From: Ulota crispa
Lineage: Eukaryota; Streptophyta; Bryopsida; Orthotrichales; Orthotrichaceae
NCBI GenBank assembly: GCA_963920765.1
Contig: OY987246.1
Coordinates: 15,682,868-15,746,867 of the forward strand
Length of the DNA stretch: 64,000 nucleotides
Direction: 5' to 3'
A program made the translations under genes and the position numbers. Numbering within the stretch: the first letter of the stretch is position 1; each line of letters starts with the position of its first letter. Positions 1 to 64,000 of this stretch are shown here, piece after piece. A model generated the notes under the pieces. That model worked only from the letters and a program-made list of their open reading frames with translations. It did no database searches and had not been told where the DNA came from.

Positions 1-1256
1 TGTCAAGTTGTAAACTTAGTTAGTTCAAGATGCAATGGTCTTTGGCTGCTCGCCAATCTAAGTTTAAAACCAATTGAACTTGTTGAACGTTTTAAACGGC
101 CCATAGCTTGGCACATTAATGAGGCAAAAAATCAAATCAACCATTTCACTATCTCCTCCATCCAAAGCTGTGCATGTAACAAATTGGTGCAATACCTATA
201 TATTAATTGACATTCATTTGCCTTTAAACCATGATTACTATTACAACTAACCCATTTTGTCTCAAATTTTTACTTATTAAAATTTAAACATATCAATATA
301 AAATATGCATATGTATGTAATGGAAGAAATTTCATTAAGACAATAGTTGGATTGCCAACAAAATGAGGTGGACAAGACAATAAAAAAAACTGATTTCAAA
401 AAAAATGTAAACTAAACTTCAAAAAAAAAAGTCAAATGGCCCCATCTACTTTGACATATAATTGCAACACGCTTAATTCATTTTTAACATGTTTATAAAA
501 TATTTCATTTTTTGTTAAAAAGTGCTTATCAAGATTGCAATGAGGGTAACATTTTGCGTAGAGTTCATTATTGGTTAAACAATTGGTTCAAGTACCTTAA
601 AAACAAATGAAGATAGGATAGGATTTATACAATATCACATTACATATAAGAATTTTGAATTTATTTGATATTTTGATGTGTGTAGTATATTATTTATTTT
701 GAGACAACAAAATATGTTGTAATTTGATGTTATTGTTTTATTAATTGGTATAGATTTGTATTTTAAAAACTTCAATAATAACATGTTAATTATGAAAACA
801 TCAAGTCCTAATTTACAAATTCTTAAATTCAATTTCTATATTTGAAAACATCAACGTTTTAGTATTTTTTTTATATTGAATTTTTTTATTTAATCAAATA
901 ACTAATTTTTAAAATTTTTAAAATTTAAAACTCTTTGAAATTTGCAGAAAATAAGCTTACAAAAAAATAAGTCTACAAGTGAAAATGGAAAAAAAAAAAA
1001 AAAAAAAAAGATAAAATTTATAAAAATCTATGAAAAAATATCAACAAGATTAATAATTTTTTTATCACAAGACCTAGTCTTGTGCATAGATTTTTTATTA
1101 TATTTGTAAATTAAAATTTTTTTGACAATTTTATTTTAATAAATTCAAAAAAAAAATCTCTTCATTCATGTTTCTTGACAAAATCAATAAAGTTGCAGAA
1201 ACATAAACAAACTAGCAACATTTAGGTCATAAACCATGTGAAATCCTAGTATTTAG
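1..1256. other. AT-rich intergenic DNA, nothing recognised
   Basis: Very AT-rich, with A/T homopolymer runs (for example a long A run near 990-1010). No coding frame or repeat boundary could be supported. Confidence 0.6.
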
Positions 1257-1409
1257 CACTAGAAGAAAACCGTGTCCTAAATGACTAGTTCACAACAACT
1301 ACAAACGTCCTAAACAACTAAACAACCACTAAATTACAATCAAATTGAGTTGTTTAGGACATTTTTAGTCGTTGTGAACCAATTGTTTAATGCAAGATTA
1401 CTTCTAGTG
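1257..1409. mobile_element. CACTA-like foldback MITE, TSD TAG
   Basis: Begins CACTAGAAGAAAAC and ends ATTACTTCTAGTG, with an internal inverted repeat around GTTCACAACAACTAC...GTTGTGAAC. A 3-bp direct repeat TAG flanks it (1254-1256 and 1410-1412), as expected for CACTA/EnSpm elements. Non-autonomous, 153 bp. Confidence 0.75.
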
Positions 1410-1536
1410 TAGAGAATTGTATGTGCCTCCAAGCATCCAAGCGGTGAGTCACAAGGTAACTTTCCCAAAGTAAGACAACCTAATTGTTAAGGCAACTTAA
1501 ATATAACATTTTGTGTAGAAGTTTTATTTAATATAT

Positions 1537-2456
1537 CCCCTAAAGCACTAAGCTCAAGTTTTCACCAAAACCGCTCCAAGACTGCCATTTCTAGTACAAG
1601 TACCAAATTTTAGAGAACAAAACTCTTTTTGACAAATGTAGCCATAAGATCTTGTACTATACTAATACAAAAATATGTGGAAAAAAATTTAGGAGTTGTC
1701 ACCATGTAGATTGTTAGATATTTGGGTTTGAATTGACAAAAAGCCATTTTTGTCTCTGCAAAATTTGGGCAGCTGCACTTCACAAAGTCATACATGTATT
1801 AAAAAAACTCCAAAATTGTTGTAATTTTTTGGATTTGTTCTTCAAAGAAAGTTGGATACTCAATGAAAATTTTCAAATCATTTGGAATTGTACAACATAT
1901 GGAAAAAAAAAGTAAGTAAAAAGATGTAGAGTATGATTCAAACCACTAAATTGTTAAGAACTTAAATAAGGAAATGAAAAATTCCAATCCCAATGGTTGT
2001 AATTTTGTAATAAATAATTTACATCTTTTGGTTTTGTTTTTTTTTCTAAAATATTAAAAATTGAGTAAATTAATGGACTTCCAAATTTATTTTAGAGTAG
2101 AGAATCCATAACTGCCGGCAAACAAAATCTCCCCTTAACTTTCATCTCATTGATCAAAATAGAAAGATTCAAAGCTTCCCAATTACATGTAAATCTAAAG
2201 AATCAATTTCAAAAAACAAAATTCAAAAAATGTAATTTAAAAAAAAGTTTTTGACTGCTTGCTGAGCAAAGAAAACTACATATCATGCAATAACTTTTGA
2301 ATCATGAAGTCAAAAGTTATGAAAATTGTTGGGCCTTAAAGCTACTCCTTGGACACATCATGTGTGAAAATTTCAAAGAAAAAATGAAAACCCCATTGGT
2401 AGTGAGCTACCCAAAATTGCTATGTTGCCCAAAAAGGGTGTTCAGTGCTTTAGGGA
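1537..2456. mobile_element. TTAA-family element T1, long subfamily
   Basis: Left end CCCCTAAAGCACTAAGC, right end (reverse complement) TCCCTAAAGCACTG. Flanks are ATAT (left) and TTAT (right), degraded forms of the TTAA target. Its interior matches, in inverted orientation, the element at 10635-11730 (for example the segment around ACACATGATGTGTCCAAG) and more distantly the one at 18307-19218. No transposase frame. Confidence 0.7.
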
Positions 2457-2610
2457 TTATCCACAAGTGTGAACATTGGTCAACATTGTAAGTCAAGTGA
2501 CTTTCCCCCAAAAGAAGGGTTTCAAGAAGTGTTAAACAATATCCTCATTTGGTAGTGCTTCCTAACACCACCGAAATTGGAGATTTTTGCGGGGAGTAGT
2601 TTCACTTTAA

Positions 2611-2836
2611 CCCTTAAAGGACCAAAGGACATAGTATATATGCTGACGTTTAATTATCATTTGCTATCAATAGGAAAATTTAATTTGGGATCTCAAGTAG
2701 CTCACTAAAACCGTATTGATCTATTTTCCAACTTCTTTGCTGATCTCAAATGTAGTAGAGGTGTACATCCATTACAAATACAAGAAAAATTCTCCATATT
2801 GTACTGGTCGCAAAGGGCCTCGCGGTCCTTTAAGGG
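2611..2836. mobile_element. TTAA-family element T2, short subfamily (226 bp)
   Basis: Perfect TTAA at both sides (2607-2610, 2837-2840). Terminal inverted repeat CCCTTAAAGGACC / GGTCCTTTAAGGG. Interior (GGACATAGTATATATGCT, then CAACTTCTTTGCTGATC) is shared with the elements at 43490-43716 and 31359-31573. Confidence 0.8.
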
Positions 2837-2840
2837 TTAA

Positions 2841-3487
2841 GTTTCGTAGACATAAAGATTTTATAATGTTAAAAGATAATGGCTCAACATAATTTACTAC
2901 TTCTAGTGAGGGTCCATTTAGCCAGCAGATCTTTCATTTGAATTTTTTTTATCATGGTTGGATGTATGAAATGATATACTTGTATTAGCAAACTAGAATG
3001 TCAGTTGAAGGTGACCCAAAATGTGAGAAGCTTTACGACATAAGTGACGTGTAAGTAAAGTGGAAGGTACAGGTTATTAAGGTTCAGTTTTAGTGTAACT
3101 CAAACTTCACATAAAGTTGCCAAAATTCAATGGAACCACAATTCAATCCTGCCCAAGTTCACATAAGTACATTGGATCGAAAAATGAGCTTCACAGTCAA
3201 CACAGTTCACACAAATGTAAGTAGCGCTAGCACCTATTATGAACACTCAACTTGAACACTCATCTTATCTTGATGGCATTGTATTTGACCACAGAGGAAT
3301 GTAATTCAGCATGCAATTTGACGGACACGAATAAGAAGTTGATGGAAAATCTTAAGATTTTACTGTAAAGAGATAGAAGGTCAGACTCATCAGATTGTCC
3401 AAGCTAACCCTACATGTAGCATCTGCTATTTGAGCTTCCCTTTTCACACTTGATGCAGTGCATTTTTGGTGGAGATGTGAGGCTTTT
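2841..3487. other. Intergenic DNA, nothing recognised
   Basis: Mixed-composition non-coding sequence between two repeats. No feature supported. Confidence 0.5.
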
Positions 3488-3783
3488 TGTACTGCACATA
3501 CGTGTTTGTGGGGGGCAAGGGTTGAAAAGCTCCGCTTTTGTCAGAAACAAAAGAAGTGCAAAAGTAAGAATCTGCCCATCTTTGTAGTTGTAGTTGGTCG
3601 CCTTTTTATCTGCTCCTTCCATACCACAGACAAAATCAGGTACTAGGAAATCAAACATGAAATCAAAACTTCCAAACTCAATCTCTTGATGGTAATTTTT
3701 TTAAACTCTTACGTTGTTTTCTGCAGGGTGAAAAATGTTGAGATTTCCATCCTGGCCCCACAAACCCGTGTGTGCAGTATACC
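3488..3783. repeat. Foldback repeat, TACTGCACATACGTG family copy A
   Basis: Left end GTACTGCACATACGTGTTTG and right end CAAACCCGTGTGTGCAGTAT are inverted copies about 290 bp apart. Related copies lie at 28791-29065 and, degraded, near 30439-30715. TA at the outer ends suggests a Tc1/mariner-type origin, which is unproven. Confidence 0.6.
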
Positions 3784-4317
3784 AAGCCGAGACATGGTGC
3801 CACAGTGCACAGTTTTGAGATGAGGAAAATGACAAAGCTCCTGTTTCTCAGTCAATGAGTTTTGAGGAGTTTGGAAAAGCATAAATTCTAAATTCCTGAC
3901 TGCAATAGCGTCAAATATATTCCTGTTGAAAGATCCTATAGGACTCGGAACATACCTAACCCATGAGGACAATCCAGCTTGAGCCAACAGTCCAGAGCAC
4001 GAGGATTCGTCCAATATATCTGACGTGCAGAAATCTCATTCCAGCTAGCTCGAAGATTAGCACGCTTGAAAAAGGAAAATCTTGATTCTCTTGAAACGCA
4101 GGAGCCTGCGGTTCCGGAATCAGTGCCACCACCTGTAGCAGAATACTTCGTCGGAGAAGGATATTAAACTCGAATTAGCGCTTTCGATAGTCAGTCTTCC
4201 TAAAGCGCTTGTGATTGATGAGTGCAATCGGTAGTGTGTGTGTCGAGCTGAGAAGCTGTAGCGTCATTCAAATAGCGTTATCTGTAAAACATCAGCAATG
4301 TTCAAGCAATACTAGGG
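3784..4317. other. 3' flank of LFR
   Basis: Non-coding DNA downstream of the LFR stop, probably including its 3' UTR. Short frames here on the minus strand show no family features. Confidence 0.5.
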
Positions 4318-5715
4318 TTACGAGGAGCCCCAAACTCCTCGAAGGGATCCCATCTTGGAGCTGATTCCGGAACTGAGCTCCCAAAGGATGCGGGCAAAAA
4401 CATCCGACATTCGCTGCTCCACAACGGCCAGCTCAGCTATCTGGCTCTCGAAGGAGAGCATCACGGCTCTATTCTGAGGCTCAGACGCCAAGCTCTCCAA
4501 AGTAAGCACTGCCTTTCGACAAATTTCCTGCGGATGATCTCTGCCTGAACTGACCACTCTCAGCAGCCTCCCTACAGCCCAACGGTCGGTCGCGAGACGC
4601 AACCGGCAGTCAGTGTTGATCTCCGCAAAGTTGTGCAATGCTGCCACGGACGCAGCCACAGCGTCACCCGAGGCGTCGGTGCTCAAAAGCTCTATCAAAC
4701 GAGGAAAGATCTGGGAGACAAATGGCAAGAGAGACGGTTCGTTGTCAGGATTTACGACGAGTCGTCCAAGAAGCTCGGCTGCAGAGCAATGCCAGGGAAC
4801 TACAGGAGACATCAACATCATCATCACAGCGTCAATCACCCTCTTCTCCGACATTGTACTTCCCAAATTGCTTCCTTTGCTATTCCCATTGCTCATAAAA
4901 TTCTTGAAGCACAGAAAGGGTGCCAAGTTCAAAAGCGTCTCAATCGCATTGGTCACCAACTCCTCATCCTCCATCTCGTGGTCTTCCAAGGCAGTAATCA
5001 GCGTTTCTAAACATCGGCGATGCTGGGCCATCGACGCTTCGTTCTCCGGCATAAACGACAAGTTGCGCAGCACATTTGATACCGCCACTGCACAGACCTG
5101 CTTCTCGTGCCGACCAATTTCATCGAGATTGAAAAGCCCTTCCTCGTCCCAGCACCAGCCCTCTTTCGCTTCCACCACATCCTCCCCTTGCGCATTCTCT
5201 TCTGCCCCTGCCCTAACATGCACCAATGCATCATCAGGGGTGACTATTTCATACTCAAGGCCAAATCCCGTGTATGGCTGATCGGCTCCGAGCAAGCGGG
5301 GCCTGGACAGCTTCGCAAAGACCCGCTCCTGAGCAATATCCCGCCACTCGTTGATCACATGCAGAAGCGAATCAAGCAGACCGGGGACCTTGGCCAACGG
5401 CGTCGCATCCTTGCGCGTGTCATCCTTCTCCTTGAAACTCAACAACGTCAATGAATTAATCGCCCACGCAAGCTCGCCCTTCAACCCGCTCTGCAGCGCC
5501 ATGATGATCCTTTTGGTCTGTTGCTCTGCAAAATTGGGACTCACTTGAAGCACAGGACCGAGGTTGGGCCCAGGCAGCGGTGGATGCACCGCTCCAGCGT
5601 TCGCAGGCTCCGTGTGCCCTGCATTGTTCGTATTGTTTCCGGCGTTGGCCGCTGCAGGCCGCCCCCGCTTCTGGCCGCTTCCACCTCCTGCCCCTGCTGG
5701 CCCGGCCATTACCAA
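4318..5715 (-). CDS. LFR: LFR-type ARM-repeat protein, SWI/SNF complex subunit
   Basis: Single open frame of 465 residues, intact from ATG to stop with no intron. I recognise it as the plant LEAF AND FLOWER RELATED protein, an armadillo-repeat subunit of plant SWI/SNF chromatin remodellers acting in the nucleus. The N-terminus (about 1-55) is low-complexity Gly/Ala/Asn/Pro with a KRGRP core (16-20), which looks like an AT-hook or nuclear localisation signal. From about residue 65 the conserved body starts with ALQSGLKGELAWA and LLSFKEKDD, followed by GLFNLDE, NVLRNLSFMPENE, EDEELVTNAIETLLNLA, GRLVVNPDNEPSL and the family-typical end WELSS...GVWG. Length matches the Arabidopsis protein (about 460). 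The start at 5715 keeps the basic N-terminal block. Several overlapping frames on both strands are shadows caused by high GC. Orthology is a family-level judgement from memory and strong. Complex membership is known for the family, not shown by this sequence. Confidence 0.93.
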   Translation of the reverse strand: MVMAGPAGAGGGSGQKRGRPAAANAGNNTNNAGHTEPANAGAVHPPLPGPNLGPVLQVSPNFAEQQTKRIIMALQSGLKGELAWAINSLTLLSFKEKDDTRKDATPLAKVPGLLDSLLHVINEWRDIAQERVFAKLSRPRLLGADQPYTGFGLEYEIVTPDDALVHVRAGAEENAQGEDVVEAKEGWCWDEEGLFNLDEIGRHEKQVCAVAVSNVLRNLSFMPENEASMAQHRRCLETLITALEDHEMEDEELVTNAIETLLNLAPFLCFKNFMSNGNSKGSNLGSTMSEKRVIDAVMMMLMSPVVPWHCSAAELLGRLVVNPDNEPSLLPFVSQIFPRLIELLSTDASGDAVAASVAALHNFAEINTDCRLRLATDRWAVGRLLRVVSSGRDHPQEICRKAVLTLESLASEPQNRAVMLSFESQIAELAVVEQRMSDVFARILWELSSGISSKMGSLRGVWGSS

Positions 5716-6280
5716 TCCCGTCCAACACCAACGAATCCAAGTCCGAAAGCAGCGAGAGGGAAGAAAACCCCTGACACTCGACGCTTCGCACCCGTCACCG
5801 CAGCATCATCTGCGACGTGATTCCAAACAACCCGACCTCAAACCCTAATCGACATAGCCAGCCAGCGTCTCCAGGACTGCAACACACAAAGAACCCGTAA
5901 TAGCGACCAACATGTGAGCCCTGCTCGATACTCGGGACGCAAGCAGGTTCTCAAACGGGTATTCGTGATTTGGTATGCACCATCCCACCATTCGAGTATC
6001 ATTGGTGGATGAATGAAAAACCTAAACATTTGAAATAATGGACCTCCGGTGTGGATGTTAAGGTATGTACACCCATAAGCACCAGGGTTTTTTTTTCTGG
6101 CTGCACGCAGCCAGATTTTCATTTTATTTATTCAATTTCTTCCAATGCTTCTTCATCCCTCTAAAATTCCACCAATCTTGGACGAATACCGAGGCTTCTT
6201 CTTGTTCATGAATAGTCCCAAAAAAAATCCTCATAAACACCACTGTCTCCATAACCGTCACCTCTGAAATCTTGGAAAAT
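5716..6280. promoter_or_regulatory. 5' flank of LFR (presumed leader and promoter)
   Basis: Sequence upstream of the LFR start. A telobox-type AAACCCTAA motif occurs near 5839-5849 (5' leader region), a common element in plant promoters of growth-related genes. No transcription start can be placed. Confidence 0.35.
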
Positions 6281-6455
6281 CTATATAAAAAAAAGACTCT
6301 TTCTTGACTAAGCACTATGACTGCCGTGAGTCATTTTGGACAGTCCATAATGACTCACGGCAGTCATAATGACCAAAATGAGTCACTATGGACTGTTTGA
6401 AATGACTCACGGCAGTCATAGTGCTTAGTTAAGAAAGTGTCTTTTTTTTGTAGTG
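6281..6455. mobile_element. Foldback element with three nested palindromes, CACTA-like right end
   Basis: The right end reads (reverse complement) CACTACAAAAAAAAGACAC. The left end is a mutated copy (CTATATAAAAAAAAGAC). The segment GACTGCCGTGAGTCAT occurs three times in alternating orientation, so several hairpins can form. Ends suggest a CACTA-type MITE; no clear 3-bp duplication remains. Confidence 0.6.
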
Positions 6456-6959
6456 TATGGAAGTGAATAGATGTAACAACAAGGATGTACTACATGTGAA
6501 CATGAAATCTTAGTAGTGGTTATGGGTGCAATGGTAGTTTGCTCTTTAAAAATTTGCAACTTATTCTCACAATATCCAAATAATACATTCAAAAGTGCAA
6601 ATTCATTATTTTTTTGTTCTTAATAGGGTCCTATAATTTGCTAGCTATTTATTAATAGTCATCATGCTCAAAACCCTTAGTTTGACGCTTATGGGTGTAC
6701 ATAATGAGAGAGGGACATTTGACCATTTTCACTATCTTGAATAGTGCATTTAGGTTGCCTCAACAATTAGGTTGTTTCATCTTTGCAAGGTTATTCCATG
6801 ATTCACCTTGGATCACTTAGAGGGGCATGCAACTCTTTTTATGCTGCAAAAGGTCTTGGTTCTATTTAAAATTTCAACTTCCCTACTCCCTATTTGTGCT
6901 TGCTTCCCTCATTGATCACAGTAGTTACTGACAACAAATAGTGTAGTCTTGATACATGT
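6456..6959. other. Intergenic DNA, nothing recognised
   Basis: AT-rich non-coding sequence between a foldback and a TTAA element. Confidence 0.5.
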
Positions 6960-6963
6960 TTAA

Positions 6964-8128
6964 CCCCTAAAGGCCCAAGCCTTTTTTTTCTGTGAAAGTC
7001 ATTGAATATTGCCACTTTTGGGGTAATGAGTAGAAAGGTAGGAAAAAAAGTTCATGTTGGAAATTCAATAGTAACTTCTTGCCCTAGACTTTGGGAGGTA
7101 CTTGTGGAAAATAACCAGCTCATTCTAGATGTAGAGGAGTGACATATTGACATCTGAAGTGCAAAAACAAGTATTTTTCCCTAGTGCTCAAAAATTTGAG
7201 AAGCCTTCGGCCGCTCCTATATCAAAAAAATTGCTTTACGCAAAGTAAAGGTTTATTTTTTCCATGTAGAAGACCAAGTTTGGTAAGTGTGGGAGAATTT
7301 TCAAATGAATTAGAGGTGTGAGTCATACTTTGTAAAATCTTGCAATGCCGTAAAGCCATGAAATTTGCATATACACTAGGCAAAATTGGAGGATTTATGT
7401 AAAATTCAAAAATTTGAATTATATTAGAATAAAACTGTAGAAAACTATGTTCCACTTAACAAAACCATATGAAGTTGACTGTGTTGGGTTCTCCCTTTCC
7501 AAAGCAAAATTCCTTGTTCCCATGCAAAATATTGCATTGAAATGTGGAATTTTTCTTTGGAAAGGGAGAACTCAACACAATCAACTTCATATGGTTTTGT
7601 TAAGCGGAACACAATTTTCTCTAGTTTTCTTCTAGCTTTGATCCAAATGGCAAAAACCAAGGAATCTTCGTCTACTACAACTTGGGAAAAAAAAAGTCAA
7701 AAAACAAATACACAAAGAGCTCAAAAAAGTAAAGCACCAAATTTTACAAGGGGCAAAAGGAATGAAGGCTTGGGAGTCTATACCTACCCGCAAACTAAAG
7801 CTTCTCATAACTTTCATCTCATCAATCAAAATAGAATGATAAAAAGCTTGCCACATACATATAAATCCAAAGAACCAAGTCCAAATTTTATTTTAAAAAA
7901 TGCAATTTAAAAAAAAAAATTTGGGCTACCCGCCCTCCCCCATTTTTGGAAATTCATGCATAACTTTTTCAATAAATGTTGGAATGAAGGAAAAATTAAA
8001 CACCCATGCAGATTTTTGAATTCCTCATCTTCCATAAAAATTTCAAAAAATCACACAAAGTAATTTAGTTGTAAGAACATGCCCAAAACCTCACTTGGAC
8101 CTTGAGGGGCCACTTGGGCCTTTAGGGG
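6964..8128. mobile_element. TTAA-family element T3, 1165 bp
   Basis: TTAA at both sides (6960-6963, 8129-8132). Ends CCCCTAAAGGCCCAAG and CTTGGGCCTTTAGGGG are a perfect 16-bp inverted repeat. The interior matches 9075-9855 in opposite orientation. It carries a second foldback insert at 7425-7634. No transposase; the 100-residue-scale frames inside are not conserved proteins. Confidence 0.85.
7425..7634. mobile_element. Foldback MITE nested in T3
   Basis: Arms of about 75-90 bp: TAGAATAAAACTGTAGAAAA at the left and its inverted relative ending CTAGTTTTCTTCTA, with shared inner parts CTTAACAAAACCATATGAAG. The related element at 9075-9855 lacks this segment and reads directly across the site, which confirms an insertion. 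Confidence 0.75.
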
Positions 8129-8132
8129 TTAA

Positions 8133-9070
8133 ATAAAGTGAATTGTCAAGAAATTAGTATGGGGCAACCCAAATGCACTATTTGTGTACAATTTAATATG
8201 ACCTTCTGATTTGATGCTAGCCATCCAGCTTTTCCATCCTAATTCTGTTCATTTTGGTCAGGCCAGGGTTGGTGTTTTCGCTGGGGCTTCAATTTCCGAG
8301 TTTCCGATTTTGGAGTTCATATTGTAGAGTACACAGGTTTGCAAGTCATCGAGTTGCCTTGACCCAAAATCAGTTAGAAGAAATTCTTTGAGATGAATTT
8401 TGCAAATTTAAGGCGTTCTTTAAGTTGCCAAACCAACTAAAATATAAAGATATGACTTTTGATAGGGTCTAAACAATACATCTAGTAATTCATCCCTAAC
8501 TATTTTAGTTAATTTCGGAGTAGTGTAATATGAACAAAAATGTTATGTACAATTTTGAAATGGAGACTATCCTAAAATGCAAAATGAAAGTAGTTTGATA
8601 CAATAGCAATTTATCAAAGGCAATATAATTTTTGGTTTGAAATGGATACTTTTGTAGCACAATAGTCAAATATGCCCTTAACCTAAAGTAAGAGTTAGAT
8701 AACTATTTCCCCGTTTGTGTTTGTTTAATGTCAAGTGCAATTTTTGTACAAAAGTGTTGATTACTTTCTAATTTAAGACATTATTACTATTATTTTTTCA
8801 TTCTTGAAGCATTTTGTTATTATATTTGTTCAAAAGATGCTCATTTTATAACTTTTCCTTCATTCTATAAGTATTTAAACTTAGTATTTTCTATTGTTTT
8901 CCATGTGATTTGCATATGTGTAGCTGCAAAAGATTAATCTATGCACCATTTGAAATTTTGAGTACATTTTCAACTTTTGTACTCAAACTATCACTTTTGA
9001 CCTAGTAAAACTTGCTCACATGCATTTTACTCCTGATATTACTTTCTAGAAGTTTCATAATTGTTGATTC
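8133..9070. other. Intergenic DNA, nothing recognised
   Basis: AT-rich non-coding DNA between two TTAA elements in opposite orientation. No gene or repeat supported. Confidence 0.5.
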
Positions 9071-9074
9071 TTAA

Positions 9075-9855
9075 CCCCTAAAGGCCCAAGTGTCCCCTTG
9101 GAAGACAAATGGACCTTGGACATGTACTTATGACTAAACCTATTTTTATAACAAATTTGAAACTTGTCAAGAAGGTGGGGAATTCAAAGATGTACATGCT
9201 CATTTAATTATTTCTTTGTTCCGACAATTATTGAAAACAATATGCATGAATTTTTGAAAAATGGGGGAGGGTGGGCACTCTAGGTAGCCCAAAAAACTTC
9301 TTTTAAAATTGCATTAAAAAGATATAAAACTCTGGACTTGGTTCTTTAGATTTTTATAAATGTGGGAAGCTTTCAATCATTCCATTCTAATTGATGAGTG
9401 AGAAGTTTTAGTTTGTGGGTAGGGATAGGACTCCCAAACCTCCATTCCTTCTACTCCTTGTAAAATTTGGTGCTTCATTTTTATTTTTGACGTTTTTTTT
9501 TCTCAAGTTGTAGTAGACTAAAATTCCTTGATTTTTGCCATTTGGATCAAAGTAACTCAGATTTCTGAATTTTACATAAATCCTCCAATTTTGCCTAGTA
9601 TATGCAAATTTCATGGCCTTACGGCATTGCAAGATTTTACAAAGTATGATTCACACCTCTAATTCATTTGAAAATTTTCCCACACTTACAAAACTTGGTC
9701 TTTTACATGGAAAAAATAAACCTTTACTTTGCATAAAGCAAATTTTTTGATATAGGAGCGGCCGAAGGCTTCTCAAATTTTTGAGCACTAGGAAAAAATA
9801 CTTGTTTCTGCACTTCAGATGTCAATATGTCACTCCTCTACATCTAGAATGAGCT
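9075..9855. mobile_element. TTAA-family element T4, truncated copy of T3
   Basis: TTAA at 9071-9074 followed by CCCCTAAAGGCCCAAG. Homologous to T3 in inverted orientation, but similarity stops after GAGCT at about 9855 and no right end is found there. Either truncated, or its true right end is the solo terminus at 12451-12464, with later insertions between. Confidence 0.7.
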
Positions 9856-10630
9856 CATGTACTCTGATTTCATCATTATTTCATGAACTCAACGTCTCTA
9901 GGTGATCCGATGTTTTTTCCGCAAGGGGCTTTTTCAAATTAATGGCTCCCTAGCTCCTATATATTTGGTCTTCTCACATTTTTGAATTGGATTGTTCCAC
10001 ATTAAAGCCGTTCCATATTTTTAAGTAAATGCAAGGACCACAACCATCGTTCTCCAAACCCTTTCTTTCCCTTCATGTGGATCTACGGTAAAAGAGCTCC
10101 AATTTTTTTTCAAACACAAAAAAAAAAGCCTTTCATTTTATGGTAGGTCATTTTAATCCTTTAAGGTTTGTGCATCCAAAAAGTGGATGCGTTTTGGTCA
10201 ATCATGATTGTAATTTTCAAAATATCAATTTTTGGTAAATGGTTCAAATTAAGAAAATGAAACTTGACAAGTTTTTTTTCTATTTTATTTAATTTTTTTT
10301 TAAAAATGTCAAAAATTGAAAGAGTCATTGCCATTGAAGTTCCAAGTGTTAGAATCCAAATAACACAATATGGTGTATTTTTCATTCATGTTTTCTACTC
10401 TTTAAATGCATATTAAATTTAAACTAAAAAACTATGTTTCTCATTCTACAATTCATATATGGTAGAAAATCCAGATTTTTTAAATACATATTCTAATGTA
10501 TATGATCTTATTTCCACATTTAGCTTTAAAAATCACAATAGTTCAAATTTTTCATCAAAATTATTGAAAAAAATAACATAAATAGAAAACAAATATGTCT
10601 TTTAGCAAAAAAATATCAAAATTTTATACA
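9856..10630. other. AT-rich DNA, nothing recognised
   Basis: Sequence between the T4 breakpoint and element T5. It may be the inside of a larger composite TTAA element (9071-12464). No coding signal. Confidence 0.4.
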
Positions 10631-10634
10631 TTAA

Positions 10635-11730
10635 CCCCTAAAGCATTGAACACCCGTTTTTGGCAACACAGCAATTTTGGGTAGCTCACTATCAATGGGT
10701 TTTCATCTTGTTTCTTTGGAATTTTCACACATGATGTGTCCAAGAAGTAGCTTCAAGGCCCAACAATTGTCATAACTTTTGACTTCATAGTTCAAAACTT
10801 ATTGCATGTTGCATGATATGTAGTTTTCTTTGCTCAGCGAGCAGCCATATAACTTCTATAAAAATTACATTTTTTGAAATTTATTTTTTGAAATTGGTTC
10901 TTTAGATTTACATGTACTTGTGAAGCTTTGAAACATTCTATTTTGATGAATGAGATGAAAGTTATGAGGAGATTTGGTTTGCCGGCAGTTATGGATTCTC
11001 TATTCACTAGAAGAAAAATGGCAATAAACAACTAAGTAATTTAATTGTTGTGCAGTTATTGTGACCATATGTAGTTGTTTTATAGTTGTTATATGGTCAC
11101 ATATGGTCATAGTAACTGCACAACAACTAAATTCCTCAGTTATTTATTGCCGTTTTTCTTCTAGTGACTCTAAAATAAACTTGGAAGTCCATTAATTTTC
11201 TCAATTTTCAATATTTTAGAAAAATAACAATACCAAAAGATGTGGATTGTTTATCACAAAATTATAACCATTGAGATTGGAACTTTCATTTCCATAATTA
11301 AGTTCTTAACAATTTAGTGGTTTGAATCATTTTCTACTTTTATTTTAATTGCTTTTTTTTTCTCCATGTGTTTTACAATTCCAAATGAATTGAATATGTT
11401 CAAGTGTGTACCTGACTTGCTTTGAAGAGCAAATCCAAACAATCACAATGATTTTGGAGTTTTTTTAATACATGTATGACCTTGTGAAATGCAATTTCTT
11501 AGATTTTTGTAGAGACAAAAAATGGGTTTTTGTCAATTCAAACTCAAATATCTAACAATCTACATGGTGAAAACTCTTGAATTTTTTTTTCCACATCTTT
11601 TGATACTAGTGTAGTACAAGATCTTATGGCTACATTAGTCAAAAAAAGAATTCTAAAATTTGGTACTTGTACTTGAAGTGGCAATCTTGGAGCAATTTTG
11701 GTGAAAAACTTGAGCTTAGTGCTTTAGGGG
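10635..11730. mobile_element. TTAA-family element T5, long subfamily
   Basis: TTAA at both sides (10631-10634, 11731-11734); ends CCCCTAAAGCATTGAAC and GCTTAGTGCTTTAGGGG. Interior is homologous to T1 (inverted) and T7. A CACTA-like MITE (11005-11166) is inserted in it. Confidence 0.85.
11005..11166. mobile_element. CACTA-like foldback MITE nested in T5
   Basis: CACTAGAAGAAAAATGGCAA at the left, TTGCCGTTTTTCTTCTAGTG at the right. Flanks ATT and ACT; the uninterrupted site in T1 and T7 reads CTCTACTC, so the duplicated target was ACT with one later mutation. 162 bp, arms of about 60 bp. Confidence 0.8.
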
Positions 11731-11950
11731 TTAATTAAATACAAGAATAAAATTGGTTTGATAGTCAAGTTTGACTTTCAATTATGGGTTGTGGATGTTT
11801 TGGATGTAAAAATAAAATAACGAGTTGAAATTTTTTCACACTAATCTCTAATGATGTTTGTACGTCTTGCAAGAAAACCAAGTAATTTGGATTTTTTTTG
11901 CTATTTTAATTTACTTAAGTTCATTTTTAGAAAAAAATTCATAACAATTA

Positions 11951-12310
11951 CTCCCTTTGTCCCAAAATGATCTTCATGTTGATCTTTATTTAGTGTCCCA
12001 AAATGATCTTCTTGTTGTAGGAGGAAGGGAGCTAGTGACACTTGCACATAGTCCAAAAGCATGGGCATGCTAGCCAATCCCATGCCATCAAGTGAGTGGC
12101 CACCGGTGCTCTTCAAAAATGTCTCAAAATTTCAATAGTCAAGCACTTTGAAACCACACTTTTGAAAACTAATTTGAAACTCAAAATTTCAGCACAATAG
12201 GAGGACATCAAACTCTATTTATAGGTCAATGTTTTTTTGAAAAATGGTTCTATTTGAGCTTAATCTATAACATTTTGTGTAATAGGAAGATCATTTTGGG
12301 ATGGAGGGAG
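11951..12310. mobile_element. Stowaway-like (Tc1/mariner) MITE, TSD TA
   Basis: Left end CTCCCTTTGTCCCAAAATGA and right end TCATTTTGGGATGGAGGGAG are inverted copies, flanked by TA on both sides (11949-11950, 12311-12312). This is the classic plant Stowaway terminal sequence. An extra internal copy of TCCCAAAATGATCTTC lies at about 11997. 360 bp, no transposase. Confidence 0.88.
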
Positions 12311-12450
12311 TACGATTTTTCTTGAAACAAGTTGAAGTTTCTTGCAATGATATACCATTCATAATTTCAAGCAATAAAATTATAATTTTTTGTTTGAACA
12401 CACTTTGAAAGGTAAGACATGAAGTTTGACCATTTCAAAATGGATCAAGT

Positions 12451-12464
12451 CCTTTAGGGGTTAA
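12451..12464. repeat. Solo right terminus of a TTAA-family element (T6)
   Basis: CCTTTAGGGG followed by TTAA, preceded by CAAGT, as in complete family members. No left partner nearby; the best candidate is 9071-9080. Confidence 0.6.
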
Positions 12465-13104
12465 CTAGCCTAAACCATAGTAGCTAATTTAAGGTCTTTA
12501 AATCCATATGTAAATTCAAAATTTTCAAAATTAGCTTTGAGGTATGTGCTTGATTTTGGGTCATTGTACCTAATTGTGAGAAAAGCTTTCTGTGAGAAAG
12601 TTTGATTAGGATCTTTGTTGAAACAAAGAGCTAATGGTCTTTGAGAGAGAGCGAGCTTTTTAGGGAAAAAATTAGTTATCAATCTTGATTATATGTAATT
12701 GTTATTGCATGCAACTTGAGTACCTTTTGCTTGAAATTTTGCTTGTTGCATTGTTAGACATGTAATGACTAGTTTGACTATGTCATGATTTTACTTTCAC
12801 TTAGTGAATGGAATAAAAGTGAAAAGTTGCATTTGAATTTAAAGCAAAAGATTAAAGTAAAAGACTAAAATAAAAGACTAAAGTAAAAGACAATGATTAT
12901 GTTTAATGTTATAAATAGGTGGATCAATCTTAAATTAATATATATTTACAAAAGTATCTTTTGGTATAGCTAAAATTAGCTTTATGCTTACTAAATTCAC
13001 TTACTTTTGTGATTTTGGCACAAGGTTAAAAATATTGATTAAATAGTTGTTGTTTCAAAGTTGAAAATAAAATAACTAAATTTACCTTTTTGAAAACACC
13101 ACAA
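12465..13104. other. AT-rich DNA with a short tandem repeat
   Basis: A run of degenerate units like AAAGACTAAAGTAA repeats four to five times at about 12841-12893. Otherwise nothing recognised. Confidence 0.45.
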
Positions 13105-13512
13105 ATGGGTGGTGGGCCTACTTCAACATCACCACAATTAAGAAATAATAAGCAAGAGTCTCCAAGTGCTCAAGGTTTTGATTGTCCTCAAATGGAGGCA
13201 CAACAACAACAAAAGCAACAACAACATGTGCCCAATGTTGATAACAAGCATGTTGCTTATTGGCCACAACTACCTACCATACGTGGACCTTTTGTAAATG
13301 AGCAAATGAACATGGATTGGTATGCTGAAGGGGGACCTAGTGCCTTGATAGGATTTAATCATGCAATGTGTGCACGTTGTGAAATTATTGCAAAGTTGCA
13401 CAATCTCCAAAGCTCTCTTGGTGCTTTGGACCATGTTAATCCTTCCCAAGTTCTAGACCCATTAGATGAAGAATGGATTCGTGGGGTGCTTAAAGATCAT
13501 CCCTCACCATGA
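13105..13512 (+). CDS. Orphan ORF, hypothetical 135-residue protein
   Basis: Open frame from ATG 13105 to the stop at 13510-13512; an upstream TTG at 13090 extends it slightly. The product has a Gln-rich stretch (MEAQQQQKQQQH), then a more ordered part with YWPQLPTIRGPFVNEQ, MCARCEIIAKLHNLQ and LDEEWIRGVLKDHP. I recognise no family. It is AT-rich like the transposon-rich DNA around it, has no visible partner exon, and lies between TE clusters, so it may be a young gene, a gene fragment or a transposon-derived relic. Amino-acid composition looks protein-like rather than random. Confidence 0.35.
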   Translation: MGGGPTSTSPQLRNNKQESPSAQGFDCPQMEAQQQQKQQQHVPNVDNKHVAYWPQLPTIRGPFVNEQMNMDWYAEGGPSALIGFNHAMCARCEIIAKLHNLQSSLGALDHVNPSQVLDPLDEEWIRGVLKDHPSP

Positions 13513-14314
13513 TTTTGTAACAAGATTATCTAAGATTCTTTATTTTATATTTAATTTGAGAATAAAGTGACATACCTCATTGCCTCATCAATTGGACTCA
13601 AGTATGTGATGTGCACACACAAATGTTAATTCTTTTTCAATAAAAAGATGGATACGTTATGTGGCTATAATGGGCATTAAAAAATAAATGTACTTTAGTG
13701 GGAACTTGGTTTGATTGCTTCATGAAACAGATGTTTTGGCAACACCTATGAAGTTTGTGTGAACAACAAGGTTAATATTGCCCACAACTAGTGGTTACTT
13801 CTTAGAGAAATTTTGAGATTCCAATCATCGCAAACAAGTTGTCAAGTAAAACAAGATCGCTAAACAAAATAAATTGAGAGTCCTAATCCTACCATAAAAC
13901 GAAAAACAAACTGAACTATCGGTATGTACAATTCTACCACATGTCAATTTAGGAACTAGTTTGAGAGGGTTGGGATTGGGACCACCAAATACATGTATAG
14001 GAACACATCCAAATAGTTTCAAGGGTAGTTTAGAATTGCTTTTAGGATCCTGTGAGCTACAACTTCACCCTTTAATATAAAATATTCTACAATACTTTTT
14101 CCACAAAAATTTCGTTCCATGATAGCTTGTTGAAAGGCTAACCGCCGAATTTTCCGAGACCTTGAAGTACCCTAAACTTGCTTGGGTATGGGTAAGGTTA
14201 CCTAATACCAGCTTAGAAATTAGGGTCAGACAAATATGATCTACAGCTGAAAAATTGCAGTGTTCATTGAGGTTTGGGAGGATCTGATCATGACCATGAC
14301 CATGACCATGGTTG
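13513..14314. other. Intergenic DNA, nothing recognised
   Basis: Non-coding, becoming more GC-rich toward 14314, where the coding stretch of the next gene starts. Includes the presumed 3' UTR of the minus-strand gene. Confidence 0.45.
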
Positions 14315-15274
14315 TCATGGATTGGACCTTCTCTTCAAGTCGAGTGTCAATGGCTTGGCCCCTCGCCGTCTCTTCCAGAGCAGCACTTCTTCGCTGGCAC
14401 TGACTCTAGCATTCGCCATAGCCACCGGCGGTCGAGCAAAACTGCGAGTCTTGGTTTCGCAAGCTCGGGAACAACGAGCATCGCGATCTTCACGTGCCTC
14501 ACTCTCCAGCTGCAGCATGAGCAGCGACTTGGCCAGGAACGTGCCCGTCTGTTCGGCCTCCACCGCCGGAGCTGCTGCGGTGGCCGCCGTGCCGGAGCTG
14601 AACCGGCTGAGATCGACATGAAACTCGCCGTCGGTGCATTTTGCAGCTGGTTGGCTGGGATTCACTGTTCCTCTCGCACCCAGAATCTGTCGCCACTTGG
14701 ACGGCCTTGGCGATGGCTCGGGCGTCAGCTTCTCTTGCTTGGATTTCAAGGTTCGCAAATCAGGTGTTTTTGGCGGTGTTTTGGGCGGTGTTTTGGGTGG
14801 CGTTCTCAGCTTTTCCTTCTTCACCTGCGCCCCGCAACAGTGAATGACGGTCAGTTATCCTTTCTGCTCGCAATGTAGGCAAAATCTCACCACATGCAGG
14901 GAGATCACGGCATACTGCTCGGCTTGGTGGGCAAATTAACCCTCTAGGATGCTAGGTTTCATCCTCGAGGTCCTCTATGCTAGGTTCAGGCTTAAGGTTA
15001 CTTGGTTCTGCTTGTGGCATAAAAAAGATCGACATTGTGTTGTCTGTGTGAGGTTTGCAAAGAGATTGAAAGGCCATGCAGTTGCGTGTCGACCTTACAA
15101 GTGGAAGTATTTGCATGCAAGTACCTGTCCAATGCAAGTGACCACCGGCGACGTGGGGTCATCGTCGCTTTCGTGGTCGGCATCAATTCTGTCCAGAAAC
15201 CCCGCGCGTGGTAGCGACTTCACGGGTTGTACAGAGGATGCACCTTGTCTCTGCGACCCTGTCACGGTGACCAT
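14315..15274 (-). CDS. Uncharacterised plant protein with a VTCIGQV motif, 2 exons
   Basis: Exons 15125-15274 and 14315-14824 (right to left) join at a GT-AG intron in phase 0 to about 219 residues. The junction creates SPVVTCIGQ|VKKEKLRTP, resembling the conserved VTCIGQV-basic motif I know from an uncharacterised plant protein family. A TPPK repeat follows, then SKWRQILGARG, GEFHVDLSRF, an Ala-rich linker, TFLAKSLLMLQLESEA, and a basic end LWKRRRGAKPLTLDLKRR. Acidic HESDDDPTSP precedes the junction. No catalytic domain is visible, and it looks like a small, basic, partly disordered, possibly nuclear protein. The region is a GC island (about 14260-16750) in AT-rich DNA, as for other genes here. 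The start at 15274 is the first in-frame ATG after an unclear upstream region; extra 5' exons are possible. The gene model is moderately sure; the function is unknown. Confidence 0.55.
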
Positions 15275-17496
15275 AGCCGGGTGCACAATCTGGCAGCCAT
15301 GCCACCACAACCATCACTACCAGCGCAGCAAACTTCCCTTCACTCTCGTGCGAGCGAGCTTCAAACACAACCCCACGATCTACCCGACTACTGCAAGAAT
15401 GAACAGCAAAAATGAACAGCAAGAATGTAGCGATCTAGGAAAGCGGACCAGATTAATGGCGCCAACTCGAAAGCACGCAAGCATGTGAGCCCCACCACTG
15501 GAGCAGTTCACCGACGACGATCGGTCCCTCCCTCTCCCACCTACAAACTCGCCCTTCCCTTTGCTGCTACAACTGTCCCTGTATGCAAAATCATGATGAT
15601 CTGCAGCGTTGCCGTTCGATGTCCCGAGCCGCTGATCCATCTCGTCCTTGGAGGTCCAGGCGTCCCGGTGGCCGAGATCTAGCTCCTCCACCGGTAGTAA
15701 GCACGCAAAGCTCCACAGCCCCATCCTCGTCATGGCCAATGCCCTCCTCGTCCTCAATCTCTCTACTATCTCGCCAGAACAAACTCCAAACTCTACCAAT
15801 AATTCTCACCCTCAAGTAGCTGCATTAAAGCTTCTATTCTAGATTCCTTTGTAGCCAAATGTGCAGGTAGCCATGTGCAAGCGAGCAATACCAATTCGCT
15901 ATCTCCACTATCAACGTACCCGTGGCAGCACCACATGAGTGCAATGTACACCCCCAACTCAACAATCAATTCGATCTATCGACAAAGAGAAAAACGCACC
16001 GGGTCAAGCACTCAAATATCCTCAACTCTGGTCACAGCCCGTTGTACCAACGAAGCAATGCAGGCTAGCTAGGTTTGCAGGAAGTTAGACATTGAAGATG
16101 GTTTAGTGTGCAAAGCGGGAAACAAATGGCTTCAATCTTCCGTTCCGTGCTAATCAACTTGTACAAAGACTAAACAAACAAAGGCAGTCGGTTTCTGTGT
16201 GATGATGAGTTGCTGCAGCTTAACAGGAGTCTGGCACATGGCGTCCAAGCCTTGCAATGAGTACTAGTACTGCCAATGCTCATAACCATTGCTGCTGCTA
16301 CAACAACCACTTAGACTTCTGCTGATTCCTGCACATGGCGGTGAATTCACGGTCAAGGGGCATTCTTGCAACGGTCAAACGCGAACGAAGCAGCTGCGCT
16401 CTGCACGAGCGAAGGCCAGGCTCACAGCTAGCACACTATGCCGTGTACTGAGCATATATAGATCTGGAGATTCTGATCTGTGCCCGGGCTTTGACCGATG
16501 CATTTCTGTAATTGTGACTTTTCTATGGAAGATTAGTGGTTGATAGAAAGGGAACGCAGTCCTGGAGTGTGGTACGAGGAGCGGCATAACTTACACGCTT
16601 TGGAGCTGATCCGGTGCCGTAGCGGCACAGCGTCCGAATCTGCAGACTGAAAACCCTGCGTCTCTGCCTTCGTCGTCGGAGCAGCGGCAGGAGTTGCACC
16701 TTTAATTCTTTTGTGTCGCCTTCCCTGGCGTTAGCGGCACAGTTTCCCACTTCTCAGGGCCAAGCCATACCAAAACAAACCTGCATGTCAAAACGGCATT
16801 TTGTAGAACAGAAGTGACGGTATTTACTTCTTTGTGTAAAAGCATATTTCTTGAACTTTTATACTCAAGTTTCAAGCTTGTTTTAAATCAGGGTCTTTTA
16901 AGTCTTCACAAATCATCATCTCCAAGAATCCAACCTCTTGTCCTTGAATGGTGAAAAGGTTATTTCTATAAAACAACACATGGAATTTTAAGCAAAGTGG
17001 TTCTCCCCAGAGTTGTTGCATTGGTCAAGTTTAGGTTGTTGGACACCATAAGCAAATGAACCAATCAGATTGGACAGACAGACAGACGTGTCCGCTCTCA
17101 TTTTCAAGGCATTTTTAGAGTTTTTGACCAGTCCTAAGAAGGGAAGAATCAAATCACTATTTTTCATTTTTATAGCATGATATGGCTTTAAATACACATT
17201 TTGATTTCATGTTGGCAATAATGAGTGTCACCAACATGTACAAAGTAAGTTTTTTTCATCATTTTCTATCATTTTTTGAAGTCAACTATGAATTGACTAC
17301 ATCAAAGGACATGAGCTCAATTGGACACTTCAAACGGACGGACAACCATATAGACAGACAGTCCAATGTGACAACCATGACTCTCCCCTAATTTTCCAAA
17401 AACATAATTTGATTCTTCATTCATTCCAAACTAGCTATTTTGACCAATGTGACCTTCGCATTAGGCAACAAAAGAGGGTTGCTTAGCTTTACAGCT
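15275..17496. other. GC island upstream of the uncharacterised gene, then AT-rich DNA
   Basis: 15275-16750 has gene-like GC content and many overlapping short frames on both strands, but no frame could be tied to a family or spliced convincingly. It is probably promoter, leader or missed 5' exons of the minus-strand gene. 16750-17496 is AT-rich with nothing recognised except ACAGACAGAC-type runs near 17076 and 17352. Confidence 0.4.
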
Positions 17497-17760
17497 TGGT
17501 CTATTGCACATATGTGTTTGTGCCTTTGTGGGGTTAAGGTGGAAAAACTTTGATTTTTCATATGCCAGAGAATAGAAGATTTTAGAAATTCACCATCAGG
17601 AGATTACATTTGGGAAGTTCTAATTCACTTTCTAGAACCACCAAAGGGGATAACATTAACCAATTGCCAAGGGGGGGCATGTTTTTACTTTTGCTCTTGT
17701 TTGTAATAAATGTTGCGCTTTTCATTTTGGCCTTAAAAACACATATGTGTCTTAGACTAA

Positions 17761-18076
17761 GGGCATCCTTCCATGTGAGGGGGGTGGCTGGTCATACTAT
17801 TTCTAGCCCACATATAATTGGTTGGACGGGGGTTCTAGTTTTTCTAAAATCACATCTAACCAATTCACTAGTAGAAAACGGCAATAAACAACTAAGTGAC
17901 AACAACTAAACCACAATTGCATTGACTATATAATAACTACAAAATGACTTAATTTCACTTGTATAATTGTGGTTTAGTTGTTGTCACTTAGTCGTTTAGG
18001 ACTTGTTTTTCTACTAGTGATTTTTGGTGAGCCATAAATAGTTTGACCAACCACCCCCTCACATGGAAGGATGCCC
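17761..18076. mobile_element. PIF/Harbinger (Tourist-like) MITE, TSD TAA
   Basis: GGGCATCCTTCCATGTGAGG at the left and CCTCACATGGAAGGATGCCC at the right, a long and nearly perfect inverted repeat. TAA on both sides (17758-17760, 18077-18079). A CACTA-like MITE sits inside at 17866-18019. Confidence 0.88.
17866..18019. mobile_element. CACTA-like foldback MITE, TSD ATT, nested
   Basis: CACTAGTAGAAAACGGCAAT at the left and TTGTTTTTCTACTAGTG at the right, flanked by ATT on both sides (17863-17865, 18020-18022). 154 bp; arms share GACAACAACTAAACCACAAT with its inverse. Same family as 1257-1409 and 11005-11166. Confidence 0.88.
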
Positions 18077-18306
18077 TAAGCCCCGCTTTCAAGTATGACC
18101 AATGTTCACAAATGTGACTGGTTATAGCCATAAAATTTTTTTAAAGAGTTATGCTAAAATAAATTTAAATGGCAGAACAACTAAGGAATTCTATTTCAGA
18201 TTTTTTTTGCCACAAACTTACCTCATTGGGTTGTAGCTCACATGAAAAACTTGGTGAAATGGATGAAAAAGTCAAATCCCTCTCAACAAAATACTAGGCG
18301 GCTTAA

Positions 18307-19218
18307 CCCCTAAAGGACTAGACCCCCTTTTTTAGAAACATAGCAATTTTGGGCAGATACCTGTGATTGGAGCTTTTCATATTTTAGGCTGAAATTTTAA
18401 CAGAATGTGGGGACAAGGTTTATCTTTCATATGCACTAAATTTCATGACATTTGGAATTATGAGTAAAAAGTTATGGCCTAATATGTTGTTTTTTACGTT
18501 TGTTGGGCAGCTTGGGCAGATTTTTAAAAATCACTTTTTTCAAAAACAAATTTTAAAAATTGGTTTAGGATATTTATGTGATTGTAGGAAGCTTTGAATC
18601 ATTCCGTTTGGATCAACAAGATGAAAGTTATGAGGATTTTTTGTTTATGGGCAGTTATGGATTCTCTACTCCAAAATAAACTTTGAAGTCCTTTATTTTA
18701 TTTAGTTTTCAACATTTTGGAAAAAAAACAAAAAAAAAGGATGAATGTTGTGTATGACAACATTATGACCATTGGGATTGGCATTCTTCATTTCCATAAT
18801 AAAAAAATTAGCAATTTTGTGTTTTGAATCATTCTCTACTTTTTACTTCTTGATATTTTTCCATATGTTATACAACTCTCAAATGATTTGAAACTTTTTT
18901 GACATGTACTTTACTTAGGTGGAATAAGGAATTTAGAGAAGCACCACCCACGTGGCCTTTTTCCCTTAGGAATTTCACCTTTTAAAGGGTAGCTGCCTGA
19001 TTTTTCACGAGACGTTTTTAAATACTCAAACCATTCTAACTTCCAATCCACGTGGTGGAAAACTCTGAATTTTTTTCCACATCTTCTAAAACCATTATTC
19101 TACAAGATCCTACAATCACATATGCATAAAAATGTTTTTGTTTTCAAATTTGGTTGATGCTCTAAAAATGGCAGTTTTGAAGAATTTTTGGTGAAAACTT
19201 TGCTTGGTCCTTCAGGGG
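18307..19218. mobile_element. TTAA-family element T7, long subfamily
   Basis: TTAA on both sides (18303-18306, 19219-19222); ends CCCCTAAAGGACTAGAC and GGTCCTTCAGGGG. Interior shares GCAGTTATGGATTCTCTACT and other blocks with T1 and T5. 912 bp. Confidence 0.82.
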
Positions 19219-19222
19219 TTAA

Positions 19223-22200
19223 AATCTGGATGTATGTCATTAATAATAGCTGATTTTATCGATGAACGTGTACACGTGGATGATATTATTCATTTCTCTC
19301 TTAAGCATGTGCCAATGAAGAACCAAAAGAAATTCCTTGTGTCAGAAATATAAAAAAATTGGGATTTTAAGTTTAGCACGTTTGACAGTGCTTTTGGGCA
19401 CTTGTGCACTGGGTATGACTGTGTGAGCATTGAACACATTTTGAAACAAGACTTTACACAACTTGCCTCGGATTCTATGTAGGCGCAAGGAAAACAATTA
19501 AACAATTATGTATGTGGGTTGAAAAAGAAGCCCACTTAGGCTCACCTTGTGGTTTGGATTTTGTGACCAAACTCAACACAAATAATTGGGTTGAAAATAT
19601 AACTTTTAAAGTGATTGGGATGAGTTGAAGTTTATGTAGGTAAGTATACCTCGCACTCATTTTGTTATGTCTCTCTTAATTTCTAATGAATTTTTAGGTG
19701 ACTTTTCACCCTACCTTATCTTGGTTTTCCCCTCCCTCTCCCTCTCCCTCTTTTAAATTTCAAAATTTATGTGACAAGCATACACTTGATGCTTGACACC
19801 CAATGCTTTGTAATATGGAATTTCAAACTATTGATGATATTGAATAAAATTGATATTGTGTTGTAGGCACACAATGCTTTATATCATGGATTTGGTACAC
19901 TAAAAAGGGGTTCTACCGTGAACAGTCCATTTAAAGCCACAATCAATGAACTAATTCATAAGTGAATTAAGAACTTTTATACCTTATTCTCTTATAGGTT
20001 TGAATTTTTCACAAAGCCTTTTCAAAATTTTCATCTCTATTGTCTTTACAAGGTTATCTGTATTATCAATGTAAGTGAAGAAGTTCATTGCCAAAACGAC
20101 CAAAAATTCCAAAAACACCCCTCAATCATATAAAAATGGTGCCCCAGATGGAACAAAGTAAGACGAAAATTCAATATTTGGTTTGGTCATGAAGCTACCA
20201 AAATGTACGAATATGAAACGAAGCGTATAATATGTGGATGAAATCCGTTCATCTACGAATCTAAGTTTGTGCAAAACACATCAACACCAGTCAAGCTTTG
20301 GAAGAGCCTTTTGTTAGTACAAGTAAATTGGGAGCATATACCCATTTTCCAAACAAAATTTGTTCTACCTACGAAACGTAAATTTATCAAATTATCATTG
20401 CCACCGTGTGAGGTCACATAAGAACGTACATGGAGATCCAGTGTTTAGTGTATTGGTTACCATTTGATCCTTGGAAAAATGATGAATTAAGGTGGTAAGC
20501 AGAGAAAATCAAACCAATCAATCCCAAATAAAGAAATTCTAGTAAAGGGGATGCAATTTTTGGAGATACCTCTTACAAATTTGGATGTTAGCCAACATTT
20601 AATGTGGTGTATTTAAATCAACCAATGTCCACACCAATTTTTTTGTATTGAAATCTATAAATCATTTTGAATTTGTGCCCCTATCTATAATATTTTTGTT
20701 TTCATGTTCCTATTTTTAATTTTTGATGAACATTGAAATTGGTTCTTAGGGAAAGAATTTTAAGCATTCTCAAGAGCCTATACTAGCATTTAATTATTTG
20801 GTAAATTTTTGCTTAAATCTTACCTGGGAATTGCGCTAGCAACTAGTACACTAGGAAATTTGAGTGAAATTGTGGATGGAATTGCTAGATCTTTCTTGTA
20901 GCAGATTCTCAATCTATCAAATTTTGGATAAACGTAGCTTATACTAGTAGTTTTTGGATGAACTCTTAAATATCATTCAGTAGTTCCAATTTTATCCAAC
21001 TTTTCTTTACTTGCCTAAATTCTAGGGTGCGGGTCGCTCTACCTTGACAAAAACAAAAATTAAACCGTGGCCCGTACATCATGGAAATGACAAGAACCAA
21101 AGCCCTATCTAAGGTTTGACTTTCATGATGGTCCACATTTGAAAAAGCAAGATCATGACCACAGTTTGGGATTTTTTTTTCTAAACAGACAATTTTTGTG
21201 ATTGCACATGATGGTTTGGTATTTCTCATTTCTCCTTGGCACCCTGCCAAAAGTGTGAAATAAATTTTGGTTAAATCTGGCATTTGTAGATTTCAGCAAG
21301 TAGTTTGCCCCATTTTCCTATTTCCATTTGGCTAGTTTCTTAAAAATTGAAATTGGGCCTGTTTTTGTTTTTTTGTGAGGATTCACTCCCCAATTTTTTA
21401 TTCGGTATCCTTGGCAAGAGTTGAACTTGGCAAAGCCCCTACCAAACTAGGGCCAAAGATGTAGCCTTTAGAAAATACAAAGATCCACACGCCTCCAATC
21501 AATTTGCACCAAACAAGGACACGTACAAGTGGAGTATTGCGCAACACAGCTTGCAAGACATGTTCAGTAGTTTAGCCTTAGACACACAGGAGAAGGGGAG
21601 CGAGCAAAAAAATACAACGACAAGAAGAGGAGCAGTGGAAACAAGATTGTTGACTGCATCAAGACTCCAAGGTTGAGAACAAAGATGCAACGTCTCTCAC
21701 CATGTCCTTCAACCCTAACAATCTGTGGCTTAGATGATGTGACCGTGGTCAACGGCCCCCCCTCATTGGTGGGATAGTTTTAACTACCAAATAATTGTAA
21801 AGTAAGTGCCAACAAGGTCATTACTACAAGCCAACTGTGCCTATGAGTCACAATAAAGGAAGGATGGTTCCTAGTTCTTACAATATAATACTATATATAT
21901 GACAAGAAAAATTTCCTAAGAGGTATATTTTTGGTCAGCTGCATGCCTAAAAAGAGGCATTTCAATTAGTTATTTTCCTACATACTCTAAAAACAACTGG
22001 CCCTAAAACCAATATTTATTTTTTCTAAACAGTCCATTTCTAAAAATCATAATTTTTCATTCAGAACCTTGTCCTAAACATTTTTATTTCATTCAGAAGT
22101 CTTCTAAATTTTTTTGGCTAACATGTAACTAAATGCCCGTACTTCCCATACATTGATCATGACAAACAAGTTACGGAATTATGCATGACAGCGTTTTGAA

Positions 22201-22269
22201 AAACGACAAAATTGAAAAATGAAAATAATGTTTGAGCACGAGAAATAGAACAATCTGGGAAAACGTTGA
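19223..22269. other. Intergenic DNA, nothing recognised
   Basis: About 3 kb of AT-rich non-coding sequence. Contains a CCCTCTCC microsatellite near 19730-19752. Short frames near 20966-21283 and 21499-21752 have no family features. Confidence 0.45.
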
Positions 22270-23564
22270 TAACCGTGGCCGCTTCAAAGCAAGCATAGAA
22301 GTTGGCCCTAAGACCAGACATCTGCCGCGCGTCTGCGGCCGTCTGCGGCCGTCTTCGAATGCCTCGCGCTAGCTCTTCACCGTTGCGCACCGCCAGACGC
22401 CACAATGCGAACTGCGAAGTGAAAAGGAGGTTCGAAAGTGGTGGCTTGCGAAAGTGGATTTGACCAGCATCGTCAGAGTGCAGTCAGTTGCAACGATCAT
22501 GCAAAAAAAGAGGCAGTGAATGATGCTGCTGCATCGCGATTCACGACAGCTTCAGCTCTCTCGAGTCCAGACTCCACAACGCCAGATGCGTTCTCTGACG
22601 ATGCCCCAGCTGCTCGAGTATCACGAGTAGCGTGCCGTGGAGGCTTTCTTTGTCGTTTCTGTTTTCCTAGTAAGGTAATGTCCAGTTTCTGACTGCCTGC
22701 TCAGTTGTACCACGTGGATTTTGAAATTTTCTCTTCAACGTGTCCTTGGTTGCTGCTTCTCATGACTTCGTCATGATTTCACGCTGCCAGACGCTTTGTT
22801 TGGGACGTTTTAGGGTCCCTGTTAGCGGCCGTTTAGTGGTTGCGAGGAATGCTCCAATTTTGGAGTGATAAATATGGCGTTTGTACGAAACCTTGGATCA
22901 GAATTAGGGTTTGTGTTTTTGTAGTGTTTCCAAGAATCGAGAGAGCCGCGACGGTAATCGGAATTTTGAAATTGTGGATCTCAGTGCTTGCTTTCATTTC
23001 TGTTCTGCTGGTAAAATCAGGGTTCAAGCTGTCTGATTGTCTGCTCAGATCACCATCTTGCAATTAATGGTGCGACATGAAAATTGATCTCAATCGTGTT
23101 GTTCTTAACTGCTGGACAAATTTCCTCAACACGGCAAAGTGCACTGCAAACGAGTGTATTTCGCCTTGCATCCAGTAGGGGTCACTCAACAATGTTTAGA
23201 AAAAATTCCAGTTGCTACTTTTGTTGCTTCGCAATTTCATGAAGCCAGAAGCTTTGTTTTGAGAGTTTTTTCGGTTGAAGGCAATACCAATGGCGGTTTA
23301 TAGTCGTTGCAGTGGAATGCTCAACTTTGATGGCTATGGCGATTGCGAGAAGGTTTTGGCTGAAAGAGAGAGGTCAGAATGAGCCTTTGTTTCTGTTTTA
23401 TTGATTCGATAGCAATTCGGATTTTGAATTGTGGATCTCAGGTTGGCCCAGGGCTGCGGATGAACGGGAGCTAGGTTGGAGTCCTCTGAGGAAAAGAACG
23501 AAAGAAAGAAAGAAAGAAAGAGTTCTTTCTGCATCCGGAGGTATCCATATTGATTATTGAGACC
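22270..23564. promoter_or_regulatory. GC-rich presumed promoter/leader of the RWP-RK gene
   Basis: 22270-22720 is GC- and CpG-rich with a repeated TGCGGCCGTC, unlike the AT-rich DNA upstream. A GAAA microsatellite lies at about 23497-23520, just before the start codon. Leader introns cannot be excluded. No core promoter element can be assigned. Confidence 0.35.
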
Positions 23565-25666
23565 ATGCCGTCCGACGTGTTGATGAATCGTCATATGGCC
23601 AAGCTGGGCATGGCACCCCAGATTGTGTCATGGTCAGACGGCTTTCTGACCATTCATGAGGTGTCCAAGTTCTTTTCCATTCCCATCGCTGAGGCTGCGT
23701 CGAAGCTTAGTGAGCCACTTGACCCCATTTCCCTCTCTGCAGATGCAATGCTTGCCGAAATGAATACAGTACCCTGACGCTTTTGGAGGATTAGTTCTCA
23801 GCTGATACGTTTAGGGCTTCTTTTATTGTCGCTTTGTTTAATCTGCCGGACAATTCACTTAAGACTTTCCAGACCTCAAAACCTAAAAGCGTACATAATT
23901 TGTGTCTTACTTATTCAAACCAAAGAACTCTACGTTGTTAACATACTTTCATATGATGGTTACCGAGGCTTTCTCAGAAAATATATTGCTCGTGGGCTAG
24001 ATGTTTGTGGGAGTGTTCTTCAGCGCATCTGCAAGGAAAATGGCATTGCACGGTGGCCGTATCGCAAGGTAAACTATTGTGAATCATGCCCGTGTCTTGA
24101 TACTGCAATCAGTTGTAACTCTTCATGAATAAAGTACGTAGACTTAAAACCAACACTGTATACAATCATCGTATAGTGGAGGACCTCAAATGCTTAGTAG
24201 ATAGTGTTGGTTTAGGTATGCTTATCTTGATGCTCTTCTGAAGAAAATCCAGCATTTTTGTCGGTAGTTCTAGGGTTCACGGTCAAAGATTTCATTATAT
24301 ATGTTTAAAAGTGGTGCGTTTAGCATATTTCTTCCTTCGCTTTGGACATGCTCCTTTTGCGTAGACAATCCTTCTAAGTTCTATTATGGGTATTTCAGGT
24401 TACCGCAGGGAAGTCGGTAGAAGAGATTATAGAGGAGGGTCTTAAGGAGATGGCAGCGAACCCCGGTGCATACAAAATGGCGGAAAAGCAGCCACCAGCT
24501 ACTCCTGAAAATACTCCAGTATCGCCCATAGCAACACCACTTTCTCCAACGTGAGTCTGCAGTCTCTATTCTTGATTTCTATCATGTTTTACTCTTTTAA
24601 GCGTTTTTGTTGCCTTGAGTGCTCTCGCATGGTCAATCTCATCGCCAGAGTTCTTTACTGTCTCTAGTGACGTAACAATGTTCTGCAGATGTAGAAAGTA
24701 TATGTGCACAATGTAAACGAGATGTGTGTTGCAAATTAGCAAGAGTAGCATCTCGAGGCCCTTCATTCCGAAAAAAGACAATTTCATGGCTACAATGTGG
24801 TCATAGTATGGTAGCATTCCAAGACTTCAAAGAGCGTTTTTCATAATTTTCAAGTGCTGTGGATTATACAAGCGCTTGTGCTGAAGATCATAGGGAAAGA
24901 GAAAAATGAAAATCACTAATTTATATGTGGGATAGAGATGTATGCTCGTGTTCTAGTTCAAACCTCTAGAGTCTACGCAGTTCTTGCTGCTTATGATTGA
25001 AATCTATGTTTTTGATATTTGATTTTAATGTGTTGATTTTGTTGCTGCAGCGAACCAGACTCCACTATGAATGTAGGACAACCGTTCCCTAGAAGACCGG
25101 CACGGCAACAACATGAATCAGCAACAATACAGAAATCTACACAAAGGACTGCGTCAGCTGCAGCAGCACAGACTAAGAGTCCTGCTCAGGGGAATAACAA
25201 TTCACCACATAGAGTCAACCAACAAAGCACCCTATCGCCAGCAGCAGCTCCAACTCCTCCGAAGCAGAAACTTGCGTCAACCATGGATGATTTCAAAGTT
25301 GGATTCCCATCAAAAGGTCTACGCAGAGCTTCTACTCGGTGGTGGGGACCTGCTGAGAAAGAGTCAGCAACAGCAGCACCAACAACAACATCAACAGTAA
25401 CAACAGCAGAAGATAGAGATACCGATATGGAGAGTTCAGTCGAGGGATTGGGTGGTGTCGGTGAAGGGGGTCTTCCAACCGCCTCTAGTTTACTGATGAG
25501 AACGAGGAGAAAGGCATGTCTTCGGGGTCGCGGCGCTGTAGCTCATGCTGTTACTCGTGGATACGGTCTTCAGAATCTTGGAGCAAAAGACGCAGCTACT
25601 TTGAGGTTTGTGTTTGGAGAATTTCTGCCGCAGCATTGGGCTCCTGCCTTTCTTCCTGTGTCGTGA
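23565..25666 (+). CDS. RWP-RK domain transcription factor, 4 exons
   Basis: Exons 23565-23709, 24001-24068, 24399-24550 and 25051-25666 join in frame into about 326 residues. All introns are GT-AG with phases 1, 0 and 2. Residues about 27-71 form an RWP-RK domain: FLTIHEVSKFFSIPIAEAAS, then LNVCGSVLQRICKENG, then the signature RWPYRK (66-71). The family binds DNA in the nucleus; RKD members control germ-cell and egg fate in land plants, and NLP members control nitrate response. No PB1 or GAF region is seen, so it is closer to RKD or minor RWP-RK proteins than to NLPs. The tail is Gln/Ala/Pro/Thr-rich and contains FPSKGLRRASTRWWG at about 207-221, a possible second conserved motif. The start at 23565 is the first ATG in the open stretch; a longer reading would need a TTG. 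A GC-rich region at 22270-22720 and a GAAA microsatellite lie upstream, probably promoter or 5' leader. Confidence 0.85.
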
Positions 25667-27046
25667 GGGGTCCCTTTTTGTGCAGAAATTTTGCTTGTTG
25701 AGACCTTGATGCAGTGCTTAGATATCTTTGCCTGCACTCCATACAAAACTGCTATGAGTTGTCATCTGTTGAAGTGTGGTGCAATCTCGTTTGATTTACA
25801 AAGGCATTGGCAGTGATGGTGATGCTCCAGGCTTCAGAGTAGACAGGTGCCTTGGTATCCAACTCCTAAGAATGATTTTGGTAGCTTGAAGTTGCTCCTT
25901 CTAGGTGCAATCAATGACTTCTTGAGCACAGATTTCAGCCTGAAATCTTGTGTCTATTTTTGACCATGTCCTTTTCGCTGCAAGTGCTCTTTAACTTTTT
26001 TCAATTGAGAAAATGGCAGAAAGTTTTATTGCTAGGGTTCCAGTACATCCCTCAATCTAGGAGTTGCTCCGCCCAATCCCCTTGTCTTTCGCCTTTGTTG
26101 TGTTTCAGGAGAATCTCTTTTGTTGTGTAAATATGTGATCAAACAAGTTCACATGTCAAGTTGCAAACTCATGTTTGAATGTATTTGCGATCCCATTTCC
26201 CCTACGGCAATACAATTAGAAACGTTTTACTAGTTCCTTGTTGTACAAACACTTTTAGAAAATAGTTTTGAGAAAAATGTCCTGCTCTAGACTCAAGGAG
26301 TATGTAGGGCTACCAATCTTAGTTGGAATTGGTCATTACACATCCTGTGAACTTCACTAAGTACTTCAGTTGTGACTATATGGTTTGTGATTTGTACAAT
26401 GTTATTGGATAATACGTGTCTTCTGTGTTCATGCTGCTTTGGTTAGGTTGATCATTTCTTTTTTGTGAGTCATTTAGAAACATGTAAGTTCGAATTGGGG
26501 TTTTGCAGTGCTTATCTTTCTAAATCTCAGAAGCAGTATATCTTCCTGATGTGGGGAAGTTTGAGTAGGTTGGCATCAGTGTTCCCAAAATTGGTTTTAG
26601 GTTTTTAGCCAAATGGCTATAACCTAGCACGGCAACTAACGTAGGAAAAAAAATGTAGAACTTTGGATTTTTTTTTCTGAAGTAAAGTATGACTTGCAAA
26701 CATGAAGGAAATTGTGGAGTTTATTAATGGCTACTTTTTGTTAATCGGGTTGTTGCAATTGTTAACCAATCTTGGAAAATATAAGATATTGGCAATTGTG
26801 GTATAAAATTTCAAATGTTGTAAAACAAACATTGTCACAAACAATGTCACAAATTTGGAAATTGAACCTAGCTTGCATTAGCAAGAATTCTCATTCTGCA
26901 ATGTTAGTGATTTGCACACTAACAAAAACAAGCCACAATAAGGTAGGAACACTCATAACCGTGAGTGTACCCTTGGCCATGACCTACGTTTGACGCAAGT
27001 TGTCAGTCATTTGAAATTAATAAACTTGGTGGTTATGGGAACTTAA
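25667..27046. other. 3' flank of the RWP-RK gene and intergenic DNA
   Basis: Probably the 3' UTR over the first few hundred bases (moderate GC), then AT-rich DNA with nothing recognised. Confidence 0.4.
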
Positions 27047-27123
27047 GTGATGATTTTGGGTGACAAAGTGATGGTTATGGGTGACAAAGTGATGGTTATG
27101 GGTGACAAAGTGATGATTGTAGG
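27047..27123. repeat. 21-bp tandem repeat
   Basis: About three and a half copies of a unit like GTGATGGTTATGGGTGACAAA, with a few substitutions in the outer copies. Confidence 0.8.
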
Positions 27124-28790
27124 TGATTTGCATGACAGTTTAGAGAACCCCATCCTGTTGTTTTTAGCATCTCCTACTCACGGCCATGGATTTTCAATGA
27201 TTTTGGACTTCGAAAAATCTTTGTGAACAAATGCTTGCAATTGGGACTTTGAAATTGATCCCAATATTTTTCATTCCTTCTTGCTAATCTAGCAATAAGC
27301 TTGTTTGATCAAGGTATATACCCTATAATGATTAAACTCATGCTTATGGGTGTTCCTACTTTAGTATGAATTAGAATTAACATAAGTAATGAAAAATCTC
27401 AAGTACACTTGCCTCAAACTTTGTGCTTAAGCTTTCCTAGCAAGTTCAAGTAAAATCTAGTAGAGGTCTTTGAAGTTGAGGTTCAACTTTAGAACTGCAA
27501 AGCATGCTTACCCTCCGCTATAATTCAATCGCACAAACGTGCATTCCGCGCAATTGAACCTATACCGCATATTAACAAGTAAGCAATTGAGCATTGGGTC
27601 ACACAATTTAGTGCACAATAGCAAGTACGCAAGTGGTATTGCGCCATTGCAAGTTATCAATAAAGATCAATGCCTCAACTAGTAAACCACTAAACCTAAT
27701 TAAATTCCACTAGTTTAATTAACCCCTCCACTAACTTGAACTTGTTATTTTTGTGCTAGAGCAAATTGGAGGTTGCAATTTAGACGGTGGAGATGTTGCC
27801 ACTACAACAATAGGTGTATGCCTAAGATATCTAATAAGCAACATCCCTGAAGCTGACGAAAGGAATGAATGCTAATTGCGGAGCAAGAGGAAATAACAAG
27901 TTGCGATTTGATATTTTTCAAGTATGATTTCTTGCTCAAATCTCCATTTTTTCAATTTTTTTCCTATATGTATGTATTGTAGCGCATAATTTATTTTGGT
28001 AGAAATCCAGCAAAATTTAACCAGTTTTGGGAACGCTGGTTGGTACTTGCAGTGCAGCCGCTTCTTTGTTTTTCAGTTGAAGGCATATGTCAGTCCGAAA
28101 GTTAAGTGCTAGCGCTGACACCTCAAAATAAGTGGAAAGTGTTACATTCAACCATTTTTGTATTAAGTTAATGCCAACTTCTATGCTATATGGGAATTGG
28201 AGGATCGCGGAAATGACAAAGGAGTTACAAAGGCATGAAAGTGTGTTGGAAAACATAATTATAAATTGGAAATGATGGTCCATCAACTTTCTTGCAAGAA
28301 GCACATGAATTTTGAAAATTTACATTTTTCAAAGTCAAAAAATGTTAATCATTGCGGCCAATTCTAGTTTAGCAGGGAAGTTTGTTTTCAAAATGATAGA
28401 ATTTTTTGAACTTTTCATTTCCAACTTGTTTGAGGAGTTGACATTGGGCACCTTAGTGTTGGGTAGTAATCTCAAATCTCATATTCAAAATTAGCTCAAG
28501 TGCCTAAAAGAACATCTTTAACTTTAGATTTTATACTCTAATATAGTGATGCTTGGATATAGTCAACATTTATAAGAAGAATGTTTGGATAGTGTCAAGC
28601 CTCCCCTTTTTGTGTGTTTTAGGCTTAGTTAATTATTGGATTGCTTGTTTACAATCAATATTTGGATATGGTCAACATTTTTTTCTTGCCCATGGTGTTG
28701 TCATTATCCAAGTATCACTATTTTCATATTTCTTGTCACAATAAATAAACATTTGTAGATCTTTTTCTTGATATAGCCACAATTGTGAGT
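27124..28790. other. Intergenic DNA, nothing recognised
   Basis: AT-rich non-coding sequence before the 28791 foldback. No coding frame or repeat supported. Confidence 0.45.
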
Positions 28791-29065
28791 TTTGTATATT
28801 GCACATACATGTAGTGTGGGTAAGGTGTAAAATACTTAACTCTTTTTTACAAACTAGAGTGAAAATATCCCTATATTGTATTGGTCAGTTTTGTATCCTT
28901 CAAAACTTCAAAGATGTGAAGACAAAATCAACGGATCTGATTGCAAGTATATATTAAAAAATTCCCAAATTCAATCATTGGTGGTAAACCCATACATTTT
29001 TTGCCAAATGAAAAATTGAAACTTTTTTACCGTGATTCCACAAACATACATGTGCAATATACAAA
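28791..29065. repeat. Foldback repeat, TACTGCACATACGTG family copy B
   Basis: Left end TTTGTATATTGCACATACAT and right end ACATGTGCAATATACAAA are inverted. Same family as 3488-3783. Its right end is only six bases from the next MITE. Confidence 0.65.
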
Positions 29066-29071
29066 GTCTTA

Positions 29072-29434
29072 GGGCGGCTTCACACTATGGCCAAAGGTCA
29101 AGAGGCCATCGGTCTGCACCAATTAGATTGCACGGAACCAAGAGTCTTGCCGCTCAAACCTTCACACTAGAGGTCAAACTTCAAAGGCCGTCATCCACCA
29201 TTTGCCTACATGGGAGCACTTTATAATCCAAAGTTGACGGCCTCTCAAAGGGAAGTTTGGGTTCAGCAAAAATGGAAACCCAAACTATGGGCAAGACCAT
29301 TAGTTTCAACATTTATTGCTGTCAGTTTTAGCATTTATTGTCTATTTTCAGCAAATTTTCTTAGCCTCTTGGCAAAGTTTGGCCACTCAATTTGAGGGCC
29401 TCTCGATTTGGCCGGTCATAATGTGAAGCGGCCC
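29072..29434. mobile_element. PIF/Harbinger-like MITE, TSD TTA
   Basis: GGGCGGCTTCACACTATGGCC at the left and GGTCATAATGTGAAGCGGCCC at the right, inverted with few mismatches. TTA on both sides (29069-29071, 29435-29437). 363 bp, no transposase. Confidence 0.85.
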
Positions 29435-29565
29435 TTATTTGTGAACACTACACCAATAGTGAAATCTAGTGTTATGATACATATAGTGTTATTTACCTCA
29501 TCACAAGCTCACTCTACCTCATATGTACTTGACAAGTAATGTTCACATTGAATATTGTCTTAGTA

Positions 29566-29965
29566 TTGTAGGTTGAGAGCAGATTCAACATGTCTGTGCC
29601 GAATCAATTATTTTTTGAGAAAAAATGAATTCAACATCTGCTTTTGTAATTAAACAAGATTGGGCACTTTCAAAAAAAGTTCTTACTATTTGGTATTCAA
29701 CCAAATTTTTTAGTAAAATTAAGCCTTTTTCTAAGCATCTTCCATCTTCTAAAATTAGCCCTTGGTATAAAATTTGCAGTAGATTGAGCCCTCTTGGAAT
29801 TAACCTTAAACTTCTAGTGTTAGTTAAGCCTAATGTCTTTTATAATATTTGGCATTTCAATTTTTTGAATTTTTTGACATTGGACATTTTTGAAGAATAG
29901 TTTATGGAATAATTGGGCAAAATTTTGAAGAATTATTTTATGCCGAATCGGCTCTCAACCTACAG
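29566..29965. mobile_element. Foldback MITE with TA flanks (mariner-like)
   Basis: Ends TTGTAGGTTGAGAGC and GCTCTCAACCTACAG, inverted, with TA on both sides (29564-29565, 29966-29967). Inner GCCGAATC also appears inverted near both ends. 400 bp. Superfamily assignment rests only on the TA flanks. Confidence 0.65.
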
Positions 29966-30438
29966 TATGTTGAGAACTATCTTGATGCTGATTTAGGTTA
30001 TTGGCGAAATTTTAGATGAAAATTAAAGCTCATGTTGACATTTGACGTCGCATTTTGTAATTAGTGTTACAAACACTAAATTTCATAATCAGGGTGTACT
30101 TTACCATTATTCGCTGAGGTCCCTTGTCAGATCACACAAAAATACTAATACTTTCTGGCGGCTTCAGGCACCTACGTACCACTTTCTGGCAATGATCCCC
30201 AGTAGAAATTTCAAAGTTACCAATCAAGTGACCAGAAGCACTGCTAAATGTGCTGTAAATTCAAATGTAACCCTGAGTTTTCACATTTTTTGAAATTGTA
30301 AAATAATATTGGTGATTTTGTTTTTGTTTCTGTTGCTAAACTTATCCAAATTTATGAACACTGCTGGATGGACTCAAGACAGGATCTCGTCTGGTCTTTG
30401 GAGGCGGTCAGGCAGGGTTTGGTATCCTGCACGTGAGT

Positions 30439-30715
30439 TACGTAATTGTGGGCCGGGGGCGAAAAGTTGAGATTTGTTTACAACAGGGATAAAAGCAAAA
30501 ATCTGCTCCTTTTGTTCTGGAGTTTGTCATTTTTATCTCCTTTCGCATCCCATGAGTAAGTCAGGATCTCTAAATCCAAATCAGAATCTCGAAATTTCCC
30601 AAATACAGTCTTCCTGGGATAAATCTCTAGAAATCAAAGTTTTGAATCAGGTGATAAATTTAAACTTTTCTACCCCAGGTCCGGAAACTGGTATGTGCAA
30701 TATTCACACGGTTAG
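30439..30715. repeat. Degraded foldback, TACTGCACATACGTG family copy C
   Basis: Shares internal text with copy A (ATCTGCTCCTT, TTTTTATCT) and a right end like GGTATGTGCAATATTCAC. The left terminus is not clear. Confidence 0.4.
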
Positions 30716-31354
30716 ACAAGTGTAATCAAGTTTTTCATTTAAGAATAATTGATCCATCAACACGCATCTTAGAATGACCTTAATGAAAAAAACGATGGAT
30801 AGAATCATCGATGTGTGCACATCCATCCACAAAGCTGTCTAATATTAGTATCCTCATCCAATATTTGGCAGACCTAATGTTCTTTTGAAAGGGTTGACAA
30901 TTTCATCCTTTTCTTTCACTGAAATTGTTTTGTTAGTGTTATGGAAAGCGAGTGTCATAATGAAATAAGAATGTGGCAAAAACTTGCCCAGAAAAAAATA
31001 ATTCTCTGGAGTCTGGGCATAAGAAGGCGGTGAGCTGCCTCGAGAGGCGAGATTGAAGTGTGTCCTACGGCGGTGCGACAGTTGAGATCCGTTGGTGAGC
31101 CTCAACCCTTAACCTCTAAGTGTGCAGACTTGAAACCGAAAAAACCTGACTTACTTGCAATTAAAGTGTCCCATGTGAACTGAAAATTACAATCTACAAG
31201 ATTGGACCATACAAATTGTTAGTAGAAAGCATCTTCATCGTGATGGGCTTGATTGGAGGTGGTTTGGCCAAAGGAGCAATGAGATTATAGTAGTCAAACT
31301 TGCGTTGACCCAACTTTTGGAGAGACAGTATGATGACTCTTGGACGCTCAAGGG
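30716..31354. other. Intergenic DNA with a possible TTAA element
   Basis: TTAA followed by CCTCTAAGTG at 31109-31122 and CGCTCAAGGG followed by TTAA at 31345-31358 could bound a diverged family member of about 240 bp, but the termini match poorly. Otherwise nothing seen. Confidence 0.3.
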
Positions 31355-31358
31355 TTAA

Positions 31359-31573
31359 ACGACTGAGCAGCCCTTTGCAACTAGTACAACACATGGTATT
31401 TTTCTTGTATTTGGAGTGCATCCACATCTTTATTACATTTGAGTCAACAAAGAAGTTAGAATATAGATCAATGCTATTCTAGTGAGGTAATCAAGATCCC
31501 AAATTAAAACTTTTTGTTGGTAGCACATGCAACGTACATACTATGTATTATAGTAGCTTGGTTCTTTGAGGGT
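31359..31573. mobile_element. TTAA-family element T12, short subfamily, inverted
   Basis: TTAA at 31355-31358 and 31574-31577. The interior aligns along most of its length, in reverse, with the elements at 2611-2836 and 43490-43716 (for example TGGGATCTTGATTACCTCAC in reverse complement). One terminus is eroded. Confidence 0.65.
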
Positions 31574-31577
31574 TAAC

Positions 31578-34049
31578 CTTAGTATTTTAACTTGCTGAAT
31601 TGGACAATGCAACTTGAAAACCAAGCTTAGCTAGACCTTGTGGCGTTCACAAACAAGGCTAGCATATTGTTTGTCAATTTTTTAATATATTTTTTTGATT
31701 TTTTTCTAAAATTAGTAGCTGTAAAGAGTGTGATTAAGGTGGAAGCACCTATATCTTAGAACTTAAGCAATTTTGCAACAAACTTCAAAGAGTTTGAGAC
31801 ACCATATATATAAAAAAAATATTGGGATTGCATATTCTTCATAATTTTATTTACAAAACTAAAATTATTGTGAATTTTGGGAGTCAAAAAGTGCTCTAAA
31901 TTTGTTACCAACCTCTAAACTCATGCAATCTTGATAATAGCCAAACTACTTTTTGTTCATTACTTCCTTTTTCACTTTGGGACACGTGGCATGACTTAAG
32001 TGACCCCAACCTTTGAAAAGAACAAAAGATTGCATTTCAACGCACCTATCCTTATTGATATTGGAAATAGCACACCCTATTGGTTGGATGTGGGACGTTG
32101 TTGGCTGTGGGAGTATGGGTGCCTCCACCTTAGAGCTCATTATGAAGATGGCGCTTGGGGACCAATGGTGAGGACAAAGTGCTTTGGAAAGAGAATTGAT
32201 GTTCCAAATGAGTTTCAAGTGCTGGACTGCTGGGGCATGCTAAGCAGCCCTCTCCAGTACAGTCCAGTCCAGTGCAGACCCGTCAGGGCTTCTGATCCAT
32301 TACCCGTACTCTCTGCTTGTGCTAAAGATCAACCGTCATACGTTGGGCGACCACATTCCAGCTGTAATCCCTAGAGGGGAAATTATAAGTACCCGTCACT
32401 CCCAGCTTCTGTAACTTAAGTTCACAACAGCCAGAAAGCAATTAAATCCAAACCTTGCAATTTAAGTTTATACACATTCAGGCCCACACACCTATATCCA
32501 AGCCATTAGCGTTGTTGTCATTGTTATTATCATAGGATTTTAAAAATTGTTTTGAACTGTTTCTGCAATTTCATAGCACTTGTGACATTCGTTCATAACA
32601 CTACAAAGCGAAACAAAGAAGGTTGTTTCTAATCACTGATTGAGAAAAGCAGAATATGTTACAGTTGTTAGTGTGAAAAGGAGAGCGATTCTCTATGCCT
32701 GGGCCCAAAAGAATGGCTAGCAAATTTTGCATAACATTCTTGTAAGTAGATAGCCAAAATATAATCATTAATAATAAATAAAGAAAAAAATTGGTTGTAA
32801 CATAGCTAAATAGTCACGTACTTCTCCTTAATTTTCTTAAAAGCCAGTAGCTGGACGGAAATTATTGTCAAAATTTGTCAATATTTAACCTATATAAGAA
32901 TGACTGATTGGGCTTTTTACAAGGCCAATGCCGCCTATCTCTCCTTTTTCTGTTGGATTTGAGACAATCAGAACCGATGTGCCAAGCCTGCCACGCAGCT
33001 TCATTTCCCACTCAGAAGTCAGGACGAGTACAAATTGTATCACCCGCCCTTTCAGAAAGCTGGATTAAGTTAGAGCAAGTCCTGACGTCAAGCCAGCTCC
33101 ATGTATACTGTACTAGCATAAGTTAGTGCTATCAAATCCACAAATTACAAAACATCTCAATCTGGCAAAAATCATGACATGAAGTTGACGTCACTGATCC
33201 CATATGACGTTTTTTGTAATAACAAGTTTCACTGGCTAAAAGCACTGGTAACTGTGCTGAGAAAAACATTTAAATTTAACACTGGTAGTTCTCATTGTTT
33301 CTAAATTATATTGGGGGTAATTGTGTTACTAAAAGTAGCGACACTGGACGGCATACTAGCGCTTTCTGCAGGGAAAAATGGAGTACTGGCCATGAAGGAC
33401 GTTGGATGCTTGCATGGTGGCGACAGAGCATGGAAGGGAGGAAAGCTGGGAAGCAATATCAATGTCCTTCTGACACCAAATGGGGGGCTGTCGTGTTAAC
33501 GGTCTTCTTCCATAAACCCCTTTGCAAGCTCTAAATTAGCTCCCGCTTCCTACAGTTCCATCTTCTGTGTAGAATCATGAGTTGCTTCAGCTTTCCATTG
33601 CATCGCAAACTGCTTGTTTCTGCACACATTCTATGACCCTTGTGTGCAGCTCTCCGAGTTTCACTTCAGCTTCATCAGGAAGTTGAGACTGGGCTCTGCA
33701 GAGCTGTGAAGTCGAGGAACATTTCCTCGGATATGTGGCTCGTTTTGCAGCTTCGTTGTTGCGTGGTTGGTGTCAAATAAAACGCAGCAGTAAGTGAGAG
33801 CTCAGAGTGCGGCGTTCACAAACTATTTGAAAAAAGTTACCGTTTTCCTTGAAGGTATGTTGCTGCTTTTGTTACCTAGAGCTTGTTTCATTTTTTGAAA
33901 GCTTCAGCATTGCTCCCATGTATCTTTGCTGTGGGGTTCGTAAACCACGTTGTGAAAAAGTGTGTTGCAAATGCTCGTGTCTGTGCTTATGCCGGGTTAG
34001 TATTTTCAGCATTGCCTTTACCAGGTCTGCTTGTGGTGAACGGTACTCT
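31578..34049. other. Intergenic DNA and 5' flank of the beta-glucanase gene
   Basis: No supported gene. A frame of 124 codons at 32000-32374 and others near 32908 and 33295 show no family features. The last kilobase is more GC-rich and probably holds promoter and leader. Confidence 0.4.
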
Positions 34050-36867
34050 ATGGCGCATTGGGACTCACAAGCAATGCCGATACTTCAAGTTCTGAGCTTA
34101 TTCATCCTCGTCTCTAGTGCAGGTAACAACAGCCAGTACATTGTTCTACCTTCTCATCCTCTAAGCAGGGTTTAAGGAGAGTTTAAGAGTCGTTTAAGCT
34201 TGATATAGAAACAATGACCCTGAGCGCCATTGCTATGATCGCGTGGCAATCTCTTTGTTCATTCTAATATACAAGTGGTCTGTTTCGTAGCGTAATGATT
34301 TTGGTTGTTAGAGTTAGATCATAAAGCTGGAACTTCGCTAGCATACGAGATTGCTGCAGTCTCTGCTGTTTATTGGTAATCTACGAAGCACCAGAATTTT
34401 TTGTGTGGCCATGGTGGTTTGCTCCAGTTCTAATGGGGACTCTCGATGAGCTTTTGTGTTTGTAATGTATGTAACAATGTTGACTTTAGGGGAGTTTTCT
34501 GACGTCTCTCACGCATTGGAAACGTGTCTATATCGCCGTTCCAGGAGCATCCATTGGGGTGAACTATGGAACATACGGAGACAACCTGCCACCACCGGCA
34601 CAAGCGGTGGCGCTCTTGAAAAAGTCCGGCGTCACGCAAGCGCGTATCTACGACACCAACCCGTCCGTGCTGAACGCCTTCCAAGGCTCCAACATTCAGC
34701 TGGTGGTGAGCGTGCGAAACGACGAGATCATAGGCATCGGGCAGGACAACGCCACGGCGTACAAGTGGGTGAACGACCGCATCGTGCCCTACGCCGCCAA
34801 GTGCAACATCACTGGCATAGCCGTGGGGAACGAGGTGCTCAGCTACGAGTCCAGCCAATCGCTGTTGCTGCTTCCGGCCATGAAGCTCATCCACACAGCT
34901 CTCGTGTCCTACAAACTCGACAGCCTGGTGAAAGTGACGACCCCGTGCTCCACTGATCTGCTGGTTTACAAGTACCCTTCTTCTGCTGGAGCATTCAACA
35001 CCAACTTCTCCAAGATCATGGAGCCCCTGGTGGATTTCCTCTCGGCAACTGGCTCCTTTTACTTCCTCAACGTGTACCCTCACAAGGAGTTTCAGCACAG
35101 TCAACAGAACATCACCCTGGAGTTTGCGCTTTTTCAACCGAACCCCGGAGTGTTGGACTCCGGCACTGGGTTCCTGTACACCAACGCTTTTGATTCCCTT
35201 CTGGATGCCACGTATGCTGCTTTGGCTAAACTGAACCGCACCGACCTGCAGATCGTGATCAGTGAGACAGGGTGGCCGTCGAATGGAGAGGCTTACGAGA
35301 AAGGCTTGTCTCCCGTGAACGCGCAGGTTTATAACTCCAACCTCGTGAAGCACGTGTTGAGCAAAGTGGGCAGTCCCGGGAGGCCCGGAGTGCTCATCAT
35401 CACGTACATTTATGAGCTTTTTAGTGAAGACAAACGGCAGGGGTCTCTGTCCACTCGCAGCATGGGCTTGTTCGGTATCGACATGGCGGCCGTGTATGCG
35501 GTGGATCTCTCGGGCAGCCAAGTCACCATCGTCAACCCTGGCAGTAGTAGTCACACGCCTGCGCCTGCTCCTCCCACTCGCACTTGGTGCGTTGCAAAGT
35601 CGGTATGTGACCTCTTCTCTTCCTTCTCCAGCACCATTTTGTGCTTCCGTTTTAGAGAAATTTTTGTTTTCTTTGCCATTATTTGGTCTCATTGTGAGAG
35701 GATTGTGTTTCAGAAAACTTGGTCTGAGTTTTTTGGTTTTGCTGTTCAGGATACCACTCAGGAGAATCTGCAAGCAGCACTTGACTACGCTTGTGGTCTT
35801 GGGCAAGCTGATTGTATGCCCATCCAATTAGGCCAGCCGTGCTTCTTGCCGAATACTCGCTTATCCCATGCATCCTATGCGATTAACAGCTACTACCAGA
35901 AGAACTCGAATGCACTTAACTCTTGCAACTTTCAGGGAACTGCAACAATCACAACGAAGGATCCAAGTGAGTTTTAATTTTCATACCCTGAATTAGCAAT
36001 CTTCGCATTTGCCAGCAATTGCTTTTCAACCAATTCCATTGAAAAAAATAACCATTATATTGTTGGTGTTTATAAAAACTTTGCCTAATTGAACTGGGTC
36101 GATGACTTCTGATACTACTCAAGTTGTTGACGAAACAGTTTTGTATTCAACCAAGCACTTCAATTCGGGCCACCTAGCAAAGTCGAGATTTTAGTTGGTT
36201 ACTAACCAACACATGCAGTTCTTTTCACAAATTCTGGTAGTGAAAAATTTAGCTCCGTAGTCTTCACGATGTGAGTTCAAGCCAGTTGGTCAGTTCAGTA
36301 ACATGAATCTGAGGAAAGAGGACAACTTTTTTCCTGTTATCCAGCGATCTTAAAATGGGCTAATTTTCGCATGATTTCTACCAAACGTTTTTTTACAGCT
36401 AAAAAACATGTGAACTATACAGTGTTAAATTTGAAAACTTCGGCTTTTTAGCAGTCTTTTTAGCCACTCGAGCCACAACATATAATCATGTGTGGGATAA
36501 CTGGTGTGAATTGTTTCAAAGGTCCACGCTATTCATTTCTAAGAGATCTAGTGCATAACTACAACCACGTGGTAAATGTGCAGGTTACACGAATTGTACT
36601 TTTCCATCGAGGTATGTCTATTTTCTTTCACAGTTAATGCGAACCACAATGCTTCTGCAACTTTTTCCTAATGGATCATCGTTTTTGTGGTACAAACATT
36701 ACTTAGAATCTAATGCTGGTTATTACTTTTCTATGTTTCTCTTGCATTTGTGCAGCACGCATTTAGGGGCAGGACAAACATCCTCAGCCAACTACGTTGC
36801 TCCAAAGTACGGGCTCTTGCTCTTATCAGCAGTTGCAGCATTGACGACAATTTTTAGCGCTAGATAA
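34050..36867 (+). CDS. GPI-anchored GH17 beta-1,3-glucanase with X8/CBM43 domain
   Basis: Exons 34050-34122, 34545-35602, 35750-35966, 36584-36611 and 36756-36867 give about 495 residues. Exon 1 encodes a signal peptide (hydrophobic VLSLFILVSSA). The GH17 domain begins IGVNYG (28-33). The acid/base Glu lies in AVGNEVL (E121) and the nucleophile Glu in ISETGWPSNG (E265). After a Ser/Pro/Thr linker, an X8 (CBM43) domain starts at WCVAK (about 372) with the usual spaced cysteines (ALDYACG, ADCMPIQ, PCF, CNF, NCTF). The C-terminus is hydrophobic (LLLLSAVAALTTIF), typical of a GPI-anchor signal. Such enzymes hydrolyse callose at the cell wall and plasmodesmata. An alternative start is ATG at 34074. 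Intron 2 (35603-35749) is 147 nt and open in frame, so its retention would still give a full-length protein. The long frame on the opposite strand is a shadow. Confidence 0.92.
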
Positions 36868-37742
36868 TGAATCTAGCTTGCCTTCAGTTTTTCCCAACCA
36901 GGGCAATAATCAATATTTTTGCTCAAGCAGACACTAAGCGGAGAAGGTTGTTACGCATTAACATCCGAAGATGTGCAAGTTTTGAAAATCCCTTCAACAA
37001 TTGGAAAACAGGATAGCATGGGGAATTAAAGCAACGTACCGCTAGTTTTAGGTACTCCATTATTTGAAGACCATGTACTCAACGTAGGCCCATTCTTGAA
37101 GGACAACAATTTTGATCAGGTACAGGGCATTATGAAAGTCTAGAGCATCTCGGCCCGCCCTTCCAGTGACACTATATTTTCTATCATCCTTATCATCAAT
37201 TTTCTTCTCGGCATTCTGTAGGTTTATGAAAAGGTTCACTTACACTAAAAATGAAGACTTTGCCATATAGACACTTTATTTGCCACATCGGTCTGCCGCG
37301 TGTATCAATAAACCAGGCGTGATTGATAGAGTTTTTATATTCTCTTGAAAAATGCATGTACTCAAACTGTATGCCATGGTTCATTAACATGAAAGTTTAC
37401 AAAGCAGAAGCTGACCTGTTTCACACTCTTCTCAGAATTACAAAATATAAAAATGTAGCATGCTCCTTATAAGACGACGAAATTGAAGCTGAGTTTCATG
37501 CATAAAAGTCAACAAAAACAGTGTAAGCAATAAGCACTCATTATCGATCCTTGTCCAAGAATATGGTCAACTACTTAACACAGTATTCTATTGAACATGT
37601 TAGATACTCTACTTCGATAATCTCTAAATATGTTAATGACTAATTACTCCCAAACTTACACAGAGCGTTTTGGGTTAGATTTTCAATAACATATACTCAT
37701 GGCGTCTAAACTAAGGTAGAAGCTTCTAAACGCGTGCAGGTC
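36868..37742. other. 3' flank of the beta-glucanase gene
   Basis: AT-rich non-coding DNA after the stop codon; nothing further recognised. Confidence 0.45.
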
Positions 37743-38076
37743 CTAAAATGGTGCACCTCAAATGTACTTTTTGTGCACATCTTATTCATAGCCCTTCAAC
37801 ATGGAGTATAATGGATTCATTTTGGTAAGCAAAATTATCATTGCGTACTTAAATTATCCTGATCAAGTATACCACAAATCAATTTCAAAAAAGAAGAATT
37901 TCATTTGTGGTGGATTCTTGAAGTGAATTTTCCTAGTTTTATATGATATTCTATTAAAAATAACTGGTAATGAATTTTTTTAAATAGATGAAGGAGATGT
38001 GTAGAGAACATCCATGCACATGTCTTCTCTTCAACAAAAAGGTTTCACAATTCTTTCTATAGAGTTTTTAGTGTTT

Positions 38077-38263
38077 GGGGGACAATGTCCAAATTATGTG
38101 AAAATTGATATTTCTTTATTAAATTCAGATTTTGGCATTTGCCCCTCACATGGTATGTACTTTTGGACATTTGAGCATGTGAGCATGATGGATCAATTAC
38201 TTTGCCAAAATCCAAATTTGATAAAGAAATATCAATTTTTACAAAATTTGGACATTGTCCCTC
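38077..38263. mobile_element. Foldback insert inside the large inverted repeat
   Basis: Ends GGGGGACAATGTCCAAATTA and AAATTTGGACATTGTCCCTC are inverted; further pairs (AATTGATATTTCTTTAT) extend the arms. It interrupts the left arm exactly before the central TTAA. About 187 bp. Confidence 0.7.
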
Positions 38264-38267
38264 TTAA

Positions 38268-38667
38268 CCCATTACGGACTATTTGACTAGTTTTTGGTCG
38301 ATTTTGACTCTTTTCAGTTTGTAGAGAGAGCATGTCAAGGAATTTGATGACATGGCAAAGGAGATGGATTTAGGGAATTGGAAAGTGAAGAGTTTAGGAC
38401 AATAACCATGTCAATTTGAGGTGGCATGTGGCTAGAGGGTTGAAAAAACTAAAAGAGTACCAAAAATACACCAATAAATGCAAAAAGATGGCCATAACAC
38501 CTAAAGAGTGAGCATAATTCATGATGCATAATACTAAATGCTGCAAGATACTTCCATTTGTATGGTCAGATTTGTGATAGACATTTGTATTCAATAATCC
38601 TAAAATGTCCCCCAAATGGAAATACAAAGGATTGCCCACCCCAAAATCGATCACGGTTGTTAAAGGG
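38268..38667. mobile_element. TTAA-family-like segment T13 (400 bp)
   Basis: TTAA at 38264-38267 and 38668-38671; ends CCCATTACGG and TTGTTAAAGGG resemble family termini but match each other imperfectly. Because it lies at the centre of a larger inverted repeat, it could simply be that repeat's loop. Confidence 0.45.
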
Positions 38668-39223
38668 TTAACACTAAAAGCTCTATAGAAAGAATTGTGA
38701 AACTTTTTTGGAGATGCTTGTTGAAGAAAAGACATGTGTATGGATGTTCTCTACACCTCTCCTTCATCAATGTTAAAAATTCATCACCAATTTTTTTACT
38801 AGAATATCATATAAAATAAGGAAAATTCACTTTAAGAATCCACCAGAAATGAAGTTTTTCTTTTTTGAGATTGATTTTTGGTATACTTGATTGGGATTAT
38901 GTAAGTATGCAATGATATTTTTTCTTACCAAAATGGACCAATTATACTTCATGTTTTATAAAAAAAACCTAGATGGCCCAAATGAGCCATTTGTAAGCAT
39001 TTGATACCCGACTGTACATTTGAGGTGGTGCACCATTTTAGAGCCCTATGGCCTTTCCACTTCAAAATTCATGACTAATTCCACAAAGCTCCAAAAAAAA
39101 TGAAACAACTTGGGTTAGATGCCAATTCCTTTTGTCTTTCAAAAAAAATTGAAAAATAAGAAGTTTTACCTCTCCAAAATTTGGTTTCAATTGTTAGATG
39201 CTACATTCATGTGCCTCCTAAGG

Positions 39224-39438
39224 TAGAGTGCTCTAATTCAATGTGGTGTTCTAATTTGGTGCACTTCTAGGAATAATTGACATGTTCCTTTGAATATCTA
39301 TTACTGTCATTGATGAGTTAGTGGGCTTACCAAATATGCTAAGCCCGCCTAACTCATCAATGACAATAACAGAAATTTGAAGAAACATGTCAATTATTCC
39401 TAGAAGTGCACCGAATCATAACATTCAATAGCACTCTA
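39224..39438. repeat. Foldback repeat, arms of about 95 bp
   Basis: TAGAGTGCTCTAATTCAATG...AGTGGGCTTA pairs with TAAGCCCGCC...AATAGCACTCTA; TTGGTGCACTTCTAGGAATA is perfectly inverted. A third, partial inverted copy of the outer arm lies at about 39656-39705, so the whole may be a larger element of about 490 bp. Confidence 0.7.
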
Positions 39439-39705
39439 CAGGCCTACCCTCTCTCCAACTAAAGAGTGTGGAATATTCCACACCCATCAGTAGCTAAGAG
39501 GACACTTAGTTGAATTTGTCAGAGAGTTTATGAAAGAGAGGCTGAGTTTAGTGCACATACGACAATGTGGGGGCCAGCCATGTTAGAAAATTTAATTAAA
39601 AAAAAAAAAAATCCGAGAGAAAGGCAGCCTCTCTTCAGGCTACTGAATGTTATGATTAGAACACCACACCGCACCAAATTAGAGCACACTACCTTACCTT
39701 ATAGC

Positions 39706-40584
39706 CTTGGGACTAAAAGACGAAATGCATCGTTCTTATGGTTACGAAGCTTGTGAATAACGGCCCAACAAAATTCCAAAACAGACTTTTTATACACGTA
39801 CTTTTCTTTTAAGAAAAACGTATCTAAACATCATATTTTCATTCCTAGTAAAATGACGTGCAATCTCATTATATAATTACAAATTTAGCCAAAAGTTCGC
39901 ATTCTTTTTTGTAAAACTTCATTTCAGCTATAAATTGCAGTACCAGAAAACACAATTCCAATACTAAAACCACAATAAAAAGCAACGAATTGAATATTGA
40001 TGATCCAGTTTTCTATTTTGTTTTTTGATTGTTTCCTATAGTACATTTGTAAAATTTGGTTCTACACATGCAGCACTCTTCATTTCTTATTTCAGAAGGT
40101 CAACATTAAATCCACAAGCTTTTCCATATGAATCATAATGCACGTACCAATTGTTCCAATTGCACGTGGCTTTTCTTCAACTTGCAAAAACAACACTTCT
40201 GACATTTTCATATGGCATGTGAAAACGTCTCAAACACGATCTTCTCCTTTACATTCTAATAAAGGAAATCATTCAGAGTTTTCAGGTAAAAGTAGGAAAA
40301 TCGGCAAGACCCTTGCCCACGTTGCAACCAAGACACGGATAGTGCGCAATACAAACTTCTATTATCTGATATTATATAGCCAAAGAAGTAGAGAAAGAAT
40401 GTGGTTAATCAGAGAAACATGTATAAGTAAAAAAGAATGTACAAATGATATCCAGAGCCACAAAGCTATGAGTGCCTGTTCAAAATAATTATGCAGAACG
40501 AGAGCACACAGTCTCTTACTAAAAACCCGTATGAAGGAATAGGACTCGACCGATGCAAACAGATCCAAGAGCAATTCTCAAGGC
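39706..40584. other. 3' flank of INO80C and intergenic DNA
   Basis: Non-coding, AT-rich. The first 100-200 bases next to the stop codon probably belong to the INO80C 3' UTR. Confidence 0.4.
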
Positions 40585-41161
40585 TTATTTCAAAACAACA
40601 GCTGCATTTCGAAGGGAGAGATAGCCTTGGATGGTATCTTCTGGTAAAGATCGAATCCCCTTGAACACTTCTGTGTTTGCGTAGCGTAGCTTTGTCCTTG
40701 GGTCTGTGTAAGGTGCCTGCATCACCGCATCCACCACATGAAGCCGAAACCACATCCCTTCGACTATGGCTTGAAGAATCTATAACAGTGTGCAACAAAG
40801 TTGCTGAAATGCAAATTTACCTCAAAACCAGTGATGTCGCAATACTTTTTGGCGGGGTACATAGACGGTGGAGCTTCAATACTTACATCTGAACATCAAC
40901 AAATCACATGGTACTTAGGATCAACCTTGGTAAAGAAAAGATTGATCAAATTAGGCAAAATACTTGCAGTGAGACCAGTTGTAGGCACGTACAGGTAGGC
41001 TCATCTGCGGGGTAGGAATAATAATTCTCAGCCTGAATGATCTGCTTAAGGTGCTTCCAATGACGTCCTCGAGTTTGGCCTTTAGGATACCGATCAGTCA
41101 GTTGCGTTTTCTTAAACGGAAGCACCGAAGGTAACAGCAAGTCGGGGTCGTTCAAATCCAT
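40585..41161 (-). CDS. INO80C: INO80 complex subunit C (IES6-like, YL1_C domain)
   Basis: Coding exons 40993-41161, 40821-40888 and 40585-40716 (read right to left) join in frame to 122 residues. The N-terminal half has [20 protein letters not shown] and [16 protein letters not shown]. The YL1_C domain follows with [36 protein letters not shown] and [12 protein letters not shown] at the end. This matches the small plant INO80C/IES6 proteins in length and in order of motifs. The protein is a subunit of the INO80 nucleosome remodeller, which moves and edits H2A.Z nucleosomes in the nucleus. A 5' untranslated exon probably ends at 42179 (donor GTATGC), followed by an intron of about 950 bp to the acceptor at 41227; the ATG at 41161 is the first in exon 2. 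The exon boundaries are strongly supported by uninterrupted family similarity across both coding junctions. Confidence 0.92.
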
Positions 41162-42178
41162 GGTTGTCACGCCCAAGTCTCCTCCACTAGTCTCCACTGA
41201 ATCCTTCCCAAAGCTGAAGTCTCTTTTCTGCAACCAGTATGCCTACTCATGAGAAACGATACGAGGAGTTTAATAGGGATGCATTGATTTTCAGGTCAAA
41301 GTCTCGTGATTGTGAAGAGACCAATGATATTTCAAAACCAGGATTGAACCTATAAATCCTCTTAAGGCTGGGTATTTGGAAGGGAGGGATAAAACAGAGC
41401 TCTGAGACAGAGGAAAAAAAAAAAAACGATGATTGGTTACAGCTACCAATGCACAAAACTACAGTATTTGGTGTAGAACGATACCGTGCCAATCGTAAAA
41501 CCCCGGCAACACAATAGAAAGTGGAAATCTACTTGCAGAACATACTGAAACTACTTTACTCTTGCCCCACTTGCCTTGAGATGTAAAGCCTCCACCGCCA
41601 ATTCACATGACCGTTTAAGTGTAAAAGATATTCGGAGGCACAAATCAAGACATGGCATTTTCAATTGATGACCCTTGCAACCCTCTGTTTCGGTATACAA
41701 AAAATAACCTAGAAACTATCGTACTACTAAAATCACAAGGACCTCTGTAATATCACATCGGCACCTTTGTAATATCACATACCGCCTCCAATTCCTGCCG
41801 TCAAAGCTCAAGACCTTCAAATCGCATCATATACCGATCACACTCCTTGAGTAGCCGCCAGAACTATTCGAATGTCAATAATCAGCCTTGCACGAATTCA
41901 AATTCAAAACACACGCTAATTGAAAGCAGATAAAGCTCTCGCATGAACAACTCTCTGCAGGCACACCAGCGATATTCTTAAGGACGATCGGAATTCTATT
42001 ATTTATAAAAAGATTACAATGCAAGACACCAACGCTCAATGCTTTTACTGCATTCAACGACTTCATACACCAAAAGCCAAGCAGTTCCAATGCGCTCGAA
42101 TTAAGACATGAGCAAACCCGGAGAAAAGCGCGGAGCGAGCACCTGGACGAAAGCAGGAACGGGCGGGAGAAAGCATAC

Positions 42179-42300
42179 CGAGTTGGAAGAACAGCGCCCC
42201 GCTGTAAGGCAGAGGAGCAGCGGGGAACTGTGAGAAAAAAAAAACTACGGGGAAGAGCGATGGGGAGAGCTGCTGCTGCAGATATCGCAACTTCAATGCT
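42179..42300 (-). other. Probable 5' untranslated first exon of INO80C
   Basis: GC-rich stretch ending in a good donor (CTCG|GTATGC, intron from 42178). The next acceptor on this strand (TTGCAG, 41227) opens the exon carrying the INO80C start codon. The upstream boundary is not defined; 42300 is only approximate. A telobox-like AGGGTTTT motif lies just upstream near 42318-42330. Confidence 0.5.
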
Positions 42301-42950
42301 GTGGCAGCGGGGAGAAAATTAGGGTTTTGGGGGAAGGGGACAGCAAAGACAGCATCGGTGGTTTGCGGAAATGGACGGGGCCAAAGGAATCTCTTTTCTT
42401 CTTTTTTTCAACCCGGGCTTGTTTTGGTTGAGAGCTCAAGCGTAGCTCCTTCAAATTTTGAGTGCCTCTACAAATACTGAGACCACTGCACTTGTAAGGT
42501 TACATTTTTCGACTATTGTACGCAATGGGAGCAATCACACGTACATGCGGCGGTGTTGGGCAAGCAGCACAAGTAGCTAGACTGCTGGAGGTTGAAGTCA
42601 CATTCCAACTCTTACGAGGAGGATGAGGAATCCATGTAAGCTTACGAGGAGCCGTGCGTTGTGATCGAGGAGGATGAGGAATGCATTTTCTGGATCTGGA
42701 CGTGACGGATACCCTCGACCATTACCAAATTTTCGTTGCTTGAACACATACGAAGTCACACCAAACTCGCCAACTGACGGTGATAACCATCCATCCTGTA
42801 AGTCTTCTCAACATGAGCTTGTTTTGGAGAACTCTGTTCTTTGTTGGTCCTGGACCCTTCCTGCTCATCAGCAACCCAAGATGGAGGATGGAACTGTAAC
42901 TTCATTTTTGTTGATGTGGTTAATTGTGTGGAAGATTGAGGTACTTTTAG
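42301..42950. promoter_or_regulatory. Presumed INO80C promoter region
   Basis: GC-rich next to the first exon. A direct repeat of GAGGAGGATGAGGAAT-type text occurs near 42615-42685. No start site can be placed. Confidence 0.3.
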
Positions 42951-42958
42951 TGTTTTGA

Positions 42959-43464
42959 CCCCTAAAGGACCAAGTCCCCTTTTGGGGGACAAATGGGATT
43001 TCGGGCATGTACCTATGGCTAAATTATTTTGCGTGATTTTTTTGATGAGGAATTCAAAGATTTACATGGGCATCTAATTTTTTCTTCATTCTAACATTCA
43101 TTGAAAAGGTTAAAAATGAATTTCCAAAAATGGGCGAGATCAAGCAGCCTGAAAACATTTTTAAAAATTGCATTTAAAAAATAAAAATATGAAATAGGTT
43201 CTTTAGACTTATATATACATAGGGAGCTTTGAATCATTCAATTTTCATTAATGAGATGAAAGTTACAAGAAGTTTTTGTTTACAAGTTGGTGTATTTTTA
43301 ACTTTTTCAATGAATGTTAGAATGAAGAAAATATTAGATGCCCATGTAAATCTTTGAATTCCACACCTTCAATAAAGTTTCAAATAATCACAAAAAGTAG
43401 ATTAGCTATAGGTACATGCCTGAAATCCATTTGTCCCCCGAGGGGACAGTTGGTCCTTTAGGGG
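42959..43464. mobile_element. TTAA-family element T8, self-complementary foldback form
   Basis: Left flank TTGA (42955-42958, one change from TTAA), right flank TTAA (43465-43468). Ends CCCCTAAAGGACCAAGTCCC and GGTCCTTTAGGGG. Unlike T3, its arms are inverted copies for about 160-180 bp (for example GGAATTCAAAGATTTACATG vs CATGTAAATCTTTGAATTCC), and the arm matches one end of T3. 506 bp. Confidence 0.82.
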
Positions 43465-43489
43465 TTAACATTTTCATGGCAACCTTTAA

Positions 43490-43716
43490 CCCGTAAACAA
43501 TAATAGGACATAGTATATATGCTATTGTATAATTGACATTTGTTACCAACAAGACATTTTAACTTGGGATCTCAAAAAGCTCACTAAGGATTGCATTGAT
43601 CTATTTTTCAACTTCTTTGTTGATCTTGAATGTAATAAAAGTGTGAATCCATTCCAAATACAAAAAAAACACCTTGTATTGTATTGGTCACAACGGCACG
43701 CTTACTTGTTTAAGGG
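43490..43716. mobile_element. TTAA-family element T9, short subfamily (227 bp)
   Basis: TTAA on both sides (43486-43489, 43717-43720). Ends CCCGTAAACAA and TTGTTTAAGGG. Homologous throughout to 2611-2836. It lies only 17 bases from T8. Confidence 0.82.
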
Positions 43717-43720
43717 TTAA

Positions 43721-43894
43721 TGAGTATAAGGGCCTATCAAAGCAATATCCTCTCACAACAAATTTCTTCATTTTACAATGCCCTTGGTCTTCCCTTGTAA
43801 TGTGTGCTTGAACACCACATTGCTTGCAATAGCTTGTAGTTTCTATGGAACATTTTGCAAGAGGTTGCATCTCTTCTGCTTGGATTTGCGACAT
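43721..43894 (-). pseudogene. Possible relic exon with Cys/His cluster, cut by a TTAA element
   Basis: An ATG at 43894 opens a frame containing TTSYCKQCGVQAHITRED, GHCKMKKFVVRGYC and DRPLY. The spaced Cys and His residues resemble a small zinc-binding stretch. The frame runs straight into the right end of the TTAA element at 43490-43716 and stops there. No flanking exon, splice site or family is recognised, so it may be a fragment of a gene or transposase, or chance. Confidence 0.2.
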
Positions 43895-46024
43895 GAGTGG
43901 AAGAGTTTGGCTAGTGAACTAGATTGCAAATTTTTTTGAACAAGGACCGGCGCAAAAGCAGTTTGTTCCCAAAATGGAACCTTGTTTATAGGTTGATGAT
44001 ACACTCTTTGTTAGGACTAGTTTCCACGAGGGTCCAAGGGTTGGAGGGGGCTCAAGGTTGTAGGTGAGTTTGAACCCTCTAGGAGCTTTCCTTTGGAAGA
44101 ATTGTAGGGGCCAATTTTAGGAATTAGTTTCTTTTTTATTTCTTGTTTTTCCATGAAAGATTAGATTAATCTGAATAAAATGAATTGAATAAGTTTTTTT
44201 TAAGTCAAAGCTATACAAAAGACATCAAAACTTTAGAGTTTTTTTTCTTAAAAAGTTTTTAATAATTTTTATTTTATAGTTTTGGATTTCAATATTCTAA
44301 TTCTTATTCCTTTTTTAATAAAAAGAAACCAGTTGCATGAGAAAAACCAATTACATGAAAAAGACATTCTACAATTACACTTTTTGTAAACTACCAATAT
44401 GTTCAATTATTACTTTCCCGTTTGTTCAAGTTAAAAATCTAGATTTCCTTAAGACTTAAATTAGAATAATATCAAAAGTTTAATAAGTTTGAGGAATCAG
44501 CTTAAAAAAATTGAGAGCTTAAAAAAAATTCTTCAGATATTTCTATCAAATTAAAAATGCATATTTTTTTTATTTTGCAAAATTGGCAAGAGACAAATGT
44601 TCAAAAAAAAAGAGTGCAAATTTTACTATTATTAATATCAAAATAACTATAAAAAAGTTATTGATTGGTTTTTTTGATAAACCATAAGTTTTTAGTTTAT
44701 AGAAAATATTGAAAAAAAATTGATAATTTTTTTAATTTAGAATGATTATGTGAAATTTGTTAATTTTAATATAAAAAAAATCAAAAAAATCTTGCCATGT
44801 GGCGCTTTGGAGCCACCTTCCAATTAGGGATCCAAGCCCTTCAGATTTGTAAGGCCTAAATACAAGGGTTGAAGGCTAAATGACCATCTGGCGGGAAGCT
44901 TAGACCTCTAACTGCAATGTAAATGACAAGAGGGGTCCAAGCTCCACTTTGATCAACCCCATGGCAACATGTCCTTACTATATAGTTCAATTGTTTGTTT
45001 AACTATTGGTGCAATTGTTGGCCCAATTTAGGAATCATCCAGTTTTATCAATGGGGTTGCTTGAATTCTTGAATTGGGACATCAATAGGGTCTCCAAGGC
45101 TTTTTGTGGAAGTTGACATTATTGGTCTTGCTAATGACATGGTTGTTTAAATGACAAATTTTTGGTGCCAAGAACTAGACCTAAGTCAAAAATTGGATCA
45201 CTACAATGCATTGATCCAATTCAAGAATTTTCACTTGTTTTGTTAATTTGAAATCAAACCATTAGTTAGGGCCACTATTTTTGAATTAGGAAGTAACTTG
45301 TATGTATATTGGATTTAAACTTTTTTTGGTATAATGACTTACATGACACTATATAAGCGGTTATACAATTTGGCAAAATCAACAAGTCTAGAGGTGTCTA
45401 CATGGTCATACAAATGCTCATATGGTTATATATGGATTCACATTATTTCTTTGTGTACTTTATTTTTGTCCATGCTATCCATCCAAATAAATCAAATTGA
45501 GCCAACCACTCATTGTGCTTCCCAACTAACAAACTTGATGTCTCCCACACAACCATGTGGAACTTGAGCTTCAAGAATTCCAACCCCTTTTTAAAAAATT
45601 TAAGGAGACTGAATCTTACAATTTATTTAGTTGCTCAAACAAAATTGAACATGCATATATAATGTTCATATAATGTTTTATTGAAATGATATAAACTAGG
45701 AGTTTCAACTTTAAAATGTAGTAGATGCTTAGATGCATTGTAGTCAATATGTTTGAAATCAAAAACTGTACATGCAACACTAGAAATTACTCATATCAAT
45801 GTTTGAATCTCAATTCCTTGACAAACCTACATAGGACCAATTTTTAACTCTCCAATTTGAAGACTAACTGATTCTCAAATTTCTATGGCCTTGACTCACA
45901 CCGTCTTCCACTAAATACAATGCTTACATGCAATATTCAACTTTTCTTCAACGACTTTGACCATCACGCCAAAGTAAAGAGTATACCTTTTGATTGCAAA
46001 TATTATCATAATGAAAAAGCTTTG
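43895..46024. other. AT-rich intergenic DNA, nothing recognised
   Basis: About 2.1 kb, very AT-rich in 44150-44790. No coding frame with family features. Confidence 0.5.
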
Positions 46025-46028
46025 TTAA

Positions 46029-46392
46029 CCCCTAAATGTCCAAGAGGACAAAAATCCTCCTTTCAATGCCAAAAAAATACCATGAGGGTGGGAAAAAAAA
46101 AAAATCAAATTTTTTTGAAAGTGGTCACATAGATATGCCACATCATTGAATGCCAAAAAAAGCCGCTTTCAATGACCCCATACTTTTTAAAACACCAATT
46201 TGTGAAAAGATGTATAATGTCATGTGCTGCCCTTTTTGTGAGGGCAGCATACACTATTGACTTTTCCTTTTTTTGAGGAGAACATTATCTTTTGTGGGCA
46301 CATGCCACTTGCTGTTCATTGCACATGAACAGTGTATTCTCCTCAATCTAAGCCCCAAGTTGCCCACGGATTTAGGGTCCGTCCTTTAAGGG
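46029..46392. mobile_element. TTAA-family element T10 (364 bp)
   Basis: TTAA on both sides (46025-46028, 46393-46396) with outer TTTG/CAAA also mirrored. Ends CCCCTAAATGTCC and GTCCTTTAAGGG. Internal hairpins: GCTGCCCTTTTTGTGAGGGC and TGTTCATTGCACATGAACA. Confidence 0.8.
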
Positions 46393-46396
46393 TTAA

Positions 46397-47009
46397 CAAA
46401 ACAATTCAATAGTAAGCAACCCTTTGCAAATAATGAATACTACACGGACCATGTTGTATTTGATAGAAAGATAAGGGAGTCTAAGTGGTCCTAGCATTTG
46501 AACTATATACTCCTCTTTTAGATTAAATTATTTTAGTTGCATCTTCATTCTTAAATTCCCCCAAAAATCTAGAACCTACAAGAAGCAGTCTTTTTAAATT
46601 ATGTAGCTACACCAGAAAGTTTGTGTTTGAATCTGGAAATATTTAGCTCAAAATAACATTTAACCACTACAGTAACCCTCCCACGGTAGTAAGCTACGGA
46701 TGTCACAGCGATAGGGTTCCACCGTGGCTCCATGGACATTTTGTCGTCGAAGTCGCCGCGGAGGGCATGTTCCGAAATATATGTTTTAGGGTTCCGATCA
46801 TCGATACTCCTCCGCATCGCTCAATTCTTCACAATCGTAATTTCCAGTTGCTCTCTCATACTCCACATTTTTCCAGTGTTTCCAGTCTTGTCAGTTGATC
46901 CTTGCTCTCGCACTGATTGTTGCAGAGCAGAATTGTTTTTAAAATTCTCTCTCTTTTTCAGCAAGCTTTCGGAGTTTCGAACATTTGAGAGGAATTCGGG
47001 GATCCGACC
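46397..47009. promoter_or_regulatory. Presumed GLTP1 promoter and leader
   Basis: CT-rich leader-like sequence precedes the ATG (CTCTCTCTTTTTCAG at about 46947-46961). An upstream ATG frame from 46732 overlaps the start codon in another frame and could act as an upstream ORF if transcribed. Confidence 0.35.
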
Positions 47010-49080
47010 ATGGCGGAATCCACTGTCACCGTGTTCGGGCCTGCATTGGAAATGATGAAGAGCGTCAAATCGTCGGACGGGCAGATGCTGACCAAGCCTT
47101 TCCTCGACGTCTGTCGCAATGTGCTTCCTGTGATCGGTGACTGTCGCTCAGATCTTTAGGTCTTCTTCAGTTGATTAGGACTCTTGTTAGGAATCCCGTG
47201 TACTTTACATTTAGATCGTATTTTTTGAAGAAACATATATCGAGCTTGTAATTTACACTCGGATGCTCAGATCTGTGTCGTAGGTTAGTGGAAGACGATC
47301 TGACGATGGGATGGTGGTCTTGCAGACAAGTTTGGGAGCTCGATGGCGTTGGTAAAATCAGACGTTGGCGGCAACATTTCGGTACTGTCATCATGTCCCG
47401 TTAATTTCTTTTTCTAGCAAGAACATCTCAGTACACCGTTTATTTCAGTTTTTGCAAGATGCGCTTTTTTTTTATATTCAGTGTGTCCTTTAACAGATTA
47501 ACCTTTATTGTTACAGCTTTAATGACCAATGGGAGAGTCAGAGAGTTTCATCTTCCTCTAATAATCATTGAAAATTTGTGGTCTTTTTTTTTCGTTGGTT
47601 CGAAAATGTTTAGTGCAGCAACAGTGTGCCTTGCAGGAGTTAAAATAAATGTGTTTATGAGTTAACAGCATTTTACTGTGGCCCTAATTGGAGATGAATG
47701 TATTGGTCTCCCTGGATTTTCAACTGGCTATGCAGATCTGAGAATTTTGTGTTGTTTACCTGCAGAGACTGGATGATAAGTATGCGAGTGATCCCTCTGG
47801 AAACAGCGTGCTGTATGACATTGTTGGTGCTGAAGTTGCGGCTAAGACTGCCAAGGGTTCATCAAGCTGCACCAATGGTTTGCTATGGTTGACCAGGTAA
47901 GATTATCCCCTAAAGGACCAAGTTTCAAAATGGCCTATATTCTGAAAGTCCAGATTTAGCATTAAAATTGCATGTGCTGGGAAAAGTACATAAGTTGAAC
48001 ATGACCTACTCAAAGCTGCTTTAATTATTTTTTTAAAAGCTCAATCTTGGCTTCCTGGTTCTTTAGAGGTTATAATCACTCTATTTCGGTTTGACGAGAC
48101 ATTGTTTGGATTTGTACTAATGGAATTGTAAATTGCTCCTGCGGTATTATCTCGGATCCCCTTGGGCTTTTAGGTCGCAATCGTAGAAGGTTTTGTAGGG
48201 AACGTAATTGAGAGAGTTTTGTTGGTTAGTTATTATTATATATTATATCATGTGCGTTTTAGCTGATCTGATGCCGATTGGGTGGCCCATGGGTTTCTTT
48301 CTCGTGAAGATGTTTTGGATTGCGATCTATGTCTCATATCAAGCACCTGGCAGAGCTATGGATTTCTTGGTGGAGCTCTTCCGGAATTTGAATGCGCACG
48401 CTGACTGGTCGATGTCACAGTGTGCTTCTGCTGCCTACACATCAACTTTAAAGAAATATCATGGGTGGATTGCAAGTGCTGCATTTACGGTAGGTAGGAG
48501 AAATCCAATGTACTTCATCAAGGATACCTTTTCTGTGTAGATTATGGAATTCCGCCCAAGAGGTGTGGAACAAACCTCGGATGCGGTATCAAATCATGAC
48601 TTTCTTTTTTAAATGTTTGAATTTTGCATCAAAGAAGATATTACGTTTGATAATTAGAAACTATCTGGCTTTTTCAACTTTTTTGAAATTTGCATGAACA
48701 AAGTTGATGTTGATGGGACTGTCAAAGTTCAAAAATGTCTTATATTGATCTTTGACAAATCAATTTAGGAGCATTGTGTTTGATCGGTCACCAAATTATG
48801 CCTTTTAGAAACTGAAAATTATTTAATTATTTAATATAATCACTACTACATTATATATTGAAAAACGGATAACTCACTGTTTAGCTTTTATTTCACAGTA
48901 ATGTACTTGTTTGGGTCATTCTTGCAGGTGGCTATGAAGCTAGTACCTGAGCGGTCCAAGTTTTACGAAACTTTGGGACTTGGCAACTCTTCTGCAGACA
49001 TAGAGCGATTTGTAACTGAGTTCTCACCTATTTTGGAGGAAAATCACAAATTCTTGGTGAGTGCCACTGAATCTGTATGA
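47010..49080 (+). CDS. GLTP1: Glycolipid transfer protein, GLTP1-like, 5 exons
   Basis: Exons 47010-47136, 47326-47381, 47766-47896, 48354-48489 and 48928-49080 join in frame (phases 1,0,2,0) to 200 residues, the normal GLTP length. Recognisable blocks are MLTKPFLDVCRNVLPVIDKF, LVKSDVGGNISRL, AKGSSSCTNGLLWLTR, AMDFLVELFRNL, TLKKYHGW and FSPILEENHKFL. The sphingolipid headgroup-binding residues of the fold are present: Asp55, Asn59, Trp102 and His141. Arg62 replaces the Lys of the human protein, as in other plant GLTP1. The protein is a soluble cytosolic carrier that moves glycosylceramides between membranes. The last exon may use an alternative donor (TTG|GTGAGT at about 49056), which would change only the last few residues. 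Intron 3 carries a small TTAA-family transposon starting ten bases after the donor. Confidence 0.94.
47907..48069. mobile_element. TTAA-family element T11 in GLTP1 intron 3, TSD TTAT
   Basis: CCCCTAAAGGACCAAG at the left and CCTGGTTCTTTAGAGG at the right. Flanked by TTAT as a direct repeat (47903-47906, 48070-48073). Because TTAT is not palindromic, this copy shows that the four flanking bases are a target duplication and not part of the terminal repeat. 163 bp, the shortest member. Confidence 0.78.
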
Positions 49081-51502
49081 CCACTGCTTCTGTTTCTCTT
49101 CTTTGCTGAGCCCTCCATCATTTATCTTGATGCCGCACGAAATTGACCGTCGACTACTGATGTATGCAGCAATCTGTGAATATGGACGACCTCAAAGTAT
49201 CATAAGTGGTGGAGCTGCTCGCTGGTACTTTCCTTGGGGGATTGGACTGCCAAACACCGGTGCGGATATTTGAACTACCCACTAAAATGACTACTACTGA
49301 ATTGCTGACGGTGCTCTAGTTATTGAGTAACGTTTTTGCTTAAGGCAAAGATGATGAATCCAATTTGATTACATGTTGGATGTTGCTCGTAAGAAGTTGA
49401 TGCAGTTATTGCCGTGTTCGCCTTGAATGTTGCACTGACCTGCGCTACGATTAGAGAAGTGTTCAGGGTCTCTAATATGATCTGTGCATATCAATTTTGA
49501 AGTCCGTGATTACTTCCTACAACTTTTACAGTTCAATGGGAGGTCCAGGACATTTTTGCAATTATAGTTGAGCAATTGTGTATGAAACTGCCTTGTTGGC
49601 CTTCGGACACCTTTGTGTGTTTCAATTTTCGTTTTTTTTTGACATCATGCACTGTCTACTATTGGTAAGATATGGCTGGGCTCGTTTACGGTGGGTCAAT
49701 CCCATTTCCAATGCTATGTAGTATGTACAGTTGGAACCATACGCACTGTGAATTTTAAACAATTCAAATAGTTTCTTTCCTGCAATTATGAATTCTTGTA
49801 TGCATGGACTCTATAGCCATCTTTCTTTCAGACGATATAATGCGCGTATGCTTTGGGGGTGACGTTTACAACAAATTTGCATCAATGAATTGCAATATGC
49901 CGGTTCACCGAAGACTCCTCTTTTTTCTTTCGAACAGCTGAATTAAATGCATAGTAGTTTCAGATTCTATCATAAGTACTTTGGAGGTGCAATACTGGAG
50001 GTTTGTCATTGCAACCGTACACTAATTCATAATTTATGCTTACAGCATCTCTTAGTGTGTTAGCATCTCTTTAAAAAATGAAATGACTTACAAAAACCAT
50101 CCATTTTATTAATGAAAACCACTTGAACTGTGAAAGTGCTTGCCAAGAATGAGTATTTGCCCATGACATTCTTCCACATTGTACCCATCATCTTCTAGAG
50201 AAAATCTTTGGCACACAAAGAGTTCTCGGTTTATTGTCCCTAAGAATAATTATTTGCTTTTGTAAAGTGTACTTCTTTTTTCCACAGTTTCTTTTGTTAT
50301 TCTCTCCATCATTCTTCTAGCTATACAAAAGCCTTTTTAAATCTCTTCTAAAAGGAAGGTGTTCAATATTCATCTTGAACTCATTAAGATAAAAGTTTTG
50401 TGCATTTCTACATAAATAATGTTGTTAGAATCAATGGATTGTGTAATGTCTATATGAAGAATGCATTGTTGCAAGGCAATTACCAAGCATTACATATAGG
50501 AAAACTATGTAAAATGAATATTGCACAAGTCATGTGGATAAAAAGTCTATGTTGTTTATTATAGGTACTTTTCTTGTATATTTTCATCATGCACATATAC
50601 AAGTGCATTCACACAATGCATCTCATATAGCAAATTACACACCATATTCCTTAAAGTGCAAACAATATCTACATTTTGGAATTATGAGAAATCAAGTTCA
50701 AGTTGAATGTGAACTATTACAAAATTTCTAATAACAGCATTGTGAATGATGTTTTCCTAAAAACTCAAACAACAATAGTAATGGTATATTTAATCACTTA
50801 TGTACTATTCAACTAATTTTAGGTTTTCAATGTCCTTGAACATTAGGAAATTGCTCAGTATTTTACATATTATTTCTTAAGGTTTGTAGAATCTTGAACA
50901 AAAAGTTGTCATTTTTTAATAATTTGCTCATGGAATCAATACCTAAAACTAATTACGTATTTGAAAAGCCTAGAAAAAGGGGCAAATTGCTTAAGGTTTG
51001 GCGTAAATCTAATTAGGAAAAATATTAGGAAAAAAAACATCTGATGATTTAAATGCTTTTAAAATCACTACAAGTTCATCAACAATTAACTACCAATATA
51101 TTCTCAATCTATTCTCAACATTCAAGAAGCTTGTTTGAATTAAGACAATTTTAAGTTCTAAAGGGCATTAAAAATCACAAAAATGTTGGTGGTGTTGATA
51201 AAAGTTGATAAATATGGCTTACTCATTTGTGCAAAATTGCATTTGACATGGATTAAAAGCATGGATTAGGTATGCTCTACTCTTCAAATTCTAACACATT
51301 TTGTCCCCCTTACTAGTAAGGCTGGTCGAACATGTAATCACTATTAGATTTGATGAAGAATTGAGTGTATGAAAAGGGTTTGAGTAGGACTGAGATTCTA
51401 TGTCTAGGACTATATTTTCAGATTTGGACATATCTACTGGTGTTTTGCAAGTAACTCTTAGTGATTTGCAAACCAAAGTAGTTTCTAATCTCATACCTAT
51501 GG
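49081..51502. other. 3' flank of GLTP1 and AT-rich intergenic DNA
   Basis: 49081-49500 is moderate in GC and probably includes 3' UTR. The rest is AT-rich with no supported feature. Confidence 0.45.
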
Positions 51503-51797
51503 AACGCCATATTTGTTAATTTGGAAAGAAATCCCAATTTTGGGAATAAACTAGGTTTAAAAAGATCACCTTAAATCTTAAATCAAGCTCTAAGTTTACT
51601 CAACATTTTTTTTGGTACATGTGCCCTTAGCCCCTCACTTGAGAGCAGGAATTTTCTAGAGACAAAATATTAGTGGCTTAGACCGAATCTGATACTTTTG
51701 AATTTGGCATTTGAACGCCAAAAGGAAAAACCCTGAGTTTAAGTGAAGTAAAACTTGGGAATCTGATTTTCCCAATTTAATGAATATGTCGATATGG
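51503..51797. repeat. Foldback repeat, ATATTCATTAATTTGG family copy 1
   Basis: Ends CCATATTTGTTAATTTGG and CCCAATTTAATGAATATG are inverted. Interior matches 53062-53314 and 58138-58403 in part (for example the CATGTGCCCTTAGCCCCTCA side, in reverse). Confidence 0.5.
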
Positions 51798-52181
51798 ACT
51801 TTGGATAGTCCACATTAAGTCAAATGCTGCATACTAGTGGACCATGGCATTAAGTAACACTACAGCTGTATATCAAATTCGGGACATGCTTATCTCCGAA
51901 TTTATTGCACTTGACAGTTGAAACAATACGACCATCTGTTTCCCCTCGAAACACACACAAATCAATCACTTTCCAACTCCGGCCAAGTTTTAGATGTGGT
52001 TCAAGGATGTTAACCAGCTCACAAGCTCCGAGGTCCAACAATCTCCGAGGCTCAACACTCTTCGAATTCCACCAGCTTTAAATCAACAGGTGCATACTGC
52101 GGTGCACGTACAAGCTGGAATGCATGCAGTCTACGTGCTCTTCTCTGTCGGTGCTCACCGTGCCCGTCACCGTGACCGAAT

Positions 52182-55100
52182 CTAGTCCTTGGAGTAAATG
52201 ATTCTAGCACTAGTGAAGACAATGCTTTGCACGGAGCGCGCCGACGCCACGAGCGTGACCACGAGGTACTCCAGATGCGCATGCCCCATCAACTGCAGCT
52301 GGTGCCGAATTCCAGTGCGCCACACATCCTGGCGGGGAGTGTCGGGGCTGATGCCCGTGTGCGAGAATATCCAGCGCAAGCCCAAGTACTCCGCACATCC
52401 CATGGACTCGTCGAGGCCCGCCTCCGGATGAAACGCGAACGCCGTCACAGCCAACTCCTCGCCTCTCGCGAAACCGGCCAATTTGACGTCGCCACGGATC
52501 TCCAGAATCTCCTCGCCGTCTTCGGATTCGGCTCTGCTGGGATCACGCTGCACTTTGAACGTGTATGAGGTGTTGGTGAAGTTCAGCGGGCCTCTGAAGA
52601 GCTTTGTTGTATTGATCAGTGCTTGCAGGTCCGTTGGGCTGTTCTTGGGGTTGCAGATCTTCCAATTCGGCTTGCCGTTCTCTTGCACTGCTCCGCGGTG
52701 TAACCATGGATTGGGCACTTCTTGGTACGTGTACCTGCGGCACGCCACCTCCATTATGGTCATCAATGGCGACTTTCTGAGCGCAGAACATAATGTGACA
52801 TTCAACAAGTGCTTCAAATTCCGAAAAGTAGTAATTCAGAGAGTCAACTAAAACCTGGAACTCTAAAATATAGGACTGGTGTACGGACGAGAAACATTAA
52901 GGCTCTAGATTCGAATCCGGCGGCCCTTTATGGCTACAACGGTTTCAGTGTTCAATTGGGGCACTCAAAACTCAAAAGGGTACAATTCCTCAAAACTTTA
53001 CTACTTTAACCTCCCCGCCAATGTCGTGGAATTCTGCAATTGAATTACGGAATAACTACTAAACACGATATTCATTAATTTGGAAAAAGAGGTGTCCCAC
53101 TTTGTTTTCCCCTCAGACTCAAAAAATTACTTTAAACCAGATTCAAAGGTTTTAGATTTAGTTTGAACTACTAAGATTTTTTCCCTCGCAAATCCCTCTT
53201 CTCAAGTGAGGGCACGTGTACAAAAAAACACTGAGCTTGGTTTGAGGTAATCACCTCAAACTTCTGAAAGTCCCAGAATGTACCGTTTTTCCCAAATTAA
53301 CGAATATCGTGTTACTAGTAGATCAATGATGTTCAATTTCACATGAAATATAGATTATAGCAAATTAGAAGGAAATCTCATTGAACTGGCAACTTTCAGG
53401 TAGAGTAGCAAAGTTTTGTACTTGCAATAAACTTAAATCCACACCTAAGCTGGTTATCAATAGGGAAATCGGCTTGAAGATTTCTGTTTTGGCAGTCGAA
53501 ACTCGTTCCAAATTGAGTTGAAACTGCATCGTAGGGGGAATTGCAACAGACTAATATCATCCGTTAGACTCAAATCGGATTGTTAGACTGAGATGATCCA
53601 ACGGCTGGATGGAAAGATATCTGACAGAAACGCTAATTTCATTAAAATGGCCATTACCGTTACTTTGGCACTGTTCAGGCAGCCGGCCGAAAGCCATGAA
53701 CCTACTAAACAGATCCCTAGATTGACGTTCAAACCGCTCGCCACGTATCAGATTGATACCCGGGGATCGATATCAATCTGGCTGATATCCGCAGCATGGG
53801 ATAAAGCGGCATAATACGGAGGAGCGTGATATATGATCACAGAATCGTCGACGTGACATACCTGAGAGACTCCATGGAAAGGGCTTGTCGGATGCTCACA
53901 GTGACCGTCGCGCCATGCTCGTCGTAGAACGTGAATTTGGTGTTTTGGTAGTCGAGATCGGGAATATCGGTGTGGATACCGCCGGGCAACGTCTTCCAGA
54001 GCGCCCAGAGCCGGTCCATATTCGCATGGTGACCGAAGAAAATCGGATCCGAGGCGGCGTCTTTGAATCCCTCCATGTCGTGGAAATTAACCCACCCGTG
54101 AACGTGCCCGTGCGGGACAGCTTCCAGGCATCCCTCGCCTCCGCCGCCCGCGTCGCCATACTTGTACGCCCCTCCCTGGAATATCTGTGGCGTGACCCCC
54201 ACTCCCAGCATGTTCATATACAGCAAATGTGCATTCGCCGCCCTCACCTCCGCCTCGTCTCGGTCGAAAGGCGGACACGCTGACATGTTCTGGTACTCCA
54301 CGAACCCCCCGTCTCGCTGGGCGCAGCTTGTGCGGTCGGGATCGTACAGCGACGACGTCTTGTTGATTGAATGCTTCGACAAGCTCCGCTTCAACGAGTA
54401 GACCTGCGAGCGTTGGTTGACTATTTTCCTTTAAAAATATCCAAACAAATTGTGCAGCAGACGAATCGTTGAATCTCGACCTAGACCTTGCTAGCCGGTG
54501 AATCAGAGCTGTTAACCCAAAATAAGGGGCTGCGCTTTTAGCTCATTTATAGCTCTCCACCCGTGCTGGAAAACAACCGGTTGGGGGAGACTTTTGGATG
54601 AAAAGGAAGCCCCGTTTGGCACAATACAAGTTGCAATTTTCCTTGAGTGTAACAACTCCTAAATACTACTTTTTCTTCTACTAAAGTACTTTGAATAAGC
54701 AATGATGAAGCTTTTGCATGCAAAGAGATTTGTTATTGGTTAGACGTCAATTTGCCTACCACGACTACTTGAGTATATCTCCCGGCCAGTTCGACTTTTG
54801 TCAGTTTAACCCTGGCGTCTGATTTCCTCGATCCAACCGGCACGGACATCACTCAAAGCGGGGTTCATATTTCAAGGCAAATGTGTGCCTGCTCAGTAGT
54901 TAGTACCGGTTTTGAACCCATTGATAATTCATCTTCTATACTCAAATCCCTGAATCAACAAAAAGCACGAATGACCACTGAAGAGTGGTGCAGATAACCA
55001 GGCATCTTGTCCCGTGTATATCCTACTCGCTGCTACTATGGCTGCTGGCTGGGTATACATGTGAGAATTGTGATACTTGTGCCAAAACTAATGCATCGAT

Positions 55101-55721
55101 GGAGTTATATACCTTGGGAACGACAGGACCCTGTGGGAGCTCAGGTGACTGGTTATCCCAGTTCCAGAACGGGAGAGCGAATGTGTCGTCGTCGATCAGG
55201 GTGGCGAGGATGCGCTCATAGAAGTAGAGGTAGAACCGGTGCCAGGGGTAGAAGAGCCAGCTGCGGTGAATCTCGAGCGGGTAGCTGGTCCGGTTCTCGA
55301 AGTAGAGGCAGTTGTCACAGTACATGCAGTGCAGCTTGTACTGGTTGAGAAACGACCGGGGATCGGTGTCCGGGAGAGCGCGCATGAGCTCTGTCGCGTG
55401 CTGGTACTTGGCGATGTACGTGTCGTCCACCAGATGAGCCGCGGGTCGGACGCGCACTGGCAAGTCCTTCCCCGGGAACTCAAACGTCTTGGTTCTGTTG
55501 GATAGCAAAGGCGTGCAGCAACCTTCAGGGCTTCGACAGTGTTGCAGATTTGGCGCAGGAAATGGTTTCGCGTCCACCGCGGTGAAGTTCATCATCACGC
55601 TCATTGCAGAGATGAGAAACAGCGAGAATCTGAATCCCTGGCTGCGCTCCTTGAAGGTATCTAGCTCTCGTGAGCTTCTGACATTCTCCATTTCTGAAGC
55701 AGCAGGCATGTGGGTCATCAT
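52182..55721 (-). CDS. Polyphenol oxidase (tyrosinase-type, type-3 copper), 3 exons
   Basis: Exons 55113-55721, 53862-54403 and 52182-52776 (right to left) join in frame to about 581 residues. CuA site: His in LHCMYC (131), HRSWLFYPWHRFYLYFYER (152, 161). CuB site: VPHGHVHGW (301, 305) and DPIFFGHHANMDRLW (328-329). Exon 3 encodes the C-terminal PPO1_DWL/KFDV part, including NPWL and a Glu/Asp-rich stretch before KLAGFARGEE. The enzyme oxidises o-diphenols to quinones using two copper ions. The N-terminus shows a hydrophobic segment (FSLFLISAMSVMMNF, then AVDA) resembling a signal peptide, not the twin-arginine thylakoid leader of seed-plant enzymes. An acceptor-like CAG lies just 5' of the ATG, so an upstream exon is possible; MENV at residue 11 is an alternative start. 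Intron 2 (about 1.1 kb) holds a foldback repeat. Confidence 0.93.
53062..53314. repeat. Foldback repeat in PPO intron 2, same family, copy 2
   Basis: AACACGATATTCATTAATTT at the left and AAATTAACGAATATCGTGTT at the right, a nearly perfect 22-bp terminal inverted repeat. Interior shares TCAAAGGTTTTAGATTTAG-like and GTGAGGGCACGTGTACAAAA-like blocks with 58138-58403. Confidence 0.75.
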
Positions 55722-57119
55722 CCCAGACTCATCCTGAACAATGTTCAGCAGAAGTTAGATTTGGCACAAAGTCATGGAATTAACGAAAAAAATCAGTCCA
55801 ATCAACGTCAAGTCTAGAGAGTATGCTGGAGACAGTTTAGATCTATTCAAGACACGCATGCCGGTATGCAACACATGGAGCTTGCAAGTTGCTATATAAC
55901 ACTTCCATGGCTATGTCACGAACCCAGCCTGCTCAAAATTCTCATGAAAAGTCCATCATGTTGCAATCGTTTTCGTATGGTCACGAAGCAATGAAACTAG
56001 TGGTAGAGACGAAACATTCCAGTGCACTCAACATTTCAGAATTGTTAGGCAGCACAGCAAAGTAGAAAAGAACTAGTACAGGACGGCAAATCTAAGCTGT
56101 TTCAGGATGAAACGCAGGCTGACAAGGATATTTCTGCTTCCATGCATGCGGATATGGATAACAGAAGGGCGTTATCAAGTCGAGGATGCATACCACTTAA
56201 CGATGCGGAGAGCAAACCAACCTTGATGAGCGTGACAACAATGAATGAATGCCTTGGTGCGCAACAAACTCCCGTCTTAAATACATGCAGTAGATATCAC
56301 CGGAGCTGAAAGTCTGAAACAGGCGAAATTGGGCAAAGTGTCGTGGACAATTGGATTCTATTTTCTGCATGTTGAGCACAGAAAGAGAACTTCAACTCAA
56401 GGAAAGTTTCTGCATGTTGAGCACAGAAAGTGAACTTCAACGCAAGGAAAGTTTCGGTACGACACTAGAAAGTATTTGTGGCAAGGTGATTCCAGCCGCC
56501 GCTTTGAAACATCACTGATCTCATTGGTCCCAGGAGTGGTTTTCATTGACCATGGTGGGTCAATTACTTGGTCGTGAGGCTCATTAGTTCTTCCACGTCT
56601 TCGTCTTGGGCTGGCCCCTGGAATGGCTCTCTGTTGAACACGATGGTCAGTTTTTGACTTCAGCCTATAAATTTCGACGTTTTGTTCATTTATTCAAGCT
56701 GCTTTTGCTGGTGATGTAACTTGTCCGGAGATTACATTAAGGTCGATTTGCTTTTCAGCGCTCCAGATGGAATGGATGTGTCTGCATTTCTTTTAAATTG
56801 GAGTTTGTGTTTAAGTTGTATGTGTCAGACAGCGATCCCTTTCTGTGGAGGAGCTTGGATCTACAACTCCCCAAGCACCAGCCGCAAGCTGCGCAGTTTT
56901 CTTCTAAGGAATTGCGTATGGAGTAGGGCGACCGGATTCGACGGTGCCGTTCCTGAGCCATGCAGTCCATCAGTTCCTGTAGCGGTGGCGGTCTCTTTGG
57001 TTGTATTTCATAAACTGCTTCTCTTGTTGCCATGTTTGTGGTGACTCTCTTTCTTTTTTAGCCCTCTTGATGGAAACGTCAATATTGTTATACTGGCTGT
57101 ATTTATACGCGTGAAATAA
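55722..57119. other. 5' flank of the polyphenol oxidase gene and intergenic DNA
   Basis: Presumed PPO promoter or an upstream leader exon (acceptor-like TTCAG at about 55733-55737 on the minus strand). A 92-codon minus frame at 56755-57033 has no recognised features. Confidence 0.4.
56362..56451. repeat. Two-copy 45-bp tandem duplication
   Basis: TTTCTGCATGTTGAGCACAG...GGAAAG appears twice head to tail with two substitutions between copies. Confidence 0.85.
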
Positions 57120-57375
57120 TTATTTTGTTAATTTGGGATAAAAAACCAGTTTTGGGACTCCAAATTTTTAAAAGTTCAAGAGTTTATTTTTTGGTAATTT
57201 AGAGTGAATTTTATGATAATTTCTTCAAGATCTAACTTCAATGATGGAACACCTTGAAGAGATTATCGGAAAATATATATCAAATCACCAAAATATTTCT
57301 CACAAATGTAAAAGTTAGTATCTCCGAAATTGGTTTTGGAAAAAACCTTTTTCCAAACAACATCATATAGGTAAA

Positions 57376-58137
57376 TTAGGAAATACAATACATTTTGAGA
57401 CTTTCATTTTTTTTCTCATTATATATTGTACATCTTAACATATTACAAAAAAACAAGCATGCACTTTTTTGTACAATAGTGAAGTCTTATTGATTGCCTT
57501 CAAGAATTTCAAATAATTACAACTTTGCACTATAACTATGCTAACATTTACTGTATTTAAGATTAAGGTGGAGTACAAAATAGTTGAAACATATTTTTGT
57601 TGTTTCAATTTCAACTCACGTTTACCAAGACAAGTTATCATTAACTCACTTAAAGCATGGCTTTATGGCAAACATTATGCCCAAAATTCAAGTGGGAAAA
57701 CAATCTTTTGTTTGCAATAATTATCTCAATAGAAAATCTTATTGGTGTTTTTATTGAATAGTAGACAAACCTGCGCACAACTTGAATACAAACTATATCA
57801 CGTTGTATTTGGGGTACCCGCCCACCGTCCTTGACAATGACGGTGGCGACCGGAGCAATTGATCTATCGGCAATGGCTATTTTTGAAGCATCTAGAACTC
57901 ACCCATATTGAGAAATCTACTTTGGCCAACTGTAGCCCTGATGTTTCATCAATTTTAATAATAACTGATTCCTGTTCATTTTTTAATAGTTGTTTTTAAT
58001 TTTATCTGGCAAAGTGGTGCAAGATTTGCAACTATTGAAATATAGCCTGGCTGTTAAAAATCAGGAAAGAAGTTTTATCACTTGACAAACTCCCAATTTT
58101 GACCAAGTATTAGATGAAATTGTGATGTTTAGAGGAG
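57376..58137. other. AT-rich intergenic DNA, nothing recognised
   Basis: A further degraded end of the ATATTCATTAATTTGG family may lie at about 57120-57375 (CATATAGGTAAATTAGG). Otherwise no feature. Confidence 0.4.
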
Positions 58138-58403
58138 AACATCATATTAGGTAAATTGTGAAAAACAAAGGTACCATTTTGTACTCCACCTTAAACCCAA
58201 AAAGTTACCTTAGAGCAGATTCAAAAGTATTAGATTCAATCTCAGCCATTAAGATTTTTTCCCTCACAAATTCCTCCTCTCAGGTGAAGGCACATGTACA
58301 AAACGAAATGGTGGAGCTTGGTTTGGGGTGGTCACCACAAACCTTCAGAAGTCCCAAAATGAACGTTTTGACCCAATTTAATGAATATGGTGTTGGAGAC
58401 TAT
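58138..58403. repeat. Foldback repeat, ATATTCATTAATTTGG family copy 3
   Basis: Left AACATCATATTAGGTAAATT and right CCAATTTAATGAATATGGTG are inverted with mismatches. Long internal similarity to the copy in PPO intron 2 (GCTTGGTTTGGGGTGGTCAC vs GCTTGGTTTGAGGTAATCAC). Confidence 0.6.
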
Positions 58404-60701
58404 TGTAATACTTGGATGAATGATGGTTTCTATCCAAAATGTATATGAATGGACAGGTATGTGGCTTTGTCTTCACATTTATTTTTTCCATTCTGGTACT
58501 CTTTTGGATATGAAAGGGATAAAATTAAAAACTAATTGTTAAACAACGGCCTCTTTAGTCTAATTGCCCAGGGTCCCTAAAAATGAACATAAGAGTTTAA
58601 ATCAATATTTTCAAGTATTTGTTGGTAGTGTGACATGCACCCTACAAGGCATGTACACGAGGGGAAAATTTGGGATAGAATCATCCATCTGTGCATGTTC
58701 ATCCAGAAAATCACTTGAATTCTAAAAACTTGCATCCAAATATCATCTAATGTGTCTTTGGAACAGATTTTCTGTGGTTTCATTCATTATTTCAGCCTCA
58801 CTTAGAGAATGGACTGTTAAAATGAGGTAAGATTCTGGCTAAGACTCACCAAAAAAAGTCCTCGAAATTGAATGAATGACAAGTGTTCAGAACATTTCAG
58901 AACAACGTTTTATAAGGCCGTATTACGTAGGTCTAAGTGTAGTACTATAGACTTGCAAAAATGAGCATTCTAGAATTTTAGGAGCAGCGATGTGGACTTT
59001 AGGAGAAATAAACTTTTTTTAACAGATATCTTGCAAGTACATTTCTTCAGTTACCCTTCCTCAAGCTATCAAAAAACCACATGAAGAACTCAAAGAAACT
59101 GCACCCATGTACAAGAGACATTCAGGCCAAGCCTCCCTCACAAAACAACAAAATAGAAGCTAGCACATAAACCATTACGTACAATTTAAATCCATATATG
59201 TCAAACTATGATACCAGATGGCTTAGTTTCTAGAGTTCTTTATACTAGATTTTTTATAATAGACTGGTCATTCCATTTCATGGCCTCACCAATGTAAGGT
59301 AATAAAAACTCACGATACATGTTGCAATCACATAAGATGGGGTGCGCTAAAATTGACCATGCTTTAACCCAAAAGCGTCATTGGGGACAAAAACTGTCCT
59401 CGACCAATTTTGGAGATTAAATTAAACTTGACTAAATTACTTTTTTTTAGTAGATTGCATGTTTGAAAAGTTCTTTCTGAAATTTTGTTTTAGCTTCAAC
59501 AATCTGATTTTGCAAATGATTGATTATGATTTTTCTATTCAAGATTTTGTGCGGGTGTTCATTGCAATCTTGACTTTATGTAGTGTTGGGGACTCTTGGG
59601 AATGAGCCTCAAATACACTATATCTTCAAGAAAAATTCCTATTAGAAATTTATTTAAAAAAATTGTAGAGTAAATTTTGAGAAGTTATAAATTGATTGGG
59701 GTTCATGTTAGGTTCTTTAACCTCATATTTTTTTGGTGACCAACTTTTTTGATTTGACATGTGAAAAGAAGATTGAAAGACTTCAAATCACTTTCATAGT
59801 TTTAACATGCTCATGATCAAACATTATAATCTTTCAATCCATAAGAGATGTTGTTGTGTTTTCTTTTCTAATGTGATCTCTAATATGTCTAGTTTGCTTT
59901 TATACGGTTACAATTCAAAAAGAATTGATACAACTTATCAAAATATTGGCCTTTAGTTCAAATTAGAGAAAATTCCTAGAAGCCCTAGCAATGCAATGTC
60001 ACTTTGGGGTTAAACGCATCGTAGTTTTCGATGTACCAGTAGTGGACACTTAAAGGTAGGGACACTCTTGGAGCACCTCCATTCCAACTTCAAAAAAGTT
60101 CTACCTAATCTCTACAACCTCAAAACCTGCAGTTTCCATGGTTTATATGCATGTACCCCCTACGGTATAAATTTCATCAAGTTGCACCACCTACTAGCTG
60201 CTGCAAACAAGTTGCACACAAGTTTCAACAACACTATCAAGTTCCACAAGCTGCATCCCCTTTCAAGCAATAACAAAATTGTCAGCGTCCTCGCACGGGG
60301 AAATGACGTGGACTGAGAGCCCAACACTGTAAGCGCGGCAACTTTTGGCATAAGGATTTCATGAGTATCGAGACTGCACTCGAACTGCTGATGTTGCTAA
60401 ACAAAAGCACTTAGAACGACCTAGAATCTTCTCCGGATGCTTAAGAAAAACTAAATCGAAAATTCGACTAAAACTAGAAACACAAACATATTTACATACA
60501 ATTAGAAATTGAAAAGTGAAACTCTACGCTTAACCTCCAAATGTCTGGTGAATGGGACAATCTACAGCTTGCTTGCTTAGACTTGCCACAGTAATCTTAA
60601 AATACAACAACACTCGATCCCCTTTTTGAACGAGTACGCTAGCTAAGCACCTGAACAATACGTTATTTTAAGGGAACGTCAGAAAGATCGTACAACATAT
60701 G
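58404..60701. other. Intergenic DNA and 3' flank of RNASEH2C
   Basis: No supported gene. A plus-strand frame of 82 codons at 60068-60316 has no recognised family. The last bases before 60702 probably hold the RNASEH2C 3' UTR. Confidence 0.4.
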
Positions 60702-62809
60702 TCAGCTCGTCTGCTCCTCCAGCTTCCTCTTGGATCCTGAGAACGGTCCTGTCAGTAATGATGGCCCTGCATCAGGAACAAACAAGTGGACAACCACATG
60801 AATCACAAGCTTCTCAGAAGTGAAGAGTTTATTCTATAAAATACTACACCGTACGGAGCCCAGTTGCAGCTTTCAACGGTCCATATTTTACCTACAATCA
60901 TCTACGTGTAAATTTCTTAGTACCCAGTATCAAGTAGTGCCAAGGACACTAACTCACACTAACACCTTCTGCGATGTACTGACATTAACTTAGCATTAAC
61001 TCAACATCAAGATTGTCTGATTCTACTGCTTTTTAACTCAATATCAAAAAAACTGTCAAACTTATGAGGGGTCTTTGTGTCGATATACATCTCCTGCCAC
61101 AATCCTATGATTAGCTAGCATATACAACGCCGTTGAAAGTTTACCTTACACCCTAAAACTTTAAACCCTAAAACTTTAAACCCTAAAACTCTAAACCCTA
61201 AAACTCATTGAATGTTTTGAAAATGGGATTTGACTCTACTCGTTTCGGTTGGCTATCGTGTGCTGAAGAGCAAACCTGGTTGTGATTTCATCTTCTCGGC
61301 CATGGCTGCGACGTCATCTGCTGTCACCTCTTCGTGCAGCTGCCAGTAGATCAGTCACAACGTATTGCCAAGCATTACACATCAAGGTAAAGATAAAATC
61401 ATGCTATACTTCTTGTGACTCGACCAGGACGGTGCCACGGGACAGACCTTACCTGTCACGTCAAAGAGACACGTGAATTCTTGTGATCAATTCAAATGAG
61501 AAATAAATGAATGGGGGGGAGGCTTACAGCTGCAGATACGGGAAGCCACTCCAGCACCGAGCGAATATGATCAGATTTTGAAGGCAACGTGTCGTGGTTC
61601 CAGTATGTGAACTCCCCAAACATTGAATCTGCTTCCCATACATCAAAGCCTTCCTTGTCTGATGACTTCGCTTTGATAGCCTTCCCGTTCTCAGGATTCA
61701 GTCCAATTTCCTTCTTCAAAACGAAGCCTGCCATTTCACAAAACGTGTTCAGAGACCGTAACATAATAAAACTCAAGCATAATACAAGCTTATAAACCTA
61801 ATCAATCGACGGGAAGGCTGCCAGAAGACACATATATGTAGTATTCATATCCGACATATAATCTGTGTCTTATAAGGTAGAGGTACCTGATTGCCAGACC
61901 TACCCAAATATGAAACCCTAAAATCTTGCACAGTGAGTACGTCGTTAGTTTTGAGAATGTATCCCATCTCGCCACCAAAACTCATGTCATTTGCCCAACA
62001 AATTTTGAACCCTTAGAACTTTTGCATAAGGTATCCAAATAGTGCATTCTCTGCTGCATTCGAATCCTCTTTAATCTGCTAACAAGAGAGTTCATATTTC
62101 TGACCATCTGTATAATGGAAACTATACTGAGTACTTGAAGTGTAGCTTGTATTCTAGGTGTGACTGGGTTATGGAAAAACGAAAGAAAGAGCGACGTTAG
62201 ACAACCCAAATCTACATTCAAGACGAGCAGGAAAAAAGACATTCACAACGCGTAATAGAGAATAGAAGGTTACCACAAAAGCCATCTGGCAGCAAGAGCG
62301 TAGAACCCATCAATTTCCTTCCTCTGAAGGCCGCCTCTTTCATTTCAATGGCGTCTTCATTGGTACCTGCATTGGCATGAGTTGCCCGTTGCTGAGTGTG
62401 CTAGTGCTTCCAAACTGATATGCTACTCAGCAATAAGAAGGAACCCTACACCCTAATCACAGTTTGCAAGTGCAAATCATCTCGGGAAAGCCAAACCCTA
62501 AACCCTAAACCTTAAACCCAAAACCCCAAACCTTAAACCCTAAATCCTGTAGTTTTACAGCGAAAGAGACGGCCTTGCAATGTAATGCAGATTGGGTCAA
62601 CAACACTTGAGAAAGGAGAAGTGAGATCAGAGCCTCAACTGACCAGCTGCTTTAATCTTGAAGTAGTCCTGCACAGGAGCAGGGCCAGTGTAATTGGTGC
62701 CGCATGGGAGCATATGCATTGCCTTGTCCTGCACCCCGGCTTTCACATTCATAACTCCAAAGCATCCTTGCCCCTCCGCCCCTTCCCTCTCGCCCTGCAT
62801 CGACCCCAT
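60702..62809 (-). CDS. RNASEH2C: Ribonuclease H2 subunit C, 5 exons
   Basis: Exons 62644-62809, 62274-62366, 61528-61727, 61276-61339 and 60702-60766 (right to left) join in frame (phases 1,1,0,1) to about 195 residues. Family blocks are MLPCGTNYTGPAPVQDYF, AAFRGRKLMGSTLLLPDGF, FVLKKE, FTYWNHDTLPSK, WLPVSAA and EEVTADDVAAMAEKM, all in the order of Rnh203/RNASEH2C proteins. This accessory subunit assembles with subunits A and B into the nuclear RNase H2 that removes ribonucleotides from DNA and RNA from hybrids. The tail contains SKRKLEE, a possible nuclear signal. The start at 62809 is the first ATG; the frame stays open upstream without another ATG. Introns 1 and 4 carry telomere-like repeats. 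Assignment is strong at family level; the exact start is less certain. Confidence 0.9.
61150..61205. repeat. Telomere-like CCCTAAA repeat in RNASEH2C intron 4
   Basis: Four units of a CTTTAAACCCTAAAA-type 15-mer containing the plant telomere motif. Confidence 0.8.
62491..62547. repeat. Interstitial telomere-like repeat in RNASEH2C intron 1
   Basis: Runs of AAACCCTAAACCCTAAACC with degenerate continuation (CTTAAACCC, AAACCCC). Matches the plant-type telomere repeat TTTAGGG on the opposite strand. Confidence 0.85.
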
Positions 62810-63109
62810 CTCCTCGTCCCACGACGTCTCTGTTCGCACAGATTGAGCTCCAGCCAGGGGTTCTGAATCTCCCAAGCTACCACATTTCGGCCAAATCACG
62901 CAACTAGCTTAACCCATCCTTCGCCAATGTCGTAGCATGCTGTAACAATGGCCAGGCAGGCTTGTTGGTACAAAACACATGAACACCAGAAATTCAAACT
63001 GCGACAGTCCCCCGCAAGCATAAAGCTATGTCGGTAACAACATCTGATGAAAAGTGCACAATATTTGATGTTTCCTTAGATTCCCCTGCAAGCCCCTCTA
63101 TATATATAA

Positions 63110-63613
63110 GGGCATCTCCACCGGTCCAGGCTCGCTCAAAGTTTTCCATCTGGTTTGGCAAGGCATGAAGGCTCTCAATCTCCACCCATGTTCTTTGAAA
63201 AGGTGGTCTTACATTGCAACACACCCCATAAATAAGCAGCTAGCCACTTATCTAGGGAAGTACAGTAGTACTTGGCTAAGATGAACCTGTGTAAGAAAAA
63301 TGCTTGGATAAGATCACTAAACCTAACATGGAAGTAGCTCAACAGGTTTAGTATTGGGGAGCTCCAAGGGGTATTTGGCTACAATGAATGCTCTCTTAAG
63401 ATGAAATGAATATTTTGTCCAAATACCTTCATCTTAGCTAGGCACTACTATAGAGGATAAAAACCACTAAACTTAAGGTGAATAGTGTATGAATAGTGAC
63501 TTGGAGAGTGGCTTGCTAGACTCGCTAAATAAGAGAGCTTGAGAGGGTTTTGAGAGGGGCTTGAACACTTTTCATCCACTTTGAGCGGGCCCGAGCCACC
63601 GGTGGAGATGCCC
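63110..63613. mobile_element. PIF/Harbinger (Tourist-like) MITE, TSD TAA
   Basis: GGGCATCTCCACCGGTCCAG at the left and GAGCCACCGGTGGAGATGCCC at the right, inverted. TAA on both sides (63107-63109, 63614-63616). The GGGCATCTCCA terminus is a well-known plant PIF/Harbinger MITE end. 504 bp, no transposase. Confidence 0.87.
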
Positions 63614-63616
63614 TAA

Positions 63617-64000
63617 GCAGTTTTGGAGGAATTGAAAACTTTTTTAAACACTATTTTCCTCTGAATACTGTTTTTTTCTTCTAAGCTTATGGTTAGCAGA
63701 TTGTTGTGACAAGTCACGATCTACTTTTTCTAATACATAGAAGGAAGGCTTGCGATTGGCTAGAGATTATATAATGCGTTGCATGAGTGCCAATAAACTC
63801 TCCAAAACACCTACTAAATCCATAACAGTATATTATTTGATGAAAAATTCATCAATAAGATTCACAAACCATCATTCGTTGGCTACTTACAAAACTTCAA
63901 ATTATATAAAGTTGCAAAAAATGCGTCTAGGGAGCATGTGTGATTTAACAAGTGGACCTAGGATTGGATACTGGTAGACATGGAAGTAGCGAGAGATTGT
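63617..64000. other. Intergenic DNA, nothing recognised
   Basis: AT-rich end of the window with no supported feature. Confidence 0.45.

Follow-up and report, generated by a model that had tools for sequence, protein, structure and literature searches.

The window analysed here, a stretch of 64,000 nt from the moss Ulota crispa (contig OY987246.1), carries eleven elements with shared termini and two solo ends. The first-pass annotation had described this set and stated that most of the elements are bounded by exact TTAA; when all eleven were re-read, the shared termini were confirmed and exact TTAA was found on both sides of seven (2611-2836, 6964-8128, 10635-11730, 18307-19218, 38268-38667, 43490-43716, and 46029-46392). 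Both solo ends were also located, a left-type end at 9071 and a right-type end at 12464 (12451-12464), the minus-strand reading of which is TTAACCCCTAAAGG. The eleven elements are classed as piggyBac-type MITEs, two of them (46029-46392 and 47907-48069) judged by their ends. In BLAST comparisons they fall into a large CCCCTAAAGG group (1537, 6964, 10635, 18307, 42959, and the truncated copy at 9071) and a 226-bp group (2611, 31359, and 43490); the element at 38268 stands alone, and those at 46029 and 47907 are unassigned.

Within the large group, the 920-bp element at 1537-2456 has decayed flanks (ATAT/TTAT). Compared over 1533-2460, it is 86-88% identical to the 1,096-bp element at 10635-11730, which lies in inverse orientation, and 69% identical to the 912-bp element at 18307-19218. 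The ends of the 1,165-bp element at 6964-8128 are identical across 20 bases, TTAA included. This element (6960-8132) has 305 bp in common at 95% with the truncated copy that constitutes the first solo end (9071-9855, with one left-type end), together with a 512-column stretch at 73%, and it is 73-80% identical to the 506-bp element at 42959-43464, which is flanked by TTGA/TTAA and whose inverted ends are long, with 163 and 175 bp in the alignment. In the 226-bp group, the element at 2611-2836 (226 bp) is 77% identical to that at 43490-43716 (227 bp; 43486-43720) and 74% identical to that at 31359-31573 (31353-31577); in the latter, TTAA stands on the right side and the left end has lost its first bases, which are still present in the sister copy (2607-2840). 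The remaining elements measure 400 bp (38268-38667), 364 bp (46029-46392), and 163 bp (47907-48069; flanks TTAT/TTAT), and BLAST against the loci and elements compared returned no match for either of the last two, leaving both with no parent found.

The same ends are abundant beyond the window. In a region of 264 kb, consisting of the window and the 200 kb upstream of it, a weight matrix based on 114 ends identified 56 left and 54 right ends at a threshold of 18 (8 and 10, respectively, in the window alone) and none of either type in the reversed sequence or in one first-order Markov copy. At a loose threshold of 13, the counts were 80 left and 69 right ends, compared with 0 and 4 in the reversed sequence and 2 and 1 in the Markov copy. 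As these numbers lie far above both controls, chance poorly explains the shared ends. Their consensus is a short terminal CCC[C/T]TAAA[G/C]G[A/C]CC, with the core CCCYTAAANG common to the subfamilies, so that the elements possess a short TIR starting CCC/CCY in addition to a TTAA target site duplication. TTAA stands before 76 of 93 strong ends scored without their flank, against a background frequency of 0.73%, the matrix itself having been derived from TTAACC ends. Genome-wide, TTAACCCCTAAAGG occurs at 15,411 exact sites, compared with a single site for the reversed control, and the enrichment of TTAA flanks is strong (3,038 of 3,614 CCCCTAAAGGACCAAG ends). This moss carries a genome-wide swarm of elements that have CCCCTAAAGG-like ends and duplicate TTAA, extrapolated to tens of thousands of derivative elements.

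Empty sites were read as related (paralogous) sites within repeats and are clearest for three elements, where a single TTAA is directly visible. For a 623-bp element at position 45637 of the region, all three alignments show a single TTAA, one of them inside the transposase-coding element E32 itself; at region position 35984 this holds for three of four alignments, the remaining one reading CTAA, and at 151467 for the one alignment obtained. In other alignments the site itself has decayed. For the window element at 38264, a single TTAA was present in two of six alignments (CTAA twice, CAAA once, one gapped), and the empty sites in distant repeats read TTAT, ATAA, and CCAA for the window elements at 6960, 10631, and 18303, respectively. 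T-TA-A and TTAA leave the same empty site; therefore, empty sites alone cannot separate piggyBac from Tc1/mariner-type MITEs that duplicate TA, have ACCCC...GGGGT ends and show a chance preference for TTAA. Tc1-like elements are known in moss, although those described end in CAGT in the available part of that report (PMC4054914). A TA target would moreover leave position -4 free, whereas 26 of 27 exact CCCCTAAAGG ends have T at this outer position, on which ground a TA duplication was rejected. Given also that the co-terminal elements described below encode a piggyBac transposase, a Tc1/mariner origin retains a barely perceptible probability.

A search with the piggyBac transposase profile PF13843 yielded 120 matches (best E 1.3e-73), 110 of which contain stops. 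The genome holds several relatives that code for the transposase, most of them broken. An open piece of 368 aa at locus L032 matches piggyBat (PDB 9c0f, E 1.7e-16) and piggyBac (6x67, E 3e-13), and the piggyBac motifs TVDE, DNFF[ST], and GVDxxDQ are present in the moss transposase pieces. The DDD triad can be recognized by motif (TIDEMM/TVDEMM, DNFFS, and GVDVADQ) in L031 and, spread over two open pieces, in L032, and L033, L035, and L041 each have one decayed motif. Visual inspection showed Cys-rich C-terminal tails in L031 and L032, with no match to PF13842. The pieces share 31-43% identity with L032 and split into two groups, which points to several divergent, probably old, transposase lineages in one moss genome. 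Among the relatives found, the only named animal protein is from Elysia (34% identity), and none is a named plant protein.

Transposase genes were indeed found within larger elements bounded by the same kind of ends. With flanks of 1.5 kb, no end at three or fewer mismatches was detected at L029-L032, which at first seemed to speak against a link between ends and transposase; L029 and L030 displayed one weak end and none, respectively. Longer flanks recovered both ends for L032 and one for L031. In all, longer flanks were read at seven loci: two of these (E32 and L041) have strong ends on either side, and two show one end, among them L040, where the 5' flank is short. The other three have one end scoring above 18 and a second that is weak or was identified by eye: the 5' end of L033 is interrupted by a nested MITE (score 8.3), 6 of the 14 positions in the 3' end of L035 deviate from the consensus, and the 3' end of L034 was spotted by eye (flanks ATAA and ATGG). 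Because end-like sites are dense (149 in 264 kb at a threshold of 13), a lone end near a transposase can be due to chance. DDE_Tnp_1_7 between the same ends is clear for E32 (5.74 kb, each end with TTAA and 15 identical bases) and for the 5,656-bp L041 element; for E31, to which the largest window group is related, it is one-sided. The 264 kb contain 199 stop-to-stop ORFs that reach at least 100 aa; in the first 80 residues of the 40 longest, no transposase was recognized by eye. A 2.6-kb composite in L020 gave no transposase when translated in all six frames, with X in place of stops.

Kolobok and Sola3 elements also duplicate TTAA, and this duplication by itself cannot tell their MITEs from those of piggyBac. 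In Xenopus, for example, the T2-MITE/Kolobok elements have the TTAA duplication of the moss elements, but other ends and a transposase of another superfamily. In the loci read, however, what lies between the ends is a PF13843 gene and not a Kolobok-type transposase, and the elements that share these ends code for DDE_Tnp_1_7 with TVDE, DNFF[ST], and GVDxxDQ. The co-terminal transposase genes contradict a Kolobok or Sola3 origin for E32- and L041-type elements, and such an origin is considered highly improbable overall. The assignment to piggyBac, which the first-pass annotation had inferred, is supported by the TTAA enrichment and by these larger elements.

Co-terminal derivation from transposase elements is observed for some MITEs. 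In the window element at 38268-38667, the initial 196 bp of the L041 element are joined to its final 150 bp, and it represents an internal-deletion derivative: its bases 1-196 match L041 element positions 1-196 (65%) and bases 259-408 match 5506-5656 (64%), TSD included. Both L041 ends are common to this MITE (38264-38671) and two others. Similarly, a MITE at region positions 114387-115305 joins both E32 ends (564 bp at 84% and 205 bp at 65%). For the main CCCCTAAAGG group, the link to a transposase locus is confined to the 3' end of E31, whose 5' end was not found in the flank read. Four further window elements match this 3' end over 59-219 bp at 61-81%: the E31-like element at 1537-2456 (left 219 bp, 62%, BLAST E 2e-12), 6964-8128 (left 59 bp, 81%), 10635-11730 (right 218 bp, 61%), and 18307-19218 (right 75 bp, 73%).

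It had been proposed that one transposase mobilised several non-autonomous lines. The core CCCYTAAANG is common to the subfamilies, and piggyBac-family elements can be cross-mobilised, both of which would suit a single lineage. However, the transposase pieces diverge, and different MITE groups match different elements, that at 38268 deriving from the L041 type whereas 6964, 18307, and others match E31. One shared transposase is therefore unlikely. Instead, the short copies, as internal deletions of transposase-coding elements, are best described as piggyBac MITEs served by several divergent lineages. In this model, which we hold with very high confidence, internal deletion of 5-6 kb piggyBac elements with both ends kept would generate the MITEs, and transposases of several old lineages would recognize the short consensus ends. 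By analogy with known piggyBac biochemistry, the MITEs would be mobilised in trans, being cut out and inserted at TTAA by cut-and-paste with duplication of the target.

Many moss copies additionally encode a conserved domain of about 90 residues upstream of the transposase. In 48 of 91 rows, a scored transposase follows it on the same strand at a distance of 1.2-3.7 kb; the other 43 are without a scored transposase nearby. No Pfam match exceeded the cut-off, and weak Pfam and NCBIfam matches below it, as well as a weak PDB profile match (E = 2), were treated as chance. It is an evenly balanced possibility that mosses possess their own old, lineage-rich piggyBac branch, whose elements gained this accessory domain, conserved across divergent copies, perhaps for end recognition, targeting or regulation, and whose MITEs, extrapolated to about a tenth of this genome, play the role of other DNA transposon superfamilies in seed plants. 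As a concrete feature that is open to testing, the domain sets these copies apart from the piggyBac layout known so far.

The piggyBac element is a widely used genome-engineering transposon and is known mainly from animals. In titles and abstract openings of the open-licence literature, no report of piggyBac in mosses was found among the matches listed; a moss genome paper taken as a lead was discarded, the word in the accessible text being “piggybacking” (PMC10619864). For plants in general, the accessible parts of three records list 1,230 PiggyBac-labelled repeats in a fern (PMC6890710), name plants among piggyBac sources (PMC10813416), and include PiggyBac among plant DNA-transposon superfamilies (PMC10794571), all of which counts against a claim of first discovery in plants. 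More than 100 transposase matches of several lineages in a land plant, together with the extrapolated tens of thousands of derivative elements, extend the documented host range of piggyBac and make plant-borne ends and transposases available for study. They also explain a large repeat class that could be misfiled by TIR/TSD pipelines designed around five plant superfamilies.

According to the passages available, a 2025 survey of 207 plant genomes names five element classes (PMC12550479). The moss swarm resembles these in being short, high-copy, and non-coding with terminal inverted repeats, but falls in none of them; TTAA does not occur in those passages, nor piggyBac among the matches listed for the survey. 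PpTc1 and PpTc2 are likewise moss DNA transposons with transposase copies and differ, in the accessible text, by their own TA duplication, CAGT ends, and DD34E transposase (PMC4054914). The closest likeness is to piggyBac and piggyBat (PDB 6x67 and 9c0f), with which the moss elements have in common the TTAA target, a short CCC-starting TIR, and DDE_Tnp_1_7 with three acidic motifs, as well as internally deleted non-autonomous companions. They differ in their host, a moss, and are longer, at 5-6 kb, than piggyBac, which measures about 2.5 kb (2472 bp in the accessible part of PMC10813416). Many moss copies also carry the upstream domain, and identity to the Elysia relative is 34%.

The TTAA-flanked repeats of the window are piggyBac MITEs, short non-autonomous elements lacking a transposase gene, in a moss whose genome (274.8 Mb in 157 contigs; the window lies at C5:15682868-15746867) also contains transposase lineages of the matching kind, most of them broken. 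That most of these elements are bounded by exact TTAA, as the first-pass annotation had proposed, is borne out by re-reading all eleven: seven exhibit exact TTAA at both flanks, one carries TTGA/TTAA, and flanks or ends are decayed or damaged in three. Two solo ends were located as well (9071 and 12464). A weight matrix built from 114 ends gave the consensus TTAA-CCC[C/T]TAAA[G/C]G[A/C]CCAAG. At a strict score threshold of 18, 56 left and 54 right ends were found in 264 kb, made up of L009-L028 joined to the window ("reg" coordinates below; window position + 200000), compared with 0 in the reversed sequence and 0 in one Markov copy. At the loose threshold of 13, the numbers were 80 left and 69 right, versus 0 and 4 in the reversed sequence and 2 and 1 in the Markov copy. 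Genome-wide, the 14-mer TTAACCCCTAAAGG occurs at 15,411 sites and its reversed pattern at 1, and TTAA immediately precedes 3,038 of 3,614 exact CCCCTAAAGGACCAAG ends. Fifty-nine mutually nearest end pairs (163-1931 bp, individually unvetted) cover 14.7% of the 264 kb. The exact 14-mer is about 1.6-fold denser here than across the whole genome (24 copies in 264 kb versus 15,411 in 274.8 Mb), so that extrapolation gives a rough estimate, rather than a count, of 35,000-40,000 elements making up about 9% of the genome sequence.

The outer T of TTAA is kept at 26 of 27 exact ends, which is beyond what an element duplicating only TA would require. In addition, back-to-back element pairs with one common TTAA were identified at 12 places in the 264 kb, an arrangement expected if the TTAA duplication serves as a target itself. 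To look for empty sites, the flanks of 150 end pairs were joined (every combination of a left and a right end under a length limit, with too-short flanks dropped); 43 alignments cross the junction, many of them trivial neighbors or weak. The clear cases involve three elements. For reg 45637-46267, all three related empty sites contain a single TTAA: reg 115302-115142 (83%), reg 23940-23838 (81%) and a site inside the transposase element E32 (80%). A single TTAA was likewise found in three of four sites related to reg 35984-36895 (11206-11341 at 93%; 14700-14864 reads CTAA) and in the one site related to reg 151467-152122 (85%). The element at window 38264-38671 has TTAA in two of six related sites (75-79%), the others reading CTAA, CTAA, CAAA and gapped, and the single distant alignments for window 6960, 10631 and 18303 read TTAT, ATAA and CCAA, respectively.

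A genome search with PF13843 (DDE_Tnp_1_7, piggyBac) yielded at least 120 matches over the family cut-off (best E 1.3e-73), a lower bound as 116 of 528 candidates were scored, with a few rows being two pieces of one locus; the same profile had no match in 14 control genomes. Stop codons interrupt 110 of the 120 rows. An open piece of locus L032 (368 aa) matches the sequences of solved piggyBat (9c0f, E 1.7e-16) and piggyBac (6x67, E 3e-13). The acidic motifs TVDE/TIDE, DNFF[ST] and GVDxxDQ were found in the moss transposases, L033, L035 and L041 each having one that is decayed, and a Cys-rich tail is visible by eye where the PF13842 profile gives no match.

Seven loci were read with longer flanks and chosen non-randomly (the two top-scoring, four stop-free rows and the one nearest the window), while the flanks of L029 and L030 extend to 1.5 kb only. 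Strong ends on both sides were found for E32 (L036+L032+L037; 5.74 kb), which carries TTAACCCCTAAATGCCTAA at each end (scores 29.9 and 27.9), and for L041 (5,656 bp; 17.8 and 16.7), flanked by TTAA and, at the opposite end, TTGA. In three loci, one strong end is accompanied by a second end that is weak or was read by eye. L035 (5.15 kb) has exact TTAA at both ends, with a 5' score of 18.7 and a 3' end, TTAACCCTCACCACC, with 6 mismatches; in L034 (about 5.5 kb), the 5' end scores 18.6 and the 3' end, CCCCTTAGGGCCC, was found by eye, TTAA being lost in this element. The 3' end of L033 scores 21.3, and its 5' end (left fragment 8.3) is split by a 909-bp TTAA-flanked MITE (L033:728-1636) nested in a TTAA of the terminal repeat, these ends themselves holding TTAA targets. 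Only a 3' end was found for E31 (L038+L031+L039; 33.8) and for L040 (20.8). Because ends are dense in the genome, a lone end beside a transposase proves little, and the link between MITEs and transposases rests instead on co-terminal matches.

Several such matches exist. In the MITE at reg 114387-115305, the 5' 205 bp (65%) of E32 are joined to its 3' 564 bp (84%), and window 38264-38671 (TSD included), which has a second copy at reg 134281-133870 (92%), aligns with bases 1-196 (65%) and 5506-5656 (64%) of L041, exactly at both termini. Reg 154558-155527 matches both L041 ends and the final 44 bp of L033 (84%), and the 5' end of L035 resembles the MITE end at reg 65017-65067 (82%). The largest window group is tied to E31 through one end only: the E31 3' end (59-219 bp, 61-81%) is common to window 1533-2460, 6960-8132, 10631-11734 and 18303-19222, and window 42955-43468 and the truncated 9071 copy are linked to this group via 6960-8132. 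The 226-bp group (2611, 31359, 43490), 46029 and 47907 had no match among the transposase loci compared. PF13843 transposases between the same kind of ends, together with co-terminal MITEs, uphold the earlier finding and its placement in the piggyBac superfamily.

Other repeats and genes lie among these elements. Window 7117-7374 and 9598-9855 are inverse copies, 97% complementary, exceeding the other long window pairs listed, bar one short 96% pair, which suggests a relatively recent duplication or transposition. Inverted-repeat pairs with arms 88-91% complementary occur at window 37798-37960 with 38793-38955 (around the MITE 38268-38667), 39247-39423 and 6284-6452. A further dispersed repeat, about 300-400 bp long and self-matching in both orientations (palindromic, hairpin-like), was seen at L032:36-446 and reg 71164-71526, 77685-78098, 94330-94616, 135749-136084, 171470-171777 and 173020-173386. 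The LFR gene (window 4318-5715, minus strand) identifies the host as a moss, its identity being 87% with Ceratodon purpureus, 81% with Physcomitrium patens and 71% with Sphagnum. Window 34559-35977 encodes a GH17 beta-1,3-glucanase with an X8 domain. ORFs at 52182-55721 resemble polyphenol oxidase (tyrosinase domain match at 55023-55721) and lie near a repeated stretch (53111-53313 and 58189-58394; 78-81%, about 5 kb between copies). The telomere-like unit CCCTAAA forms short interstitial arrays at 61143-61202 and 62495-62544.

A conserved domain of about 90 residues is encoded ahead of the transposase in L033 (2424-2771, +), L041 (1518-2150, +), L034 (6814-7548, -) and L035 (6782-7126, -), with BLASTP E values of 7e-13 to 7e-7 in the four pairs compared out of six. 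It had no Pfam match over the cut-off, a weak NCBIfam match for a single one of the four members, and a best E of 2 against solved structures. No copy was noticed in the L031/L032 group, which may nonetheless carry one. Two genome searches yielded non-overlapping sets of 50 and 41 rows, in which a few rows are fragments of a shared locus; these searches miss copies, the one of L035 itself being absent. In 22 of the 50 rows and 26 of the 41 (48 of 91 in total), a scored PF13843 match follows 1.2-3.7 kb downstream in the same orientation, against a chance expectation of 0.0013 per row; any other arrangement within 6 kb occurs in 0 of 91. The domain precedes 47 of 120 transposase rows, and the remaining 43 domain rows may belong to unscored transposases. 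The domain may represent a separate protein or the N-terminal portion of the transposase.

Two protein searches identified 17 and 32 relatives, all with PF13843. The only named one is from the sea slug Elysia crispata, with no named plant protein among them; the others stem from jgi, ena and lgn, including a jgi fragment with 80% identity over 37% of the query. Transposons are commonly masked ahead of annotation, and the search depends on shared words, so these relatives are weak evidence on distribution; piggyBac may have entered the moss by horizontal transfer or been inherited by vertical descent. The moss transposase pieces fall into several lineages, sharing 31-43% identity with L032. In a 34-row tree, seven of them and ten unnamed database sequences form one supported clade (100/98), which splits into L033, L041, L034, L035 and L040 (99/95; L035 and L040 occupy less than half of the alignment columns) and a second group that unites L031 and L032 with the ten database sequences (94/93).
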